Source of the DNA: Levilactobacillus cerevisiae
GTDB lineage: Bacteria; Bacillota; Bacilli; Lactobacillales; Lactobacillaceae
Length of the DNA: 64,000 bases
Reading direction: 5' to 3'
Assembly (NCBI RefSeq): GCF_003946245.1
Contig: NZ_RHNN01000022.1
Coordinates: 1-64,000 of the forward strand
Position 1 is the first letter of the stretch. Each line of letters begins with the position of its first letter. Position numbers and translations under genes: made by a program. Positions 1 through 64,000 of the stretch are shown piece by piece. The notes below the pieces were generated by a model. It searched no databases, was not told the origin of the DNA, and saw only the letters and a program-made list of their open reading frames with translations.

Positions 1-2
1 CA

Positions 3-209
3 TTCTTTGATTATACAAAAATATCCGTTGCCAGTAATCAAATTCATTTGATTACCAACAACAGATATTTTAGAACCGTTAATGCTCAGGACCTAAGCGG
101 CTCGCTCCGCACTCTTTTACCACAAAAAACGCCCCCAGACCTGCATCCGGGAGCGTTACTTGATTTTAAACGTAAATTAGTTGGCTTATCTAAGCTATTT
201 CTAGTTTAG
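3..209 (+). CDS. Possible 3' end of an unidentified gene (partial)
   Basis: One frame is open from the window edge to a TAG at 207-209. Its first 40 or so residues read like a protein (alternating beta-type residues, a NRYFRTV stretch, then DLSGSL). The last third runs through the hairpin that terminates the opposite gene, which is unusual for real coding sequence. No family is recognised. It could be the tail of a convergent gene or a chance open frame. Confidence 0.22.
   Translation, partial: FFDYTKISVASNQIHLITNNRYFRTVNAQDLSGSLRTLLPQKTPPDLHPGALLDFKRKLVGLSKLFLV
124..158 (-). terminator. Rho-independent terminator of the LysM gene
   Basis: Read on the minus strand, a GC-rich hairpin (AACGCTCCC pairing with GGGGGCGTT) is followed by a run of six T, about 50 bases after the stop of the LysM gene. 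Confidence 0.75.
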
Positions 210-784
210 TACCAGCCGTTTGCTTGCCAGAAGGCTTGGGCTGCTGTCCATGAGCCGTAACGGGAAGCAACGTATGAGTTGGCTACCTTTTCTTGGTTGG
301 CAGCTGAGTAGTCGCCGTTCAAGTAGGAAGAGCTCAATTGGTACTTGCCAATGTATTGGCCATTAGTTGCTGAGTATGAACCGCCAGATTCCTTGTTAGC
401 GATCCAAGCCTTAGCACTTGCGTCTGAACCAGACACGCCAGTTGAAGCAGTCGTGCTGCTTGATTGGGTCTTGTTGGTCGTTGCTTGGCTAGTTTGGTTG
501 TAGCTCTTAGTAGAAACGCTTGCTGAACTCGTGGTTGCGGCTTGCGTACTGTTAGGCACGTTCAAGGTTTGACCCACGTAGATCAAGCTGGAGTTGCTGA
601 GGCTGTTAGCCTTTTCGATAGCACTAACGGATGAATCGTACTTGTTAGCTAATGACCAAACAGAATCCCCCTGCTTGACCGTAACGTTTGAATCGGCGTT
701 GGCCGTTTCGTTAGTGGCGAAGATACCGGCGCCGACAACAGCAACCGTTCCTAATGTCGTAACTAAAGCTTTTTTGATATTCAT
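206..784 (-). CDS. Secreted LysM protein with Apf/lysozyme-like C-terminus
   Basis: A 192-residue exported wall protein. Residues 1-30 form a signal peptide ending in ANA-D. Residues 34-77 are one LysM peptidoglycan-binding module. A Ser/Thr/Gln-rich linker follows, and the last 70 residues carry the ANKESGG...GKYQL...Y pattern of the aggregation-promoting-factor/transglycosylase-like domains of lactobacilli. The Glu of KESGG would be the catalytic acid if the domain is active. LysM anchors the protein to peptidoglycan without covalent linkage. The gene is monocistronic with its own terminator, and AAAGGAGG lies about 13 bases before the ATG. Architecture is clear; hydrolytic activity versus a purely structural role is inferred. 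Confidence 0.85.
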   Translation of the reverse strand: MNIKKALVTTLGTVAVVGAGIFATNETANADSNVTVKQGDSVWSLANKYDSSVSAIEKANSLSNSSLIYVGQTLNVPNSTQAATTSSASVSTKSYNQTSQATTNKTQSSSTTASTGVSGSDASAKAWIANKESGGSYSATNGQYIGKYQLSSSYLNGDYSAANQEKVANSYVASRYGSWTAAQAFWQANGWY

Positions 785-1479
785 AATAGATGAATGTCCT
801 CCTTTGTTTGCTTAACGGCTTTTAGAATAACCGATGGTTGTGTCATTTAGGTTGGCGTTACGTTACGCCAGTATTAAGAAAAATATTACAGTATGACATT
901 TCGTAATATTTGTAACCCTGCTGTCATATAAAGCGCTTTTTCGGCCCCTTTTTTGCCCATTTTGGTCGAAACGGGGCTGGTTTTTAAGTGCTTCTTGCAC
1001 TGAATTTCCCCAAAAATTTGTCATATTTCATGAAAATTCGATGAAATTCTGACTTTTTTACGACGATTTTCATGGTTCTGCTTATTAACAGTTAAGTAAA
1101 ATCGGTCGATTCACCTCCAAATTCCGTCGCCAAATCCGGAAAATTTTAGACAATTCTGGCCGCAAAAATAAAAGCAATACTCACCAGCCATCAGTGAGGT
1201 AGAAAATAAATTTCGTTATATTATAGTAGAAACTGATCAATTACCTTGCCCTTAACCCAACAATTAACCGCTCCCAACTACCGCAAAGACGCCTGCCCTA
1301 AGTAGCCAACTAAGCTCTCGCACTGTCTCAGACGCTAATTTAAGCTGGAACGCTGTGGGTACTCTAAATTGGCCTCACTGACCCCCACCTAGACCGTGCC
1401 TCATTTTAATAGACAAACGTTGCCAGTCCAGCGATGGTTAGGGCAATATCATGGTAAAAACCAGTTGTAACCGGAGGAG
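785..1479. other. Long upstream region with no gene seen
   Basis: No convincing coding frame was found in about 700 bases upstream of the LysM gene. The part nearest the gene is AT-rich and must hold its promoter, but I could not fix -35/-10 boxes with confidence. Confidence 0.5.
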
Positions 1480-1643
1480 GCCAGAGATGCAGGCAGCTGT
1501 GACGACGGCGTTAGCTGAGTGATCTGCTCAGGTTACGCCGTGGGACGCGTTTGGAGACCGGTGCTCTTTACCGGGCTTCAAACCGAGCCGGAGGACCGCT
1601 CCTCAGGCCGCAGGCGGTCCCCACAGCAGCCGGAATCTCTGGC
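1480..1643 (+). repeat. Family A structured element, copy A1
   Basis: Imperfect palindrome closed by GCCAGAGAT (1480-1488) and ATCTCTGGC (1635-1643). Inside are hairpin P2 (ACGGCGTTAGCTGAG pairing with CTCAGGTTACGCCGT), hairpin P3 (GTTTGGAG with CTTCAAAC) and hairpin P4 containing GGACCGC and CAGGC, then the conserved CCCACAGC. The order matches the other family A copies although the stems differ in sequence. It lies 3' of adhE. A short open frame across it is judged non-coding. Confidence 0.7.
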
Positions 1644-1724
1644 AGCCGCAGGTGGCAAATTTCGCCTAATTTTATGGCTTGAATCTCTGTTAGCTGGGCC
1701 GTGCAACTTCTTTGGGATTTTACG

Positions 1725-1760
1725 TAAAAAAGCTAGCCGGCAGTGATGCACCGGCTAGCT
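1725..1760 (-). terminator. Rho-independent terminator of adhE
   Basis: Near-perfect hairpin AGCTAGCCGG / CCGGCTAGCT with a ten-base loop, followed on the minus strand by T6, 15 bases after the adhE stop codon. Confidence 0.85.
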
Positions 1761-1774
1761 TCACAGGTCAGACG

Positions 1775-4393
1775 TTATTTTTCAACGTTCTTCCCGTCAT
1801 ATTCATCAATCATGATTTGCTTCAATTCGGAAACGAGTGGTTCGCGTGGGTTAGCGGTCGTGCATTGGTCTTCGAAGGCCAGTTCGGCTAATTTGTCGAC
1901 GGCTTTATCGAAGTGGGCCTTGTCTACGCCGTTCGCCTTCAAGCTCAAGGTAACGTCAACTGAGTGAGCCAAGTCGATAATCTTGTTGACTAAGGCTTCC
2001 TTCAGTTCTTCCTTGGTCGTTCCTGGCAAGCCGAGGTAGCGCGCGATTTGCGCGTAGTCTTCGTCAGCCCGGAAGTATTCGTACTTAGGCCACATGGTCA
2101 GCTTCGTTGGTTCCTTGAAGTTGTAACGGATCACGTGTGGCAAAGTGATGGCAATGGCTAAACCATGAGGCAAGCCAAATTCCCCACCCAGTTTGTGGGC
2201 GATTGAGTGGTCAACCCCGAGGAAGGCGTTGGCAAATGCCATCCCGGCCAGCGTTGACGCGTTGTGCATTTCTTCTCTGGCAGTGATGTCGCCGTTGTAA
2301 GAGTTGGTCAGGTTGTCCATCACTAATTTAATAGCTTGCAGAGACCATGGCCGCGTGTAATCTGACGCCATGTTTGACACGTAGGATTCGATGGCGTGGG
2401 TCAAGACGTCCAGTCCAGAGTAAGCAACGGTCTTCTTAGGAACCGTTTCGATAAACTGGGAGTCCACGATTGCCACGTCAGGGGTCAACGCGTAGTCGGC
2501 CAGTGGGTATTTCACGTGGGTCTTGGAGTCGGTGATCACGGAGAATGGCGTGACTTCAGAACCAGTCCCAGAGGTCGTTGGAATCGCAACGAATTGGGCC
2601 TTGTGTGGCTTGTTAAACTTGTAAGCCCGCTTCCGGATGTCCAAGAATTTCTGCTTGGCGCCGAAGAAACTTGCTTCTGGGTCTTCGTAGAATAACCACA
2701 TGTTCTTGGCGGCATCCATGGCGGAGCCCCCACCTAAAGCAACGATCGTGTCAGGCTTGAACATCCGCATCTGTGTGACCCCACGGTTAACCGTGTCGGT
2801 CGTTGGGTCGGGTTCAACGTCGGAGAACAGGGAGTATTCGATGCCGTCTGGTTGGCGCTTCAGTTCGTTCAGCACCGTATCGATGTAGCCCAATTCAACC
2901 ATCGCTGGGTCGGTCACCAGGAAGACACGCTTGATGCCAGGCATGTCGTCGAGGTAACGGACGGACGTCTTTTCAAAGTAAACTCGAGGTAATTTAATCC
3001 ACTGCATATTATTTCGCCGCTTTGCAATCGTTTTGATGTTCAACAGGTCAAATGAGGAAACGTTATGGGACACGGAGTTCTTACCCCATGAACCGGTACC
3101 TAAGGTCAATGAAGGCACCATTTCGTTGTAGAGGTTCCCAATCCCACCAATGGCGGATGGCGTGTTGACCAGTACCCGGCTAGCCTTCATCTTGATACCA
3201 AATTCGGTAGCTAAATCGTCGTCCATGGTGTGGATGGCAGCCGTATGGCCCAGCCCACCGAAGTGTAGCAGTTGGTCACAGAGGTCAAAGGCATTTTCCT
3301 TGCTGGTCGCCTTGTAAACGGAGATCATTGGGCATAACTTTTCTTGAGACAGTGGGAACTTAGGACCAACGCCGGTGATTTCAGCAGCGAGCACCTTGGT
3401 GTCAGCTGGAATCTTGATGCCGGCCATGTCAGCGATTTTCTGAGCGGACATCCCGGGAACGGGGCCCTTAACGCCGCCTTCTGGCTTGAACATGGCTTCG
3501 GCTAAGGCCTTTTCGTCACTCTTCTTAATGAAGAAGACGCCGCGGTCTTGCATTTCTTTCTTGGTTTCCGCGTAAATTTCGTGGTCGATGATGGCACTGT
3601 TTTCAGAAGCACAGACCATCCCGTTATCAAACGTCTTGGATAAGACGATGTCGTAAACGGCCCGCTTGATGTTGGCCGTCTTTTCAATGTAGGCTGGACC
3701 GTTACCAGGACCGACCCCTAAGGCTGGCTTCCCGGTTGAGTAAGCGGCCTTGACCATGCCAGGACCACCGGTAGCCAAGACGCTGGCAACCATGGGGTGG
3801 TTCATCAAAGCAGTAGTGGCTTCGATGCTGGGCGTTTCAATCCAGGAAATAACGCCTTCAGGTGCACCAGCGGCGATGGCAGCGTCGCGAACAACTTTGG
3901 CAGCCATGACGGATGACTTCTGGGCTTGTGGGTGAAAGGCGAAGATGATTGGGTTCCGCGTCTTCACAGCAATCAGCGACTTGAACAACGTGGTTGACGT
4001 TGGGTTGGTAACGGGGGTAACCCCAGCTAAGATCCCCAGTGGTTCAGCAACGGTAATCAGTTGACGTTCGTGGTCATCCTTGATGATGCCGACCGTCTTA
4101 TCTTTCTTGATTGAGTGCCAAATTTCTTCGGTCGCAAACATGTTCTTGATGGCTTTGTCTTCCATAACACCCCGACCAGTTTCGTCGAAGGCCGCCTTGG
4201 CCAACTCCATGTGGTGGTCCAGCCCAGCAATCGCCATTTGATGAACGATGTGGTCAACCTTTTCTTGGTCGAAGCTGTCCATCGCACATAAAGCGTCGTG
4301 GGCTTTAGCAGTGAGGCGGTCGATCATTTGGTCCACCGTTTCATTGCTTTCTACTTTTTTAATTTTTGAATTTTCTTTCACGTCTTTTAACAT
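1775..4393 (-). CDS. adhE: Bifunctional acetaldehyde-CoA/alcohol dehydrogenase
   Basis: 872 residues, the usual AdhE length. Residues 1 to about 440 are a CoA-acylating aldehyde dehydrogenase with the catalytic Cys in VCASENS near residue 257. Residues from about 460 are an iron-dependent alcohol dehydrogenase with GGGSAMDAAK, an SGTGSE motif and the metal-binding His cluster around DHSIAHKLGG and PHGLA. It reduces acetyl-CoA to ethanol through acetaldehyde in the cytosol, reoxidising two NADH, a main electron sink of heterofermentation. AdhE oligomerises as spirosomes in other species. The gene is monocistronic with a terminator. Two Rex-like boxes and a cre-like site lie upstream, fitting control by NADH/NAD ratio and sugar. 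Confidence 0.97.
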   Translation of the reverse strand: MLKDVKENSKIKKVESNETVDQMIDRLTAKAHDALCAMDSFDQEKVDHIVHQMAIAGLDHHMELAKAAFDETGRGVMEDKAIKNMFATEEIWHSIKKDKTVGIIKDDHERQLITVAEPLGILAGVTPVTNPTSTTLFKSLIAVKTRNPIIFAFHPQAQKSSVMAAKVVRDAAIAAGAPEGVISWIETPSIEATTALMNHPMVASVLATGGPGMVKAAYSTGKPALGVGPGNGPAYIEKTANIKRAVYDIVLSKTFDNGMVCASENSAIIDHEIYAETKKEMQDRGVFFIKKSDEKALAEAMFKPEGGVKGPVPGMSAQKIADMAGIKIPADTKVLAAEITGVGPKFPLSQEKLCPMISVYKATSKENAFDLCDQLLHFGGLGHTAAIHTMDDDLATEFGIKMKASRVLVNTPSAIGGIGNLYNEMVPSLTLGTGSWGKNSVSHNVSSFDLLNIKTIAKRRNNMQWIKLPRVYFEKTSVRYLDDMPGIKRVFLVTDPAMVELGYIDTVLNELKRQPDGIEYSLFSDVEPDPTTDTVNRGVTQMRMFKPDTIVALGGGSAMDAAKNMWLFYEDPEASFFGAKQKFLDIRKRAYKFNKPHKAQFVAIPTTSGTGSEVTPFSVITDSKTHVKYPLADYALTPDVAIVDSQFIETVPKKTVAYSGLDVLTHAIESYVSNMASDYTRPWSLQAIKLVMDNLTNSYNGDITAREEMHNASTLAGMAFANAFLGVDHSIAHKLGGEFGLPHGLAIAITLPHVIRYNFKEPTKLTMWPKYEYFRADEDYAQIARYLGLPGTTKEELKEALVNKIIDLAHSVDVTLSLKANGVDKAHFDKAVDKLAELAFEDQCTTANPREPLVSELKQIMIDEYDGKNVEK

Positions 4394-4478
4394 TCTTATG
4401 CCTCCATTTTTGAAAACACCTTGTTAACTTCTTCACGAGATATATCATATCATGATTTTGAAATTCCGCAAGCCCTTT

Positions 4479-4496
4479 TTGTTAAAATTATCACAA
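4479..4496. promoter_or_regulatory. Rex-like operator upstream of adhE
   Basis: TTGTTAAAATTATCACAA matches the redox repressor consensus TTGTGA-N6-TCACAA except at one core position in the left arm. It lies 86-103 bases before the adhE start. Rex control of adhE is well established in Gram-positive bacteria; here it is inferred from the motif. Confidence 0.65.
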
Positions 4497-4550
4497 TTAA
4501 TTCGTTCGCCTGCTTAACCCTATCGCAGCAGTACTTACAGCTGTCTGAAA

Positions 4551-4564
4551 TGTAAGCGCATACA
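4551..4564. promoter_or_regulatory. cre-like CcpA site upstream of adhE
   Basis: TGTAAGCGCATACA fits the catabolite-responsive element consensus TGWAANCGNTNWCA at all but one position. It lies about 160 bases before adhE, between the two Rex-like boxes. Confidence 0.5.
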
Positions 4565-4596
4565 TGCTCGTCAAAACTTTTTCACGGTAAATAAGG

Positions 4597-4614
4597 CTGT
4601 GAATTAAATCACGA
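4597..4614. promoter_or_regulatory. Second Rex-like box upstream of adhE
   Basis: CTGTGAATTAAATCACGA has the TGTGA-N6-TCACA form with one mismatch in the right arm. It sits 118 bases upstream of the first box. Confidence 0.4.
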
Positions 4615-4799
4615 CCCAACCTTTTCATTTTCATAGTTAGCCGTAAAAACAGGCTAACCACAAGAAATTTTATGCAGCGGTTCCGGCAGTTAACGAAGCA
4701 GAAGCAAACATTCAGCTATTTTCTTGCCTGGCATCCCCAGGATTATGCTAAAGTAGTAGTTATGGAAGCCCTTTATTCTTTCAGGCATAAGTATAGAAA

Positions 4800-4995
4800 G
4801 TTTAAGGCGGCGAGGAACATGGTAACCTGCAAATCACATTACTCAGTGGTACGAAGCAAGCTTGAAGCCCGCCTTAGGTTCCGGGCGGCCACCACAGCCT
4901 GACGACCAACACAACTACCATAACCATCCCCACCAACCAAGGACCAACGGCAGAAAACGTTCAGAAACAAATATCCGCCACGGTATCATCAACGG
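4800..4995 (+). repeat. Degenerate upstream copy of the tandem family A unit
   Basis: The segment keeps the P4-like remnant (CTTGAAGCCCGCCTTAGG, then CACAGC) and, at 4939-5000, the linker that also separates the two good copies downstream. It appears to be an older third unit of the same tandem array. No coding potential is evident. Confidence 0.4.
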
Positions 4996-5206
4996 ATCCG
5001 TGTCAGCCGCAGGGGTGTTGAAAATAGGTTAAGCCGTGGGAGTTATCTTAGCGGCGGGGGCTTGGCCGCTTAGATAACTGGTAGCTTTGTGACACGCCCC
5101 TAAGTGGCACAAAGCTAAGCCTGAAGACCGCCTTCCAAGCTTCGGGCGCCCGCCCACAGCGTTCCGACCTATTTTCAACGCCCCGGAGGCGGAAGCCGCC
5201 ATCAAC
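4996..5206 (+). repeat. Family A structured element, copy A2a (tandem unit 1)
   Basis: Outer stem GGGGTGTTGAAAATAGGTT (5012-5030) pairs with the segment at 5166-5184. P2 is AGTTATCTTAGCGGC with GCCGCTTAGATAACT, P3 is AGCTTTGTG with CACAAAGCT, and P4 holds GAAGACCGC. CCCACAGCG closes the core. The unit repeats almost identically 282 bases downstream. Confidence 0.75.
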
Positions 5207-5277
5207 CAAACACACCACCCTAAGGACCAACGGCAGAAAACGTTCAGGAACAAATATCCCCCGCGGTATCAGCAATG

Positions 5278-5488
5278 ATCCGTGTCAGCCGCAGGGGTGT
5301 TGAAAATAGGTTAAGCCGTGGGAGTTATCTTAGCGGCGGGGGCTTGGCCGCTTAGATAACTGGTAGCTTTGTGACACGCCCCTAAGTGGCACAAAGCTAA
5401 GCCCGAAGACCGCCTTCCAGGCTTCAGGCGTCCGCCCACAGCGTTCCAACCTATTTTCAACACCCCGGAGGCGGAAGCCGCCATCAAC
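5278..5488 (+). repeat. Family A structured element, copy A2b (tandem unit 2)
   Basis: Near-identical to the copy 282 bases upstream. The outer stem GGGGTGTTGAAAATAGGTT pairs perfectly with AACCTATTTTCAACACCCC over 19 bp, whereas the first copy has two changes in its right arm. It ends about 30 bases before the ribosome binding site of the glycerophosphodiesterase gene, so it would lie in or just before that gene's leader. Confidence 0.75.
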
Positions 5489-5534
5489 ATAACCAAAATA
5501 CATAAATATTTGTTACTGAAAGGAGTTGAGGACT

Positions 5535-7328
5535 GTGCAGGCATGGCAGTTCTGGCGGGACGCAACCCGTCACTTTTTCCGACACTGGGGCAGCTACGTC
5601 ACCCTGGTCTTCGTCACCAATCTAGTCATAAGCTACTTAGCGGTACCCGCCTTCACCTGGCTGACGGCGGCGCTGATGCAGTGGCAAAACGTGCCCTACG
5701 TGTCGTACACCAACATCGGCGCGATTGCTCTGAACCATCCCATCGCCATCATTGGCTTATTACTAATTTTATTAGCGGTCGTCACCCTGATCTACTGGCA
5801 ATTTGCCTACCTATTGCTGGGGATCATTAACATTCGGAACGGCCGGCCAGAAACGACCCGGGCCGTGCTGGGCGACACCGTGCGCAGTATCGCCGGCGCT
5901 TCACCGAGCACGTTCCTCTTCTTTATTGGCTACTTCATTATTATCATTCCGTTTGGGAGTGAATTGTTTACGACGCCGCTCCTCAACAAGGCAAAAATTC
6001 CGGCGTTCATCGTCAGCTACCTGATGGCCAATCCCATCTGGGCGGTGCTCATGGCCATTTTTTACGTGGTTGCGGCCTACCTGGGGATTCGACTCATTGC
6101 CGTGTTACCGTTGATGATGATCGACCACTACCACAGCCGCGAGGCCATTCGCCTGAGTTGGCAGCGGACCCGCCGCAATTTTTGGAACTACTTTAGCAAA
6201 ATTATTGTGACGTTGGTGCTGGTCAGTATCGCCGTCTTTATCATCTACGCGGCGCTGTACCTGGGGCAGTTGCTGTTTGATAAGACCCACTTCGGCCTGA
6301 TTGCGGCGACCGCCAACCTTTTCTTAATGGAAGTTATTACGGAATTTATCGTCTGCTACTCAACGGTGCTGTTCATGATGGTCATCCTCAGCAGTCACGA
6401 CGCCCACCAACGGACGCCACTCTCCCTGTTTAGTTTCCGCGAGCCAGCGAAGACCAAGCTGCGGACCCGACTCCTGATTACGAGCGGACTGGTCATCATC
6501 AGTGCCGCGTTGGTTGGGTTTAACCTGATTTATCTAAATGGCCTCGCCATGAGTAAGCCCCTGACGATTGCGCACCGGGGCGTCGACAACGGCAACGGCG
6601 TGCAGAACACGATTCCGGCCATGGTCAAGACCAGCAAGGAAAAGCCAGACTACGTGGAAATGGATATCCGGATGACCAAGGATCACCAGTTTGTGGTCAT
6701 GCACGATGCCAATTTGAAAGCCCTGGCCAACATCAATAAGTCCGTGTCCAAAATGACGCTGAAGCAGCTGACCCAGGTGACCGTCACCGAAAACGGCTAC
6801 CAGGCCAAGGTTCCCAGCTTCAACCACTACCTGAACACGGCAATCAAGCACCACCAGAAATTACTGATTGAAATCAAAACGGGCGGTGCGGATACCAAGG
6901 ACCTGCCCGAGCGCTTCTACCGGCAGTTTGGGAGCCGGATCATGGCCAACGGCGAGCAGGTGCACACGCTCAGTTATAAAATTATGAATAAACTGAAAAA
7001 AGAGCACCCGCAGCTGTTTGTCAGCTACATCATGCCCTACAACCTGACGTTCCCGCAAACCCGGGCCAACGCCTATACCATGGAATCCACGACCTTGAAC
7101 GACACCTTTATCGATCAGGCCGACCGCGAGCATAAGAAGGTTTATGCTTGGGATATTGATACCGTCACCAATTTGGACCAAATGATGTTCATGGGTGTCA
7201 ACGGCGTCATCACCAACAACCTGTCCGTGATTCAACAAGAAATCAAGGACAACACGGATCATCCGAGCTACGCCAACTTACTTTTGACGTTTATGAATGA
7301 TTTGTCGTTGGAGACGCAGACGCAATAA
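5535..7328 (+). CDS. Membrane-anchored glycerophosphodiester phosphodiesterase
   Basis: The GTG at 5535 is preferred: GAAAGGAG (5518-5525) lies nine bases before it, but directly abuts an in-frame TTG at 5526. About 597 residues. The N-terminal half has several hydrophobic segments (GDPD-associated membrane domain). From about residue 343 comes the catalytic GDPD domain with HRG, EMDIR and MHD motifs; the usual Glu of the first motif reads Gln (VQNT). Such enzymes hydrolyse glycerophosphodiesters, or lipoteichoic-acid-type polymers outside the membrane, to glycerol-3-phosphate. The real substrate cannot be read from sequence. Terminator follows. Confidence 0.88.
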   Translation: MQAWQFWRDATRHFFRHWGSYVTLVFVTNLVISYLAVPAFTWLTAALMQWQNVPYVSYTNIGAIALNHPIAIIGLLLILLAVVTLIYWQFAYLLLGIINIRNGRPETTRAVLGDTVRSIAGASPSTFLFFIGYFIIIIPFGSELFTTPLLNKAKIPAFIVSYLMANPIWAVLMAIFYVVAAYLGIRLIAVLPLMMIDHYHSREAIRLSWQRTRRNFWNYFSKIIVTLVLVSIAVFIIYAALYLGQLLFDKTHFGLIAATANLFLMEVITEFIVCYSTVLFMMVILSSHDAHQRTPLSLFSFREPAKTKLRTRLLITSGLVIISAALVGFNLIYLNGLAMSKPLTIAHRGVDNGNGVQNTIPAMVKTSKEKPDYVEMDIRMTKDHQFVVMHDANLKALANINKSVSKMTLKQLTQVTVTENGYQAKVPSFNHYLNTAIKHHQKLLIEIKTGGADTKDLPERFYRQFGSRIMANGEQVHTLSYKIMNKLKKEHPQLFVSYIMPYNLTFPQTRANAYTMESTTLNDTFIDQADREHKKVYAWDIDTVTNLDQMMFMGVNGVITNNLSVIQQEIKDNTDHPSYANLLLTFMNDLSLETQTQ

Positions 7329-7340
7329 GCACAGTCATAT

Positions 7341-7381
7341 AAGCGCGTAACGACTTGAAATGCGGGTCGTTGCGCGCTTTT
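7341..7381 (+). terminator. Terminator after the glycerophosphodiesterase gene
   Basis: Hairpin AAGCGCGTAACGAC with GTCGTTGCGCGCTT, ending in TTTT, 12 bases after the stop codon. Confidence 0.8.
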
Positions 7382-7484
7382 GGATTGCTCGGCAGTAATT
7401 GTCTCGTGGTAAGCGCAGGCTATTCCTTCGACAATGCCTGGCCAAGCCAGTATGCTTAGCTTATTTATAGGAGGAGGTTTCAGG

Positions 7485-7760
7485 ATGACACCCAAGACGC
7501 GCACAATTTCAGTTAGAGTTACCGCCGATCTCAAGGAACGGGCCCAAAAACAGTTAGCCAGGCAAGGACTCACCCTATCAGCGTTCATTCGTCAATCCTT
7601 GATTGTGGCGGCTAACAATGAAGTGGTTAGCTCTGATTTTTACGACTCACCCACAGCCCTAGCAGCCAAAGCGGAAGCCGAGGCCGGTGAAACTGAAACT
7701 ATCGGCTCTCTGCAAGACTTAGGCGACTGGCTGGCAAGTCTTGATGACGCACACGACTAG
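7485..7760 (+). CDS. Ribbon-helix-helix protein, RelB/DinJ-type antitoxin without toxin
   Basis: The ATG at 7485 follows a strong AGGAGGAGG (7469-7478); an upstream in-frame ATG has no such site. 91 residues. Residues 5-50 (TISVRVTADLKERAQKQL, then GLTLSAFIRQSL) fit the RelB/DinJ ribbon-helix-helix fold: a beta strand for DNA contact followed by two helices. The acidic C-terminal part would normally wrap a YafQ/RelE-type toxin. No toxin gene is adjacent on either strand; the next gene is convergent. It may be an orphan antitoxin or a stand-alone regulator. Confidence 0.75.
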   Translation: MTPKTRTISVRVTADLKERAQKQLARQGLTLSAFIRQSLIVAANNEVVSSDFYDSPTALAAKAEAEAGETETIGSLQDLGDWLASLDDAHD

Positions 7761-7792
7761 CCACACTTTAACCTCACAGGCCCCGTCATGCA

Positions 7793-7826
7793 AAAAACAC
7801 CACTCCCCAATCAGGAATGGTGTTTT
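7793..7826. terminator. Bidirectional terminator
   Basis: AAAACACCA...TGGTGTTTT hairpin between two convergent genes, with A-rich and T-rich flanks so that it can work in both directions. Confidence 0.8.
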
Positions 7827-7828
7827 CA

Positions 7829-8353
7829 TTATTTCTTCTCAATTTTACGAATCGGCCGCTTGATCAAGCGTAACAGCTTTTCCGATTGCAGGCGGGAGAC
7901 AACGGCGTCCACCGCGACCTGCATTAATTTTTCGTTCAAATCCTTGGCCGCTGGCTGAACCTGGTCCTCGCCTAAATGGTGGAGGCGGTCCTCCAAGCTG
8001 TCGATGAAGTTGTCGTAGGCCTGCTTGGGATAATCGCCGGCCGTAATCTGGTCAATCCCCGAGCGAACCGTATCCGTCTGAAACATGGGCTTCAGGAGGC
8101 TGATCATTAAAATATCGGTCAGCTGCATGGTCTGATACTTCTTCTTCACTGGTGCCAAAATGACGTTGTGTTTCACGTAATTGTTGATCATCGCTGGCGT
8201 AATCGTGTCGACACCCAGCGGTCCCAACACGTCGTTGATCAGCGCCGTCACTTGGTCCATATACAGGTCAAACTTCGGCAAATCGTCCCACCGAGGTAAC
8301 TTAACGCCGTGCATCTGGTGTTCCCACCGGGTATATTGATTGAAATCAGCCAT
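7829..8353 (-). CDS. DUF1836 family protein
   Basis: 174 residues. The central region PAMINNYVKHNVILAPVKKKY followed by LTDILMISLL is the hallmark of DUF1836, a family with a MerR-like winged-helix look (a helix-turn-helix that chooses an 'unfolded pass' through NYVK and a lysine-rich wing). Function is unknown in the family, probably DNA binding. The GGAAGG ribosome binding site supports the ATG at 8353. Single gene. Confidence 0.8.
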   Translation of the reverse strand: MADFNQYTRWEHQMHGVKLPRWDDLPKFDLYMDQVTALINDVLGPLGVDTITPAMINNYVKHNVILAPVKKKYQTMQLTDILMISLLKPMFQTDTVRSGIDQITAGDYPKQAYDNFIDSLEDRLHHLGEDQVQPAAKDLNEKLMQVAVDAVVSRLQSEKLLRLIKRPIRKIEKK

Positions 8354-8442
8354 GTCTTTTCCCTACCTTCCCGTTTCTACTTTCGATTATAACATATAAT
8401 CTAGTCCTAGCGACTAGCTAAAACATAAAACCGGCAATTGAC

Positions 8443-10788
8443 CTAGCGCCAACGTATGCGACTGAGAATGCGATGGCCCAAACCGTCCTGAACCAGGACA
8501 AAGACCGGCACGACGCTGGCCATTAGTGGCAAATATAACAGAGCTAATTTCCAATTTAACAGGCCGACCAGTGAGAAAATTGGCCCAAAGAAGATGAAAA
8601 TCACGGCGAACAATCCCGCCATGAGGGCCACCAAGCCCACTTTGAAACGGTTGAGCGGCCGCGCCACCATCACCAGGGCGTTGAGACTGATCAATCCCGT
8701 CATCAGGACGCTCAACGTAGACGTGGTCGCGAAGCTCAGGTTGAATTGGGTGCCGAACGCCATGATGACGAGGATGTAGCCCACGACACAGACGGCGGCC
8801 GGTGCGGCAATTTCCATAACTTGTTTCATAAACCGCCCGGCAATCCGCGCATAGTTGGGCTGTAGCGCCAGGAAGAACGTGGGGATTCCGACCATCAGGG
8901 AGGAGATTGGCGTGAGCTGAATCGGTTCAAACGGGTAACTGCGACTCATGAAAATGAAGATCAACGTGAGCGCCACGGAATACATGGTTTTGATTAGGAA
9001 GAGTGACGCCACCCGCTCGATGTTGTTGATGACCCGGCGGCCTTCGTTGAGGACGTTGATCATCGCGTCAAAGTTGGAGTTGACCAGCACGAAATCGGCC
9101 AAACTCTTGGTGGCTTCACTCCCGGAGGCCATCGCGATACTGCAGTCGGCCTGGCGCAGCGCCAACAGATCGTTGACCCCGTCCCCGGTCATGGCCACCG
9201 TGTGCCCCGCCGTTTGGTAAGCCTTGAACAGCTGCTCCTTTTGTTGCGGCGTGACCCGGCCGAATACGTTGTAGTCCGCTACCAGTTGGCCGTAGTCCGG
9301 ATGCTCGCCCACCTGGCTCATATCGACCAGCTGTTGGGCACCAGCGATCCCCGCCCGGTCGGCAATGCTGGCTACCGTAACGGGATTATCTCCAGAAATG
9401 ACCTTTAACGCCACGTCCTGGTTGGCAAAGAAGCCAAAGGTATCCTTCGCCCGCGGCCGCAGTTCATCGGTAATCAAAATCAGGCCGCAAGCCCGGGGAT
9501 TGGTCGGCCGTGGGGAGGTTAGCGTGTCGGCCGTCGCCAGCAAGAGCACCCGGTAGCCCTGTGCCGCCAGCGCTTGAATCCGTTGTTTCACATCCGTTGG
9601 GACCGTTTCAAAAATGAATTCTGGCGCACCCATAATCGTGGGCTGGCCGTCCAGAATGGCGCCACTCCATTTACGACCCGAGGAGAATGGCAAGACGTCA
9701 CTGGCCGTCACCGTGGGCGTCCCGTAGGCGTTCTGCACTGCTTGGGCCGTTTCGTTATCGTCACCCGTGGCGGCGACCAATTCGGCGAGGCGCGTCTGCA
9801 GCGTTGCCTCAGCGGTGCCATCGAGGGATTCCACCCGGTCGAGTTGGAGCTGGCCGTTGGTGATGGTCCCCGTTTTGTCTAAACACAACACGTCGACTCT
9901 GGCGAGCGCTTCAATTGCGGGCAGCTCCCGGACTAAGACGTTGTGCCGTCCCAGGGTGAAGGCGCCGGCCGCCAACGCCACGGACGTCAGGAGGACCAGG
10001 CCCTCCGGAATCATGCCGACCATCGAGGCCACCGTTCCCAAAATAGCACGGTTCTGGCTCTGTCCCCGTAGCATGGAGGAGATGAAGAGCGCGGCACCCA
10101 GCGGGATAATGGCAAACGTCAAAACTTTAATAATCCGATTAATAATGTGGAGTAGCTGACTGGCGCTCCGCCGTTTTTGCTTGGCCGAGTGCGCCAACTG
10201 TTTTACAAAACTGCCGTGGCCCACCGTGGTGGCTTGCACCAGGGCCCGGCCACCGAGAATCACGCTCCCGGAAATCAGGTCATCGCCGGTCGCCTTTAAA
10301 ATGGGCGTGGCTTCCCCGGTAATTTGGGATTCATCGACTTCTAAGCCCGCAGTATCGCGGATACAACCGTCAACCGGCAACTGATTGCCGCGGTGTAACT
10401 CCAGGAGGTCATCTTGGACAATTTCATCTTGATGGCGCGCCGCCACCTGGCCTTCCCGCAACACATCGATGGTGCCTTCGGACAGGAGGGCGAGCTTATC
10501 CACCTGGCGTTTGGACCGGACTTCTTGGAAGATCCCAATCCCGGTGTTGACCACCACGACGCCTAGAAACAAAAGGTTTTTATAGCTCCCGGTGAACAAA
10601 ACCAATCCACCCAGGAGGACGTTGATTAAATTAAATAAGGTTAATAAATTGTCCCGAAATATTTGTTTGACACTGCGAGTCAGCGGGGGTAAGGGGTCAT
10701 TCTGTTGGCCAGCTGCCACCCGTTGCGCAACTTCAGCCGCCGTTAATCCCTGGTCTGCCGGCGTTTCATAACGTTCTGTTGTGGTCAT
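8443..10788 (-). CDS. Cation-transporting P-type ATPase, Exp7/CtpE-like
   Basis: The ATG at 10788 has GGAGG upstream; the open frame extends to 11028 only through a family A element. About 781 residues. Motifs: a TGE loop reading TGEATP, membrane motif IPEGLVLLTS, phosphorylation motif DKTGTITNG, and hinge TGDGVNDLLALRQADCSIAM. The IPEGLVLLTS...ELPAIEALARVDVLC stretch is typical of the CtpE/Exp7 branch, some members of which take up or move calcium. Ten or so membrane helices are expected, with no N-terminal metal-binding domain. Substrate is inferred only by family. Confidence 0.88.
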   Translation of the reverse strand: MTTTERYETPADQGLTAAEVAQRVAAGQQNDPLPPLTRSVKQIFRDNLLTLFNLINVLLGGLVLFTGSYKNLLFLGVVVVNTGIGIFQEVRSKRQVDKLALLSEGTIDVLREGQVAARHQDEIVQDDLLELHRGNQLPVDGCIRDTAGLEVDESQITGEATPILKATGDDLISGSVILGGRALVQATTVGHGSFVKQLAHSAKQKRRSASQLLHIINRIIKVLTFAIIPLGAALFISSMLRGQSQNRAILGTVASMVGMIPEGLVLLTSVALAAGAFTLGRHNVLVRELPAIEALARVDVLCLDKTGTITNGQLQLDRVESLDGTAEATLQTRLAELVAATGDDNETAQAVQNAYGTPTVTASDVLPFSSGRKWSGAILDGQPTIMGAPEFIFETVPTDVKQRIQALAAQGYRVLLLATADTLTSPRPTNPRACGLILITDELRPRAKDTFGFFANQDVALKVISGDNPVTVASIADRAGIAGAQQLVDMSQVGEHPDYGQLVADYNVFGRVTPQQKEQLFKAYQTAGHTVAMTGDGVNDLLALRQADCSIAMASGSEATKSLADFVLVNSNFDAMINVLNEGRRVINNIERVASLFLIKTMYSVALTLIFIFMSRSYPFEPIQLTPISSLMVGIPTFFLALQPNYARIAGRFMKQVMEIAAPAAVCVVGYILVIMAFGTQFNLSFATTSTLSVLMTGLISLNALVMVARPLNRFKVGLVALMAGLFAVIFIFFGPIFSLVGLLNWKLALLYLPLMASVVPVFVLVQDGLGHRILSRIRWR

Positions 10789-10855
10789 CTTCCCCGTTAC
10801 CTCCATTTCCTTTGATTTGTTCTTGTGGGTTAAAACCGTCCGCCTCCGGGAGGGT

Positions 10856-11152
10856 GAAAATAGGATCGGATCGCTGTGGGCGACCCGAAGCCTAAACTGA
10901 TTGTGCTGACCGTTCCCGGCGGCGAGTTCAAGGTGCCCTGCTGTGGGGCCCGGCTCCAGCCTGGGGTGCGGTCTTCCACCTCGACTTGAAGTCTCACTGA
11001 GAACCGTGAGTCTCCAAGGTCGTCCCATGGCCTAAGCTGAGAAAATCACTCAGCTAATGCCATCGACACAGCTGGGCACCTTGACTCGCCTCTGGTCACT
11101 CACAGGGATCATGCCAATTTTTGTCGAGGTAACTGGCGCTGATCCTATTTTC
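10856..11152 (-). repeat. Family A structured element, copy A3 (nested)
   Basis: An outer palindrome (GAAAATAGGATC at 10856 with GATCCTATTTTC at 11141-11152) encloses a second complete element, 10921-11090, closed by GGCGAGTTCAAGGTGCCC and its near-complement. On the minus strand the inner unit shows P2 (TTAGCTGAG...CTCAGCTTAG), P3 (CTTGGAG...CTTCAAG), P4 with GGAAGACCGC and CAGGCTGG, and CCCACAGC. The outer arm carries its own GCTGTGGGCG. This looks like one element inserted in another, upstream of the P-type ATPase gene. Confidence 0.7.
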
Positions 11153-11481
11153 ACCTGCCCTGCGGCTCACGCTTATTTACCCCCCAACGACGCCAAGTAT
11201 GTGTCTATCTTCAGCTTTTTCTGTCCGTAAATTGTGACAGCTCGCAGCCTCGCAAGCGACACGTGAACAGAACACTTCACTCCCACGTGATTACACCCCT
11301 ATTGTACTAGAAAACCAGGTGTCCCGGCCCCTAATTCGTTCAGTTCTGGGCAATCTTTTAGAGAAACGCAAGTATTTTTGCTGCGGGCATCAGTAACCCT
11401 TTGGGCGCTAGAAGACTACAATGGACCTGAGAGGTACCTGCTTAACTGATTTATTTCAAATTCTTCAAAGGGAGTAATATT

Positions 11482-11643
11482 TTGAATCACAAATCATCAG
11501 CAGTCATTCTATTTATCCTTTACCTGATTCTTCTCGGCTGCATGCTGGCCAAGCAAAACATGTTGGCGATGTGGCTCATGACGTTTGGCATGTTGCTGGA
11601 GGCCAGCATCAACCTCTACGACCAATTCCACCAGCATCGGTAA
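11482..11643 (+). CDS. Small membrane protein, unknown function
   Basis: A 53-residue frame starting with TTG, preceded by AAAGGGAG at a good distance. It encodes MNHKSSAVILF, then two hydrophobic stretches separated by AKQN, and a polar tail ending in QFHQHR. Two short membrane helices are likely. It sits alone between the P-type ATPase promoter region and the aldo/keto reductase gene. No family is recognised. Confidence 0.6.
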   Translation: MNHKSSAVILFILYLILLGCMLAKQNMLAMWLMTFGMLLEASINLYDQFHQHR

Positions 11644-11842
11644 GCGTTGTCATTTGCGGCTGAATAGCCTAATATAGTAGATATACGCTGGTTGCGGGTT
11701 TCGTCGCCACCTGGACCCTTTTGGTGGCTAAATCTATGTGATACCGCAACTATTCGCGACGACATTTTCCACTAATCAGACCATCATTCACCTACACAAA
11801 TGCTATGACGGCGGCCCCGGTCGCCAAGAAGGAGAGTTTTTA

Positions 11843-12691
11843 ATGACACCCACCAAGATTACGAATACGATCAAACTGGCCGATGGCAACCGCATGCCGG
11901 TCATGGGCTTTGGCACTTATAAAATTGGTGATCAAGCAACCATGAACACCACGATTGACGCGGCCTGGAACGCTGGCTACCGCATGTTTGATACGGCCAT
12001 GATGTACCGCAACGAAGACATTCTCGGCCCCGCTTTGCAACAGGTCGGCATCCCCCGCGAAGGCGTCTTTCTAACCAGCAAGGTTGCCGAAGTGGTCCAG
12101 GGTTACGACCGGACCATGAAGGCCGTGGAAGGCTCGCTCAAACGCCTGCAGACCAACTATTTGGATTTACTATTGGTGCACTGGCCCGTCCGCGAGTACT
12201 TTTTCGACACCTGGAAGGCCATGGAACAGCTGAAGGCCGATGGGCTGGTCAAATCGATTGGCGTGTCCAACTATACCATCGCCCACTTGGAATTGTTGGC
12301 GACGCAGGCCAAAGAAATGCCGGTCGTCAACCAAGTGGAATACCACCCCTACCTGAACCAGCAGGCGCTAAATGATTACGATAAAGAAAAAAACATCGTC
12401 ACTGAAGCCTGGAGTCCACTGGGTCGCCGGGCCGTCCTGGACGATCCAATGATTGCCAAAATGGCCAAGCACCACCAGAAATCCGTGGCGCAAATCATCC
12501 TGCGGTGGGAACTGCAACACGATTTGATCACCATCCCCAAGTCCACTCATCCCGAACGCATCACCGAAAACGCCGAGATCTTTGACTTCGACTTGAGCAT
12601 TGATGAAATGACCATGATTGATATTTTAAACAAGAACGAGCGGACTGGGAACGAACCCGAAATCGTGTACGAAACCGGGAAACAGTACTAA
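11843..12691 (+). CDS. Aldo/keto reductase (2,5-diketo-D-gluconate reductase type)
   Basis: Start at 11843 after AAGAAGGAGAG; the frame is open further upstream but without a ribosome binding site. 282 residues, a full (alpha/beta)8 aldo/keto reductase. The tetrad is visible: Asp in FDTAMMYRNE, Tyr in the same segment, Lys in TSKV and His in LVHWP. The IPKSTHPERI segment near the C-terminus binds NADPH. It reduces small aldehydes and ketones in the cytosol; the natural substrate is unknown. Family A elements and a hairpin follow. Confidence 0.92.
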   Translation: MTPTKITNTIKLADGNRMPVMGFGTYKIGDQATMNTTIDAAWNAGYRMFDTAMMYRNEDILGPALQQVGIPREGVFLTSKVAEVVQGYDRTMKAVEGSLKRLQTNYLDLLLVHWPVREYFFDTWKAMEQLKADGLVKSIGVSNYTIAHLELLATQAKEMPVVNQVEYHPYLNQQALNDYDKEKNIVTEAWSPLGRRAVLDDPMIAKMAKHHQKSVAQIILRWELQHDLITIPKSTHPERITENAEIFDFDLSIDEMTMIDILNKNERTGNEPEIVYETGKQY

Positions 12692-12732
12692 TCGTTGCCG
12701 TGGAGATTAAACTAGTCGTTGATGGCGCCTCC

Positions 12733-12963
12733 GGGCTGGTGAAAATGAGACCGTAACGCTGTGGGCGAACTGAAACCCAAGTTGGGCGGTCATTGCCGTT
12801 CCCGACGGCGAGTTCAAGGTGCCCTGCTGTGGGGCCCGGCTCCAGCCTGGGGTACGGTCTTCCGCCTCGACTTGCTGGGCACCTTGACTCGCCTCTGGTC
12901 ACTCACATGGGTGGCTTGAGTTTCTTTGAGCTGATAGAGGAGCGGTTCTCATTTTCACCAGCT
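12733..12963 (-). repeat. Family A structured element, copy A4 (nested)
   Basis: The outer stem GGGCTGGTGAAAATGAGACC pairs with the segment at 12943-12963 (GGTTCTCATTTTCACCAG). Inside, 12807-12893 is a second unit closed by GGCGAGTTCAAGGTGCCC and its near-complement, which on the minus strand keeps P4 (GGAAGACCG...CAGGCTGG) and CCCACAGC but has lost most of P2 and P3. Same nesting as copy A3. Confidence 0.7.
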
Positions 12964-13033
12964 CTGCGGCTCTCACTTGTTTAATCTGGGGCAACGCTAA
13001 CTACTGTCAGTCAAAGTAAATTCGATACCAATT

Positions 13034-13083
13034 AAAAATAGTCATCAACCTTTCCGCAACAGGAGAGGTTGATGACTATTTGT
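13034..13083. terminator. Strong hairpin, probably a terminator
   Basis: AAATAGTCATCAACCT pairs perfectly with AGGTTGATGACTATTT, with T-rich DNA on the + side and A-rich on the other. It is the first strong terminator after the aldo/keto reductase gene. Confidence 0.65.
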
Positions 13084-13209
13084 TTACATATCATTTTATA
13101 AATCTCGTCATGTCGGCTAGACGCAATCCCACTTGTCCAACCACACCACGGTGCAATCCGCCAACTCAAACAAGTGCTGCCACCAACGCACAGTCATAGC
13201 CGCAGGAAG

Positions 13210-13366
13210 CCAGGGACGGAGCCAGCTGTGTCGAGGGTGTTAGACCGAGCGATATTCTCGGCCTTACAGCCTGGGGCAACCTTTGAGACGTGGTTTGTGG
13301 CTCAAAGTTGAGATGGAAGCTCGCCTCTCAGGCTGGAACCGACCTCACAGCAGGCGGAGTCCCTGG
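13210..13366 (+). repeat. Family A structured element, copy A5
   Basis: Closed by CCAGGGAC and GTCCCTGG. Contains the conserved CAGCTGTGTCGA, P2 (TTAGACCGAG...CTCGGCCTTA), P3 (CTTTGAG...CTCAAAG), P4 (ATGGAAG...CTCAGGCTGG) and CTCACAGC. Stem sequences differ from the other copies; the order is the same. Confidence 0.65.
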
Positions 13367-13450
13367 AAGCCGGAACCTCAGCAACCCCCACTTCAGGAAC
13401 AGCTATTGCGTTCACCACAAGCTGCCAGACTAGCACAACATCAGCCGTGA

Positions 13451-13606
13451 GGGCGAGAAAAATGGACTCAGCCGGGGGATTCTGCGAGTGTTCTGCTTGC
13501 AGAATGGCGACTTTGAGACGTGCTTTTCGGCTCAAAGCGAGCTGGAAGACCGCTTCTCAGGCTTTCAGCGTCCTACCCCCAGCGTTCCAGACCATTTTTC
13601 TCGCCC
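13451..13606 (+). repeat. Family A structured element, copy A6
   Basis: Perfect 15-bp outer stem GGGCGAGAAAAATGG / CCATTTTTCTCGCCC, with P3 (CTTTGAG...CTCAAAG) and P4 (CTGGAAGACCGC...CAGGCTTTCAG) inside, then CCCCAGCG. It lies 20 bases after the stop of the yjeM-like permease, so it would be in its 3' untranslated region. It is separate from copy A5, 85 bases away. Confidence 0.7.
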
Positions 13607-13626
13607 GGTAAGGCGCACGCGGAGAG

Positions 13627-15120
13627 CTAGTCTTGCGCTTGTTTGTGTTTACGGATTTGGTACCAGATGACACCCATGAGGCCGAACAGGATCGGCCCCA
13701 CCAGCATCCAAACCGTACTCTGCACGTCGCCATTTTCCAAGATTGGTTGGAGCAGCGTGAAGACGTTGGCGCCCAAGACCACGATGAAGACGACCCAACT
13801 GATGACGGTCGTCCAAGCCGGTGACTTGTAGACTTCGAATGGCTTCATGATGTCGCGGTTGTGCTTGAATTTTGGAAAGGCGTAGACCAGGAACAGGTAC
13901 GGCAGCGTCATGGACACGTTGGCCATCAGGGTCAAGATGTTGTAGAACGCTGAGGCATCGCTCGAGGCAAACGAGGCGACCAGGATAATCACAATGACGA
14001 CGGCACATTGCAGCATCATTGCGTAGCTTGGCATGTCGTTATCGTTCAGCTTGGTAAACTTTTTCGGCCACATTGATTTTGGCGTCCCCATGATCAACGT
14101 TTTCAATGGTGAGTACGTTAACGTGAAGAAGGCCCCGGAGTAGGCTAAGAACATCCCCAGCCCGGTGTAGCGCGCGAACCACAGGCCAATCGTGGTGCTG
14201 GTCGCGGCGCTCAGGCCCATGGACTCACCCAGTACGTCACCTAAGTTCCGCATCATAACATAACTAATATTACCCATGTTCGTGGTTGGGTCGGACAGAA
14301 CCTTTTGCCAGTTCGTGCTAATCCCCCAGCACAGAATTCCGATGGCGTAACCCAGCGTGATGACAATCGCGGAAATCACAATCGCTTTGGGGAACGTCTT
14401 TTCCGGGTTCTTGGTCTTATCAACCATACCACCCAAGACTTCCAGCCCACCGTAAGCAAAGATAGCAAATACAGCGAAACTCATAATGCCCATCGGTTGT
14501 TGGTACCCGGGATGCGGTGAGTGGAGGAACGTGTTCAGTGGTTGGGCAAATTCGCCGTGGCGTAAGGCCAACACGACACCGGAAACGACTAACAGGATGG
14601 CATTTAAACTCATAACCGCGAGCCCACCCAGACTGGTGATCCGCACGATGCCCTTGACCCCTTTGATTGAGACCCAGGTGACGAGGACCATCCACAGACA
14701 CGACAGAATCCCAATGACTTGGGTCGCATTTAGCCCAGCAATCGCGAAATTCTGGGTCTGGTCGCTCCCGAAGAAGGTCGTGGTAAACGGAATCCAGACC
14801 TTCGCTGACGTGGAAACCAGCCAGATGATGTAGGACGCGAACCACATGAAGGTCCCAATGAAGGCGAACTCGGGATTCACGCTGCGTTCCAGCCACTGAT
14901 ACATCCCACTTCCTTCGTCGGATTTAATCGCAGCCCCATATTCCGCCATCATTAACGCAAACGGAATGAAGAACAGGACGGCAGCAGCTAAGTAAAATAG
15001 AATCGATGAATACCCCATCAAGAAGTATGCCACCGTACTATTGGCGAAGCCGAAGACGGTCGTAAAGATCATCATGACTAAGGCCATTAAGGTGATTTTA
15101 CTGTTATTATTATCAGCCAT
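13627..15120 (-). CDS. yjeM: APC-superfamily amino-acid permease, YjeM-like
   Basis: 497 residues with about 12 to 14 membrane helices. The sequence follows Escherichia coli YjeM closely along its length: MMIFTTVFGFANS at the start, then FIGTFMWFASYIIWLVSTSAKVW, the GFAYGGLEVLGG-type segment (residues 225-240), and TLMANVSMTLPYLFL. YjeM belongs to the glutamate/GABA-antiporter side of the APC superfamily, but its substrate is not established. No decarboxylase or other amino-acid gene is adjacent, so an acid-resistance role is not supported by context. Confidence 0.88.
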   Translation of the reverse strand: MADNNNSKITLMALVMMIFTTVFGFANSTVAYFLMGYSSILFYLAAAVLFFIPFALMMAEYGAAIKSDEGSGMYQWLERSVNPEFAFIGTFMWFASYIIWLVSTSAKVWIPFTTTFFGSDQTQNFAIAGLNATQVIGILSCLWMVLVTWVSIKGVKGIVRITSLGGLAVMSLNAILLVVSGVVLALRHGEFAQPLNTFLHSPHPGYQQPMGIMSFAVFAIFAYGGLEVLGGMVDKTKNPEKTFPKAIVISAIVITLGYAIGILCWGISTNWQKVLSDPTTNMGNISYVMMRNLGDVLGESMGLSAATSTTIGLWFARYTGLGMFLAYSGAFFTLTYSPLKTLIMGTPKSMWPKKFTKLNDNDMPSYAMMLQCAVVIVIILVASFASSDASAFYNILTLMANVSMTLPYLFLVYAFPKFKHNRDIMKPFEVYKSPAWTTVISWVVFIVVLGANVFTLLQPILENGDVQSTVWMLVGPILFGLMGVIWYQIRKHKQAQD

Positions 15121-15319
15121 TATTCTCTCCCAAAATATTTTCTACCGCCCACTTGAAGGCGCTTTATTTATTTTAGATGAGAGACAATACATTCCCGTGG
15201 TAATTTACTAACAAGAAGATAAATTTTTCGTGTGATAAGTTGGCTTTTTCTCATGTATCACCGTTGTTTCCCGCAAAGCCGCTCGTTTTCCGGCTACTTT
15301 GTGGGGAACCTTTAAAAGC

Positions 15320-15359
15320 AAAAAGCTCACCAACCACGTCATCCGTGGCTAGTGGGCTT
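15320..15359 (-). terminator. Terminator of hsp20
   Basis: On the minus strand AAGCCCACTAGCCACGG pairs with the complementary CCGTGGTTGGTGAGCTT type arm and is followed by a T-rich tract. It lies 18 bases after the stop codon. Confidence 0.75.
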
Positions 15360-15376
15360 CATTAATGTCGATTTAG

Positions 15377-15802
15377 TTAGTCGATGCTAATCTTATGGTC
15401 ACCGGCAACCTCTGTTTGCTTAGGCAACGTCAAGGTCAGAACGCCAGCATCGTACATTGCCTGAACGGCTTTCAAGTCAATACTTGGCAGGTAGAAGGAA
15501 CGCGCAACGTTTTGACTGCTGCGTTCTTGACGGAGAATCCGGCCATCGTCATCCTTAGTGGATTGGTTGACTTCAGACTTGCCAGAGATTCGCAACGTGT
15601 CATCGCGGTAATCGACGTGGATGTCATCCTTCTTGAAACCAGGCATTTCCGCCGTAACCACGTAGTCCTTATCGTGTTCCACAACGTCGGTCTTCATACT
15701 ACCGTCGCCATTAAACATATCGTGGCCCAAATTGCCCACTTCGTTAAAGAAATTCGTTGGATCAAAGAAATCAAAGTTCCGGTTCATAACATCGTTAGTC
15801 AT
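15377..15802 (-). CDS. hsp20: Small heat-shock protein, Hsp20/alpha-crystallin family
   Basis: The ATG at 15802 is preferred to an in-frame TTG at 15808, since AAAGGGG lies nine bases before the ATG and only three before the TTG. About 141 residues. The alpha-crystallin domain spans roughly residues 35-135 and includes EMPGFKKDDIHVDY, LRISG and a final GVLTLTLPK. It is a cytosolic ATP-independent holdase that binds unfolding proteins. A perfect CIRCE and a sigma-A promoter upstream imply HrcA repression and heat induction. Monocistronic. Confidence 0.95.
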   Translation of the reverse strand: MTNDVMNRNFDFFDPTNFFNEVGNLGHDMFNGDGSMKTDVVEHDKDYVVTAEMPGFKKDDIHVDYRDDTLRISGKSEVNQSTKDDDGRILRQERSSQNVARSFYLPSIDLKAVQAMYDAGVLTLTLPKQTEVAGDHKISID

Positions 15803-15842
15803 AATCAATAACCCCTTTCTGCTTTGCTTGATTACATTTTCT

Positions 15843-15871
15843 ATAATAGTCAGTATTGGTCAGAATTGCAA
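15843..15871 (-). promoter_or_regulatory. Predicted sigma-A promoter of hsp20
   Basis: On the minus strand a -35 box TTGCAA (15866-15871) and a -10 box TATTAT (15843-15848) are separated by 17 bases, about 40 bases before the start codon. Confidence 0.65.
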
Positions 15872-15875
15872 GTAA

Positions 15876-15902
15876 TTAGCACTCACACTATTAGAGTGCT
15901 AA
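15876..15902. promoter_or_regulatory. CIRCE operator (HrcA site) upstream of hsp20
   Basis: A perfect inverted repeat, TTAGCACTC, nine bases, GAGTGCTAA, identical to the HrcA consensus. It lies four bases upstream of the predicted -35 box rather than between promoter and gene. Confidence 0.9.
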
Positions 15903-16051
15903 TTACTTGGCTTAATCACTGATATACCGGCTTTTATATTGAAAATATAATAGTCTTCATCCGCAGAAAGGTCAATTTATTTGTTCAAAGGTCAAAGGAT
16001 GTCGTTGTCGCGTAACTTTTTTAGTCGGGGTACTATGATTGGCTTCAATTT

Positions 16052-16080
16052 TAAAAGGATTGCCATCTAGCAGCAATCCT
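16052..16080 (-). terminator. Terminator of the Phd/YefM-like gene
   Basis: Minus-strand hairpin AGGATTGC, nine-base loop, GCAATCCT, followed by TTTTAAAA. Confidence 0.6.
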
Positions 16081-16116
16081 CCGGTTATAATTTCTTTTAT
16101 TCACGCGTCTCCGGCT

Positions 16117-16452
16117 TCACAGCCAACCGTCATTATCAGTCAGGGGCATCGTATTATCTATCGATGTACCGCGAACGACCTGATCGGGTACCAGTGGCTG
16201 ATGTTCACGTTCTTGCTTGTCTAGCCTTTGTGCAACCAACTCGTCCTGTTCCAGCTCAAACAGCTGATCCTGCAAGGCTGCATTCTCATTCACCAACGCC
16301 TCATAATCCGCAACGCCCAAAACCACGCCCACTGGCTGGTCATGGTTAAAAATATAGACCCCTGTTCGCTCACGTTCGGCCTCTTCAAAAAGCTTAACCG
16401 GTGACTGCTTCAACTCAGCTAAACTACTGACTGGCACCTTCATTGTACGCAT
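16117..16452 (-). CDS. Phd/YefM-type antitoxin-like protein, no toxin beside it
   Basis: Start at 16452 (MRTMKVPVSS) is placed by GAGAGG ten bases upstream; the frame is open further but reads through a duplicated terminator. 111 residues. The N-terminal 55 residues (VPVSSLAELKQSPVKLFEEA, then VYIFNHDQPVGVVLGVADYEAL) are the Phd/YefM antitoxin fold. The C-terminal part is a Glu/Gln-rich helix that would normally bind a Doc- or YoeB-type toxin. No toxin gene follows within the transcription unit, so it is an orphan antitoxin or regulator. Confidence 0.75.
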   Translation of the reverse strand: MRTMKVPVSSLAELKQSPVKLFEEAERERTGVYIFNHDQPVGVVLGVADYEALVNENAALQDQLFELEQDELVAQRLDKQEREHQPLVPDQVVRGTSIDNTMPLTDNDGWL

Positions 16453-16500
16453 CCAAGCACATCCTCTCCCCGCTATTATCCTGCATCCCCGGCAACAGTC

Positions 16501-16593
16501 ACAGCAAAGTGCCTCACCCCAACAAAAAAAGAGCAACCGGCGCCTGCCAGTTGCTCTCCCGTAAGATATTAGTAAGTTTCTTGTTGAACCTCT
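16501..16593 (-). pseudogene. Duplicated 3' end and terminator of the 29.3-kb gene
   Basis: About 93 bases are nearly identical to 29247-29340: the last codons of that gene (reading EVQQETY, stop) plus its terminator hairpin GAGCAAC...GTTGCTC (16531-16556) with its A7 tract. Upstream of the last codons the similarity stops abruptly. This is a detached copy of a gene tail, made by recombination or left by loss of a paralogue. Confidence 0.7.
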
Positions 16594-16718
16594 TGGAATT
16601 CCCTCTTCAATCCACAAATTTTACAGTGCCAACTGCCATCTAAACCGTTGACCCACGCTACAATCTGTGATGTTCCTGATGACGCTTAACCCCAAAGACC
16701 ATCTCACTAATACTAAAT

Positions 16719-18443
16719 CTAAGCTCGAGAATGCCACCACCAAATAATCATGCCGAGCCAACCAATTGCAGTAACCCACAGGAGTAACCGTGAAATTAAT
16801 CGGGGCTGATAATGAAAGGTAAACGTATTTTGACCAGTACGGCTCTGAACCGTTGCTAGTCTGAGGGTTTGCTTGGGATTGTTGCGATACTGAAAGGCGT
16901 GCCCGTTCAGCACAGCTTGTGTGTTACGGTACATGGCGACCGGCAACGTTAATGATTGTGCCTTCGTCCCCGTCCACCGAAGCGTTGTGCTGTGCCGCCC
17001 AATGGTTTGGTGTAGGTGCGGACCGCCACGGTGGTAAAGCACATGGTCCAGTTCCTCGTACGCCGCAAAAACATTATCAGTCGGTTTGTAGTTTGGCTGA
17101 AGCGGTAAATAGTCTGGCGTTGATTTTGTCGCGAGCGTTAATGGCTTAGCGAGATTGGAACTGTTAAAGGCTGTCCGCAGGTTTTCGAGTTCCTTGGTGG
17201 CATACTTCTGCGCCGGATAGATAGCTCGGGGGACCGCAAAGATTTGTTGTGTATGTTGGGTGGTCGAGTACCCGTTGACCCCTATCAAAAGTACCCCCAG
17301 TCCGGCAATTCCCAGTCGCAGGAGGTTATTCCAACCGCGACCCAAGATCGTCGTTGATAGCAACTGACCGTCAGCGACCAACAACAGTACCGTCCCCACC
17401 GCCATGAAACGTGAGGGAAACTGAATGAAACTGATGACTGGCAGCAAGCGAAAAATGGTGTCCCAGGGCAACAGTACCGACGAAAGTACATAGAAACCGG
17501 TACCGAGACTAGCCGTCACCTTGGTCGAAAAGCTTAATTTTCGCCAGCCAATCAAGAGAATAACCAGACTGGCTACCAGCACCACCAGAATCAGGTAGCG
17601 CGAGCGGTGTAGGACCAACACGTTAAAGGCATTTTCACCTGGATATTTGACCTGACCGACACCTAAGATCCGGTTGCCCATAAAAATCTCTACCAGCCCA
17701 GCAATCACGTTGGCACACAGGACCAGGTACAACAGAATAGCCTGCCCTATTTTCAAGAGAAAGTCGCGGCGATTCGGTAACCGGCGAACCGCAATGATTG
17801 CGTAGAGCAACAACATCAGCGCAATCTGGGCAGCCGAAATCAAATGCGTCTGTGTCAACAGCGCCATCACGACCGCCGTCTGCCAAATGTTAATTGGGTG
17901 CTCACGATTTTCAAGCATTCGGACGCCGACCATCACCCCTAGAGGCATCAGTGCAGCACCCCAGCTCATGAAGGATTGGCGGATATTCCACATAATAATT
18001 TGATAGGTAAACGGGTAAAGAATGGCAATCGCCTGCGCTGTCAGGTTGGTCACCCGGCACCGTCGCAACGCAACGTACATGCACTCGGCAGCGACCACGC
18101 TGAGAATGACGCGGGAGAGGACTTGATACTTCACGTAACTTCCCGCTAGCAGGAGCAAAACACCATTCAGTCCCGCAGCAAACGGACCATAGATTGAATT
18201 GACCATCCGGCCCATCCCCTGGTACTCATAGGGTGCAACAAAATAATGAAAATTCAAATGTTTTAGCTGCATGGCGATGTCATAGAAGCGGTTAAAGTGA
18301 AAGAGTCCATCGACACCCAGAATGGCTGATTGACTGGTCAGTTGTGGTAGAGCGGCCAGAAATGATAACGCAATCACAATTAAAATAAAGATGTGGTGCC
18401 ACAACCAGGTTCGGACCGGATGTTGGGCTGGTAAAACTGACAT
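16719..18443 (-). CDS. Large polytopic membrane protein, YfhO/GT-C-like
   Basis: The ATG at 18443 has AAGGAGG six bases upstream. 574 residues with about 12 hydrophobic segments over the first 410, then a 160-residue exported loop and a final membrane helix near the C-terminus. The first outside loop has GVDGLFHFNRFYD, like the acidic loop of GT-C-fold glycosyltransferases. The family (annotated loosely as YfhO-like or PTPS-related membrane proteins) probably transfers sugars from lipid carriers to wall polymers. It ends the secreted-protein cluster, so it could modify the surface. Function is inferred only. Confidence 0.6.
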   Translation of the reverse strand: MSVLPAQHPVRTWLWHHIFILIVIALSFLAALPQLTSQSAILGVDGLFHFNRFYDIAMQLKHLNFHYFVAPYEYQGMGRMVNSIYGPFAAGLNGVLLLLAGSYVKYQVLSRVILSVVAAECMYVALRRCRVTNLTAQAIAILYPFTYQIIMWNIRQSFMSWGAALMPLGVMVGVRMLENREHPINIWQTAVVMALLTQTHLISAAQIALMLLLYAIIAVRRLPNRRDFLLKIGQAILLYLVLCANVIAGLVEIFMGNRILGVGQVKYPGENAFNVLVLHRSRYLILVVLVASLVILLIGWRKLSFSTKVTASLGTGFYVLSSVLLPWDTIFRLLPVISFIQFPSRFMAVGTVLLLVADGQLLSTTILGRGWNNLLRLGIAGLGVLLIGVNGYSTTQHTQQIFAVPRAIYPAQKYATKELENLRTAFNSSNLAKPLTLATKSTPDYLPLQPNYKPTDNVFAAYEELDHVLYHRGGPHLHQTIGRHSTTLRWTGTKAQSLTLPVAMYRNTQAVLNGHAFQYRNNPKQTLRLATVQSRTGQNTFTFHYQPRLISRLLLWVTAIGWLGMIIWWWHSRA

Positions 18444-18472
18444 AGAAATCCTCCTTGTTGAGCGGCTAGCGG

Positions 18473-18506
18473 CAAAGAAAAAGAGGGCCTTCACCCTCTT
18501 CTTTGC
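18473..18506 (-). terminator. Terminator between secreted-protein gene and membrane protein gene
   Basis: Minus-strand hairpin AAGAGGG, short loop, CCCTCTT, followed by TTTCTTTG, 14 bases after the stop of the upstream gene. It separates the 574-residue membrane protein from the secreted array. Confidence 0.65.
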
Positions 18507-18519
18507 GTCTTCTTTCCAA

Positions 18520-19098
18520 CTAATCTGGTAATTTATAATTCAGCTTATCGCTAAACGAGACCTTACCACTACGCAGAACGACCGCATTACCGGAAGGAAT
18601 ATCCGTCAGATTATCATTCATCGTATTCCACCACCAAGTAAAGTTAGCTAATGCATGGTGATACCGTTTCCCCTTTAAATTACCGTAGTAATCAACATTC
18701 ATGAAAATGCCCTCCGTCACATCTCCAACTTCACCAATTTTGGGAGCAGTCTGAACACTAGCGTACTTATGCCCTAGGATCTTCGGTATCGTCTTCTTGT
18801 AGGTTACCTTGCCGTGCTGATTCTTCCGTACAAGGTAGGCACGGGTACCGCCTTGAGGGGTCAGTTTCGTGTAGAACTTGGTCGTAGTCCGATACCGCTT
18901 ATGAAAGGCCTTCCCTGTCTTCAATTGATAAACAATTGCGGTGACTTTACCTTTCTTCTTAGTAACCGTCACCGTGGCACGCGTCGTTTTATCCTTGTAC
19001 GTATGCGTGCTGGCCGAAGCCGTGGTTACGACCAAGAAGAATCCTGCCATAACGGCCAAACTGGTCAGCAATAGTTTCCTTGTCATCCGTTTCATCAT
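18520..19098 (-). CDS. Secreted protein of unknown function
   Basis: 192 residues with a signal peptide (MMKRMTRKLLLTSLAVMAGF, cleavage after ASA-S near residue 30). The rest is rich in Lys, Thr and Tyr with beta-type alternation (TRATVTVTKKKGKVTAIVY), pI likely high. It lacks the PKxxRGxW motif of its neighbours. Last in a run of same-strand genes with spacings of 3-7 bases to the gene before it. No family is recognised; a cell-surface-associated basic protein is the plain description. Confidence 0.7.
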   Translation of the reverse strand: MMKRMTRKLLLTSLAVMAGFFLVVTTASASTHTYKDKTTRATVTVTKKKGKVTAIVYQLKTGKAFHKRYRTTTKFYTKLTPQGGTRAYLVRKNQHGKVTYKKTIPKILGHKYASVQTAPKIGEVGDVTEGIFMNVDYYGNLKGKRYHHALANFTWWWNTMNDNLTDIPSGNAVVLRSGKVSFSDKLNYKLPD

Positions 19099-19105
19099 TT
19101 CGACC

Positions 19106-19987
19106 TCACCCTTCGTTAGATTCGACCGTATACTTTAATTTCTGCCCGTCGAATCGCGTAACACCTTTACTCGTAATCGTATAAGTATGCTTTTTACCTT
19201 TTAACTTGTACGAATAGGTTAACCACTTACCTTTGACATTATTCTTGATCGTTGTTGGCACGTTACCATACTTATTATCGTAAATCGTATAGTGCTGCGT
19301 CCGGCCGTTCTTGATATGCTTCACGACGCTGTGTTCTCCTTTTTTTTGAGACGAATAAGCCAGCTCTAATTCATCATTTGTATATCGAGAGGCCTCAACC
19401 CCCGTGTATGAATAATTTCCATCTGATTCTCTCTCATACGAACGCAAAACAAAATCAGCGCTAGTCACAAAGGAAAAAGAATGTCCCGCATTTTCCGCCT
19501 GAAATTTGATTGGCTGTCCTAAAATCTCATTTATCCACATAGCCTTGGGCAAATCACTGTCGCCAAAGTTCGCTGAGTAAGTGTAGAACATGGCAGAAGC
19601 GTACGCAACGCTACCAGGTTGCTGTCCAAAAGCAGACGTACGCATCCATCCGACTAATTTATGCGTCCCCTCATGATTAGCCCGGTATGAGTATTTATAA
19701 ACGCGATAATACTTACGACCGTTAATCTTAGCTTCAGCCAACGGCCAATAATTAGCCGTCACCTTGGAACCATTCACCCGTCGCAATAGCTTTCCTTTGC
19801 TAGAATAAACACCGGCAAGATTAGGTTTACCCGTATCTTCGCGGTAGTTCAGTAAATCAATTGGGTAGGGATGCTGCCACTTGTGTATGTAATGAACTGC
19901 AGCGTTTGCCGTCGTTGGTGTTTGAATTAGGCTACCACCTCCAACTAAACCCATTAAGCACAAAGCTAATGGCCAAAATTTTTTCAC
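19106..19987 (-). CDS. Secreted protein of unknown function
   Basis: GTG at 19987 is chosen because TAGGAG lies nine bases before it but directly abuts an upstream ATG. About 293 residues. Signal peptide of KFWPLALCLMGLVGG type, cleaved near ANA-A. The next 100 residues (LLNYREDTGKPNLAGVYSSKGK, followed by KINGRKYYRVYK) resemble the SH3-like or SLAP-type repeats of lactobacillar surface proteins, then a long basic beta-rich part. It overlaps the organisation of the array: three bases separate it from the gene before it. No enzymatic motif seen. Confidence 0.7.
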   Translation of the reverse strand: MKKFWPLALCLMGLVGGGSLIQTPTTANAAVHYIHKWQHPYPIDLLNYREDTGKPNLAGVYSSKGKLLRRVNGSKVTANYWPLAEAKINGRKYYRVYKYSYRANHEGTHKLVGWMRTSAFGQQPGSVAYASAMFYTYSANFGDSDLPKAMWINEILGQPIKFQAENAGHSFSFVTSADFVLRSYERESDGNYSYTGVEASRYTNDELELAYSSQKKGEHSVVKHIKNGRTQHYTIYDNKYGNVPTTIKNNVKGKWLTYSYKLKGKKHTYTITSKGVTRFDGQKLKYTVESNEG

Positions 19988-19999
19988 GATATCCATCTC

Positions 20000-20569
20000 C
20001 TAAAGTTTTTCCTGATTACTATAAGCCGAGCCTGGTGACTTAATCACTAGTGAATACTGGTAAGAATACCAACGTTGGTACGGTGCAGATGCATTGTGCG
20101 AGAATTGTTCCATGACTCGGTAAGTCCTGCCTCGCAGCTTGTGGTGCGTTGGTCGACCGATAAAGACGGTGTTAATAATCATTCGCTTATAATGGTAGTT
20201 CTGAACCGGAAATTTAATATACTTGGCCTTGCCCTTTGTTAACTCGTAGAATCCTTGTTCTACTTTGTAGACATGCAAGCGTTGACTCTTCTTACCATGA
20301 TTAAAACTGTACGTCCGCTTCTTCGTTCTGAGCCGACCATCTTGCCCAGGAACATCTCCCTTAGGCCCTGATGACGTATAGACATGGTACTTGGTGACGT
20401 GCACCTTGATGTAATACTGTCGATAGTTTTTTTCGTTTGAATTGTCATACCACGTTCCCCGAATGGACTTAGGATTGTAGTGATAGACCTTTGCCGACAC
20501 CGTTTGTGGGAACAGATAGAACCCACCCACTATTGCAACAACTAGTGCGAACCATTTTAACCGCTTCAT
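20000..20569 (-). CDS. Secreted RGxW-motif protein
   Basis: ATG at 20569 follows AGGAGG. 189 residues: signal peptide (KRLKWFALVVAIVGGFYLF, cleavage near VSA-K), then NPKSIRGTWYD near residue 35 and a basic, Tyr-rich beta-type body. It shares the signal peptide plus [x]PKxxRGxW layout with at least six neighbours. The GxW near the mature N-terminus recalls the first strand of lipocalin-like barrels, but that is only a structural guess. Confidence 0.75.
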   Translation of the reverse strand: MKRLKWFALVVAIVGGFYLFPQTVSAKVYHYNPKSIRGTWYDNSNEKNYRQYYIKVHVTKYHVYTSSGPKGDVPGQDGRLRTKKRTYSFNHGKKSQRLHVYKVEQGFYELTKGKAKYIKFPVQNYHYKRMIINTVFIGRPTHHKLRGRTYRVMEQFSHNASAPYQRWYSYQYSLVIKSPGSAYSNQEKL

Positions 20570-20642
20570 GAAGTTGCCTCCTGATTTTTTAAACCGAGTA
20601 CTAATAAAAATCACTCCGAGCTTTGTCTAACCTGCGTAACCG

Positions 20643-21008
20643 CTAATACCGTTTGAGAATCATGCCTTGATACTTAATTCTATTCTTGGAAATATAAGTA
20701 AATGAGTTTGTCGTCCAGTGCCCAGCTAGCGCATAGGAATAGATGTGGATCCGATACTTATGGTGCCCAAGTGCTTTAACTCGTGGCTTGCCATACGCAA
20801 AGATCCAGCCAGTCGCGCCTATCACTGCTGAATCATAACCATTATTTTTGACACGTATACGAACCTGTTTATTTCGCCAGTGACCCCAAAATTTCTTCGG
20901 CATTCCTGAATGATAACTAGAAGCCTGAGCAGTCATTGGCGTTAACGCCGTCGTTGATAACGTCAGGGCTGCTAACAACGCAGCCGTCCATTTTAATCCA
21001 GAGCGCAT
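20643..21008 (-). CDS. Secreted RGxW-motif protein
   Basis: 121 residues, signal peptide cleaved near AQA-S at residue 30, then GMPKKFWGHWRNK, in which the Arg of RGxW is replaced by Trp. The body is basic with repeated Tyr/His. TAGGAGG lies eight bases before the ATG. Member of the tandem family on this strand. Confidence 0.75.
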   Translation of the reverse strand: MRSGLKWTAALLAALTLSTTALTPMTAQASSYHSGMPKKFWGHWRNKQVRIRVKNNGYDSAVIGATGWIFAYGKPRVKALGHHKYRIHIYSYALAGHWTTNSFTYISKNRIKYQGMILKRY

Positions 21009-21066
21009 TAGAAAAACCTCCTACGATTTCATTTAATCTACGGACAAAATCCCCAGTTGCTTAACG

Positions 21067-21432
21067 TTACCGATGCCAAATCGTCAAAGGATCATTCGCA
21101 TCCCCTCGCATACCGTGATACATCTTGTGCCCTTTAATCCAGTACGGCGTCTGCTCGAATAGATCAAGTCGGTTAACGGTATATTTCTGGCCGCTCTTAA
21201 GCACCTTTTTGAAAGAAATGTGCGTGGTATAGTGCGTCCCCTTGGGCGCCCAATAGATGTGATACTTCGTAATTTTGGTTTTATACCGACCCCGAATCCA
21301 AACGTGCCGCAACGCTTTAGGCATCCCGTTGACCGTAGTATCCGCATTGGCCGTGGTGGGTGTTGTGTTAATCAGTAATACGGCAACACCTAACATTAGT
21401 AATGTAGTTAGTAACCATTTAATTTCTTTCAT
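21067..21432 (-). CDS. Secreted RGxW-motif protein
   Basis: The ATG at 21432 has AAAGGGAG seven bases upstream; a more upstream in-frame ATG is less likely. About 121 residues. Signal peptide (WLLTTLLMLGVAVLL, cleavage near ANA-D), then GMPKALRHVWIRGR, a shifted form of the family motif, followed by a basic beta-rich body. Confidence 0.75.
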   Translation of the reverse strand: MKEIKWLLTTLLMLGVAVLLINTTPTTANADTTVNGMPKALRHVWIRGRYKTKITKYHIYWAPKGTHYTTHISFKKVLKSGQKYTVNRLDLFEQTPYWIKGHKMYHGMRGDANDPLTIWHR

Positions 21433-21541
21433 TGTCGTGCTCCCTTTCATTTACCAGTATCCTAGCTGTTCCGTCAGCTTTGCGCGCTCGATGTTCCGTT
21501 GCGACAGAACTCCAGTGTCTATCCCTCGATTTCCCGTACGG

Positions 21542-22015
21542 CTAATAGTGATAGTAGTAGCTAGACGAGACTTTTTTACCTGGTGCGACTGGTGAGACTG
21601 GCTCGCAGCGTAATGCTGTTTTACCATTCCGCTTGACCCGCTGCCAACTTGGCCACATATCTGAATAGCTCTGACCCACAACATAGGTCTGATGCTTACC
21701 AAACTTTGTGATTGATAAGTCGCTATACCAAAGACTTTTCTCTTTAACTCGTTTGGCCACCTTAAACGTCTTACCCGATAGACTAAACCAGTTCTTTTTA
21801 CCAGCTACCTGGCTCTTAAACTCCCATTTAGTAAAATTAACCTTATCGTAACCCCTCTTCTTTTTATCATAATGCCGCCAATGCCCTCGCAAAGTCTTCG
21901 GAACGACCGTGTAATGCTTCGTCACTGCTTGTGCTGTCACCGGATTGGCATTAATTAGCGTTAGTCCACCAACCATAGTCAGCATTAAAGTCAATGTTAT
22001 CCAAAACTTTCTCAT
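21542..22015 (-). CDS. Secreted RGxW-motif protein
   Basis: 157 residues. Signal peptide ending near AQA-V at residue 30, then VPKTLRGHWRHYDKK. The body holds many Lys, Tyr and Trp and ends in SSSYYYHY. AGGAGG precedes the ATG. Tandem family member. Confidence 0.75.
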   Translation of the reverse strand: MRKFWITLTLMLTMVGGLTLINANPVTAQAVTKHYTVVPKTLRGHWRHYDKKKRGYDKVNFTKWEFKSQVAGKKNWFSLSGKTFKVAKRVKEKSLWYSDLSITKFGKHQTYVVGQSYSDMWPSWQRVKRNGKTALRCEPVSPVAPGKKVSSSYYYHY

Positions 22016-22128
22016 CAGATCAAATCCTCCTTATCACCGCAATAGGTTCACCATCTTTGCGGCTTTATCATTCACACAAATAAGTTGGGGACAACTCGAC
22101 TGTCATCCACCAACTCTTTGTGTCTTAC

Positions 22129-22644
22129 TTAACGCAAACCTTTAATGGCAACCTTCTTGATGTACACGTGTGCCCGGTCCTGATGCATGGCCGCGGCAAA
22201 CGGTGCCGTTTTACCCATCGGACCCGCCACACCAACCATCCCGGTGTACAGTGCCGCGTACCGGTGCCCCTTGAGGGTGTAGGTACCCCGCTTGTAGCTC
22301 TTCCACATATTACTGTTGGTCCAGCTGACCGTGTACCAGCCATGACCATTGTTAGTCAGGTTCACGGCATGCTTCGTCGTCGAGCTCTTAACCAGCTTGT
22401 AAGTTGACGTTCCTTGAGACTTCCCGTAATGCCAAGTGATCTGTTTCATCGCTCGCTTGGTAAAGGTCGTCTTGTAGCGATAGTGCTCGGTATCCCGGTA
22501 ATACCAGGTGCCACGCATCTTCTTGGGAAATGTCGTCGCGGTTTTAGCAGCCGCAGCCGTCGTTGAAACGTGGGTCTGCATCGCCACCACGCCGAAGCTT
22601 AGAGCGGCTAAAATGAGTCCACTCTTAATCACTAAACGGTTCAT
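22129..22644 (-). CDS. Secreted RGxW-motif protein
   Basis: 171 residues. Signal peptide with an Ala-rich end (TTAAAAK), then FPKKMRGTWYYRDTE near residue 40. Basic beta-rich body with HGWYTVSW. Eleven bases separate it from the preceding gene, so the two are probably cotranscribed. Confidence 0.78.
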   Translation of the reverse strand: MNRLVIKSGLILAALSFGVVAMQTHVSTTAAAAKTATTFPKKMRGTWYYRDTEHYRYKTTFTKRAMKQITWHYGKSQGTSTYKLVKSSTTKHAVNLTNNGHGWYTVSWTNSNMWKSYKRGTYTLKGHRYAALYTGMVGVAGPMGKTAPFAAAMHQDRAHVYIKKVAIKGLR

Positions 22645-22655
22645 GTGCTTGCCCC

Positions 22656-23102
22656 CTACTTAACGCGCTGATAGCGTAGGCCGGAAAGACTGCTATTACC
22701 TTTAATACTTAACAGGCCCTTCTTCAGAACAAAGTACATTTTAACGTTCCTTTTGTCTTCGAATACCCGCCCCTTGACGATGGTACTAATGTTCTTAAAA
22801 TGAGTTAAGACCGTGTAATGGCCCTTAGACGTCTTCTTATATCGCGGAGACAAGTAGGTATCATTGCTGTCCATCTGCTTGATAATAAATTTATTATTCG
22901 TCGCCTTGAAATGCTTCACTAAGCCAACGCTCTCGTTGGACAGCTTCCAGTGATCCTTCTTGGGAACAACCCACTTTCCCCGAACGGCTTTGGGCATCCC
23001 CTGATGGTATGTTGCAGCTTGCGCACTGGTCTGCGGTTGCGTGACAGCACCCAAGGTCAGTCCCAGTATGACGGCTACTGTTGTAGCAAATACTTTCCTC
23101 AT
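22656..23102 (-). CDS. Secreted RGxW-motif protein
   Basis: 148 residues. Signal peptide cleaved near AQA-A, then GMPKAVRGKWVVPKK at residue 35. Basic body ending LRYQRVK. AGGAGA lies before the ATG; 19 bases separate it from the gene upstream. Confidence 0.78.
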   Translation of the reverse strand: MRKVFATTVAVILGLTLGAVTQPQTSAQAATYHQGMPKAVRGKWVVPKKDHWKLSNESVGLVKHFKATNNKFIIKQMDSNDTYLSPRYKKTSKGHYTVLTHFKNISTIVKGRVFEDKRNVKMYFVLKKGLLSIKGNSSLSGLRYQRVK

Positions 23103-23121
23103 GGCAATTATCTCCTAACGT

Positions 23122-23988
23122 TTACCGAACTGAGGCTTTGACCGTCTTGGTAATCGAAGCATATTTACTACCATTCATCCCACCAGCATTGACCTTCAAC
23201 GTCTTAGCTTTAGGAGCATACACCTTCAGCTTAAACTTGTGTTGTCCATTAATTTTCACGATTTTTTTGCCACGATATGTCGTGATTTGGGCACGATTAA
23301 AGTTCTTTGTCTTAGCTAGGGCAGCATTCGTTAATCGGTTATTCGTGACCTTACCGAAGATGATGACATATTTACCAGACTTCTTAGCATCAATGCCATA
23401 GACCTTATTTGCCTTTGCGACCGGTTGAACCTTAGTAACCGTCCTACCATAATCACTAACTGCTGTGGCAAGGCCATCTGCGAGTTGAATTGCAGCTGCA
23501 GCTCGATCATCCATATTGGATGTTTTTGATTTTGCTTGATAGTTATCTAATGAATCCTGAGCACTACTACTTAATCGACTTCTGAACTGCTTGTAGATAC
23601 TCGTTAAGCCATTGTAGTCAGCTTCAAAATCTGCCGGCAGAAAGTTGCCGTCATCGTCTTCCTCGTTAGAAAGACTATAGTGATAACTGCCAATGGCCTC
23701 AGCAAATGACGTAGCGTAATCATTACCTGTATAGGCTCCCAAAGGGTCAGACTTATATTGACTAACAGTATCCAAGTCAACCTGATCCTGCATGTTCGAT
23801 GACCCATTAAGGGCGGCCTTACGTATAACTTCAACATCACTCAAGAACTGACTACGACTAACCGTCTTCGCCTGAGCCACAACGGTTTGCGTCAACGGTA
23901 CATTGCCATTAGTTAAGAGATCTGCACCACCAAATAAGGCCAATGCAGTTACTGAGGTTAAAGCTGTTCTTACGATAAATTTATTCAT
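23122..23988 (-). CDS. Secreted surface-associated protein of unknown function
   Basis: ATG at 23988 follows GGAGG at eight bases; the upstream in-frame ATG lacks one. 288 residues. Signal peptide cleaved near AQA-K (residue 40), an acidic helical middle (residues 45-180) and a C-terminal part with YGIDAKKSGKYVIIFGKV and a final beta-rich segment like a small immunoglobulin-type domain. It precedes the RGxW genes and follows the large surface protein. No known family assigned. Confidence 0.65.
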   Translation of the reverse strand: MNKFIVRTALTSVTALALFGGADLLTNGNVPLTQTVVAQAKTVSRSQFLSDVEVIRKAALNGSSNMQDQVDLDTVSQYKSDPLGAYTGNDYATSFAEAIGSYHYSLSNEEDDDGNFLPADFEADYNGLTSIYKQFRSRLSSSAQDSLDNYQAKSKTSNMDDRAAAAIQLADGLATAVSDYGRTVTKVQPVAKANKVYGIDAKKSGKYVIIFGKVTNNRLTNAALAKTKNFNRAQITTYRGKKIVKINGQHKFKLKVYAPKAKTLKVNAGGMNGSKYASITKTVKASVR

Positions 23989-24024
23989 GTCTATTTCCTC
24001 CAAAGTTTATGTCTAAAGTGAACA

Positions 24025-27000
24025 CTAGTTACGCCGCCGAAAAGCTGCCCGGAACCAAGCAAACGCCGCTGCTGCAACAATGATGAGACCACCGATGATA
24101 AACAGTTGGTGATGGTAATCACCACGTTTAGCCGTCTGCCGACTCGTCTGTGGAGCTGCTGTCTGCTTGGTATTCCCGTTGGTCTGAGTTGTCTGCTTAG
24201 CCTTAGAGCGCTTTGCATCAGCCGTCTTAGATGCGTCCACCTTCTTCGTAGACTTGGCTGGTTGCTTCTCAGACGATTGCTTGGTTGAACCCGGTCTAGT
24301 TGCCGCCTCAGCAACCGTCTCTCCCGTCGCTTGGCTGATAGCCTTTGTAACGGCTGGAATAATAACAGTCAGTGCTTTGCCATCTGTCACATTCGGGACA
24401 AAGCCCATTACTGAGGTGCCCCGGTAAGCCTTTGAGTGGGACGTTTCTAACGTAAAGTCTCTTGCCGTCTGTTGCTTAGTGGCCAATTGTTTAATTGACG
24501 TTGCTTGTTTCCGCGCCAATTTTTTCTTGGCCAAACGATTCCGCTTGGTCGTGGTCTTGGCGGTAGTTGGACTCTTTTTAGTCGCTGCCTTCCGCTTGGT
24601 TATCTGCTTCGTACTTGGCAACGTCTCTGGTGTTCCCACGTCGCCAGCAGGTACTGGTTCTGTCGTAGCCGTTGTCGTGGGACTAGTCGGACTCACCGGT
24701 GTCGTGGTCCCGGTTCCAGGGTTATTGCCCGCAATCAATTTGTCCAAAACTTGTTGCCGCACCGTGTCAATATTCTTCGTTGCCTGTATCTCAGCCTGCT
24801 GAGCAATTGTCAGCTTACCATTGGCTACTTCCAGGTCTGCCTTAGCCGCTTTCAAATTCTGATTGGCCTGATCCAAGTTCTGCTGGGAAGCGTCAGCCTT
24901 TGACTGTGCGACAGTTAAATCTTCAGCGGCCGATTTCGCCTGGTCTGTCGCCTGATTCAAGGCCGCCTGAGCTGCTGTTAAGACGTCTTTTGCTTTATCA
25001 AGAACCGCCTGTTGCGCCGTCACCTTTTGAGCTAGCTGGTCTTGCGCGGATTGTGCAGTCGATGCCGTAGCATTAGTCGCTTGGCTCTTCTTCTGCGCCG
25101 CGTCCAATTGACTTTCAGCGTCCGTAACGGCGCCCGCTGCATCCGTGTAGGTAGCTAGTTTGGTCTGCAAACTAGTCAACTGATCATTGTCGCTTACGAC
25201 GGTTGCTTGCTGGGTGGCCAACGTCGTGTTCAGGTCGCCGAGTGTCTGGTTAGCGGCAGTCAGCGTGGTTTGGGCGGTCGTGACAGCCGTGTTGGCAGTT
25301 GTCGCTGCCGCCGTTGCCGTGGCTACCAAACCGGATTTGGCTGTCGCATCGCCCTTTTTGCTTACCAATTCTGTCTGCAAACTCGTTAATTTATCGGTTG
25401 CTGTGGTTAACAAAGCCTGCTGCTCAGTAACGGCTTGCTTTGCTGAGGCGACCGTATCAGTGGTCGTCGTAACTTTACCCTCAGCCGAACTCACTTGGGC
25501 GTTAGCGTCTGTCACTGCCTGGTCAGCTGTCTGCTGGTCAGACTGTGTCTGGGTTAAGTCTGCCTGTGCAGCCGTCACAGACGCTGTCGCTGTCGTCAAC
25601 GCTGCCTGTTGGCTACTCAAAGCTGTTTTTAAATCATTAACCTTTTGCTGAGCTGCAGTGGCGTCAACCACTGGATTGGCAATGATGGTTGCTGCTGACT
25701 TGTCAAAGGTAACAGCACCGCCAGTGGGCATGTATGCCTGACTATCAATTGCCAACTCGAAATGAAGTTGACCAAGAGTATCAATCGAAATGCCAAAGTA
25801 TTGGTTCGTATATGCATTTTTGGAATCGGCCCCTGCTAGGGTAATCAAATGGCCTTGTCCAGATAGACTATCGTTAAATACCATGTCTTTGATACAGTTG
25901 TAAATACTAGCCTTCACATCATCTAAACTGGTTGCCCCAGAAAGATAGCCTGCACTCCCAGCGCTCTCATAATAATTACCACCGTCATTGAGTCCGTATT
26001 GCTTTGCAGCGGCTTTAATCGCGGAATCATCATGGGCCTTACTGGCAATGTTCCAATTGTCAGCGTCGTACCCCGCCGCAATATCCTTAGCAAAGCTCAT
26101 CATCGTCGTGTTGATTGTTACTTGTGGTTGCCCCAACTGTGTTCGAATCTGATTAATCAGGGTTGCCGTGTATTTAGCTAGATCTTGATACTGAGCATCA
26201 GTCAATGATGCCGAACTCGTGTATGGAATTGCTTTATCTACCGCGCTCGACTGATACTTATTGCCCTCAGCTGCCGGTTCCATAGTCGCTGCAATGGCGT
26301 CCAAAGCGGTGGTCCTCGCCGCTTTGGCATCCGTGTAAGCCTTCAGCTTGTCGGGCGCGGCACTACTAAGCTGATCATCCGGTATATAGTTTTGGCCATA
26401 GGTATCATTGAGCTTAGCCATCTGCTTAAGCTGATCTGCCGTCAAACCTGCTGGTACCGTAATCGTATTGACCACTGGCACACCAACTTGAGCAGCATCC
26501 AAGTCTTTCTGAGCGGTATCAACCGCAGTCTGCGCTGTCTGTTGGGTCCCTTTAACAGTCGTGACAGCTTGTTCAGCGGTCGTGACGGCATCCGATTTAG
26601 CCGCAGCGTCTTTCACTGCAGCGGCAGCCGCCTGGTGTGCGGTTGCTAAGTCAGTTGCCGCTTGCTTGGACGCAGCTTCGGCATCCGTGACCGCTTGTTG
26701 GGCTGTCTTTAAGTCTGTGGTTGTACCGCCAACGCTAGCCTGTTGATTGCTAACGGCCTGCTGAGCCGCGTCAACTGCTTTATTGGCGTCCTCAAGTGTC
26801 TGCTGGGCTGCGGTGACGGCAGCAGCCTTATCCTTTGCTGTTTGCTGAGCGGTAGCTAAATCACTAGTTGCCGAATCAACTTTTCCGGATTGGTCTTGGA
26901 TTTGGTTCTGCATATCCGTAACTGCCGCTTTGTCTTGGTCCAGTTGCGTCCCTTGTGTCGCAATATCTTGCTTAACCTTGTCGATATTCTCTTGGGTCGC

Positions 27001-27561
27001 ATCGGCGGCGTTAGAATTGGCCGTATCCAAATTCTGTTGCGCTTTAGCAGCCACATCGGCAGCGTCTTTAGCTGCTTGCTTAGCAGCATCCGTTTGTACT
27101 TGGGATGCTGCACTAGTCTCCTCGGCCTGCTTTGTTGCCGCATTCGCCGCATCCACTTGGGACTGCGCCGAATCGACAGCTGGCTTAGCGCCGGTGACCG
27201 CAACGTCTGCAGCAGCCTTATCCTTGGCGGCCTGTTCAGCTGCCGCTTGAGCGTTTTGGGCTGCCGTAGTCTGTTCATCGACTGATGTCTGACCGGCATC
27301 TACGGCTTGTTGACCAGTCGTCACAGTAGTCTGAGCATCTTTCGTAGCTGCTGTCGCCTTCGTGGCCGCATCCTTTGCCGCTTGAACTTCCTTAGAAGAC
27401 TCCACCTGTTGATTCAAAGCATCCTGGGCCGCTTGATCCTGACTTGTCTTATCATTCGTAGCTGGCAGGGTATCGGCTTTGACATCGACACCGCCCGTCA
27501 ACATCATTCCTGCTAAGACAGCTGCGGTCCCAGTAATTACTTGAGTTGTTTTTTTAATCAA
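24025..27561 (-). CDS. SEC10/PgrA-like coiled-coil surface protein with CAP domain
   Basis: 1178 residues from a TTG start with GGGGAGA upstream. Signal peptide ends near VKA-D (residue 30). Two long Ala/Gln/Thr-rich coiled-coil stretches (about 35-385 and 640-930) flank a CAP/SCP-like domain at about 450-610 (LTDAQYQDLAKYTATLINQIR, NYYESAG, GQGHLITL). This is the layout of SEC10/PgrA surface-exclusion proteins. A Pro/Thr region has LPSTKQ near residue 980, then about 170 Lys/Thr-rich residues and a last helix IIGGLIIVAAAAFAWF with an RRRN tail. Thus the LPxT-like motif is not next to the membrane anchor. Adhesion or surface exclusion is inferred. Confidence 0.82.
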   Translation of the reverse strand: MIKKTTQVITGTAAVLAGMMLTGGVDVKADTLPATNDKTSQDQAAQDALNQQVESSKEVQAAKDAATKATAATKDAQTTVTTGQQAVDAGQTSVDEQTTAAQNAQAAAEQAAKDKAAADVAVTGAKPAVDSAQSQVDAANAATKQAEETSAASQVQTDAAKQAAKDAADVAAKAQQNLDTANSNAADATQENIDKVKQDIATQGTQLDQDKAAVTDMQNQIQDQSGKVDSATSDLATAQQTAKDKAAAVTAAQQTLEDANKAVDAAQQAVSNQQASVGGTTTDLKTAQQAVTDAEAASKQAATDLATAHQAAAAAVKDAAAKSDAVTTAEQAVTTVKGTQQTAQTAVDTAQKDLDAAQVGVPVVNTITVPAGLTADQLKQMAKLNDTYGQNYIPDDQLSSAAPDKLKAYTDAKAARTTALDAIAATMEPAAEGNKYQSSAVDKAIPYTSSASLTDAQYQDLAKYTATLINQIRTQLGQPQVTINTTMMSFAKDIAAGYDADNWNIASKAHDDSAIKAAAKQYGLNDGGNYYESAGSAGYLSGATSLDDVKASIYNCIKDMVFNDSLSGQGHLITLAGADSKNAYTNQYFGISIDTLGQLHFELAIDSQAYMPTGGAVTFDKSAATIIANPVVDATAAQQKVNDLKTALSSQQAALTTATASVTAAQADLTQTQSDQQTADQAVTDANAQVSSAEGKVTTTTDTVASAKQAVTEQQALLTTATDKLTSLQTELVSKKGDATAKSGLVATATAAATTANTAVTTAQTTLTAANQTLGDLNTTLATQQATVVSDNDQLTSLQTKLATYTDAAGAVTDAESQLDAAQKKSQATNATASTAQSAQDQLAQKVTAQQAVLDKAKDVLTAAQAALNQATDQAKSAAEDLTVAQSKADASQQNLDQANQNLKAAKADLEVANGKLTIAQQAEIQATKNIDTVRQQVLDKLIAGNNPGTGTTTPVSPTSPTTTATTEPVPAGDVGTPETLPSTKQITKRKAATKKSPTTAKTTTKRNRLAKKKLARKQATSIKQLATKQQTARDFTLETSHSKAYRGTSVMGFVPNVTDGKALTVIIPAVTKAISQATGETVAEAATRPGSTKQSSEKQPAKSTKKVDASKTADAKRSKAKQTTQTNGNTKQTAAPQTSRQTAKRGDYHHQLFIIGGLIIVAAAAFAWFRAAFRRRN

Positions 27562-27642
27562 ATTAATCTCCCCATATCGTGAAATTTTAATTTAATCAAC
27601 TTATTGTCCGCTTATGCACTATGTAAAATTAACCAGTGGTTT

Positions 27643-27671
27643 TAAAGCTGGGGCACTCAGCCCCGGCTTCT
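27643..27671 (-). terminator. Probable terminator upstream of the large surface-protein gene
   Basis: Minus-strand hairpin AAGCCGGGGC, loop, GCCCCAGCTT followed by a short T/A stretch, 50 bases after the stop of the 145-residue secreted protein. Confidence 0.5.
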
Positions 27672-27722
27672 CCCTTAATCGCTAGTTAACGGTTTAACCA
27701 TGAATCGAATCATTCACGCCAA

Positions 27723-28160
27723 TCATTTTTTAGGCAACCATGCACCCAGCTTACCCATCTGACTGTAGTGTCCTGCACCAGTGTCATAATATTCCACATA
27801 CTTCAGACGCTTGCCAACCTGATGGACTCTAACTCTATAAGGCCTCAGCGAGTTCACCATTTCAATTCCTCTGAGCATATAATCGTGTTTACTAATCTTC
27901 TGATGCTTAATCTTCCCCAGCACAAATGGATCGCCGACATAGTAAGCGTTCAGCCCACTCTTAGTAATTTTCACGCCATCCCATGCCTTATAGGCCCACT
28001 TAGTTCCCTTGCCCACTGTCACCTTACGTTCCCAAGTCCCACGCAACACCTTGGGCGTACCTTGGTGCCACTTAGCCGCGTGGGCCGTGGTTGGCGTATT
28101 CATGGCCAGGGGCAAGCCAACCGACAGACTCACGACAGCCAGCGCTAATACCTTCTTCAT
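27723..28160 (-). CDS. Secreted RGxW-motif protein
   Basis: 145 residues. Signal peptide cleaved near AHA-A, then GTPKVLRGTWERK. Basic body with several Tyr. AAAGGAG lies before the ATG. It is the first gene of the same-strand surface array and is separated by a hairpin from the large surface protein. Confidence 0.78.
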   Translation of the reverse strand: MKKVLALAVVSLSVGLPLAMNTPTTAHAAKWHQGTPKVLRGTWERKVTVGKGTKWAYKAWDGVKITKSGLNAYYVGDPFVLGKIKHQKISKHDYMLRGIEMVNSLRPYRVRVHQVGKRLKYVEYYDTGAGHYSQMGKLGAWLPKK

Positions 28161-28198
28161 AGGTTCAGCTCCTTTACTTTAACGAATGGCTTCTAGCA

Positions 28199-28437
28199 AA
28201 ATCTCATCCGGAATCACGGTCAAATCAGACCGGTCCAGGTGGTCGACCAACCAGTTCTTGTAGTTGCTGATGGCGAATTTCCTCCAAATTTCAAAATCTA
28301 TGTACGCGCATTCTCTTCAAAACTTCCATACGTCATTTCATTGTCACCTGATTCCGCTAGAGTTATCCCAGCCTCAGCGTTCATCAAGTCTTTTTGTCCA
28401 CTGACGCTTAACTGTTCAAAAACTAGGGCTACTTTTC
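28199..28437 (-). pseudogene. Frameshifted remnant of an unidentified gene
   Basis: Two minus-strand frames join into one plausible protein tail. The upstream part reads VFEQLSVSGQKDLMNAEAG and on to YGSFEENA. After a frameshift near 28310 the next frame reads FEIWRKFAISNYKNWLVDHL and ends in LTVIPDEILLEAIR with a TAA at 28199-28201. The composition is protein-like and differs from chance frames. The start is missing. No family recognised. Confidence 0.4.
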
Positions 28438-28536
28438 AAGGGACATTCCCACAATAAAGACAAAATGTAGTGCTTTATGCAGTGCATATTATCTGAACTT
28501 TTTTACTTAAAATTGTCTTCCAGGAGGTGATTAAAA

Positions 28537-28719
28537 ATGGCATTCAAAATTCGAAAGGATCGCAAAGAAACTGTTAACAAAACTGTTCGATTTCCGCTGG
28601 AACTGGTAGAAAAGATTGAACACGCTATCGAAGGTGAGGACGTCACTTTTTCAACCTTTGTTATTCAGGCTTGCGAATATGCACTTGATAACATGGAAGA
28701 CGACAAAGACAAACAGTAA
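28537..28719 (+). CDS. Small ribbon-helix-helix protein, YlcI/YnfO-like
   Basis: 60 residues, ATG after AGGAGG. The sequence FKIRKDRKETVNKTVRFPLE then LVEKIEHAI and FSTFVIQACEYAL is a compact Arc/MetJ-type ribbon-helix-helix conserved in Lactobacillales and streptococci. It should dimerise and bind DNA; targets are unknown. It stands alone with its own terminator. Confidence 0.82.
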   Translation: MAFKIRKDRKETVNKTVRFPLELVEKIEHAIEGEDVTFSTFVIQACEYALDNMEDDKDKQ

Positions 28720-28840
28720 GAATCAATTGTTTAAAGGCTTATACAAATAATATCGCAATACAATTAGCAATGCAATATGTATCACGCCTTATTTTTGTAT
28801 TTTATAGTCTAAATCTTTGCCTATTCCGTTAATTAAGACA

Positions 28841-28874
28841 AAAAGTCATCTAAATTAAGCCTAGATGGCTTTTT
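28841..28874 (+). terminator. Terminator after the ribbon-helix-helix gene
   Basis: AAAAAGTCATCTA pairs with TAGATGGCTTTTT across a nine-base loop, about 120 bases after the stop. Confidence 0.65.
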
Positions 28875-29059
28875 ACATATAGCTTCAGGACATTCATTTT
28901 TGCTCCGAGTCGGGCACGCGATAGCTATTCTTAGACCACAAGCGCCTGGCGGTGTCCAGCGGCTACTCAGCTTAGCTGACCGGAAACAACATCCAAGTTA
29001 ACTTAAGAAGATAATTACCAGCGGAATTTTTATGCCGCCCTCTTAGTGCTTTTCAAAAA

Positions 29060-29107
29060 AATAAGAATCCAGACCTGGTATTTCTCCAGACTTGGATTCC
29101 TATTTTG
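29060..29107. terminator. Hairpin, possible bidirectional terminator
   Basis: GAATCCAGACCTGG pairs imperfectly with CCAGACTTGGATTC, flanked by AAAATA and TATTTT. No gene ends right next to it; the nearest are the small ribbon-helix-helix gene and the 29.3-kb gene. Confidence 0.4.
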
Positions 29108-29265
29108 CTTGATGCCCGATTTACAATTGAAGTTGATGCGCATGAGTTCCTTGAAGCGTCAAGTCTTCTAAACTTTTGGACGGACTTTTTGAACAGCCAT
29201 GTTCCCATATTATTTCTGCTAATTTTCTCGTCTCTGCTTCAGCTCAGCAAAACGCCTCAGCCCAA

Positions 29266-29299
29266 CAAAAAAAGAGCAGCCAGCGCATGCCAGTTGCTC
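29266..29299 (-). terminator. Terminator of the 120-residue hypothetical gene
   Basis: GAGCAGC...GTTGCTC hairpin with a T7 tract on the minus strand, 12 bases after the stop. A near-identical copy occurs at 16523-16556. Confidence 0.75.
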
Positions 29300-29311
29300 T
29301 CCCGTAAGATA

Positions 29312-29674
29312 TTAGTAAGTTTCTTGTTGAACCTCATGGTTGACGATCTTTTCGTCCAAGACTTCAGCCAACTTTTGTAAGCCGGCGTCACGGGTCTTGA
29401 CGATATCCATGTTGAAGATGATGGAGTCAATGTCGCCGCCATCAAAATCAAATTGTTCGAAATAGACGTAAGGATCGTGGTCTTCATCGTCTTCTAAGAA
29501 ATGCTTCATAACAGCATCAGATAAAGCGGTTGCCCATTCTAAACCTGCCATCTTTGGTAAATCTTTCTTCGTCACATACCCCGGATCAAGAACCAGCTTA
29601 GCCGCTTTTTCCACGTCTTCTTTAGGAATTACTACGGTCGGTTTCTTTGCATCTTTCTTTGGTGTATCTGCCAT
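29312..29674 (-). CDS. Hypothetical acidic cytosolic protein
   Basis: ATG at 29674 follows AAAGGAG at nine bases; the longer frame upstream is unlikely. 120 residues, Lys/Pro-rich start (TPKKDAKKPTVVIPKED), then an acidic helical part with HFLEDDEDHDPYVYFEQFDF. No signal peptide, membrane segment or known motif. Part of its 3' end is duplicated at 16.5 kb. Function unknown. Confidence 0.65.
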   Translation of the reverse strand: MADTPKKDAKKPTVVIPKEDVEKAAKLVLDPGYVTKKDLPKMAGLEWATALSDAVMKHFLEDDEDHDPYVYFEQFDFDGGDIDSIIFNMDIVKTRDAGLQKLAEVLDEKIVNHEVQQETY

Positions 29675-29757
29675 AATCAAAATCTCCTTTGATGTTTCTG
29701 ACTTCAGTCTAGTCCTTTTTGGGGCAAACGTTAAGTATTCCATGCCACTTGCGTTAG

Positions 29758-30161
29758 TTATCTGGTCAAATGGTCCGCCGGTAAGGTCACTTTTGGCCAA
29801 AACTGTTCGGTGGGGGTTAGACTGAGTGAAACCGATGTCCCCGAATTCGCGGTCGCAGTTGTTTGCCGCGCCGACTGATTGCGGTCATAGTCATCGTAAA
29901 CGAAGACGTTTTCTACTATAGAATTAGCCACCCCACCAGTAACTTCGTTCGCAAGTCTAATTTGCCTGGGCCTTCATTTAAAATTCGCGTCAGAACAAGC
30001 TTTTCCGTCGGTCACTGACCAATTCCCCCGCCACTGAGCAACCAGTACCCCGGCGTCACCGTCCGGTTAAATCCCGCTGCCACGCAAATTTGGTGGAAAT
30101 CGCAATAATTTTGTCGTGTTCGGTTGCGTCGGGCCGCCAGAAAGGGTAAAATTTGCTTCAA
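29758..30161 (-). pseudogene. Two short frames, probably a decayed gene
   Basis: Minus-strand frame 30012-30161 (TTG start, AGGGGGTGA just before) encodes 49 residues ending VTPGYWLLSGGGIGQ. A second open frame, 29761-29973, with no good start, reads NEVTGGVANSIVENVFVYDD and ends in LTPTEQFWPKVTLPADHLTR. Both look protein-like. They may be pieces of one or two lost genes. No family recognised. Confidence 0.3.
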
Positions 30162-30193
30162 TTCACCCCCTGTGAAAAGGCGGTGAGACGCGC

Positions 30194-30199
30194 TATAAT
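30194..30199 (+). promoter_or_regulatory. Predicted -10 box of the CNNM/CBS transporter gene
   Basis: TATAAT, 36 bases before the GTG start. A matching -35 box is weak. Confidence 0.45.
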
Positions 30200-30234
30200 G
30201 AAGAGATAGAAATATATGAAATGAGGAATGATGT

Positions 30235-31641
30235 GTGGATAGCGGTCAGATAGTTGTAAATCTAATTATTATTTTAATTACCTTCTTTTTTGCAGCTTTC
30301 TTTGTTGCCTGCGAGTTTGCTTTGGTCCAAACCCGGCCTAGTGCCCTGGAGGAAAAAATTGCCGAAAGAGACAAGCCCTCGGCCAAGCTGAATCGGGCCA
30401 TGAAAATGGTCACCAATTTAAATGAATATTTATCGACGACTCAAGTGGGGGTTTCCCTCGCCGGAATCATCTTAGGGTGGATTGGGGAAACGTTCTTCGT
30501 TGACCTCCTGCTCGGCGGGATCGCGCCCGCCCACCTGAACAACGCCACGGCCCACACCATTGCAGTGATCGTTGGTGTGCTCGTGTTGACTTACCTCGAA
30601 GTGGTCTTCACGGAAATCGTGCCCAAAAACATTTCCATCGATATGCCAATGAAGGTCTTAATGTTAGTGGTCACGCCGCTGCATTACTGCCACGTCCTCT
30701 TCTACCCGTTCGTTTGGCTGCTCAATAGCAGTGCGACCGGCGTGGTTAAATTGATGGGCCTGAAAGTGGCCAACGAAAGTGACGAAGTTTTCTCTCAAGC
30801 TGAAATTTTAAACCTTTCCAGAAGCGCCGTTGCCGGTGGTGAGCTGGAAAAGAATGATTTGATTTATATGCAACGGGCGTTTGAGCTGAATGATAAGGTT
30901 GCCAAGGATATCATGATCGACCGGACCCAACTGATCGTCATCGACATCACGGCCAACGTCAAGGAAGCCCTGAACGTTTACCTGCAAGAACGCTTTAGCC
31001 GGTTGCCGGTGGTGGCCGACGGCGATAAGGACAAGATTCTGGGTTACGTGTACAATTACGACTTGATTCGTCAGCAGCAGGTGGATTCTCACGTGCGGAT
31101 TGATAAATTAATTCGAGATATTTCCACGACACCAGAAACGACGCCGATTACCCAAGTGCTCCAGCAAATGATCAAGAAGCGGACCCCAATCGTGGTCGTC
31201 GTTGACGAATACGGTGGGACGTCTGGGATCATTACGGATAAGGATATTTATGAAGAACTGTTCGGAACCGTCCGTGATGAAATCGACGACGCCAACGATC
31301 AGTACATCTTCAAGCAACCCAATGGCACGTACCAGGTCAACGGGAAGATGACGACTTACGACTTTGAGCGCTACTTCAACACCGACATCAAAGGCTTTGA
31401 GGCCTCCGATACGGTCACGATGGCTGGGTTTATCATCGATAATTACCCGGACGTCAAGGTCAACGACGTCATCCAATTGAAGAACTTCGACTTGAAGATT
31501 CTGGATTACGAAAACTCCTTTATCAACTGGCTGGAAGTCACGGTCAACCCGCCACAGAAACAGATCACCACGACGGATGACGATGATGACGACAGTAAGA
31601 AAAAGGACAAACACGATAAACACGACAAGAAAGATAAGTAA
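30235..31641 (+). CDS. CNNM/CBS-domain transporter (HlyC/CorC family)
   Basis: 468 residues from a GTG start. Residues 1-200 are a DUF21/CNNM membrane domain with four helices, about 215-335 a CBS pair (FSRLPVVADGD; VVVDEYGGTSGIITDKD), and about 350-435 the CorC/HlyC C-terminal domain. The tail is Asp-rich then Lys/His-rich (DDDDDDSKKKDKHDKH). These proteins are linked to magnesium export or homeostasis; the old name hemolysin is misleading. Single gene with terminator. Confidence 0.9.
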   Translation: MDSGQIVVNLIIILITFFFAAFFVACEFALVQTRPSALEEKIAERDKPSAKLNRAMKMVTNLNEYLSTTQVGVSLAGIILGWIGETFFVDLLLGGIAPAHLNNATAHTIAVIVGVLVLTYLEVVFTEIVPKNISIDMPMKVLMLVVTPLHYCHVLFYPFVWLLNSSATGVVKLMGLKVANESDEVFSQAEILNLSRSAVAGGELEKNDLIYMQRAFELNDKVAKDIMIDRTQLIVIDITANVKEALNVYLQERFSRLPVVADGDKDKILGYVYNYDLIRQQQVDSHVRIDKLIRDISTTPETTPITQVLQQMIKKRTPIVVVVDEYGGTSGIITDKDIYEELFGTVRDEIDDANDQYIFKQPNGTYQVNGKMTTYDFERYFNTDIKGFEASDTVTMAGFIIDNYPDVKVNDVIQLKNFDLKILDYENSFINWLEVTVNPPQKQITTTDDDDDDSKKKDKHDKHDKKDK

Positions 31642-31647
31642 CGTGAT

Positions 31648-31686
31648 AAAGCCAGCACTCGAGAAATTTGTGCGCTGGCTTTTTTC
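31648..31686 (+). terminator. Terminator after the CNNM/CBS gene
   Basis: AAGCCAGC, 17-base loop, GCTGGCTT, then T6, directly after the stop. Confidence 0.8.
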
Positions 31687-31751
31687 GTTTAGTGGTAACG
31701 GCGATGGCGTTTATGCTAAACTACAGGTATTCGAGTCAAAGGAGTGCCGAC

Positions 31752-32750
31752 ATGAAAAATATTACAATCGCTGATGTCGCCAAGGCCGCTGGCGTGTCAG
31801 TCACGACGGTTTCGCGCTACATCAACGGCAATTTTAAAAAAATGAGTGATGCGACCAAACAGCGCGTCCAGCAAACCATCAGTGACCTCAACTACGCACC
31901 GAAGGCCTCGGCCCGCAAGATGCGCCAGGAACACAGCCACATGATTGGTGTCGTTGTAGGCGATATCGCTAACGTCTTCTCTTCCCTATTGTTCAAGGGC
32001 ATCTACGACGTGCTCCAACCGGCCGGTTATGACGTGTTGCTCATGAACTCCAACAACTCACTGGAAACCGAACAGGCCGAATTGACGCGGCTCTTCACCC
32101 AACAGGTGGACGGACTCATTCTCCAACCTAATGCCAAGTCGTTTGCGCCCTACGAATCCATTTTGACAGCGCAATTGCCCATGGTCCTGGTCGACCGGGA
32201 AACGTTGGACCAGCCGGATACCGTGGCCAAGGTGGTGTCGAGCAACTTCGATGCCAGTTACCATTTAGCGTTAGAGCTCGCCCAAAAAGGCTATCAGCGC
32301 GTGATTACGGTCAGCCGGACGCTGGCTGAAGTGTCTGGTCAGTCCAAACGAATTGCCGGCTTTTCTGCGGGCGCCGAGCAGTCTGGCCAACAATTTTTCA
32401 ATCTGGAAACCGCCCACCAAAGTCGCGAGTGGCTTGAAGAACATCTCGTCCAGCAAATAGAAGAGCATCCGGAAAAAACCGCCGTGATTTCTTTGATGGG
32501 GCCCGTTCTCTTTGACCTGTTGGCGATTATCAAGTCAGATAAAATCGTTATTCCCTATGACTTTGGCCTCGTCAGCTTTGACGACTGGAGCTGGTCGCAG
32601 TACGTGAACGATGGCATCTTCTTGCTGCACCAACAACCGGAACTCATGGGTCAGGTGGCGGCCGAGAAGCTCCTGCAACAGATTCAGCGCACACCGATTA
32701 GTACGGCCACCTATATTCCGGTCGAAACGATTTCCAAACCTTCTATTTAG
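31752..32750 (+). CDS. LacI-family transcription regulator
   Basis: ATG at 31752 after AAAGGAG. 332 residues. Residues 4-25 (ITIADVAKAAGVSVTTVSRY) are the LacI helix-turn-helix, followed by the hinge and a periplasmic-binding-like sugar-sensing core. It is convergent with a KduD-like dehydrogenase, whose promoter holds a perfect LacI-type palindrome. The pair resembles KdgR with KduD of uronate/2-keto-3-deoxygluconate metabolism, so KdgR-like control is a reasonable inference. No autoregulatory copy of the palindrome was found at its own promoter. Confidence 0.9.
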   Translation: MKNITIADVAKAAGVSVTTVSRYINGNFKKMSDATKQRVQQTISDLNYAPKASARKMRQEHSHMIGVVVGDIANVFSSLLFKGIYDVLQPAGYDVLLMNSNNSLETEQAELTRLFTQQVDGLILQPNAKSFAPYESILTAQLPMVLVDRETLDQPDTVAKVVSSNFDASYHLALELAQKGYQRVITVSRTLAEVSGQSKRIAGFSAGAEQSGQQFFNLETAHQSREWLEEHLVQQIEEHPEKTAVISLMGPVLFDLLAIIKSDKIVIPYDFGLVSFDDWSWSQYVNDGIFLLHQQPELMGQVAAEKLLQQIQRTPISTATYIPVETISKPSI

Positions 32751-32755
32751 ATGAC

Positions 32756-32798
32756 AAAACGGTTTAGCCTGCTTTACGCGCGCTAAACCGTTTTTATT
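32756..32798. terminator. Bidirectional terminator between lacI-type and SDR genes
   Basis: AAAACGGTTTAGC pairs with GCTAAACCGTTTTT, starting six bases after the regulator stop and serving the convergent dehydrogenase gene as well. Confidence 0.8.
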
Positions 32799-32875
32799 CT
32801 TTTTCAGCGAAAGTTGAATAGGTAGGAGCACTTAGTTGTTGCCGTGATCCATGTAGGCGTACGGTAAGCCGGCAA

Positions 32876-33649
32876 TTACCGCAACAAATACCCGCCATCC
32901 ACTGGCAACATCACGCCGGTCACGTAATCCGACGCCGCGCTGGCCAAGAAGACCATCGGCCCCATCAACTGGTCGGGAACGCCCCACTCGCCGGACGGAA
33001 TGTGGTCCTTAATTTCTGGCCCACGCACGGGATCTTCCTGCAGCGGCTTGGTCATGTCCGTGCTGATGTAGCCCGGCGCGATGCCGTTGACCTGAATGTT
33101 GTAGGGCGACAGCGCGTCCGCGTACGCCTTGGTCAAGCCCATCACCGCGTGCTTGCTGGCGGTGTACGGGAAGATGAATTTACCAGCCCGGTAGGATTGC
33201 ATCGACCCAATGTTGATGATCTTGCCGGATTTTTGCTTGGCCATTTCCTTAGCCGCCGCGTGGGATAGAAAATACAGCGCGTTCAAATTCAGGTCAATGA
33301 CCTTCTCCCAGTCCGCATCCTTAAAGGCCAAAACGTCATTGCGCAGCTGCATGCCAGCATTGTTGATCAAGATGTCGAGGTGACCAAAGCGCTTCACTGC
33401 CGCCGCAACCAGTTTGTCCGCACAGCCGGTCTCGGTAATGTCCTGCTGGCAGAATTCCACCTGCTGGCCATTGGCCGTCACCGCCTGCTTAAGGTCGTCC
33501 CAGCCATCTGTCGAATTGCTGACAACGAAAATATCAGCTCCATATAGGGACAGTGCCAACGAGTAGTACTTCCCCAAACCATGGGCGCCGCCGGTAATCA
33601 GAGCGACCTTACCTTTTAGTGAAAAACTGTTTGCGTTAAATTTTGTCAT
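32876..33649 (-). CDS. Short-chain dehydrogenase, KduD/gluconate 5-dehydrogenase-like
   Basis: ATG at 33649 with AAGGAG nine bases upstream. 257 residues. Rossmann motif TGGAHGLGK near residue 20, NNAG near 93, catalytic Ser in IGSMQS, and YTASK. The MQSYRAG and GYISTDMT segments are typical of 2-dehydro-3-deoxy-D-gluconate 5-dehydrogenase. It would interconvert 2,5-diketo-3-deoxygluconate and 2-keto-3-deoxygluconate with NAD(H). No other uronate genes are in the window. Confidence 0.87.
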   Translation of the reverse strand: MTKFNANSFSLKGKVALITGGAHGLGKYYSLALSLYGADIFVVSNSTDGWDDLKQAVTANGQQVEFCQQDITETGCADKLVAAAVKRFGHLDILINNAGMQLRNDVLAFKDADWEKVIDLNLNALYFLSHAAAKEMAKQKSGKIINIGSMQSYRAGKFIFPYTASKHAVMGLTKAYADALSPYNIQVNGIAPGYISTDMTKPLQEDPVRGPEIKDHIPSGEWGVPDQLMGPMVFLASAASDYVTGVMLPVDGGYLLR

Positions 33650-33728
33650 TATTTTAAACTCCTTAGTTAGGCTCAGCATCGCTAGTCGGCCGTTGACTGG
33701 CAGCGATTACATTTGCATTTTTAAAAGT

Positions 33729-33744
33729 GGTGTATCGATACACC
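33729..33744. promoter_or_regulatory. LacI-type operator before the KduD-like gene
   Basis: GGTGTATCGATACACC is a perfect 16-bp palindrome with the central CG step typical of LacI-family operators, 80 bases before the start codon. The convergent LacI-type protein is the obvious candidate to bind it. Confidence 0.65.
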
Positions 33745-33791
33745 CAAGAGTATACCCACACTTTTACTACCTGTCAAACCGGTCACCACGC

Positions 33792-33826
33792 AAAATAAAA
33801 CCCGTAAGCCAGACCGCTCACGGGTT
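33792..33826 (-). terminator. Terminator of the small membrane-protein pair
   Basis: Minus-strand AACCCGT...ACGGGTT hairpin followed by TTATTTTG, 40 bases after the second gene's stop. Confidence 0.65.
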
Positions 33827-33866
33827 AATGCACCATTATTAATTTTATGTACGTCCTCACTTCACC

Positions 33867-34046
33867 CTATTTAGACCGTACGAGGCCCTTAACCAAGTAG
33901 AACACGCCGCCCCAGAACAACAGGAAGCACGCCCACCAAAAAACGCTGGTCAGCCGAAAAGGTAGAATATTCCAAATCATTAAAAACATAATTAAGAGTC
34001 CACTCCAGAAATCCAGTGAATGGACAAAACGTCGATTAAATTGCAT
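33867..34046 (-). CDS. Small membrane protein (second of a pair)
   Basis: 59 residues from the ATG at 34046, preceded by an AGGGGGA-type site. It reads MQFNRRFVHSLDFWSGLL, then two hydrophobic helices around a short loop (FRLTSVF), and a basic tail ending VRSK. Its pattern (basic start, FWSG/FWGG, two helices, basic end) matches the gene nine bases upstream, so they are likely paralogues in one transcript. Function unknown. Confidence 0.65.
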   Translation of the reverse strand: MQFNRRFVHSLDFWSGLLIMFLMIWNILPFRLTSVFWWACFLLFWGGVFYLVKGLVRSK

Positions 34047-34055
34047 GAGTTCCCC

Positions 34056-34253
34056 CTATTTTTGCCGATGCCCGGTCGTCAGAAACATGCCCCGTGACAG
34101 TTCGTAAACCCCAACAATGACCAAAACGCCCGAGATAATCCACTCAAACACACTGGACCCGGTCAACGGCGAAAAGCCCCAGCCACTCAAAACCAAGGCG
34201 ACGATGCCACCCCAAAAATTTGAAGAACGATAAAATTCTTTATTAAACGTCAA
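34056..34253 (-). CDS. Small membrane protein (first of a pair)
   Basis: 65 residues from a TTG start. NKEFYRSSNFWGGIVALVLS, a loop SPLTGSSVFEW, then a second helix (ISGVLVIVGVYELS) and a basic end GHRQK. Two-helix hairpin topology. Similar in layout to the following gene. No known family. Confidence 0.65.
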   Translation of the reverse strand: MTFNKEFYRSSNFWGGIVALVLSGWGFSPLTGSSVFEWIISGVLVIVGVYELSRGMFLTTGHRQK

Positions 34254-34360
34254 ACCAATCCCGCCTTCCCAACTTACTACTAAGTTCTATTCTATCACTA
34301 ATGGTCAGGGGATTAACTAGCAATCATTGACACGTCCGCGAGATAGCGGCAGACTGGAGA

Positions 34361-34480
34361 GTGGGACAAAAGGCGGTTAGCTGGCGAGCATTAAGGCTGA
34401 TAGCCGAATAATCCTGGTTTTGGATTGTTCGGCTATCAGTTTTAAGCGGAGCCAGCTGCCTTTTGTCCCACGTTTCGGCA
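34361..34480 (+). repeat. Family B structured element, copy B1
   Basis: Outer stem GTGGGACAAAAGGC / GCCTTTTGTCCCAC, second stem AGCTGGC / GCCAGCT, inner hairpin CTGATAGCCGAATAATCC / GGATTGTTCGGCTATCAG. Unpaired motifs GAGCATTAA, TTAAGCGGAG and the trailing CACGTTTCGG are shared by all copies. Confidence 0.8.
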
Positions 34481-34641
34481 ACGTAGCTTCGAAGAGAAAA
34501 CAGTTTGACTTTTAACCGTCTGGCTTACCATTCGCGGACTACATCAATTCCTCCATTGACAACTACATACGGACTCGCTACAGAGGGATTAGCCACCAGT
34601 CAAAATTCCCACCATCCACGGGCCAACGCCGTATCAGCGAA

Positions 34642-34813
34642 GGGCTGGTGAAAATAGACTCAGCCGTGGGAATTTCCTAAGTGGCGAGCCCTTCGCCGCT
34701 TAGGAAATTGGTCGCTTTGAAACTCGCCCCACAGAGGTTCAAAGCGAAGACCGAAGACCGCCCTTTGGCTTCGGGCGTCCGCCCACAGCGTTCCGGTCTA
34801 TTTTCACCAGCCC
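34642..34813 (+). repeat. Family A structured element, copy A7
   Basis: The cleanest copy: a perfect 18-bp outer stem (GGGCTGGTGAAAATAGAC with its complement at 34796-34813), P2 ATTTCCTAAGTGGCGA with TCGCCGCTTAGGAAAT, P3 GCTTTGAA with TTCAAAGC, P4 CCGAAGACCGC...GCTTCGG, then CCCACAGCG. It lies about 70 bases before the AEC transporter start and causes a spurious N-terminal extension of that frame. Confidence 0.8.
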
Positions 34814-34881
34814 GCAGCACTGCGACCACCAATTTAGCCGTTAAAACAAGCAAAACGAATTTTGAAAGGAAGCTAACCCGC

Positions 34882-35811
34882 GTGGATATTGCGCAGCTAT
34901 CGAATCAAATCATCCTCATGTTCATCCTGATGGCAGTCGGCCTGTTGACCAACAAGCTGGGCTTCATGCACGGCCAAACGGCGACCGACCTCACCAACAT
35001 CTTGCTCTACATCGTGTCCCCCTGCCTGATTGTCAACGCCTTTGAACAGCGCTTCTCGACCAGCCGCCTGCAGGCCCTCGCCATCGTCATGCTGGGCATC
35101 CTCCTGACGTACGCCATCATGGTCGTCACCACCAACCTGGTCTTTAAACGCGTGGCCGACGCCAACCTCCAGCGGATCATGCGCTTTGGCTCGGTGTACT
35201 CCAACGCCGGCTTCATGGGCGTTCCCCTGGCCAGCGCGCTCTTTGGCAGCACCGGTGTCTTCTTCGCGGTCGCCTCTTTGGCTGGGTTCAACCTCTTTTG
35301 CTGGACACACGGGATTGCCCTGTTTACGCCCAAACGCCCAGGCGACCACCACATCAACTGGCGCCAAATCCTACTGAACCCTAACATTGTCGCGATTGTG
35401 GTCGGCCTGGCCATCTTTGTCAGTGGCGTCCACCTGCCGAGCCTGCTCAACCAAACCATCACCTACGTCAGCTCGATCAACACGCCGCTGTCGATGATTG
35501 TGATTGGCAATAGCTTGGCCGCCGTCAAACTCAACCGCCGCACGCTGGACCAACGCCTGTTGTGGCCGCTCCTCTTACGAAATTTATTATTTCCTGTTAT
35601 CAACATCTTAATTTTAAAGGCGTTCGGCGTCAGTGGCATTCCGCTCTACACTACCGTCTTGATGGCGGCCTGCCCGGTTGCCGGCAACGTTGTGTTGTTC
35701 ACGCTCAAGGACCACGGCGACACGAACCCGGCAGTCACGTTGATGAGTCTCTCGACGATTCTGTGCATGGCCACGATTCCTTTGGTGTTTGCCTTAAGCA
35801 ACTTTATTTAA
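34882..35811 (+). CDS. AEC-family transporter (auxin efflux carrier type)
   Basis: GTG at 34882 with GAAAGGAAG about ten bases upstream; the longer frame includes a family A element. 309 residues, about ten membrane helices in two inverted halves, with the GFMGVPLASALFG segment and the NPAVTLMSLSTIL region typical of the family. AEC carriers in lactic bacteria move malate, citrate or related anions. No linked enzyme indicates a substrate. Confidence 0.85.
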   Translation: MDIAQLSNQIILMFILMAVGLLTNKLGFMHGQTATDLTNILLYIVSPCLIVNAFEQRFSTSRLQALAIVMLGILLTYAIMVVTTNLVFKRVADANLQRIMRFGSVYSNAGFMGVPLASALFGSTGVFFAVASLAGFNLFCWTHGIALFTPKRPGDHHINWRQILLNPNIVAIVVGLAIFVSGVHLPSLLNQTITYVSSINTPLSMIVIGNSLAAVKLNRRTLDQRLLWPLLLRNLLFPVINILILKAFGVSGIPLYTTVLMAACPVAGNVVLFTLKDHGDTNPAVTLMSLSTILCMATIPLVFALSNFI

Positions 35812-35820
35812 AAAATGAGA

Positions 35821-35940
35821 GTGGGACAGAAGCCGGTTAGCTGGTGAGCATTAAGGCTGATAGCCGAATAATCCTGGGCTTGGATTGTTTGGCTATCAGT
35901 TTTAAGCGGAGCCAGCTGCCTTTTGTTCCACGTTTCGGCA
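35821..35940 (+). repeat. Family B structured element, copy B2
   Basis: Same layout as copy B1 1.46 kb upstream, with a few stem changes (inner hairpin CCGAATAATCC / GGATTGTTTGG). It starts nine bases after the AEC stop codon. Confidence 0.8.
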
Positions 35941-35956
35941 ATATAGACTTGGCGAT

Positions 35957-35995
35957 AAAAAATGAGTCTGGGATTTTGTCCCAGGCTCATTTTTG
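35957..35995. terminator. Bidirectional terminator
   Basis: AAAAATGAGTCTGGGA pairs with TCCCAGGCTCATTTTT between the convergent AEC and MFS genes. It directly follows the family B element. Confidence 0.85.
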
Positions 35996-36004
35996 CATAC
36001 ATTT

Positions 36005-37438
36005 TTAACGTTCAGGCTTCGGTAACCGCAGCGCCAACAAGAAGCCGGCCAACGCCAGGATAAACGTGAAGTAGAACCCGTAGTGGGCGCCATTCACGAA
36101 GGCCCCGGCGGCATTGGTCGTGCCGTTGGTTAGATAAGCGGCCTGGCCGATACCGAGCAGACTCGTCGCAATCGCCGTGGAAATGGCCCCGACAATCTGT
36201 TGCAGCGTGTTCATGATGGCACTGCCGTCAGCGGCGATTGGCCCGGTCAAGGCGTTTAACCCATGCGTTTGTGATGGTGACATCGCGAGCGGCGCCCCAA
36301 TCATCAAGATCACGTGGGCCAGGATAATATACCAAATGGCGGAATGCGTCGAGGTCAGGGCCAACATTAACGCCCCGACCATCGAAATGATAAAGCCGAT
36401 TCGCGCTGGCATTTGCGCGCCGACGTGGTCGTACAAGCGACCGGAAACCGCGGAAACGATGGCGTTCATCACCCCACCGGGAAACATGATGATCCCGGTC
36501 AACGCCACGGGCACCAGCAATCCCTTTTGAATATACATCGGCAAGAGGTACATCGCCGACAGGATAATCCCAAAGTTGATCATTACCAGGACGGCCCCGA
36601 TGCGGAACCCGGGGATGGCAAACGCGCGTAAATTTAAGACGGGCTTGGCCACCGTCAACTGGCGGTGCGTATACCAGGCCAGGATTAAGACGCCGAGAAC
36701 CAACGCGGCAATGACCACGCCGGAACCCCAGCCCCGGTCGCTGGCCAGGCTAACGCCCAACACTAGGCTCCCGAAGCCTAACGTGGACAGGATGATGGAG
36801 AGGAAATCCACCTTGGGCCGCGTGACTTCGGCGATATTTTTCAGGGACGTCACCGCGAAGATGAAGGCGATGATCAAGAACGGCACGAACAGCCAGAAGA
36901 TCCACCGCCAGGACGCAACGCCCAAGACGATGCCGGCGAGGGTTGGACCGACGGCTGGCGCAAACATAATCACGAGTCCGACCATCCCCATGGCCGCTCC
37001 GAGCTTATACGGCGGGAAGATCTGCATGGCCACCGTAAACATCAGTGGCAGAATTAGGCCGGTCGCGATTCCTTGAATCATCCGGCCAAACAACAACATC
37101 CCAAAGCCCGGTGCGGAGGCGGAAATGACGGCGCCGACCGCGAAATCAACCAGGGCAAACAGGATGACCTGCCGTGTCGTAAACCATTTCGTAATAATAC
37201 TGGACAGCGGTAAAACCACGCCGACCATTAACATATATCCGGTCACCAACCACTGAATCGTGGCCGTGGACACGTTTAACTGCGCCATCAATTGGGGCAA
37301 AGCAATGTTCAAGGACGTTTCTGAAAACATACCGACAAACCCGCCGATGAGCATTCCCATCATGGCAAGCATCGGGTGCGCCACGTCCACACGCGCTTTC
37401 TTTGCCATTTCTGGCTGGCTACTTTGTGCTGAATCCAT
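36005..37438 (-). CDS. MFS multidrug transporter, DHA2 (EmrB/QacA) type
   Basis: 477 residues and about 14 helices. Start MLIGGFVGMFSETSLNIALP with the antiporter-like first helix, motif QWLVTGYMLMVGV, and the conserved GRMIQGIATGLILPLMF of helix 4-5. A proton-driven exporter of drugs or lipophilic cations in the membrane. Monocistronic; the upstream region shows no linked regulator. Confidence 0.9.
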   Translation of the reverse strand: MDSAQSSQPEMAKKARVDVAHPMLAMMGMLIGGFVGMFSETSLNIALPQLMAQLNVSTATIQWLVTGYMLMVGVVLPLSSIITKWFTTRQVILFALVDFAVGAVISASAPGFGMLLFGRMIQGIATGLILPLMFTVAMQIFPPYKLGAAMGMVGLVIMFAPAVGPTLAGIVLGVASWRWIFWLFVPFLIIAFIFAVTSLKNIAEVTRPKVDFLSIILSTLGFGSLVLGVSLASDRGWGSGVVIAALVLGVLILAWYTHRQLTVAKPVLNLRAFAIPGFRIGAVLVMINFGIILSAMYLLPMYIQKGLLVPVALTGIIMFPGGVMNAIVSAVSGRLYDHVGAQMPARIGFIISMVGALMLALTSTHSAIWYIILAHVILMIGAPLAMSPSQTHGLNALTGPIAADGSAIMNTLQQIVGAISTAIATSLLGIGQAAYLTNGTTNAAGAFVNGAHYGFYFTFILALAGFLLALRLPKPER

Positions 37439-37570
37439 TTGTTTTCACACTCACTTTCATAAATGTTCACAATGGATTACTGTAGCAGAAAAAACGCGTC
37501 TTCGTAATAGTAAACTTGGAAAAAGTTGAAATTAACCGATTTTGCGGCCGTTATTTGGCCAACTGCGGCC

Positions 37571-39088
37571 CTACTTAGCGGCTTTTACCGCCGCAATCTG
37601 GTCGCGGAGTTCTTTCAACCGCTGGGTATCCAACTCCGGTGCCATCATGGCCTGATCGTACTCAAATTGCAGCCGCGGCAAATCCGTAGCGGGCACGCCC
37701 TGAGCCGTTTGTGCCGGATCCGTCAAGTGGTGGTCCGCCAACACGAGGGTCCGCGTCGCCACCTTTTGCTGGAATTCCTGGTCGTGGGCAACGAATAAGA
37801 CCGTCCCCGGGTAACCGACCAAGTAGTCCTCTAAGGCACGCAAGGCCGGCAAGTCCAAGTAGTTAGTCGGTTCGTCCAGGATCAACAGGTTGCTGGCACT
37901 CACCAGAATGGCCAACAGCTGTAACTTCACCTGCTCGCCACCACTCAGGTCCCCCACCAGCCGGTCGTAAAACACCGCCGTTAAGCCAAAGGCGCCCATG
38001 ACCTGTCGCGTCCGGTTGCCATCTAAGGCTGTGACGGCCGCCATGACCTGCCAAACTGTTTGGTCCCCAGGCAACTCGGTCATGTCCTGATGGAAGTAGC
38101 CGACCCGCGCACTCGGCGCCAGACGCGTCTGGGGGGCGTGGGCTAAAATGGCTTCAATCAAGGTCGACTTGCCACTCCCGTTGGGGCCAGCCAGAGCGAC
38201 CCGCTCACCCGGCGTAATGCTAAAGCGGGCGTGTGCCAGTAAATCGTGCTTGCCCCGCGTCAGATGCAGGTCTTCCACCGCAATCAGCCGTTTGCCAGTC
38301 ACTGGCGGTAAGTCCGTTGCGACCAGCTTCAAAGCGGCCGTTTCGTGCGGCTTGTTCGTGGTCGTCTGTCGTTCGGCGCGGTCCCGTAACGCCCGGGCAC
38401 CACGTTCCATCTTCCCGGCATTCTGCTCGCGCACGGACCGCGAGTTGGCGCGTTCGCCCTCACTCATGCCGCGACTGCCCTTACGAATTCGGTCCGCCTT
38501 TTCGTGGCGCGCCTGCACGGCCAACTTGAGTTTCCGGCGCTCACTCTGCTCATTTTGATACTGACTCATCTCGTTCTCCCGCCGCTGGTCACGGTAGGTT
38601 TCAAACTTGGCAAAACCACCGTTGTACTGGGTGTAGGCCCGGTCTTCCAGCGACCAAATCTGGGTGGCGACCGCCGTCAACAGTTCCCGGTCATGCGAAA
38701 TAATCAGGAGAAGGCCGTTAAAGTGCTGTAGCTGCTGGCTTAACCACCGCTGATGCTCATCGTCCAGATTGGCGGACGGTTCATCCAAAATTAAAATGGC
38801 TGGCCGTTGCGCGAGCGCTTGGCGAATCCGGTCGAGCATACTTTGACCGCCGGAACGTCCCGCCGTGGGGGCAATCTGCGGTACTAAGACCACGTCGTCC
38901 GTCACGGTGCGTTGCCCGGAAAAATCGGTGTCCGTGCCCGCAATGATGTGGGCCAGCGTACTCTTGCCCGTGCCGTTGGCGCCAATGATGCCGACCCGAT
39001 CACCGGCCTGGGCGGTTAAGTGTCCGCCGACGAAGAGTGTTTCGCCCGCGATTATTTTGGTTATATTGTTTAACGTAATTTGTGTCAA
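37571..39088 (-). CDS. ABC-F ATPase, ribosome-protection type
   Basis: The TTG at 39088 is chosen because AAAGGGGG lies eight bases upstream. 505 residues, two ABC domains without membrane segments. The first has GANGTGKST and ILILDEPSANLD with a variant signature GRSGGQS; the second has GPNGSGKST, LSGGEQV and LLILDEPTNYLD. The linker between them (residues 170-260) is Arg/Lys/Glu-rich. Antibiotic-resistance ABC-Fs bind the E-site of stalled ribosomes. A leader frame and an attenuator upstream fit drug-induced expression, but resistance is inferred. Confidence 0.85.
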   Translation of the reverse strand: MTQITLNNITKIIAGETLFVGGHLTAQAGDRVGIIGANGTGKSTLAHIIAGTDTDFSGQRTVTDDVVLVPQIAPTAGRSGGQSMLDRIRQALAQRPAILILDEPSANLDDEHQRWLSQQLQHFNGLLLIISHDRELLTAVATQIWSLEDRAYTQYNGGFAKFETYRDQRRENEMSQYQNEQSERRKLKLAVQARHEKADRIRKGSRGMSEGERANSRSVREQNAGKMERGARALRDRAERQTTTNKPHETAALKLVATDLPPVTGKRLIAVEDLHLTRGKHDLLAHARFSITPGERVALAGPNGSGKSTLIEAILAHAPQTRLAPSARVGYFHQDMTELPGDQTVWQVMAAVTALDGNRTRQVMGAFGLTAVFYDRLVGDLSGGEQVKLQLLAILVSASNLLILDEPTNYLDLPALRALEDYLVGYPGTVLFVAHDQEFQQKVATRTLVLADHHLTDPAQTAQGVPATDLPRLQFEYDQAMMAPELDTQRLKELRDQIAAVKAAK

Positions 39089-39233
39089 AAAGTCGTCCCC
39101 CTTTTGCTGCTTGCTTCTCGGCCGACGCCTGGTCTTTGACCGGCGTGGTGTCGTCAACGTGTGCCTGGCCTTGGTCTCGCTTATGAGATTCTCGCACCAG
39201 CGCTTTTAATTGTTTCTTTGATTTTTTAGTCAA
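39000..39233 (-). CDS. Leader ORF overlapping the ABC-F gene
   Basis: A 77-codon frame with TTG at 39233 and a strong GGGAGG eight bases before it. It encodes a Lys/Arg-rich peptide (TKKSKKQLKALVRESHKRDQ...) and ends inside the ABC-F gene, overlapping it by 89 bases in another frame. It could be a translated leader that gates the ABC-F start, or a small basic protein. The in-frame extension back to a GTG at 39368 crosses the terminator hairpin. Confidence 0.45.
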   Translation of the reverse strand: MTKKSKKQLKALVRESHKRDQGQAHVDDTTPVKDQASAEKQAAKGGRLFDTNYVKQYNQNNRGRNTLRRRTLNRPGR

Positions 39234-39274
39234 AAGGTTGTCCTCCCTTTTAGAAAACAGGGATTGAGGGTACG

Positions 39275-39312
39275 AAAAAAGTGGTCGCATTTCCCTTCCG
39301 GAAATGGCGCCC
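39275..39312 (-). terminator. Putative transcription attenuator in the ABC-F leader
   Basis: On the minus strand GGCGCCATTTCC pairs with GGAAATGCGACC with a small internal mismatch and is followed by CACTTTTTT. It precedes the leader ORF, so transcription can end before the ABC-F gene. A very short frame MRN-stop with a GAGG site lies further upstream near 39430. Such layouts are known for ABC-F and erm genes. Confidence 0.55.
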
Positions 39313-39666
39313 ACTGGTTGCGTTTGGCAACTCAGTCGGTGCACCATCAATCCCACTTGCAGGCCCACTCCACCCCTTGAGAAGGGTGAAGCTGACTAAC
39401 ATTGGTGGATTGATTAGTTGCGCATCGGCTGAATACCTCGTTCTTTCTTAGATTATCAACAGAATAGCACATCGTTTATTTTTTGACAAGGGGGACGATT
39501 TTTTTACCCGTCACTTAAAATTGAAAGTCCTAACTGCTTAACGGCGCGTTGTGCAACCAATTTGGCAAAGATAACCACCGCAAACCGCGCTAAAATTTCA
39601 CAGCATTTCACGTCAAATCCGCGTACACTAGGAGTAACTAGTCTAGTCGAAATCGGAGGGAACTTT

Positions 39667-40137
39667 ATGCAACCTTTACGTATTTTATTCATTTCTATTG
39701 AGGGCAACACTCGCAATTTCGTGGAAAACCTGACCGCTTACGCCGAGCAACAACACGCAGCTAACGCCAGCCTCCCGACCATTGAAGCCACCGAAATCAG
39801 CGAGGTCAGTGACTTTGTGGACGAGACGCGCCCCTACTTTTGTTTTGTGCCCACCTATCTGAACGGCGGCAACGGCATTGATAATGGCGTCAAGGAATTG
39901 ATGACCAACGTCATGGGCGAGTACATCGCCTACAACAACAATGCCCGCCAGCTGATTGGCGTCGTCGGCAGCGGTAACCGGAACTTCAACGAGCAGTACT
40001 GTCTGACGGCGAAACGTTATGCGGCGACCTTCAACGCCCCCTTCGTAGCCAACTACGAACTCCGCGGCGTCCCACGTGATGAGACCCGGGTCTATGACGC
40101 ACTGGTCGCCCGTGCAAAGGAAGTGACCCCAGCTTGA
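39667..40137 (+). CDS. nrdI: NrdI-like flavodoxin
   Basis: ATG at 39667 after GGAGGGA. 156 residues, flavodoxin-like with the FMN loop SIEGNTRNF near residue 10 and a conserved GSGNRNFNEQY. NrdI reduces flavin and supplies the oxidant that builds the dimanganese-tyrosyl radical of class Ib ribonucleotide reductase. The usual partners nrdH, nrdE and nrdF are not adjacent. The gene overlaps the following nitroreductase by four bases, so they form one transcript. Confidence 0.85.
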   Translation: MQPLRILFISIEGNTRNFVENLTAYAEQQHAANASLPTIEATEISEVSDFVDETRPYFCFVPTYLNGGNGIDNGVKELMTNVMGEYIAYNNNARQLIGVVGSGNRNFNEQYCLTAKRYAATFNAPFVANYELRGVPRDETRVYDALVARAKEVTPA

Positions 40138-40892
40138 TTAATCCAACCTTAACCACGCTACTGGATCATCGCAGCATTCGTAAATTCACGGGTGAAAAAC
40201 TGACGGCGAATGAAGTCTCTACGCTCGTCAGCGCTGCCCAACACGCGGCCACCAGCACCTTCTCCCAGCAGTACAGCATCATCAGCGTCACCGATCCCCA
40301 AAAGCTAGCGGTGCTGGCAGAAATCACCGGTCACAGCTGGCTTGAAGGCGCGGGCCACTACTTTATCATGGTCGCTGATCAGTACCGCAACGAACAACTT
40401 ACGCCACCCAACGCCACCACCACGACCAACCTCCACAGCACAGATAAGCTGTTGGCGGGAATCTTTGACGCTGCGATTGCCACGGAAGCTATGGTCACGG
40501 CCGGCGAAAGTCTGGGCCTTGGCAGTACCGTGATGGGCAGCATTTTGAACGATACGCTACGGGTCATTTCGCTTTTCAATTTGCCAGAATTGACCTTCCC
40601 CGTCTTGGGCTTAGCGGTCGGCCATCCGGCGGAACAACCCGAACAAAAGCCGCGCTTACCCCAAGAATTGATTCATTTTAACAACGAGTATCAACCGCTG
40701 ATGGCCAACGACCCCATTTTAACGGCGTACAATCAACTGATTACCGCCTACTATCACGAGCGTGGGGGAAACCGGCGGGACGAAACCTTTACCCACCACA
40801 CCATTCGGGAAATGAGCCGGGACCCGAAGCAACGGGAAGAAATCCTGGTAGCGTTGATCCAACAGGGATTTTCGTTAGATGATATGCACTAA
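40134..40892 (+). CDS. Oxygen-insensitive NADPH nitroreductase/flavin reductase
   Basis: TTG start at 40134, overlapping the NrdI stop. 252 residues, NfsA/Frp-type: HRSIRKFTGEKL at the start (FMN phosphate contact), an AAQHAATSTFSQQYSII stretch and the LGLAVGHP motif. It reduces nitro compounds, quinones or free flavin using NADPH. Coupling to an NrdI suggests flavin or quinone supply to the assembly flavodoxin; this is inference. Confidence 0.88.
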   Translation: MINPTLTTLLDHRSIRKFTGEKLTANEVSTLVSAAQHAATSTFSQQYSIISVTDPQKLAVLAEITGHSWLEGAGHYFIMVADQYRNEQLTPPNATTTTNLHSTDKLLAGIFDAAIATEAMVTAGESLGLGSTVMGSILNDTLRVISLFNLPELTFPVLGLAVGHPAEQPEQKPRLPQELIHFNNEYQPLMANDPILTAYNQLITAYYHERGGNRRDETFTHHTIREMSRDPKQREEILVALIQQGFSLDDMH

Positions 40893-40900
40893 CTTAGCGG

Positions 40901-40935
40901 AAGCGGGTCACGGAAATTTAGTGCGCCCGCTTTTT
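40901..40935 (+). terminator. Terminator after the nitroreductase gene
   Basis: AAGCGGG...CCCGCTTTTT hairpin, ten bases after the stop. Confidence 0.75.
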
Positions 40936-40949
40936 GTGTGAACCGCGAC

Positions 40950-42050
40950 TCAATCCGTCAAAAAGGCGGTTCGCAACGTTTCGCCGTCGACCACTGGCTG
41001 GGTGAATAAGGCCGGCTGATCCGCCTGTTGGAATTGGTGCAGGGTACTTTCTCCCCGATAGTTCTTCTCGGCCACGCACCGTTGTTCTGGTACCGTTTGA
41101 CTCTCCAATAAGGTCTCGTGAGCCGTCGAAAAGAGTAGCTGACTGTGGTTCACGTCGGTCGCCACCAGCGCTAGTAAGGCCGTCGCGACTTCGGGACGCA
41201 CGGCGCTGGCAAATTCGTCGGCGAGCACCGTTTGCGGGTTCCTGGCAATTTGCGCGGTAATGAAGGCTAGGCCGGCCGCGACCAACTGTTGCGTACCAGT
41301 CGACGCTTGCCGCAGCGGTAGTTCAACCACGTCCTCGATTTCGCCTTCCTCGTCGTATTTTTCATAGAGTAACGCCAGGTCCGGCCGGGTAAAGTTGGAC
41401 CCATCCAGGAACTGGACCGCCATCTGCCGCTGCCTCACGCCGGCCACTTCACTTCCGACGGCGTGCAGGAACTGCGTCAGCTGGGGCACAACCCACTCGT
41501 TTAAAATTAGGTCCGTGCGTGGCCGATCATTTAGCACGACCAGGTCTTCCGCAAACCAGGTAAAGACGGCGATTGCCGGCTGGTAGTTTGCTGCCTGTAG
41601 GGTATTTAAGAATAGCGCGTTGGGCCTGGTGTGAGCCGCCGCTAGCCGTTGTCCGGCTGGGACCTGGACGATGCCGCCATTTTGCCGCGAGAACAGCCGC
41701 TGGGACTGGCCGCCGGGCAAAAGGACCGCCAACTCCTCACTCAAAATGCGCGTGGCGTCGTAGCTCAGCGCATAGCGGTACTGGCTGCCACCCCGCTCCA
41801 GCGTGACGGCAAACCGCGTGGGCACCAGGTGGCTGGTCGTGTCGAACCGAAATGGGTCAAACGGCAACGGGTCCGTAATTTCTTCCGTGGGGGCGACAAC
41901 CAGTTGTTGAAACAGCGTTAGTCCGGCAATAATGGCGCTTTTTCCAGCACCGTTGACCCCACACAGGGCCACCCATTTCAAATCAGCAAGTGAGAGCGTA
42001 GCGGCTTCCTTATACGACCGAAAATTTTGTAACGTGAAATCAATAAGCAT
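40950..42050 (-). CDS. AAA15/OLD-like ATPase, possible abortive-infection protein
   Basis: 366 residues, ABC/SMC-like head. FTLQNFRSYKEAATL start, Walker A GVNGAGKSAI near residue 35, signature-like STGTQQL around 250, Walker B QTVLADEFASAV and a final STAHE (H-loop). This is the AbiLii/RloC-like AAA family often found in phage defence with a partner effector. No partner such as a TOPRIM nuclease is adjacent, but a toxin-antitoxin pair follows on the other strand. Role in defence is inferred. Confidence 0.75.
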   Translation of the reverse strand: MLIDFTLQNFRSYKEAATLSLADLKWVALCGVNGAGKSAIIAGLTLFQQLVVAPTEEITDPLPFDPFRFDTTSHLVPTRFAVTLERGGSQYRYALSYDATRILSEELAVLLPGGQSQRLFSRQNGGIVQVPAGQRLAAAHTRPNALFLNTLQAANYQPAIAVFTWFAEDLVVLNDRPRTDLILNEWVVPQLTQFLHAVGSEVAGVRQRQMAVQFLDGSNFTRPDLALLYEKYDEEGEIEDVVELPLRQASTGTQQLVAAGLAFITAQIARNPQTVLADEFASAVRPEVATALLALVATDVNHSQLLFSTAHETLLESQTVPEQRCVAEKNYRGESTLHQFQQADQPALFTQPVVDGETLRTAFLTD

Positions 42051-42309
42051 GGCGAGACCTCCCTTTTTCTAACAGGTTACCCTACTTGAAAAATTTCACA
42101 ACGATTTTCACTTAGAATTGGCAAATTCGCTATTACGTTTTCAATAATCCTTTCAAAAATGACTTTAGGCTTAAAAACAGCGCTATCACAAGGATTTTAA
42201 TTTACCGCCACGCGAATTCTTTCAAAAAAGACAAGCACTTTTGTTTTTCCTGAGATACATTTATGCTATACTTCATGTGAATTTCAAATCAGTTTTAGGA
42301 GTTGGCCTA

Positions 42310-42669
42310 GTGGTTAAAAATTGTGACCCAGATACGATTAATTCTGTTCTAAAGAGAATCAAGCAACGTCGATCACAATGGCGTTTAAGTCCACGCCGTA
42401 AAAATCTCCTGATGCTGTCACGACTAGGGATCAAACATTCACTTGTTTTTGACATTATTAACCAGCAGCTCACTTGGTACAATTATATTTCAGGTCCCGA
42501 AAGCGACAATCATGAGCCACCCTTCCCAGGTGATATTTGGGTTTTTGGAATAGTTATTCAAGGTTACGAATGCTACCTTAAATTTCAGGATAAACCTAAT
42601 GGGATCGTTATGTGGATATCTATTCACTTGGCTGAACACAAACTTATTTTTCCATATACCAAAAATTAA
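42310..42669 (+). CDS. MqsR-like toxin
   Basis: GTG at 42310 follows TTTAGGAG; the frame is open back to 42241 without a site. 119 residues. HSLVFDIINQQLTWYNYISG, then GDIWVFG and VMWISIHLAEH match the MqsR/RelE-like mRNA interferases. The antitoxin gene follows at 12 bases. Overproduction would cleave mRNA and stop growth; the antitoxin blocks it. Confidence 0.7.
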   Translation: MVKNCDPDTINSVLKRIKQRRSQWRLSPRRKNLLMLSRLGIKHSLVFDIINQQLTWYNYISGPESDNHEPPFPGDIWVFGIVIQGYECYLKFQDKPNGIVMWISIHLAEHKLIFPYTKN

Positions 42670-42681
42670 GGAGGACTTCCC

Positions 42682-43104
42682 ATGCCAAATCAGCAAGCAT
42701 TTTTCAATCCAGAAACCGAACGCACAGAAATTTACACTGAAAAGTGGCTAGAAGAGACCTGCACAGTAAAAGAACTGACCGATTTGTCCGTCCGCCATCA
42801 CTACTGGGAAGGCCCTGACGGTGAGCTGTGGGGGGACTTCAATGATCCCATGGAAAATGTCCGCCGCGACTTTCAAGCGTATCGTGAACGTCAGCATTTT
42901 TTAACACCACCAGAAATTATTCACGTTCGCCAGCGGCTAAATTTAACCGTGCGGGCATTTGCCGCAGCCTTGGGCCTAGGCGTTTCGACCGTGTCCCAAA
43001 TTGAGAACGGGGAACGGCTCCAGACTAAATACCAAGATAACCTGTTCCGTTGGGCGCAGGGCGACCGCTTTTCACCCACCCCACACCTCAAAAAACGCGC
43101 ATAA
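42682..43104 (+). CDS. MqsA-like antitoxin, helix-turn-helix type
   Basis: 140 residues. The C-terminal half (RQRLNLTVRAFAAALGLGV then VSQIENGERLQTKYQ) is an XRE helix-turn-helix as in MqsA. The N-terminal half lacks the CxxC-CxxC zinc finger of classical MqsA. It should bind the toxin and repress its own operon. AAGGAGG precedes the ATG. Confidence 0.75.
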   Translation: MPNQQAFFNPETERTEIYTEKWLEETCTVKELTDLSVRHHYWEGPDGELWGDFNDPMENVRRDFQAYRERQHFLTPPEIIHVRQRLNLTVRAFAAALGLGVSTVSQIENGERLQTKYQDNLFRWAQGDRFSPTPHLKKRA

Positions 43105-43105
43105 C

Positions 43106-43137
43106 AAAGGGCTGAGAAACTAATCTCAGCCCTTTTC
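43106..43137. terminator. Bidirectional terminator
   Basis: AAAGGGCTGAGA pairs with TCTCAGCCCTTT between the toxin-antitoxin operon and the convergent MFS gene. Confidence 0.8.
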
Positions 43138-43144
43138 GTAAACA

Positions 43145-44311
43145 CTACTCCGAAAGCTTCGTCTGGTGCCGGTGGTTGGCGAGCATAACTGCCCCCAACG
43201 CCAGCAGCATAATCGCCGTCACCGACCAGAACAAGGAGTGGTAACTGCCGTACTCAATAATCATCCCACCGTACAGCGGCCCCACAGCTCGACCAAAGGA
43301 AATCGCCATGTTGTAAATTCCCTGGAACTTCCCTTTGTCATTATCGCCGGCCAGGCCATCGATCCACGCGGGGATCCCCGGGAAACCGGTCATTTCGCCT
43401 AGCGTCAGGATGATCATGGTCACCACGAACATCGCGTAACTCTTGGCGAAGACCAACAGGAGAAACGACAGGATGAAGATCAACGACCCCACCCAGATCT
43501 GCGAACTCAATTTAAAATCAGCCGCTAGCCGGTTCACAATCGGTTGGCCAAAGACAATCATCAAGCCGTTCAGCGTCCACAACAGACTGTATTTCTCAAA
43601 CGAGATCCCCAGCCCGGTCATGTGCACCGAAATCACACTTTCCCATAAGGAATAACTCATATAGAGGGCAAAAACCAGCGCGCTGATCAGCCAAATAAGC
43701 TTTAACTGTGCAGGCTTGGCCGGTCCCTTGGCGTGAGTGTACGCCTTCTTTTCAATCTTCGCTCTGAAGTCAAAAATAAAGATCAGTAACAATGTCAAAT
43801 AACTCAAGGCCGCCACAGAGAAAACCAGCGTGACACCATGTTTCATCAGCAGGCCGACCATCAGCGTGCCGACAACCACCCCTAAGTTCATGCCGATATA
43901 GAGGTAATTGAAGACGCGCCGACTCTCAACCGTCTTCACCGTCGCCGCAAATGAATTGACGACCGTCATCACGATCCCATCGCCCAACCCAATCAACAGC
44001 AGCATGACGCCGAAGATCGGCCAGCCATGGAAGAAAATCAGCAGCGCCATCGGGATAAAGGAACACAGTGTCCCCACGATGGCCGAGTAAAACGGTGACC
44101 AATGATCGAAGAGCCAGCCCCCGAGCCAATTTCCTAAAATCATACACAGCGACATCCCCAACAGCGCAATCCCGGCCAGCGTCAGCGTTTGATGCAGCTG
44201 ATCATGCATGTAGACCGTCGTTAATGGCCACATACACGCAGCCGCGGCGTTAAGGAGTAGGGTCGCCGACACGATGCCTGCCATACTCACTTCTCGTTTG
44301 GTTTTCCACAT
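43145..44311 (-). CDS. MFS transporter, 12-helix type
   Basis: 388 residues, about 12 helices. Helix 2-3 loop GNWLGGWLFDHWSP and a second-half RAVGPLYGGMII motif are typical of sugar or drug efflux MFS members. The closest annotated group is the YfmO/MdtG-like single-component exporters, but substrate cannot be read. AAGTGAGGG precedes the ATG. Confidence 0.82.
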   Translation of the reverse strand: MWKTKREVSMAGIVSATLLLNAAAACMWPLTTVYMHDQLHQTLTLAGIALLGMSLCMILGNWLGGWLFDHWSPFYSAIVGTLCSFIPMALLIFFHGWPIFGVMLLLIGLGDGIVMTVVNSFAATVKTVESRRVFNYLYIGMNLGVVVGTLMVGLLMKHGVTLVFSVAALSYLTLLLIFIFDFRAKIEKKAYTHAKGPAKPAQLKLIWLISALVFALYMSYSLWESVISVHMTGLGISFEKYSLLWTLNGLMIVFGQPIVNRLAADFKLSSQIWVGSLIFILSFLLLVFAKSYAMFVVTMIILTLGEMTGFPGIPAWIDGLAGDNDKGKFQGIYNMAISFGRAVGPLYGGMIIEYGSYHSLFWSVTAIMLLALGAVMLANHRHQTKLSE

Positions 44312-44410
44312 TTAACGTCCCTCACTTAATTTCAATCTACCTTCATTGTCGCACACTTAAAATTTTTCCGAAACTCCTACCCACTGAAAAGGGGATTAAA
44401 CCGCTGTTTT

Positions 44411-44427
44411 ATGAGCAAGTTGCTCAT
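44411..44427. promoter_or_regulatory. Perfect palindrome, possible metal-sensor operator
   Basis: ATGAGCAA-G-TTGCTCAT lies 32 bases upstream of the FNR-type box of the copZ-like gene. Its form resembles ArsR/SmtB operators. As RNA it could also fold as a very short-looped hairpin before TTTTT, so a terminator role is not excluded. Confidence 0.35.
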
Positions 44428-44458
44428 TTTTCCCGTTAAATATAAAAAGAATTATGCC

Positions 44459-44503
44459 AACTTGATTTGAGTCAAGTTCTTTCCGCCTGGCCGCCCGTAT
44501 ACT
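44459..44503 (+). promoter_or_regulatory. FNR-type box and -10 box of copZ-dps
   Basis: AACTTGATTTGAGTCAAGTT (44459-44478) matches TTGAT-N4-ATCAA with one mismatch. A -10 TATACT starts at 44498; no good -35 is present. The centre of the box is 29.5 bases before the -10, about -41.5 from the expected start, the class II position of FNR/CRP activators. The same geometry recurs at 62275-62319. Confidence 0.7.
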
Positions 44504-44579
44504 AAGTCATGTAATCAAGGCAAGCAACCAGCCGACATGAAAGTTAATAACCACACGAAATTACTAGGAGGTTTTCATT

Positions 44580-44807
44580 ATGAGTAAAGTAACCATGAAA
44601 TTAGACGCACTGACCTGCCCCTCTTGCATGACCAAGATTGAAGGCGCGCTGAGCAAACGCGATGGCGTGGAAAACGTCAAGGTCCTCTTCAACGCCAGCA
44701 AGATTAAAGCCGAATTCGACGACAGTACCGTCACCGCCGAAAGCCTCGCCGACACGGTAACCGACCTCGGCTATACCGTTCAAAGCAGCAAAGTTAAAGC
44801 TCTTTAA
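44580..44807 (+). CDS. CopZ-like heavy-metal chaperone
   Basis: 75 residues, ferredoxin-like HMA domain with CPSCMTKIE at residues 13-21 (in place of CxxC with Met/His before it). It binds Cu(I) or Zn/Cd with the two Cys and delivers metal to a P-type ATPase. The dps gene follows at 35 bases and shares the promoter. The metal ATPase 18 kb away has the same upstream box. Confidence 0.88.
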   Translation: MSKVTMKLDALTCPSCMTKIEGALSKRDGVENVKVLFNASKIKAEFDDSTVTAESLADTVTDLGYTVQSSKVKAL

Positions 44808-44842
44808 CCCCTCACCCCTAAATTTGAAAGGAAGTTCATCTA

Positions 44843-45394
44843 ATGACCACTACAACTATGAGTATCGAAGACCGTTACGCCGCAGAACAAGCACAGACCG
44901 ATCACGACCACCACGTCCCAACGGCGGGGGCCATGACCAACCACATTTTGGCCAACCTGCACATCTCGATTGTGAAATTCCACCAAGTTCGCTGGTCCGT
45001 GAAGGGTCCGTTGGCGTTAAGCGTGCGGCAACTGTTGACGGGCTACACTGCTATTTACCGGCAGCAGTTCGATGCCTTAGGTGAGCTCCTGTTGGATGAA
45101 GGCGAGACGGTTTCCACGACCACCAAGGAATACCACGACTACAACATGTTGCAAGAGGGTGGCGACAAGAAGTACCTCAGTGCCGAAGACCAAGTCAGTG
45201 AGCTGGTCCACGACGCGGACACCCACAACCTCTTCATCGACCGGGCAATCAAACTGGCAGAAAAGGAAGAACGCCCAGCCTTGACCAGCTTCTTAACGGA
45301 ATTGCGCGGCACCAACAACCACATCATCCGCGAACTACAAGCCGTTCTGGGCAATGACGCTCGGGAGGGGTTGGATGAGGAGGATGAAGATTAG
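44843..45394 (+). CDS. dps: Dps-like ferritin with altered ferroxidase site
   Basis: 183 residues. The N-terminal 45 residues are polar with several His and the body is a four-helix Dps fold (NHILANLHISIVKFHQVRW, YRQQFDALGELLLDE). In classical Dps the first helix carries HxHW and the second a His; here RW replaces HW and no His remains at the second position, while the Asp/Glu pair (FDALGE) is kept. So iron oxidation may be weak. A C-terminal DEEDED tail follows. Confidence 0.78.
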   Translation: MTTTTMSIEDRYAAEQAQTDHDHHVPTAGAMTNHILANLHISIVKFHQVRWSVKGPLALSVRQLLTGYTAIYRQQFDALGELLLDEGETVSTTTKEYHDYNMLQEGGDKKYLSAEDQVSELVHDADTHNLFIDRAIKLAEKEERPALTSFLTELRGTNNHIIRELQAVLGNDAREGLDEEDED

Positions 45395-45395
45395 A

Positions 45396-45513
45396 GTGCG
45401 GAACAGGGCGGTTAGGTTCTGAGCATTAACATCGGTTCAGTGATGACCCCGGGTTTGGGTCATTGCTGAACCGGGGTTAAGCGCAGGAACCTGCCCTGTG
45501 GAGCACGTTTCGG
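45396..45513 (+). repeat. Family B structured element, copy B3
   Basis: Outer stem GTGCGGAACAGGGC / GCCCTGTGGAGCAC, second stem AGGTTCTG / CAGGAACCT and inner hairpin CGGTTCAGTGATGACCC / GGGTCATTGCTGAACCG. All stems differ from copies B1 and B2, yet GAGCATTAA, GTTAAGCG and CACGTTTCGG are kept. It begins after the dps stop. Confidence 0.78.
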
Positions 45514-45720
45514 AGGCTGCCAGGACCGGGATCTACTGGCGAGAGCTAGTCAAATGACCTAACACAAAGTCATTTGAAACACGTATCCCCGGGTTTGGGA
45601 TATTTTCTTAGCCGGGTTAAGCGGAAGGAGCTGGCTCGTGGAGCACGTTTCGGAGGCTGCCAGGATTGGGATTTACTGGCGAGAACAAATCAAACGATCT
45701 AACACAAGGTCATTTGAAAC
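45507..45720 (+). repeat. Half family B copy and 140-bp direct repeat
   Basis: The 3' half of a family B element (45583-45653: GGGTTTGGGAT..., GTTAAGCGGAAGG, CACGTTTCGG) and the following stretch to GTCATTTGAAAC repeat the DNA 140 bases upstream. A partial tandem duplication is the simple explanation. Confidence 0.65.
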
Positions 45721-45806
45721 GAAAATCTCGAACTAAGCCAAACCCTAAGCCAAGCCCCCAAAAACCAGTACCAAATTCACTTACAACTAAAGTTTCACCC
45801 TGCGAG

Positions 45807-45858
45807 AAAAACGGGCATGCTAGGACACACTGCGAGGTGCTGGCATGCCCGTTTTTTA
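45807..45858. terminator. Bidirectional terminator
   Basis: AAAAACGGGCATGC pairs with GCATGCCCGTTTTTT around a 24-base loop, between the dps-side repeats and the convergent citrate operon end. Confidence 0.8.
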
Positions 45859-45980
45859 TTGGTCTCAGAGCAAAAAAACTAGCAACCCTCAAAGCCAAAC
45901 GGATGGCTAAAGGATTCCTAGTTTCTCGATAAACAATTCAAAACAACAACTTCACCCAAACCGTCAGCCGGAAACACTCC

Positions 45981-46850
45981 TTAAAGGTTAAAGCTGTCGT
46001 TCTCAATAACCCCTTCGCGTAGGCCCAGAAAGACGGTTAAGATCAGCAGGTCCGCAGACCCACCGAGGCTTAAATTGTCACGTTCAAACACTTGGTTCAG
46101 CTCTACCAACTTCGCCCAGCCGGCCGTGGTCTTACTGCCGCCAAGCGCAAGGTAATCTTGTGCCTGCTGGTGAGCCCACGGAACGATGTCTGCGCTCCCC
46201 GCCCGTTTGACCAGGTTGGTATCCGTAGAGTTGGCGACGATGGTCAGCAGCGTATCTAATAGCCGCTGATTGAGCGTTCCCGTGCTCTGACGTAACGCCG
46301 GTAGCGCCATGTCAAAGACCGTGGGATAGCCGGCCTCGGCCTCCCCGCGAATCCCGGTAATGCCGTCACGCAGGTACAGCTTCTCGCCAGCCGTCAGTTG
46401 ATCGGTAGACTTATCGGCTAACCCGTCAAAGTCGTGGGTCGTCAGCCCTTTAAGCATGGCCTTCACCGTTTCTCGCAGGTCCAATTCATTTTTCGCGGCA
46501 TACGCACTGGCCGTGACTAAAATTCCGAGCGAGAAAATCGCGCCCTTATGCGTATTCACGGCGTTAGTCGCCGCGCGCATCGCGTGTTCCGCGGTCACAC
46601 CGAGTGGTCGAATCTGCCGAAACAACTCGGTCAAATCACTGCCGGCAAACGCCGCCCCAGCCCCCACGCACTGCGTGAAGTAGGGGTGGAGACTCAATGC
46701 GCTGTCAATGAAGGTAAACACTGTCATGTCCGGGTGCGGTCCCTGTGACGCAGGATCCACTAGCCCTGGCTTGGGCGTGACGGACACCTCATAGAGCATT
46801 GCCCGCAACGCATCCATCGCTAACGTTTCAGTTGGTTTAGTGGTCATCAC
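45981..46850 (-). CDS. citG: Triphosphoribosyl-dephospho-CoA synthase
   Basis: 289 residues, CitG family: VTPKPGLVDPASQGPHPDM near residue 30, a central THKGAIFSLG and GIRGEAEAGYPTVF. It makes 2'-(5''-triphosphoribosyl)-3'-dephospho-CoA from dephospho-CoA and ATP, the prosthetic-group precursor of citrate lyase. Last gene of the operon, overlapping citX by 14 bases. A GTG at 46850 and an ATG three bases later are both possible starts. Confidence 0.93.
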   Translation of the reverse strand: MMTTKPTETLAMDALRAMLYEVSVTPKPGLVDPASQGPHPDMTVFTFIDSALSLHPYFTQCVGAGAAFAGSDLTELFRQIRPLGVTAEHAMRAATNAVNTHKGAIFSLGILVTASAYAAKNELDLRETVKAMLKGLTTHDFDGLADKSTDQLTAGEKLYLRDGITGIRGEAEAGYPTVFDMALPALRQSTGTLNQRLLDTLLTIVANSTDTNLVKRAGSADIVPWAHQQAQDYLALGGSKTTAGWAKLVELNQVFERDNLSLGGSADLLILTVFLGLREGVIENDSFNL

Positions 46851-47406
46851 GAGTCATTCCCTCCTCTGGGTCAAAAGTCTGCTGATACAGCCCATCAATA
46901 TAGGCCTGGAGCTCAGCGACACTGTGGCGGCGGGACCGCGCACATTCCTTCGCTGGTCGATTGCAAATGAAACAGCGCCGCGACTCTGCGCCCAATTCGG
47001 TTCGGGACCAGGAGTGGCCCGTTCCGTCCAGCACATCGACGTCAAAGATACGGCCCAGGTCGGTCGTATCCTCAAATGTCGCGGCCATTTTTTTCACAAT
47101 CGCCGCAGCCGTGGTCGTCCGTAAAAACAGTTCGTTACCGGCAACGGTGCCCCAACTAGCCAGTTGTTCCACGGAAATTTCATTAGCCGTTAAGGCCGCC
47201 CGCAACTCCCGTACACCGCGATTAAAGAGTTGGGTAATGGCGGCATTATTTTTTATTGGTCCAGGAATATTCAGTTTGATGGCCAACAGTGTCTGGCTGG
47301 CATCGGCCCGTAGCGTTTCCCGTTGAAAGGCCGCCCGCCGATCCTTATTTGCCAGTACCTCAGCGATATCCACCGGCGTACCCGTTTCAAAAATAGATGT
47401 CGTCAT
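46837..47406 (-). CDS. citX: Holo-ACP synthase of citrate lyase
   Basis: ATG at 47406 after GAGGAGG. About 189 residues, with NIPGPIKNN near residue 47 and SRRCFICNRPAKECARSRRH near residue 140, both hallmarks of CitX. It transfers the nucleotidyl prosthetic group to the Ser of CitD. Separated from citF by 285 bases that hold a hairpin and family B copy B5. Confidence 0.93.
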   Translation of the reverse strand: MTTSIFETGTPVDIAEVLANKDRRAAFQRETLRADASQTLLAIKLNIPGPIKNNAAITQLFNRGVRELRAALTANEISVEQLASWGTVAGNELFLRTTTAAAIVKKMAATFEDTTDLGRIFDVDVLDGTGHSWSRTELGAESRRCFICNRPAKECARSRRHSVAELQAYIDGLYQQTFDPEEGMTRDDH

Positions 47407-47511
47407 CACAAACGCCTCCTCGTTATCTTTGACAACAATAGCCATTGTAGCTAGCCACGTAGCCAGCCGCAATGGCTATTCTCATTTATCTGGTAAATCT
47501 ATTCGCCTGAC

Positions 47512-47536
47512 GAGTCTGGGACAAAACCCCAGACTC
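47512..47536. terminator. Hairpin inside the citrate operon
   Basis: GAGTCTGGG, short loop, CCCAGACTC lies between citF and citX. It has no clear T-run on the coding strand, so a weak terminator or RNA-stability element is possible. Confidence 0.4.
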
Positions 47537-47562
47537 ACATTGTATCTCCACAACTATATTGC

Positions 47563-47679
47563 TGAAACGTGCGACAAAAGGCAACTGGCTCCGCTTAAAA
47601 CTAATAGCCAAATAATCCAAACCCGGGATTATCCGGCTATCAGCCTTAATGCTCACCAGCTAACCGCCTTTTGTCCCAC
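47563..47679 (-). repeat. Family B structured element, copy B5, in the citrate operon
   Basis: Reverse orientation to B1-B3, that is, the same sense as the operon. Outer stem GTGGGACAAAAGGC / GCCTTTTGTCGCAC, inner hairpin CTGATAGCCGGATAATCC / GGATTATTTGGCTATTAG, and GAGCATTAA kept. It sits immediately 3' of citF. Confidence 0.78.
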
Positions 47680-47691
47680 TCTCATTCAGAG

Positions 47692-49230
47692 CTAGTCTTT
47701 AACTTCCTTAACTGTATCAATGATGGTACCGTCGCGGTATTCGATCAGGGCAACGGTCCGGTCGGTGAATGCCAATGGCTTTGGCGTACCAACGCGCTTT
47801 TCAGCCATCTTCTGCAGGTCTTCAATCTTGTAGACGGGCAGACCAGGAATGTTGCTCAAAACAGCGATTAAGTCGGTCCGCTTCGGGTTGATGGCAATCC
47901 CAAATTCAGTAACCAAGACATCCACGGAGTCGCCGGGGGTGACCACGGTCGTCACGTCTGGCACAACGGTTGCGATCCGGCCCCGAACTAACGGTGCGGA
48001 AATAATGGTTAACTTACCGGTAGCGGCATCCTGGTGACCCCCAATGGCCCCCCGGATGACCCCATCGGAACCGGTCATGACGTTGACGTTAAACTTGGTG
48101 TCAATTTCCAAGGCACTGAGGATAACGACGTCCAGCTGGTCAACCATGGCACCCTTGTTGTCGGGATCGGCGTACCAGGACGCATCGATTTCCTGTTGGT
48201 TGCCGTTGGTGTGCATGGAATCTGCGGCGCCCTTGTCAAAGTCTTGGACGTCCATTACCTTCTTGACCAGGCCTTCGTTTAACAGGTCGGTCGTTGGCTT
48301 GGTAATGCCACCCAAGGCAAATGAGGCAGTGATCTGGTTATCGATCATGGCTTGACGCAGGTAACGGGTAACGGCCAATGCGGCACCACCGGAACCGGTT
48401 TGGAATGAGAACCCATCCTTGAAGTATGGGGAGTGGGTGATGACATCGTTCACCATGGACGCAATCTTTAATTCCTTCGGGTCCTTGGTGAAACGAGTGG
48501 CACCGGAACCGATCTTGTCGGGGTCCCCGACCTTGTCGACCTTAACCACGTAGTCGACTTGCGTTTGCTTGATTGAAGCTGGCGTGTTCGGGTAGTCGAC
48601 GATGTTGTCGGTCAGTAAGACAACTTGGTCAGCGTATTGGGCGTCCATCAACGCGTAACCCAATGAACCGAAGACCGCGTTACCTTCCATCCCGTTAGCG
48701 TTTCCTAACCGGTCGGCACTTGGCACACCTAAGAAGGCCACGTCGATCTTGATGTCGCCGTGTTCGATGGCCCGGGCCCGGTTACCGTGTGAACGGAAGA
48801 TGACAGGATTCTCTAAACCACCATGAGAAACGAAGTCCCCGAGGGAGCCCCGCATCCCCGAACTGGTGATGTTGGTGATGGTCCCGGCCTTGATGGCTTC
48901 GATGACCATGTCGTTCATCACACCAGTCAATGAGGATGGTGCCAACGTCAAGTTCTTAATGCCGGCGTCAATGATGACCCGCATCACTTGGTTGAAGACA
49001 AAGTCCCCGTTCCGAAAATGGTGGTGAAAAGAAATGGTCATGCCGTCTTTAACAGTGTCCGCAACGACTTGCTTGATGGAGTCGACAATCTTGTCGTCCC
49101 CAGTTGAAACGTGAACCTTAGGCGCTACCCGTTGAATTTCGGGATGGCCGATTTCAGTCGTTTCAAATGGCTTGTAATCAAGCTTTTGCATTAACTCATC
49201 TGGTAACTCGCGATTTACTTTACTTTTCAA
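47692..49230 (-). CDS. citF: Citrate lyase alpha subunit (citrate CoA-transferase)
   Basis: The TTG at 49230 is favoured, nine bases after AGGAGG; the frame can start higher at 49251. About 512 residues. Sequence features of Cit[35 protein letters not shown] and [18 protein letters not shown]. It exchanges the acetyl-thioester on CitD for citrate. It overlaps citE by 11 bases. Confidence 0.96.
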
Positions 49231-50134
49231 GATAATTGCCCTCCTCATCAACTAAGTTGGATGCTTTGGCTAACTTCATGACCCGTTGTGCCCGAAGAAC
49301 GACTGGCCGGTCGACCATTTGGCCGTTCATGGAGATCACACCGGAGCCCTTTAACTTAGCTTCCTGAATGGCGTTGATCACGTTCCGGGCGTTCTTAATT
49401 TCTGCTTCGGTTGGTTCGTAGACCTTGTTGACCATTGGAATCTGGCGAGGGTTGACTAAGGACTTGCCGTCGAAACCAAGTTGGTGAATGTATTCCGTTT
49501 CGCGGTAGAAGCCTTCCGTGTCGTCCATGTTGGTGAAGACCGTATCGAAGGCAGCCACACCAGCGGCCCGAGCGGCATGCAGCACCATGTTCCGGGCAAA
49601 TTCAAGCTCACGACCATCGGGGTAACGGTGAGTCTTCATGTCCGTCGTGTAATCTTCAGCGGATAAGGCAATCCCAATCATGCGGTCGGAAGCAGCGGCA
49701 ATGTCGGCTGCCCGCAAGACGCCCTTGGCGCTTTCGATAGCGGCCATCAGGTGCGTTGAACCGGCTTCACGGCCGAATTCTTTTTCAGCAGCGGCGATGT
49801 CGGCGTCCAGCTTTTCCACCATTTCTGGTGATTCGGCCTTGGGCAACCGAATAACATCGATACCGGCCTTGACCATGGCCTTCACGTCGTTATCGTAAAA
49901 TGGCGTATCCTGGCCGTTGACCCGCACGACCATTTCAGCCGTACCGTAGTCTTGCGTCTGTAAGGCTTCGTAAACCAGCAAACGAGCGGCGTCCTTTTCA
50001 GGTAAGGAGACTGAATCTTCCAAGTCAAACATGATGGAGTCAGCACCGTAGATACCAGCGTCCTTAACCATTGCTGGGTTGTTCCCAGGAACGAACATCA
50101 TTGTCCGGCGTAAACGTTCTTCATTCTCAGCCAT
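49220..50134 (-). CDS. citE: Citrate lyase beta subunit (citryl-ACP lyase)
   Basis: 304 residues, ATG at 50134 after GGGAGG. HpcH/CitE TIM barrel: [27 protein letters not shown] (metal site), [16 protein letters not shown] and DKKSLVNP-like segment. Cleaves citryl-ACP to oxaloacetate and acetyl-ACP. Its start overlaps the citD stop by one base (TAATG). Confidence 0.97.
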
Positions 50135-50427
50135 TAGAGTACCTCCCATGCTGGTGTGGCGGTCGTCTCAGCAGCGCGTTGCACTGCGGCGATGGTCCGC
50201 GCCTTGATGACACAGTCCAAAGCACCCTTGTCGACTGCCTTGACCTTAGCGGCCGTGACACCCATTTCGTTTAGCGTGGTCGTAATGACGGCCTCGATTT
50301 GATCGCCAAAAACCTTTTTTACGTCTGATTGTAAGTCGATAGCGATGCCGCTGTCGGCTTGAGAAATCATTAACTGAATGTCGGAGGATTCCAATGTTCC
50401 GGCAATCGCAGTCTTTTTAATTTCCAT
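50134..50427 (-). CDS. citD: Citrate lyase acyl carrier protein (gamma subunit)
   Basis: 97 residues: MEIKKTAIAGTLESSDIQLM is the CitD signature, with the Ser of ESSD near residue 14 that receives the phosphoribosyl-dephospho-CoA group. Overlaps citC by 11 bases and citE by one, typical tight coupling. Confidence 0.95.
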   Translation of the reverse strand: MEIKKTAIAGTLESSDIQLMISQADSGIAIDLQSDVKKVFGDQIEAVITTTLNEMGVTAAKVKAVDKGALDCVIKARTIAAVQRAAETTATPAWEVL

Positions 50428-51493
50428 TAATGTTCATTCCTTCCTGAATTCTAGCTTGTAACGTCGTTAAGTGCTGCTGCATAAATTGATAAGTGGTTGC
50501 GGGGACCCAGTCACGAACGGTGGCTAGGTCGTCAGCCGCGAGTGCCCGGCGAACCTGCGTGGCGGTGATCACATTGTCGCCACTAGTCTGGCGGTCGATA
50601 ACTTTAACGGTTACGGCCGGTGGGAGCTCCGTTTGGAGGACCTGGTTGTAGATACCCGTGGTCCGCGAGAACGGCTCACTACCCAGGTAACGCGTGGTGA
50701 TGTGTAGGGCTGACGCAATCTGATCACGGAACAAACGGGCGTCCAGCGTCGTCTGGTAACGAATCGCGTCGTCTTGTGTGGGCAAGAAGTACGCGGGGAA
50801 CGTGACGTAGCTGACCATGTACTGATCCCCGCTGACGACGACCACGTTGGTCAGGTCTGTGGTGCCGGCCTTAACTAACGCCAGCCGTTCAGCCGTGGTA
50901 AATAGCGACACATCGTCGTTGACCACGAAGACGTAGACCAGCTCATTTTCACGTGCCGCCTGTTCAACCAAGTAGCGGTGGCCCAGGGTAAACGGATTGG
51001 CGTTCATCACGATGGCCCCCACTTTGCTAGCGGGCGTCAAGTCCTGGTCGGTCGCCACTTGGGCAACGCGGCGGACGTAATCGGTGATACCCGTGTCCCC
51101 CGTCTCGAGGATGACGCCTAAATCGGTCCGCGCCAGCTCGTGAAAGCCCACGTGTTGAAAACTAGTGGCGTACTTGACCTTGGTGAACACGAAGAGGTGA
51201 AAGACCCCCCGTTGTGCCAGCAGATTCATCAACGCTGACACGATTGAATTGAAGTGACTGCCCTGCGTGGAAAACTTGTTGCACACGCCGACGTACTTCA
51301 GGACGTTGCCAGCCACGGACCCGGTCGCAATTAAGCTACCGCGTTCATTGTACATCCCCAAGGTCGTGTCGATTTGCTGGAGCTCGTTGGCTTGAAAATT
51401 GGTAATGCCAAGCGACTCGAGAAATGCTTGCCACTCCTTGAAAATGGCTGGATCATTTAGGTTCAACGTTTGCACTGCCTGTTCGATGAGCAA
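50417..51493 (-). CDS. citC: [Citrate (pro-3S)-lyase] ligase
   Basis: 358 residues from a TTG start. An N-terminal acetyltransferase-like part (residues 1-140) and a nucleotidyltransferase core with NPFTLGHRYLVEQAA near residue 170. It acetylates the prosthetic group of citrate lyase with acetate and ATP, switching the enzyme on. Citrate operon, fourth reading from the promoter end after the permease. Confidence 0.95.
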   Translation of the reverse strand: MLIEQAVQTLNLNDPAIFKEWQAFLESLGITNFQANELQQIDTTLGMYNERGSLIATGSVAGNVLKYVGVCNKFSTQGSHFNSIVSALMNLLAQRGVFHLFVFTKVKYATSFQHVGFHELARTDLGVILETGDTGITDYVRRVAQVATDQDLTPASKVGAIVMNANPFTLGHRYLVEQAARENELVYVFVVNDDVSLFTTAERLALVKAGTTDLTNVVVVSGDQYMVSYVTFPAYFLPTQDDAIRYQTTLDARLFRDQIASALHITTRYLGSEPFSRTTGIYNQVLQTELPPAVTVKVIDRQTSGDNVITATQVRRALAADDLATVRDWVPATTYQFMQQHLTTLQARIQEGMNINGN

Positions 51494-51611
51494 TCACCCC
51501 CGTTTCCTCTTGATTTGAAATTGTTGTCAGGATTATGATAATTCGTCTTGTCTGCGACCATCATACTAGTTAAAGGTAGGTGATGACCAGCAAAAGACGA
51601 TTACCCAGCGA

Positions 51612-52592
51612 CTAAAGGTTCTGTAAGACCATGATAATTGGGACGACGATGATGAAGAGCACAGATGTGGAAACCACGATGTTCGTTGCAAACTTCACGT
51701 CGCTGTGGTACGTATTTGCTAAGATTGGCAGTACGGCCAAAGATGGTGTTGCGGCTTGAATAATCAGCGTTTGTTGGAAGACCCCGCCAATGTGAACACC
51801 CACGTGGAGGCCACAGAAGATGATGATTGCCATAATGATTGGGGAAACGACGAAGCGGCCCAGCAGGGTGCTGATCACGTTGCCGTCAAAGCGCATGTTG
51901 AGAATCCCAAAGCGCTTCAACATAATCCCAATGTAAATCAATGATAGCGGTGTTACCAGCGCACCAATGTCCGTTAAGGCAGTGGTGGCGAAGGTCAATT
52001 TCATCAGGCCACTTTCCCAGCCCGGAATGTAAATGAATGGCAGGGAGATAATGAAGCCCCAGAGTGGCGTTGGAATCAAGTGGTGCCAGTCAAAACTGGC
52101 TTTGTTACCGCCGTCACGGTCAATTGTGGGGTCATCCCCAGCAATTACCCAAACACCTAACGTCCAGATAATAACCGTGTTAACGATGTAGTACGTCAGT
52201 AAGTAAGGCACGGAGACTTGGCCAAACAGTGCGACGTTCAAAGGCATCCCAATGAACACGGTGTTGGCACCGTTAATCGCCGTCATCATCAAGCCACGGC
52301 GACCACGAGGAACGTGAACGACCCGAACGAAGGCCCAAGCAACCAAGTAACCGACCAGAATGGAGATGATCGTGTAAATAACCCCGGTTGACAGCGTAGC
52401 CAATTTCGATGGGTTGAAGAATTTCATCATTGCCATGAAGATTGACGCTGGCAAAGAAATTTGCATAATTAATTTTGACAGTGAGCCGGAGAATTTTTCA
52501 TCGAACCAGCCCTTTTGTTGGCCGTAATAACCCACAGCGATCATCAGAACAATTGCGAGGACACTTTGAATTGACGTTAAGAAAATACTCAT
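51612..52592 (-). CDS. AEC-family citrate/malate permease
   Basis: 326 residues, about ten helices, AEC fold with ANTVFIGMPLNVALFG. Position between malic enzyme and citC says it imports citrate (or exchanges citrate with a metabolic end product such as lactate or acetate). Many lactic bacteria use a 2HCT CitP here instead, so the AEC choice is notable. Not related in operon to the AEC gene at 34.9 kb. Confidence 0.82.
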   Translation of the reverse strand: MSIFLTSIQSVLAIVLMIAVGYYGQQKGWFDEKFSGSLSKLIMQISLPASIFMAMMKFFNPSKLATLSTGVIYTIISILVGYLVAWAFVRVVHVPRGRRGLMMTAINGANTVFIGMPLNVALFGQVSVPYLLTYYIVNTVIIWTLGVWVIAGDDPTIDRDGGNKASFDWHHLIPTPLWGFIISLPFIYIPGWESGLMKLTFATTALTDIGALVTPLSLIYIGIMLKRFGILNMRFDGNVISTLLGRFVVSPIIMAIIIFCGLHVGVHIGGVFQQTLIIQAATPSLAVLPILANTYHSDVKFATNIVVSTSVLFIIVVPIIMVLQNL

Positions 52593-52618
52593 AAGACTAA
52601 ACTTCCTTTATCAGCAAT

Positions 52619-53761
52619 TTATTTTGCGGCAGCCATGATGGCTTTGGTAACGGTTGCGACAACCCCTTCGTCAAAGACGCCTGGCACGATGCGGTCAGCG
52701 GTTGGTTGGGCAACGAGGCTGGCCAATGCTTTGGCAGCTGTGGCTTCGATGTCGAGATCGACGCGCTTCAAACCACTTCTGAGCAGGCCCTTAAACAATC
52801 CAGGGAAGACTAAGATGTTGTTAACTTGGTTGGCGTATTGGCTAGAACCAGTAGCGATGACCTTGGCACCAGCATCAGCGGCGACTTGGGGGTCAATTTC
52901 TGGCTTAGGATTTGCTAACGCGAAGATGATGGGATCCGCGGCCATCCGCTTGACTTGGTCGGCAGAGAGCACGTCGGCGTCGGACAGGCCAATGAAGACG
53001 TCCTGACCGTCGATGATGTCATCGAGCGTGGTGCCGGTCACGTCTAAGCCAATTTGCTTGGCCAGGCCGGTTTGATAGGCGTTGTAGCCGGTTGAATCGG
53101 GTTGAACGACCCCGTCGATATCGACTAAGGTAATGTTGTTCATCCCAATCCCGTTCAGCAGCTTGGCGGTGGCAACCCCAGAAGCGCCAACACCATTTAA
53201 GACAACCTTCAAGTCCTTCAGAGGCTTGTTTACAACCTTGGCGGCATTGATCAACCCGGCAAGAACAACAATGGCTGTCCCCTCTTGGTCATCATGGTAA
53301 ACGGGGATGTCTAACTGTGCGGCCAGCTGCTCTTCAATTTCAAAGCAACGGGGTGCGGCGATATCTTCCAGGTGAACCCCGGCAAATGAAAGGGATAAGT
53401 TCTTGATGGATTTGACGAAATCGTCGACTGGCACCTGGTTGACGGCCAATGGTAAGGCATTGACGCCAGCTAAGTCCTTGTATAAGAGTGCTTTGCCTTC
53501 AACAACTGGTAGCCCACCGGCAGGACCGATGTTCCCCAGGCCCAAGACGGCTGAACCATCGGTGACGACGGCAACTAACTTACCGCTCATGGTCAATTTA
53601 TCCTTCAATTCAGGATTCTGTTCAATGGCCTTAGAAATCTGGGCAACACCTGGTGTGTAAGCCTTTCCGAGGTCGGTCTTGTTCTTGACGGCCATTTCGG
53701 CGCCAATCTCAAGTACCCCCGTATTTTCCTCATGGAGCTCAACAATCTCATCCTTGTCCAT
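52619..53761 (-). CDS. citM: Malic enzyme-type oxaloacetate decarboxylase
   Basis: The ATG at 53761 is used: the ribosome binding site AGAAAGGA lies nine bases upstream of it but touches the upstream ATG. 380 residues. Features: YTPGVAQI near residue 38, VVTDGSAVLGLGNIG, PVYHDDQEGTA (metal) and NGVGASGVATAKLL (nucleotide). In citrate clusters of this type it decarboxylates oxaloacetate to pyruvate and can act on malate. First gene of the operon after the promoter at 53.85 kb. Confidence 0.92.
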   Translation of the reverse strand: MDKDEIVELHEENTGVLEIGAEMAVKNKTDLGKAYTPGVAQISKAIEQNPELKDKLTMSGKLVAVVTDGSAVLGLGNIGPAGGLPVVEGKALLYKDLAGVNALPLAVNQVPVDDFVKSIKNLSLSFAGVHLEDIAAPRCFEIEEQLAAQLDIPVYHDDQEGTAIVVLAGLINAAKVVNKPLKDLKVVLNGVGASGVATAKLLNGIGMNNITLVDIDGVVQPDSTGYNAYQTGLAKQIGLDVTGTTLDDIIDGQDVFIGLSDADVLSADQVKRMAADPIIFALANPKPEIDPQVAADAGAKVIATGSSQYANQVNNILVFPGLFKGLLRSGLKRVDLDIEATAAKALASLVAQPTADRIVPGVFDEGVVATVTKAIMAAAK

Positions 53762-53834
53762 TAAGTTCATTCCTTTCTATTTCCACATCTAAATTTTACG
53801 TAATGACTATCTCGTGTATCTTTTAACAAGGCTC

Positions 53835-53863
53835 ATCTTACTCGCATTTTTTAAATATTGCAA
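53835..53863 (-). promoter_or_regulatory. Predicted citrate operon promoter
   Basis: Minus-strand -35 TTGCAA (53858-53863) and -10 TAAGAT (53835-53840), 17 bases apart, 74 bases before citM. The adjacent 53864-53930 is very AT-rich, as are known CitI operators. Confidence 0.65.
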
Positions 53864-54378
53864 ATTTTTATTTTATTTTTGACATATTTAAAAACATTCG
53901 TTTAAAATGTTAAAATAAGTGAAGCCGTTTTAAGCAAAGTTGGCCTATTTAACAATTTTCACGATAATTTAGCCACCGTTTCACCGGTTTTGACGTCAAT
54001 CAGCCAGTCACTTCACGAGTTGCCCAGCTAAATCATAGTTGCTTGCAGGGTTGGCGATACCCAAAGTACTCGCCTTAGTTCCGCTTCCTGCCAAACCAAC
54101 TCACACCCCAGGTTAATTGCTAAAATGGTATACTTACTTTTGTGTAGGCTGGAGAGCGTAACCTTACTCTGAAGATTTCTTTCATCTTACTCGCAGATAT
54201 GAGCTGAAATGGTACTGAGCCATGTTTGCTGGCCTTTCGAGTCACGCTGACGCTCTCGTAGTAGCGTGTTCTTGGCGACCGCAGTGCGGACCAACGCAAC
54301 TCGATTAACTAATAATGACTGTCATAAATCACTTAACTTTTCACATAAAAATTTGAACTCATAGTGGAGGACTGCAGT
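53864..54378. other. Divergent control region of citrate operon and citI
   Basis: About 500 bases. The first 70 are AT-rich and a likely CitI binding area. The remainder has no convincing gene or family A/B element. A short minus-strand stretch encoding DWLIDVKTGETVAKLS, stop (near 53970-54020) could be a relic, but support is weak. Confidence 0.45.
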
Positions 54379-55332
54379 ATGGAAAATAATTTAACCCATG
54401 AGGAACTGCTCGTTTTGATTGCGCAGGATTACTACTACGGTAGCCTGCCCATCTCGGATATTGCCCGTAAATATAATCTGAGCCGTTACCTCATCACCAA
54501 GGACCTCGACGAAGCGCTCAAGGCCGGCATTGTTTCCATCCAAATCAACGCCCCCGTGGCGCGAAACTTTCAATTGGAAACGGAATTTAAAAAGGCGTTT
54601 GATATTCCCCACGTCGCCATTCTCCGCGGCGATGGTAATTCCGACACGAACGCCAGCAACATCGTCGTTTACGCAGCGGAACGCATCGAACAGCTGATCA
54701 CCGAAAGCCACGTGGTCGGCCTGGCCTGGGGCAGCACGGTCCACAGTATCATCGACCATTTCAAATCGAAACTACAAGAGGACCTAACGTTCACCCAATT
54801 CGTCGGTGAGAATATGAAATACAACTCGCGGACTGGTTCCACCCGGATGGTCGAACACGCGGCCTCGCGCTTTGAGGCTGACTACGTGACGTTGCCGGCC
54901 CCGCTGTACGTGACCAACCAAACGGTTCACGACCTCCTGCCGAAAGAGCCCGCCCTCCAACGGACGATGGTGATTGCCTCACGGATGGACATGTTATTCT
55001 GTGGGATTGGCACGATTTCATCGATCGACTCGATTCCCATTTGGAAGACGGCCAAGGACCAGATTTTCCCCGGCGTTGATACCAGCCAGATTGCGGGTAT
55101 GCTGTTCGGCCGGCCCTATGACATTCACGGAAACTTTTTGATTCCGGAAAAGGACACCGTCGTCGGCATCTCAATCGACGAAGTATTAGCGACTCCCCGC
55201 CGTTTTGCCGTGATCAAGAGCAAGTTTAAGACCTATGCGGCACTGGGCGCGTTGCGAGGAAAATTGTTGACGGATCTCGTGATCGACGAAGGGATCGCCC
55301 AACGGATTTTGACTGCGAACAAAGAAGTTTAA
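54379..55332 (+). CDS. citI: CitI-like SorC/DeoR-family regulator
   Basis: ATG at 54379 following GTGGAGG. 317 residues: an N-terminal helix-turn-helix (LPISDIARKYNLSRYLITKDL, residues 22-42) and a C-terminal SorC sugar-binding-like domain with GLAWGSTV and GIGTISS. It lies divergent to the citrate operon as does CitI in Weissella/Leuconostoc, where it activates both promoters on binding citrate. Activation here is inferred by family and position. Confidence 0.88.
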   Translation: MENNLTHEELLVLIAQDYYYGSLPISDIARKYNLSRYLITKDLDEALKAGIVSIQINAPVARNFQLETEFKKAFDIPHVAILRGDGNSDTNASNIVVYAAERIEQLITESHVVGLAWGSTVHSIIDHFKSKLQEDLTFTQFVGENMKYNSRTGSTRMVEHAASRFEADYVTLPAPLYVTNQTVHDLLPKEPALQRTMVIASRMDMLFCGIGTISSIDSIPIWKTAKDQIFPGVDTSQIAGMLFGRPYDIHGNFLIPEKDTVVGISIDEVLATPRRFAVIKSKFKTYAALGALRGKLLTDLVIDEGIAQRILTANKEV

Positions 55333-55341
55333 GCGCAAATG

Positions 55342-55394
55342 AAAAAGGTATCAGGTGACGCCCCTATTCCTGGGAAATCAGCTGATACCTTTTC
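55342..55394. terminator. Bidirectional terminator
   Basis: AAAAAGGTATCAG pairs with CTGATACCTTTT, between citI and the convergent hydrolase gene. Confidence 0.8.
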
Positions 55395-55410
55395 TGTTCA
55401 GATAACATTT

Positions 55411-56193
55411 TTAAAGTGTCTTCAAAAAGTCCAATAGAATCTGGTTGAATGCCGCTGGCTGTTCCGCCATGACCACGTGACCGGCATGGGGCACCACTTT
55501 TGCCGTGCCGTTGTGCGCCATGCCCGCACTGGCCGCCGCAAAGTCACTGTTAAAGTACGGCGACTCCTGCCCAGCCACGATTAGGAGTGGCGCCTGCAAA
55601 TGAATCAACACATCTCGCCAATCCTGGGCGGCGTGGTCAATCAATAAGGGCACGTTCATTGCTGCATCATACGGATGGGCCGCACTGGCCGCCTTAACCT
55701 GGGCGTAGACGGCATCGTCAATGGGACCCGCTGTTGATTTTCCAAGTGGTGCCATCAACAGGGCCGGGAAGGTTTCCCATGTGAGGTCCTTAAAACCGTA
55801 TGACCAGCCCTCTTCCGCCACCATTTTAGGACTCTGGTCAACGTCGATGACGGCCTTGACCCGCTGCTCACCAAATAATGAGAGGTAGGCAAAGAAGGTC
55901 GCTGCACCCAACGAATTGCCCAGTAAAATAACCTGATCCAACTCAAGCTCATCCATGAGTTCCGCCACGTCCATGGCATGCCGAGTAATTCGCCGACCAT
56001 AAATCGTGTGCGCCGAGGCCCCCTGGTTACGGGCGTCAAGGTTGATGACCCGATAACCGGCCGCGATTAGGCGGGGAATCTGGGCCGCCCAAATGACACG
56101 ACTGCCACCAATCCCGGTCAGAATAACAATGGGTACGCCCGTCCCTTCATCGTCATAACTTAAGGTCACACCATCATTTGTTTTAAACTGCAT
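55411..56193 (-). CDS. Alpha/beta hydrolase
   Basis: 260 residues. Nucleophile elbow GNSLGA near residue 95 and a final HAGHV (His), with an acidic residue in the LLIVAGQESPYF region. Oxyanion hole motif LTGIGG near residue 25. A serine hydrolase of the esterase/haloperoxidase group; substrate unknown. ATG after AAAAGGGG. Upstream is the tandem repeat array. Confidence 0.88.
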   Translation of the reverse strand: MQFKTNDGVTLSYDDEGTGVPIVILTGIGGSRVIWAAQIPRLIAAGYRVINLDARNQGASAHTIYGRRITRHAMDVAELMDELELDQVILLGNSLGAATFFAYLSLFGEQRVKAVIDVDQSPKMVAEEGWSYGFKDLTWETFPALLMAPLGKSTAGPIDDAVYAQVKAASAAHPYDAAMNVPLLIDHAAQDWRDVLIHLQAPLLIVAGQESPYFNSDFAAASAGMAHNGTAKVVPHAGHVVMAEQPAAFNQILLDFLKTL

Positions 56194-56320
56194 TTGTCGC
56201 CGCCCCTTTTCAAATTGTCATTTAGTTTACGGCTAACTGCCGTGGGGGTCAAGCTGACGGTGTGGGGTGATGGGATTACTATTTTTTTGAGTAGGCATCT
56301 AATTTTCACTCTAGCTCATC

Positions 56321-56520
56321 AACTCTACTTCAAGCTCACCAATTCTACTTCAAGCTCACCAATTCTACTTCAAGCTCACCAATTCTACTTCAAGCTCACC
56401 AATTCTACTTCAAGCTCACCAATTCTACTTCAAGCTCACCAATTCTACTTCAAGCTCACCAATTCTACTTCAAGCTCACCAATTCTACTTCAAGTTCACC
56501 AATTCTACTTCAAGCTCACC
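56321..56520. repeat. 20-bp tandem repeat array, ten units
   Basis: Unit AATTCTACTTCAAGCTCACC repeated ten times head to tail without spacers. The first unit has two changes (AACTCTACTTC..., C for T) and one later unit has AAGTTC. Degenerate partial units flank both ends. It lies between the stop of the helicase gene and the start region of the hydrolase, so it would be in the leader or 3' region of either. The length is not a multiple of three per unit, so it is not coding. Confidence 0.9.
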
Positions 56521-56591
56521 ACACCGTACTTGTCATCATATTCACCACAAGTCTCTTAGTTCCACTTCCACTTCACTTCCCCAACCATTCC

Positions 56592-59366
56592 TTAAAACAA
56601 CCGCGGTTCCTCATTCAAAAAGACTTTCAAAAATCGTTCCGCCAACTGTGAACTGTCAAATTCCAGCGCGGAACTTTCCTGTGCATGAAAGAGGAGTTGC
56701 TGGTAATCGTACCAGACTGCTTTACCATCAATAATTAACGTGTTTAACGCCTGCGAACTTTCGACAATTTTCACATCCCGCAAGTCTTTGCATGCCTGCA
56801 AAACCTTCGGCAAGCACACTACTGTCACCTTTGGCCCTTGCAATTTCTTCAAAAAGCCAATGATGGCTGGATGATCTGACGTTACTCCCACAACAATTCC
56901 AGTCGCGCTGTTTTGAATGTCGGCTTGTAGTTTCCCTAAACCTGGTTTTCCACTTCTGAATTGTACAACGGATTGCGCTTCATTGGATTTAATTTGATAG
57001 TGAAGTTCACGGTAGGTTTTTTGCCGCTTCTGATACATTTTCGCCAGCATCGGAACAAATAAATCGACGTAGTCATAAACAATCAGGTCGGATTTATTTT
57101 CTAAATCCCGATTCAACCGTCCTAAATACTGCTCAACGCTCCCCTTCCAGGAAACTGGCATTGCCAACAGTAACGTATCTATTGTATGAACGTCAAACCC
57201 CTCACCCACGTAACTTCCTGTCGCCAAGATTACGTAGGGTGTCTGACACGCCTTGATCTCTTGAATGTTTTGTTGATTGATCTTAGGTTTCTGTCTACCA
57301 GACAACTCAAAAACCACTAACTCTGACTGTGAGCTTAATGCCAACTTCAATATATCAATTTGCTCCAGCCGTTGCGTCAACACCAGTTGGTGCTTCCCTT
57401 GTTTGAAGTTAGCTAGAATATCTGTCGCAATCAATTGATTGCGATCACGGTCATTAATCATTGCCTCATAGTTGTCCTGCATGCTATTTTGATTCATCAC
57501 ACCCCCGTTTAACTCACCCATACTAGTCGTTCGTAAGACAACGGTTCGATTCGTTTTAAGCAATTGCTTTTCATCGGTTTTCGCTGTTTGATAAGCAATT
57601 TTTCCCGCACGCATAAAGATGATTGGGTCCCAACCATCCCGACGATACGGCGTGGCAGACAATCCATAGATATATCGTGCTGGGGATTGCTTAATCACCT
57701 CGTCAAAGGTCACAGCGGCTAAGTGATGGACTTCATCCACAATAACCATTCCATAATGATTTAAAAACTCAGGGAGGTTAGCCATCCGACTCAGCGTTTG
57801 AACCGTTGCGACATCTACTAATCGACTAGCGGATTTATGATTACCAAAATAAGTACCAATCACGGACTTTTTCTTCTTCCGGCCCGTCTTGGTCAGCTCG
57901 ACCCAGGGCTCATCCGTAATCGTTAGAAATTGTTGTAACTGCTGACACCACTGATGAGCCAATTCACGATTATTCACAATAATTAGAGTGCTCACAGCCC
58001 GCTCGGCAATTAAACTGGCAGCAATGACCGTCTTACCAAATCCGGTTCTAGCAGCCAGGACGCCCATGTTCTGGGACAATAAAGCTTTCTGTGCCGCAAG
58101 CTGGTCGGGTCGGAGTTCTCCCTTAAAACTCACATGTAGTGATTGCCCTGCCTCAGTCTCATCAATAAACTCCGGTTGTGGTAGCCGGTCTGTCAAAAAC
58201 CACTCAATGCCACGCGGTAAAACTAAGTACTTTTCTTGATGACTCGCCAATGAAACGTACCGTGGCGTGTCCCAAGTACTGAACCGTTGCTTTTGCTTTT
58301 GATAAAAGTCAGGATTATTAAACGTCGCTGCCCAGCGCAATGCGTTGACCTGACTGGCATTCAATTCGGTCATATCAATGTATAGCTGATCACGGCGAAT
58401 AATTTTCACACCAGGCTTGATGGCTAACAAGTCATCCTTTAACAAATCCGGTTCATATGTGTCCAATTGCTGGAAAAGTCTAAAGGTATTTCCCTCTTCC
58501 AGTTTGGCAATCGCAGCCTTGACCAATCTTTCATCCACCAATTTTATCTGTGCTAAAAAAGTCCACTGGTTTGGGTATGGCTTGAAATCTCCATCAATGA
58601 ATAAACTATTCCCCAACTTGACGCGTTGATACTGTAACGACGCCGCAATCAGGTTACCAAAGCCTTTCTGCGTCAAATGATCCTGACTTGGAAACAATCG
58701 GTCAAAGGCTGAGAATGAGATATCAGGATTAATAGCCATCGCTCGTTTTAAAATGGCTTGGCCTAATTGACGCGCTAACTCCGCCACAATCTTATGTGCA
58801 AAGAAGATCCACAAATGTGCGCCATTCCCTGACTGAGAACGCTCAACCGCCACGGAAATAGTCGCCTGATGGCAGACCTTGCATAACGACTTTGTGATCT
58901 CTTGCCAATTATGCTTATCAACATCAATCACTAAGAAATTGGTTGTATCATCCTTTAGCAACGGGTATAGCCCGATGAAAATTTTTCCTTTTAGATGTTC
59001 CCTTACAACTTCATCAGTCAGCGGCAACAGATCATCACGGTTGGGCCGACCGTCGATAAAACCAGTGGCTGGGCTGTATACATCCTTCTGGGCCTTCTTG
59101 TTGTAATACCGTTTAGCGTAAATATCAGACCGAGCATTAAATCGTGAGCGATAGAGTTCAATCTTCTGCTGACTAGTCAATCCAACTTCACGAACCGGCT
59201 CATCGACCACAACCACTCGCTGCTCAAAGCTACTGAGTGGCTCCACCATAATTTCTTGCGTCTGGCAGACAATATAGACCGCCTCCTTCTCGCCAGTGAG
59301 GCGATTCGTGGCGATAGCTTTCAAGCGATATTGATTACCTGCAGCATCCTGATATTGCCAGTCCAA
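56592..59366 (-). CDS. AEP primase-SF2 helicase protein with degenerate PLD domain (TOTE-like)
   Basis: 924 residues from a TTG start with AGGAGG. An archaeo-eukaryotic primase-like domain (about 70-330) has FLVIDVD (near 145), SGNGAHLWIFF (near 180) and FPSQDHLTQKGFGNLI. A superfamily 2 helicase follows: RTGFGKT near 440, DEVHH near 542, SATPYR and QYLGRLNRD. The last 130 residues align with PLD nucleases, but HxK and the Asp-Gly-Ser-Asn motif are absent (LIIDGKAVWYD near 881). Such fusions occur in putative conflict systems. Function here is inferred. Confidence 0.8.
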   Translation of the reverse strand: MDWQYQDAAGNQYRLKAIATNRLTGEKEAVYIVCQTQEIMVEPLSSFEQRVVVVDEPVREVGLTSQQKIELYRSRFNARSDIYAKRYYNKKAQKDVYSPATGFIDGRPNRDDLLPLTDEVVREHLKGKIFIGLYPLLKDDTTNFLVIDVDKHNWQEITKSLCKVCHQATISVAVERSQSGNGAHLWIFFAHKIVAELARQLGQAILKRAMAINPDISFSAFDRLFPSQDHLTQKGFGNLIAASLQYQRVKLGNSLFIDGDFKPYPNQWTFLAQIKLVDERLVKAAIAKLEEGNTFRLFQQLDTYEPDLLKDDLLAIKPGVKIIRRDQLYIDMTELNASQVNALRWAATFNNPDFYQKQKQRFSTWDTPRYVSLASHQEKYLVLPRGIEWFLTDRLPQPEFIDETEAGQSLHVSFKGELRPDQLAAQKALLSQNMGVLAARTGFGKTVIAASLIAERAVSTLIIVNNRELAHQWCQQLQQFLTITDEPWVELTKTGRKKKKSVIGTYFGNHKSASRLVDVATVQTLSRMANLPEFLNHYGMVIVDEVHHLAAVTFDEVIKQSPARYIYGLSATPYRRDGWDPIIFMRAGKIAYQTAKTDEKQLLKTNRTVVLRTTSMGELNGGVMNQNSMQDNYEAMINDRDRNQLIATDILANFKQGKHQLVLTQRLEQIDILKLALSSQSELVVFELSGRQKPKINQQNIQEIKACQTPYVILATGSYVGEGFDVHTIDTLLLAMPVSWKGSVEQYLGRLNRDLENKSDLIVYDYVDLFVPMLAKMYQKRQKTYRELHYQIKSNEAQSVVQFRSGKPGLGKLQADIQNSATGIVVGVTSDHPAIIGFLKKLQGPKVTVVCLPKVLQACKDLRDVKIVESSQALNTLIIDGKAVWYDYQQLLFHAQESSALEFDSSQLAERFLKVFLNEEPRLF

Positions 59367-59401
59367 ATGGCATCCTCCTCAATTTAAATCGTTGCTTTGA
59401 T

Positions 59402-59415
59402 TGTAAACGATTACA
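59402..59415. promoter_or_regulatory. Perfect cre site between helicase and GH31 genes
   Basis: TGTAAACGATTACA matches the CcpA consensus TGWAANCGNTNWCA at every position. It is 36 bases before the helicase start codon and 199 bases before the alpha-glucosidase, so it may serve the helicase promoter, the sugar gene or both. Confidence 0.75.
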
Positions 59416-59554
59416 GCACGCTAAGACATCTTTTTATTAATGATTGTCGCTAAAAGTGGTAACTAACTGTCATTTAAGACGGTCAGTCAACAGATTTTTC
59501 AGATTTATCTGTTAAAGGTCTCAAAATATTGACGACCACCAGAACCAACTATCT

Positions 59555-59583
59555 CTTACATCGCTCCCACAAAGTCCTATAAT
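59555..59583 (+). promoter_or_regulatory. Predicted promoter of the alpha-glucosidase gene
   Basis: -35 CTTACA (59555-59560) and -10 TATAAT (59578-59583) with a 17-base spacer, 31 bases before the ATG. Confidence 0.6.
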
Positions 59584-59613
59584 AAAGTCAGCGAAAAAAA
59601 GGAGAACCCACCA

Positions 59614-61917
59614 ATGAAAGCCTTACCAACCTACCAACAAGAAGATCAAACCATCACGTTTCACTACCCCGCCGGCGACCTGCAGTTAACCGTTCTGACG
59701 CCCGAAATTGTTCGGGTCTACCAGTATCGCGGCAACGACGGTACTTCCTACGCCATCGAGGGCGCCAAGCAGACGCCAACGCCGTTTACCCTGACCACCG
59801 CCGCTGATCACTACACCTTGACCACCAGCGCGTTGACGCTCAATCTCGATGCTGACCGGCACCTCGACGTTTATGATGCCCAGGGGAACGCCCTCGTCAC
59901 CGACTACCGGGGTGAACGCACGCTACTCGACAAAGGGGTCGACAAGGTTCACGAGCGCCTGGTCGAGGCCGAGGGCCACAGCGTGACCAAGTCCACGACC
60001 AAGGCCAATACCAGTTACTACGAGGTTACCAAAAATCTGGCGCCCGACGAACAGCTCTACGGCCTGGGTGACAAGACCGGTTACCTTGATAAACGGGGCT
60101 TTGAGTACGACAACTGGAACGTCGACTACCCGGACCCGCAGCTGGAAATTTTACCCAACATTTACAAGTCCATCCCCATCATGCTGGGCCTGAAGAACGG
60201 CCATCCGTACGGCTTATTTTTCGACAACACCTACAAGAGTCACTTTGACATGGGCAAGGAAAGCGACGACTATTACTTCTACTCCGCCGTTGACGGGAAC
60301 CTCGACTACTACATTATCGGCGGGGCCACGTTGAAGGCCGTCGTCACCAACTATACCTATTTGACCGGCCGGACCCCGTTGCCGCAGAAATGGACGCTGG
60401 GCTATCAACAATCCCGTTGGGGCTACAGTGCCAGCGAGGCCGAGGTTCAAGCGATTGCCGATGGCCTCAAGCAACACGACCTCCCCTGTGACGCGATTCA
60501 CTTTGACGTCGACTACATGCGCGGCTACCGGGTCTTCACCTGGGATCACACCAAGTACGCCGACCCGAAGCGGTTTGTCGCCAGCCTAAAGGACCAGGGC
60601 ATCAAGGTGATTCCCATCATCGATCCCGGCGTCAAACAGGATCCCGACTACGACGTCTACGCCGCGGGTGTTAAAAACAATTATTTTGTGAAAACGCCTG
60701 CCGGTAAGGTCTACATCAACAAAGTTTGGCCCGGCGATTCGGCATTTCCCGACTTCGGTCGCCCCGACGTCCGCCAGTGGTGGGCCAACAACAATCAATT
60801 TTTGACCGACATGGGCGTCGGCGGTGTCTGGATCGACATGAACGAACCCGCTACGTTTGAAGGCGAAATTCCAGACGACGTGGTCTTCCACGACCAGAAC
60901 ACGCCAGCGACCCACAAGAAGATGCACAACGTTTACGGCCACAACATGGCCAAGGCCACTTACGCCGGCTTGAAGGCGCAACAGGGCAAGCGCCCCTACG
61001 TCATCACCCGGGCGGCTTACGCGGGAACGCAGAAGTATTCGACCGTTTGGACCGGCGACAACCGCAGCATGTGGCCTCACCTGCAAATGATGATTCCCCA
61101 GCTCTGCAACTTAGGGCTGAGTGGATTCAGCTTCGTCGGCACCGACATCGGTGGCTTTGCATCCGACTCCTCGGCCGAGCTGTTGACCCGCTGGATTGAG
61201 GCTGCCATTTTCAGTCCGCTGTTGCGTAACCACGCGGCCATGGGCACCCGGCATCAAGAGCCGTGGAGTTTCGGCGAACCAACGTTAACGATTTATCGTA
61301 AATACCTGAAACTGCGCTACCGCTTTATCCCCTACCTCTACGACCTGTTTGCGCAGGAAGCGGCCAACGGTCTGCCAATCATGCGGCCACTGGTCTTGAA
61401 TTACCCAGCGGACAGCCGCGTGCGGGACCTGGACGATGAATTCATGGTTGGTGACACCGTGCTGGTCGCCCCCATCGTGCAGAAATCCAAAATCAACCGC
61501 ACCGTTTATCTCCCGGCCGGCGACTGGATCGACTTCTGGAACAACCGCGAGTACCCGGGCAACCAAGACATTCTGGTCGACGCACCCCTGGACAAGCTGC
61601 CGCTATTTATCAAGAAGGACACGCTGTTGCCGTGGGGCCAAGAAGTCAGCCACGTTGCCGCAACACCCGACGCGACCATGACCTTCAAGGCTTTCGGCCA
61701 AAATGCCCGCTACGACCACTACCAAGATAACGGCCAGGACTTTGCTTATGAGAATGGCGAGTTCAACCGCTATACGATTACGGTGGCCAATGGTGAAGCC
61801 AGCGTGCAAATAACGCACCAAGGTTTTGCGCCCGTTTACCAGACGATCACGATTGATTTGCCAGCCGATGCCGTCACGCTCACCTATGACGCGGCTAGTC
61901 ACACGTATCGGGCTTAG
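59614..61917 (+). CDS. Alpha-glucosidase, GH31 family
   Basis: 767 residues, ATG after AAAGGAG. N-terminal beta-sandwich, then the GH31 barrel with catalytic nucleophile Asp in WIDMNEP near residue 410, a TGDNRSMW acid/base region near 480, and GTDIGGF near 510. C-terminal sandwich domains complete it. No signal peptide, so it is intracellular; it releases glucose from maltose, isomaltose or alpha-glucosides taken up by the cell. Single gene with terminator; a cre site lies upstream. Confidence 0.93.
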   Translation: MKALPTYQQEDQTITFHYPAGDLQLTVLTPEIVRVYQYRGNDGTSYAIEGAKQTPTPFTLTTAADHYTLTTSALTLNLDADRHLDVYDAQGNALVTDYRGERTLLDKGVDKVHERLVEAEGHSVTKSTTKANTSYYEVTKNLAPDEQLYGLGDKTGYLDKRGFEYDNWNVDYPDPQLEILPNIYKSIPIMLGLKNGHPYGLFFDNTYKSHFDMGKESDDYYFYSAVDGNLDYYIIGGATLKAVVTNYTYLTGRTPLPQKWTLGYQQSRWGYSASEAEVQAIADGLKQHDLPCDAIHFDVDYMRGYRVFTWDHTKYADPKRFVASLKDQGIKVIPIIDPGVKQDPDYDVYAAGVKNNYFVKTPAGKVYINKVWPGDSAFPDFGRPDVRQWWANNNQFLTDMGVGGVWIDMNEPATFEGEIPDDVVFHDQNTPATHKKMHNVYGHNMAKATYAGLKAQQGKRPYVITRAAYAGTQKYSTVWTGDNRSMWPHLQMMIPQLCNLGLSGFSFVGTDIGGFASDSSAELLTRWIEAAIFSPLLRNHAAMGTRHQEPWSFGEPTLTIYRKYLKLRYRFIPYLYDLFAQEAANGLPIMRPLVLNYPADSRVRDLDDEFMVGDTVLVAPIVQKSKINRTVYLPAGDWIDFWNNREYPGNQDILVDAPLDKLPLFIKKDTLLPWGQEVSHVAATPDATMTFKAFGQNARYDHYQDNGQDFAYENGEFNRYTITVANGEASVQITHQGFAPVYQTITIDLPADAVTLTYDAASHTYRA

Positions 61918-61990
61918 GTCGATGTGGTGTGTGACCCGTCGTCAGTTTATCAACAACTTGCCAACTAGCTTAACCACTTAACGGTTAACC

Positions 61991-62040
61991 AAAAACCCTG
62001 TAGAATCAGCGAAAACAGCCGCTGACTTTACGGGGTTTTT
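61991..62040 (+). terminator. Terminator after the alpha-glucosidase gene
   Basis: AAAAACCC...GGGTTTTT hairpin with an inner CAGC...GCTG stem, 75 bases after the stop. Confidence 0.75.
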
Positions 62041-62096
62041 ACATGCGTTTTTGTTTAGAGAAAATTTCATTCCTGTCTCACCGACCTGACAGTCGA

Positions 62097-62166
62097 AGTA
62101 TTGTAACATATTTCAAAGAATCGTAACCATACTTAGTTACGATTCTCAAAGAGTTGTTACAATACT
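62097..62166. promoter_or_regulatory. Four-box operator-like array
   Basis: AGTATTGTAACA (62097-62108) pairs perfectly with TGTTACAATACT (62155-62166). Inside, AGAATCGTAAC (62117-62127) pairs perfectly with GTTACGATTCT (62136-62146). Thus four T[T/C]GTAAC-type boxes, two in each orientation, lie 20 bases apart on either side of a dyad. That spacing of two helical turns points to protein binding. It is 160-230 bases before the expected start of the metal ATPase transcript. Not a terminator, as there is no T-run. Confidence 0.6.
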
Positions 62167-62274
62167 CCGCTACAGACTGGTGTATCAAGATTTAGAGCGC
62201 CTAATAACCTATCAATCGGTCCAGCTACAAGCACGCCATCCCAATCTCCACAAAAAATCCCAACGAATTTTCCC

Positions 62275-62319
62275 AACTTGATTCACATCAAGTTAATCCC
62301 CCCCAATCGCAGGCATAAT
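62275..62319 (+). promoter_or_regulatory. FNR-type box and -10 box of the metal ATPase gene
   Basis: AACTTGATTCACATCAAGTT (62275-62294) is a perfect inverted repeat containing TTGAT-N4-ATCAA. A -10 CATAAT starts at 62314; the box centre is 29.5 bases before it, the same as in the copZ-dps promoter. No clear -35 box. A CRP/FNR-family activator binding at about -41.5 is implied. Confidence 0.75.
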
Positions 62320-62383
62320 GGGTACATAAACAAGGAACGCCAAACCAATTACTTAAGAACGAACATTAGAAAGGATGCTACCC

Positions 62384-64000
62384 ATGAAATTTCAACGTTA
62401 TATTTACAGCCATACCAATCCCATTACCTTCTGGTCTGCCGGCTTGATTATCCTCGGCTTCCTGAACACCTGGTTCACCCACGTGCCTTACGTGACCGAC
62501 GTTGCCTGGATCATCGCCTCCGTGATTGCGGCCGCCCCCATCGTCTTGCGGGCCATCAGCGCGTTGAAAGCCAAGGTCTTCAGCATTGAACTCCTGGTCG
62601 GCATCGCCGTCATCGGTGCGTTTGCCATCGGTGAATTTGAAGAATCAGCCATCGTGACCTTCCTCTTTCTCTTCGGTTCTTACCTCGAACAGAAAACGCT
62701 GGCCAAGACCCGTGGCGCCATTCAATCATTGACGGAAATGGCCCCAACGACCGCACAACTGGTCAATGACGACGGCACGACTGAAGAAGTCGACGTCGAT
62801 GACCTGGAAGAAGGCAACGTCGTCCTAGTCAAGGCCGGTGGCCAAGTGCCCGTCGATGGTAAAATCGTGGACGGCACTGGTTACGTCAACGAAGCCTCGA
62901 TTACCGGTGAATCCCGGCCGGTTAATAAGCAAAATGGTGATGGCGTTTACTCCGGCGCCATGGTTGAAAGTGGCACCCTGACCATCGAAGCCACCCAAGT
63001 CGGTGACGAGACGACCTTCTCCAAGATTATCGAACTGGTCGAAGAAGCCCAAGACACCAAGTCCCCCGCTGAAAAGTTCATTGATAAATTTGCGCAGTAC
63101 TATACACCGGCCGTCCTGGTGATTGCCATTCTGGTTTTCGTTTTCTCCCGTGACCTGCGTTTGGCCATCACTGTCCTAGTCCTCGGTTGCCCCGGTGCCT
63201 TGGTGATTGGTGCCCCCGTGTCTAACGTGGCCGGCATCGGTAACGGCGCCAAGAACGGTATCCTAATCAAGGGTGGCGACGTGGTCGAAAGCCTCGCTAA
63301 GGTTGATACCATTGTCTTTGACAAGACCGGTACCCTGACTACTGGTAAAATGACGGTCGCCGGCATGCAACAATATACGAACGATGCTTCCCTCTTAGCC
63401 GGCGTCGCTCAGGTTGAACAGACCTCCGATCACCCCTTAGCCCAGGCCATCGTCGCCCACTTGAGCGCCCATTTACCAGCCGACGCTAGCGCCATGGAAA
63501 CGGAAACCATCAAGGGCCGCGGCATGGTCGGCAATTGGCACGACAGCGACCTGTACGTTGGTAACGCCGCTTTACTCAAGGACAACGGCATCACCTTGAC
63601 TGACGCCCAACTCAGCGACCTGCACGAGATGCAAGACGAAGGCCAATCAACCGTCCTGGTCGGTTACCAAGGCCAACTCGCCTTTATCCTGGGCGTGGCC
63701 GACACGGTTCGTCCCGAAGTTCCAGCGGCCTTAGCAGCTTTGAAACGTCAAGGAATCAAGCACCTGGTCATGTTGACCGGTGACAACCAAGCGACCGCCT
63801 CAGCCGTTGCGGAATCCCTGGGTATTGACGAGGTTCACGCCGACTTACTGCCAGCCGACAAGGTGACCTTTGTGAAGAAGTTCCAAGACAGCGGTCGGAA
63901 CGTGGCCTTCGTGGGCGACGGCATCAACGACAGCCCGTCCCTGGCCACCGCCAGCGTTGGCATTGCCATGGGTGGCGGGACCGACGTCGCCATTGAAACG
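62384..64000 (+). CDS. Heavy-metal P-type ATPase (partial, runs off window)
   Basis: ATG at 62384 after GAAAGGA; 539 codons are visible and the gene continues beyond the window. P1B-like: no N-terminal HMA domain, membrane helices, EEGNVVLVKAGGQVPVDG, TGES, the membrane motif read as CPGALVIG where most relatives have CPC or CPH, the DKTGTLTTG phosphorylation site, HPLAQAI, and GDGINDSPSLATASVGIAMG. It exports or imports a soft metal; the CPG motif makes the metal uncertain. Its promoter shares the FNR-type box with copZ-dps, so copper, zinc or cadmium handling is likely. Confidence 0.9.
   Translation, partial: MKFQRYIYSHTNPITFWSAGLIILGFLNTWFTHVPYVTDVAWIIASVIAAAPIVLRAISALKAKVFSIELLVGIAVIGAFAIGEFEESAIVTFLFLFGSYLEQKTLAKTRGAIQSLTEMAPTTAQLVNDDGTTEEVDVDDLEEGNVVLVKAGGQVPVDGKIVDGTGYVNEASITGESRPVNKQNGDGVYSGAMVESGTLTIEATQVGDETTFSKIIELVEEAQDTKSPAEKFIDKFAQYYTPAVLVIAILVFVFSRDLRLAITVLVLGCPGALVIGAPVSNVAGIGNGAKNGILIKGGDVVESLAKVDTIVFDKTGTLTTGKMTVAGMQQYTNDASLLAGVAQVEQTSDHPLAQAIVAHLSAHLPADASAMETETIKGRGMVGNWHDSDLYVGNAALLKDNGITLTDAQLSDLHEMQDEGQSTVLVGYQGQLAFILGVADTVRPEVPAALAALKRQGIKHLVMLTGDNQATASAVAESLGIDEVHADLLPADKVTFVKKFQDSGRNVAFVGDGINDSPSLATASVGIAMGGGTDVAIET

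Follow-up and report, generated by a model that had tools for sequence, protein, structure and literature searches.

A branched, folded sequence recurs through the genome of Levilactobacillus cerevisiae, at an estimated 500-800 copies, roughly, for the whole genome of this Levilactobacillus, and its core appears, by both fold and sequence, to be homologous to the core of the streptococcal small RNA SSRC8_2. The original prediction, made on a window of 64,000 nucleotides (the whole stretch of DNA analysed), had posed RNA structure and a MITE-like element as alternatives. This would be a false choice, because a dispersed, high-copy, proliferating repeat seems to share its core with an expressed small RNA. 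The explanation that we prefer, to which we give about an even chance, is an interspersed, non-autonomous repeat built around a Lactobacillales small RNA as its core.

Copies of the element in the window

The element is about 200 letters long. In its core of ~125 nt, hairpins P2, P3 and P4 radiate from a four-way junction that the inner stem, P1b, closes, and a palindromic outer stem encloses the core. Several subfamilies, among them types A, B and C, differ in stem sequence and have the fold in common. We searched with two models: R1, built from 41 type A copies of the same genome, including the window cores 5033-5160, 5315-5442 and 34663-34789, and R2, built from 69 sequences, none from the source of the window. 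Beyond its training copies, R1 detects 13471-13583, 1496-1627 and 13225-13351 on the plus strand and 10940-11072 on the minus strand. Eight sites had been put forward as one recurring element; seven are full copies, recovered by R2 at 64.9-109.1 bits with nothing further at E<=0.001, whereas 12733-12963 is a broken, nested copy. The elements are as follows.

1470..1656, plus strand: type C element, outer arms flanking core 1496-1627, arms read off the sequence (R1 43.9 bits, E 3.4e-9; R2 86.0 bits)
5005..5191, plus strand: type A element, core 5033-5160, tandem pair member 1 (R1 113.8 bits, training copy; R2 100.5 bits)
5287..5473, plus strand: type A element, core 5315-5442, tandem pair member 2 (R1 117.6 bits, training copy; R2 106.8 bits)
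10839..11152, minus strand: type C element, core 10940-11072, between type A remnants (R1 33.0 bits, E 2.4e-6; R2 81.6 bits)
12733..12963, minus strand: broken type C element with type-A-like ends on either side, not a full copy (no R2 match at E<=0.001)
13199..13383, plus strand: type C element, core 13225-13351 (R1 24.0 bits, E 5.3e-4; R2 64.9 bits, E 1.2e-13)
13441..13615, plus strand: type B element, core 13471-13583 (R1 71.3 bits, E 2.6e-16; R2 83.7 bits)
34636..34820, plus strand: type A element, core 34663-34789 (R1 117.2 bits, training copy; R2 109.1 bits)

The tandem type A pair shares 217 nt at 96% identity. At the place corresponding to 10839..11152, the genomes G016, G014 and G029 carry a type A element scoring 109-115 bits. 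The broken copy lacks part of the core, and a 79-nt stretch of it repeats 10910-10988 of that type C element at 96%. G016, G014 and G030 contain nothing that corresponds to the element at 34636..34820 in their aligned gaps.

Selection on the fold

Folded as RNA, copy L025:626-809 has a z-score of -10.56, with 0 of 200 shuffles equally good. We measured covariation in an alignment (A1) of 41 of the 45 type A copies, the other four being truncated or tandem. Of its 2,459 cells, 98.5% are paired (shuffled mean 89.8); double changes occur at 33 of 60 pairs (shuffled mean 15.9) and in 234 cells, as against 63.0 when shuffled. The covariation score is 0.321, compared with 0.145 for shuffled copies and 0.045-0.066 for slid partners. 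On a tree, 131 double changes from one standard pair to another are counted, where slid partners give 28-35 of any kind. The outer stem has 18 pairs with 97.7% of cells paired and thus forms terminal inverted repeats, as in MITEs. Covariation is also seen across subfamilies, genera and streptococci, in an alignment fitted to the model. The P3 variants first described as varying together are present in the sequence, and the structural covariation that they implied is strong, rather than absent, in the larger alignments.

Irregularities of the helices are retained across the 41 copies: the unpaired position of P1b and the bulged A of P4 in all 41, and the P3 irregularity in 40. The "TTAG step" ascribed to P2 is a CUUAG/CUUAG helix that retains a U.U mismatch in 39 of the 41. 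Loop and junction letters are conserved. G-U cells outnumber A-C cells by 120 to 13, a tolerance on one strand, and the ratio is 3.4 in copies antisense to the gene that they face and 2.9 in sense copies (13 of 121 rows, which lacked context, were omitted). Type C copies reach a ratio of just 1.9 (52 versus 27), with many of their cells unpaired under the type A structure. The covariation, the G-U bias and the retained mismatches together give good support to selection on a folded strand. RNA and cruciform DNA had both been suggested; a double-stranded cruciform alone is the less likely, because the tolerance of G-U over A-C is confined to one strand. The plus-strand fold that would be recognised may be RNA or single-stranded DNA.

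Kinship with a streptococcal small RNA

At gathering thresholds, a search of the whole window against Rfam returned nothing at the element sites, SSRC8_2 (RF02616) falling short of its gathering score; at E<=1, window positions 1-36000 gave two unrelated weak matches elsewhere, with SSRC8_2 absent. The sites thus match no known Rfam family, an outcome in keeping with the original prediction. R1, trained on copies from its own genome alone, has a single match apiece in four genomes belonging to another family (group g43), with E-values of 1.2e-6 to 1.4e-5; each of these loci is also matched by SSRC8_2, with scores of 46.4-53.4 bits. In L265, the R2 core falls inside a stretch that SSRC8_2 matches in full with 92.3 bits, above its gathering score of 72. 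The repeat and SSRC8_2 (Streptococcus sRNA 8) have in common the core fold and the letters GCCGUGRGG, GGUA-N-UUUGAGAC..GGCUCAAA and CGUCCGYCC. SSRC8_2 differs in that it is a small RNA of 281 nt and has a terminator of its own, whereas the window copies show no match to it at E<=1 and no promoter signal. In the available text of one study, SSRC8 is an expressed small RNA in S. pyogenes, detected by Northern blots, and its homology in other streptococci spans only about nt 149-247 (PMC3675131). The streptococcal loci that we fetched do not all lie at one genomic place, and the streptococcal homologs could equally well be remnants of the repeat.

A promoter belonging to the repeat itself finds no support: promoter-like signals lie upstream in 6 of 42 and 5 of 51 regions, no excess over 45 of 400 random regions, and inside 0 of 106 elements.

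Copy number, insertion sites and arms

The 20 genomes taken for streptococci (group g43) each have 1-4 R2 matches. Three congeners have no R1 match, one of which, G004, has a single weak R2 match. PF01797, the Y1 (RAYT-type) transposase, is found in 23 of 35 congeners, yet G011 has five such genes and no R1 match, and G002, G003, G017, G018, G020, G026 and G029 have none alongside 47-101 R1 matches. We therefore rejected a Y1/RAYT mobiliser, since copy number does not follow the presence of these genes. Carriage on phages, plasmids or viral contigs was rejected for the queries tried: one type A copy found no match in phages and plasmids by distant blastn, and one pattern found none in viral contigs.

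Among G014, G016 and G029, no clean insertion with a direct target duplication was found at the compared sites, where the differences are deletions between short direct repeats, type exchange or nesting. Three other indels between these genomes consist of short ORF-like or unrelated sequence, without the element. One gene-end locus was examined closely, in 15 of 32 matching genomes; the element is present there in some congeners and absent in others, and the far side of the insertion bears an inverted copy of the end of the adjoining gene. Here, too, we saw no direct target duplication.

A credible competitor, though in our estimate a somewhat unlikely one, is a palindromic MITE that a putative DNA-acting transposase mobilises in trans. 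The fold would then matter as DNA only, and resemblance to a small RNA would be incidental, or SSRC8 would itself be such a repeat. The high copy number, dispersal, palindromic ends, type-in-type nesting and presence or absence between species all fit, as do the several places occupied by the streptococcal loci and the limited extent of the published SSRC8 homology, as for a dispersed element (PMC3675131). Against it stand the Y1 transposases that fail to track copy number, the lack of a visible direct target duplication at the loci read, the single-stranded G-U tolerance and the expression of SSRC8 as RNA in S. pyogenes (PMC3675131).

The copy-specific arms are complementary beyond the conserved part, with z of -9.0 and -4.7 at 40-80 nt. 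At 80-120 nt, z is -0.4 and 0.5 in two gene-close groups and still -2.3 in gene-distant copies; with complementarity near genes lost at this distance, and only 10 of 101 flank pairs exceeding the 99% null by local alignment, we rejected a long inverted gene copy as the source of the whole 5' spacer. Within coding sequence, an excess of complementarity is found in antisense copies (z -3.7, n=36), 27 of the 36 having at least 6 pairs that extend into the gene, but not in sense copies (z -0.6, n=26). Such matching of arms outside the conserved part, in places within coding sequence, is what mutational covariation would produce, if quasi-palindrome correction by template switching re-matched the arms without structural selection; this process could also be a source of the excess of double over single changes on the tree (131 versus 60). 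Correction should, however, remove mismatches, and these persist. The conserved loop and junction letters and the same fold across subfamilies and streptococci likewise speak against this account, which leaves the copy number unexplained and which we consider quite improbable.

Position and polarity beside genes

Regardless of gene direction, the 3' end of the element is the end closer to the gene in 146 of 162 copies: 93 of 106 in a first set and 53 of 56 on fresh stretches. The first set comprises 121 R1 rows less four opposite-strand echoes and two doubtful rows (115), less four overlapping genes and five lacking one flanking gene call; the second comprises 59 R2 rows less three overlapping a gene call. 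The ORF scorer behind these counts gave 77% coding. Of 44 copies facing an antisense gene, 20 have a terminator-like site after the element and nine have one before it. Since such sites lie mostly after the elements, many copies probably lie within transcripts. Together with the abutment of copies on gene starts and ends, this might suggest host-serving regulatory elements in mRNA leaders or trailers, acting for instance in stability or attenuation, but we find that very improbable, as about half of the copies whose 3' end is the nearer one (75 of 146) face a gene running antisense to them, instead of standing in a sense leader, the strand preference is similar in sense and antisense settings, neighbouring genes differ between close species, and the three congeners mentioned have no R1 match.

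Discussion

If the element is a non-autonomous repeat built on a small RNA, its plus-strand fold would be recognised by mobilising machinery, or by a protein partner inherited from the small RNA, so that structure would be selected at each copy's spread. Insertion, or later template switching, may copy the flanking gene end inverted onto the far arm, which would lengthen the palindrome. In a more specific form, which we offer tentatively and regard as doubtful, the repeat would be a bacterial counterpart of Alu and other SINEs: an SSRC8-like small RNA turned spreading repeat, with several hundred copies in a genome, of which the folded RNA would be the form recognised and copied, with insertion beside coding-sequence ends in fixed polarity and an inverted target copy on the far side.

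REP and REPIN sequences with RAYT are, like the present element, high-copy extragenic palindromes; the present element is larger and branched, and Y1 transposase genes do not track its copy number. Correia, ERIC and other bacterial MITEs resemble it as palindromic repeats of ~130-200 bp in up to hundreds of copies, with up to 711 quoted for ERIC in the available text (PMC10969869). It differs from them in its four-way-junction core, common with a small RNA, and in that we saw no direct target duplication at the loci read. By their description, the pneumococcal BOX, RUP and SPRITE repeats are also structured, intergenic and multicopy, with nesting and enrichment near genes, and some are without a clear enzyme; they are enriched between convergent genes (available text of PMC3049150). 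By contrast, the present element as a rule keeps one polarity towards genes, whichever way these run, and its copy number is several times higher.

These results connect repeats of a kind generally regarded as selfish intergenic DNA with a small RNA that is expressed, and one fold spans 1-4 matches per genome in the presumed streptococci to several hundred in Levilactobacillus. Two questions thereby become testable, namely what moves interspersed bacterial palindromes for which a transposase is not known, and whether small RNAs can turn into mobile repeats, and polarity relative to coding sequences offers a concrete mechanistic clue. Our analysis suggests that a small RNA can multiply within a bacterial genome, in a manner somewhat like that of Alu repeats in the human genome.

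Sites, fold and copy number of the element

The original prediction placed eight copies of a folded repeat in the window. Seven of these were recovered as full elements in searches with two covariance models, R1 (built from 41 type-A copies of the same genome) and R2 (built from 69 sequences, none from the source of the window); the eighth is element-derived, as a broken nested copy rather than a full one. A very weak R1 match at 4807–4898 (10.4 bits, E 1.8), with element-like letters, lies upstream of the tandem pair of copies and is possibly a decayed copy.

The fold was defined by aligning 41 copies from the source genome, which all belong to subfamily A because they were collected by BLAST with one A copy. 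An outer stem, P1, of 18 pairs encloses an inner stem, P1b (GCCGUGGG/CCCACAGC), and the hairpins P2, P3 and P4 are set round a four-way junction. The inner stem and each hairpin carry a conserved irregularity: an unpaired C.A or C.C in P1b (41/41 copies), an unpaired U.U in P2 (39/41), a mismatch, mostly A.G, in P3 (40/41) and a bulged A in P4 (41/41). In most A copies, the internal loop beyond P1 has GCA opposite GGA. R1 score and sequence together separate 115 copies into 37 A, 23 B and 55 C; groups B and C retain the same fold with different stem sequences, and the type B outer loop has GUGA opposite GGUAA.

The source genome (3.38 Mb in 82 contigs) contains at least 150 R1 matches, with 150 of 1,311 candidates scored. 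The 115 copies were found in 464 kb, corresponding to ~840 per genome in a sample made up of the window and stretches partly picked for hits. Twenty stretches at fixed positions (400 kb) held 59 copies, which with the seven of the window correspond to ~480, and the pooled samples extrapolate to ~680. We take the genome to hold 500–800 copies, ~3–5% of its length at ~200 nt each.

The window also holds other repeats:
34357–34500, 35817–35960 and 47559–47683: a second interspersed palindromic repeat of ~120–144 nt, unrelated to the element, with at least 40 forward matches in the genome at E<1e-30 (40 candidates scored)
45447–45720: a tandem pair of 134 nt, 81% identical, with conserved ends like those of the second palindromic repeat
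56261–56561: a tandem array with a 20-nt unit, adjoining a 924-aa ORF at 56592–59366
16502–16596 and 29245–29339: a 95-nt direct repeat (93%), ~12.7 kb apart, flanking a run of ORFs

Covariation and strand of the constraint

The compensating stem changes originally proposed are borne out, with covariation far above shuffled and slid-partner controls. Across the 41 type-A copies, 98.5% of 2,459 cells are paired and double-sided change occurs at 33 of 60 pairs, levels reached by 0/500 shuffles, and the covariation score is 0.321 against 0.045–0.066 with slid partners. Parsimony on a FastTree tree of these copies put exchanges of one standard pair for another at 131 double and 60 single, with a further 33 changes to non-standard pairs, whereas slid-partner controls gave 28–35 double changes among 338–367. 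In 69 sequences spanning subfamilies, genera and streptococci, two-sided change occurred at 41/42 pairs, and double-change cells numbered 658 versus 193 when shuffled, in an alignment fitted to the model and hence biased towards it.

G-U cells outnumber A-C cells by 120 to 13 in A copies (54 to 11 outside G-U-majority columns) and by 140 to 48 with all types pooled; the ratio is 6.7, 2.3 and 1.9 for types A, B and C. The ratio is similar whether a copy is sense (2.9) or antisense (3.4) to the gene it faces, so the constraint appears tied to the strand of the element itself rather than to the mRNA. Single-stranded DNA also tolerates G.T pairs, and the strand bias therefore falls short of proving RNA.

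Polarity, insertion and turnover

With genes called by our own scorer rather than taken from an annotation, the 3′ end was the one nearer a gene in 93 of 106 copies flanked by called genes on both sides, and in 36 of the 41 copies single in their gap. Among 29 multi-copy gaps, the <> arrangement occurred 13 times and >< never. Fresh stretches repeated the pattern (53/56 copies, 19/20 lone copies, >< in 0/16 gaps). Where the 3′ end was nearer the gene, that gene was sense in 71/146 copies and antisense in 75/146. Terminator-like sites lay 3′ of the element in 20/44 antisense copies and 5′ in 9/44; 150/352 control genes had such a site.

In four species (G000, G014, G016, G029), an element lies directly past the stop codon of a gene ending ..GCGCAAATCTA(A/G), and the sequence past the element, GTAGATTTGCG, repeats the end of that gene in inverted orientation. 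Among the 15 genomes compared, of 32 that matched, nine other congeners lack an element at this gene end, and two more (G002, G013) carry different elements at the spot. More generally, copy-specific flank complementarity exceeds that of re-paired controls at 40–80 nt from the core (z −9.0 for 36 antisense copies, −4.7 for 26 sense copies, −2.9 for 39 far from a gene) and declines outward. Orthologous sites in three species ~91–95% identical differ by exchange of type, by nesting of a C copy within an A copy, or by deletion between short direct repeats. Upstream of one window gene, which we take to be AdhE-like, a type A pair in the window corresponds to a pair in G016 and G014 and to one copy in G029, these with type-B scores (86–92 bits).

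We favour a non-autonomous repeat whose plus-strand fold would be recognised during spread by putative mobilising machinery or a protein partner. The inverted target copy would fit self-primed extension of the folded strand (snap-back synthesis), but could also come from later template-switch correction. The kept mismatches speak against correction as the sole process shaping the element.

Distribution and a link to streptococcal SSRC8

The element pattern was found in 107 stretches, and the 80 listed all belong to Levilactobacillus species or Lactiplantibacillus mudanjiangensis. R1 was positive in 32/35 genomes of the genus and, in the search of Lactobacillaceae that the original prediction proposed, in 56/301 family genomes (10/40 genera). 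R2 was positive in 44/345 order genomes (11/79 genera): 20 Lactobacillaceae, 20 of the genus g43 (1–4 matches each), one of another genus, g51 (8 matches), and three others with one near-threshold match each. In the class it was positive in 5/200 genomes, every one inside the order. Searches of more than 40 genomes used stricter filters with few candidates scored per genome, so the counts from those searches are floors. Titles and abstract openings in the open-licence PMC literature gave no account of the element in Lactobacillaceae. It is absent from the portions covered of PMC2267715, of PMC10969869, where lactobacillus terms do not occur, and of the paper on the genome of L. brevis CD0817 (PMC6534642).

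R1, built only from copies of the source genome, matched four g43 genomes at one locus each (E 1.2e-6 to 1.4e-5). All four loci match the Rfam streptococcal small RNA family SSRC8_2 (RF02616) at 46.4–53.4 bits (E 1.5e-12 to 2.5e-10), below the gathering score of 72; in another g43 genome, a full SSRC8_2 match (92.3 bits) encloses the R2 core. From these matches we infer that g43 is probably Streptococcus.

At three loci (L243, L245, L246) the streptococcal relative lies 3′ of one gene, presumably helicase-like, and 5′ of a gene beginning MNEIKCPNCGE, with a terminator-like hairpin in between. At L244 its neighbours differ.

The sections covered of a study in S. pyogenes describe SSRC8 as detected with Northern blots and circular RACE and strongly reduced in late stationary phase, and list homologs in other streptococci that span only ~nt 149–247 (PMC3675131). 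Because this is the part that corresponds to the element core, SSRC8 could belong to a dispersed family as well.
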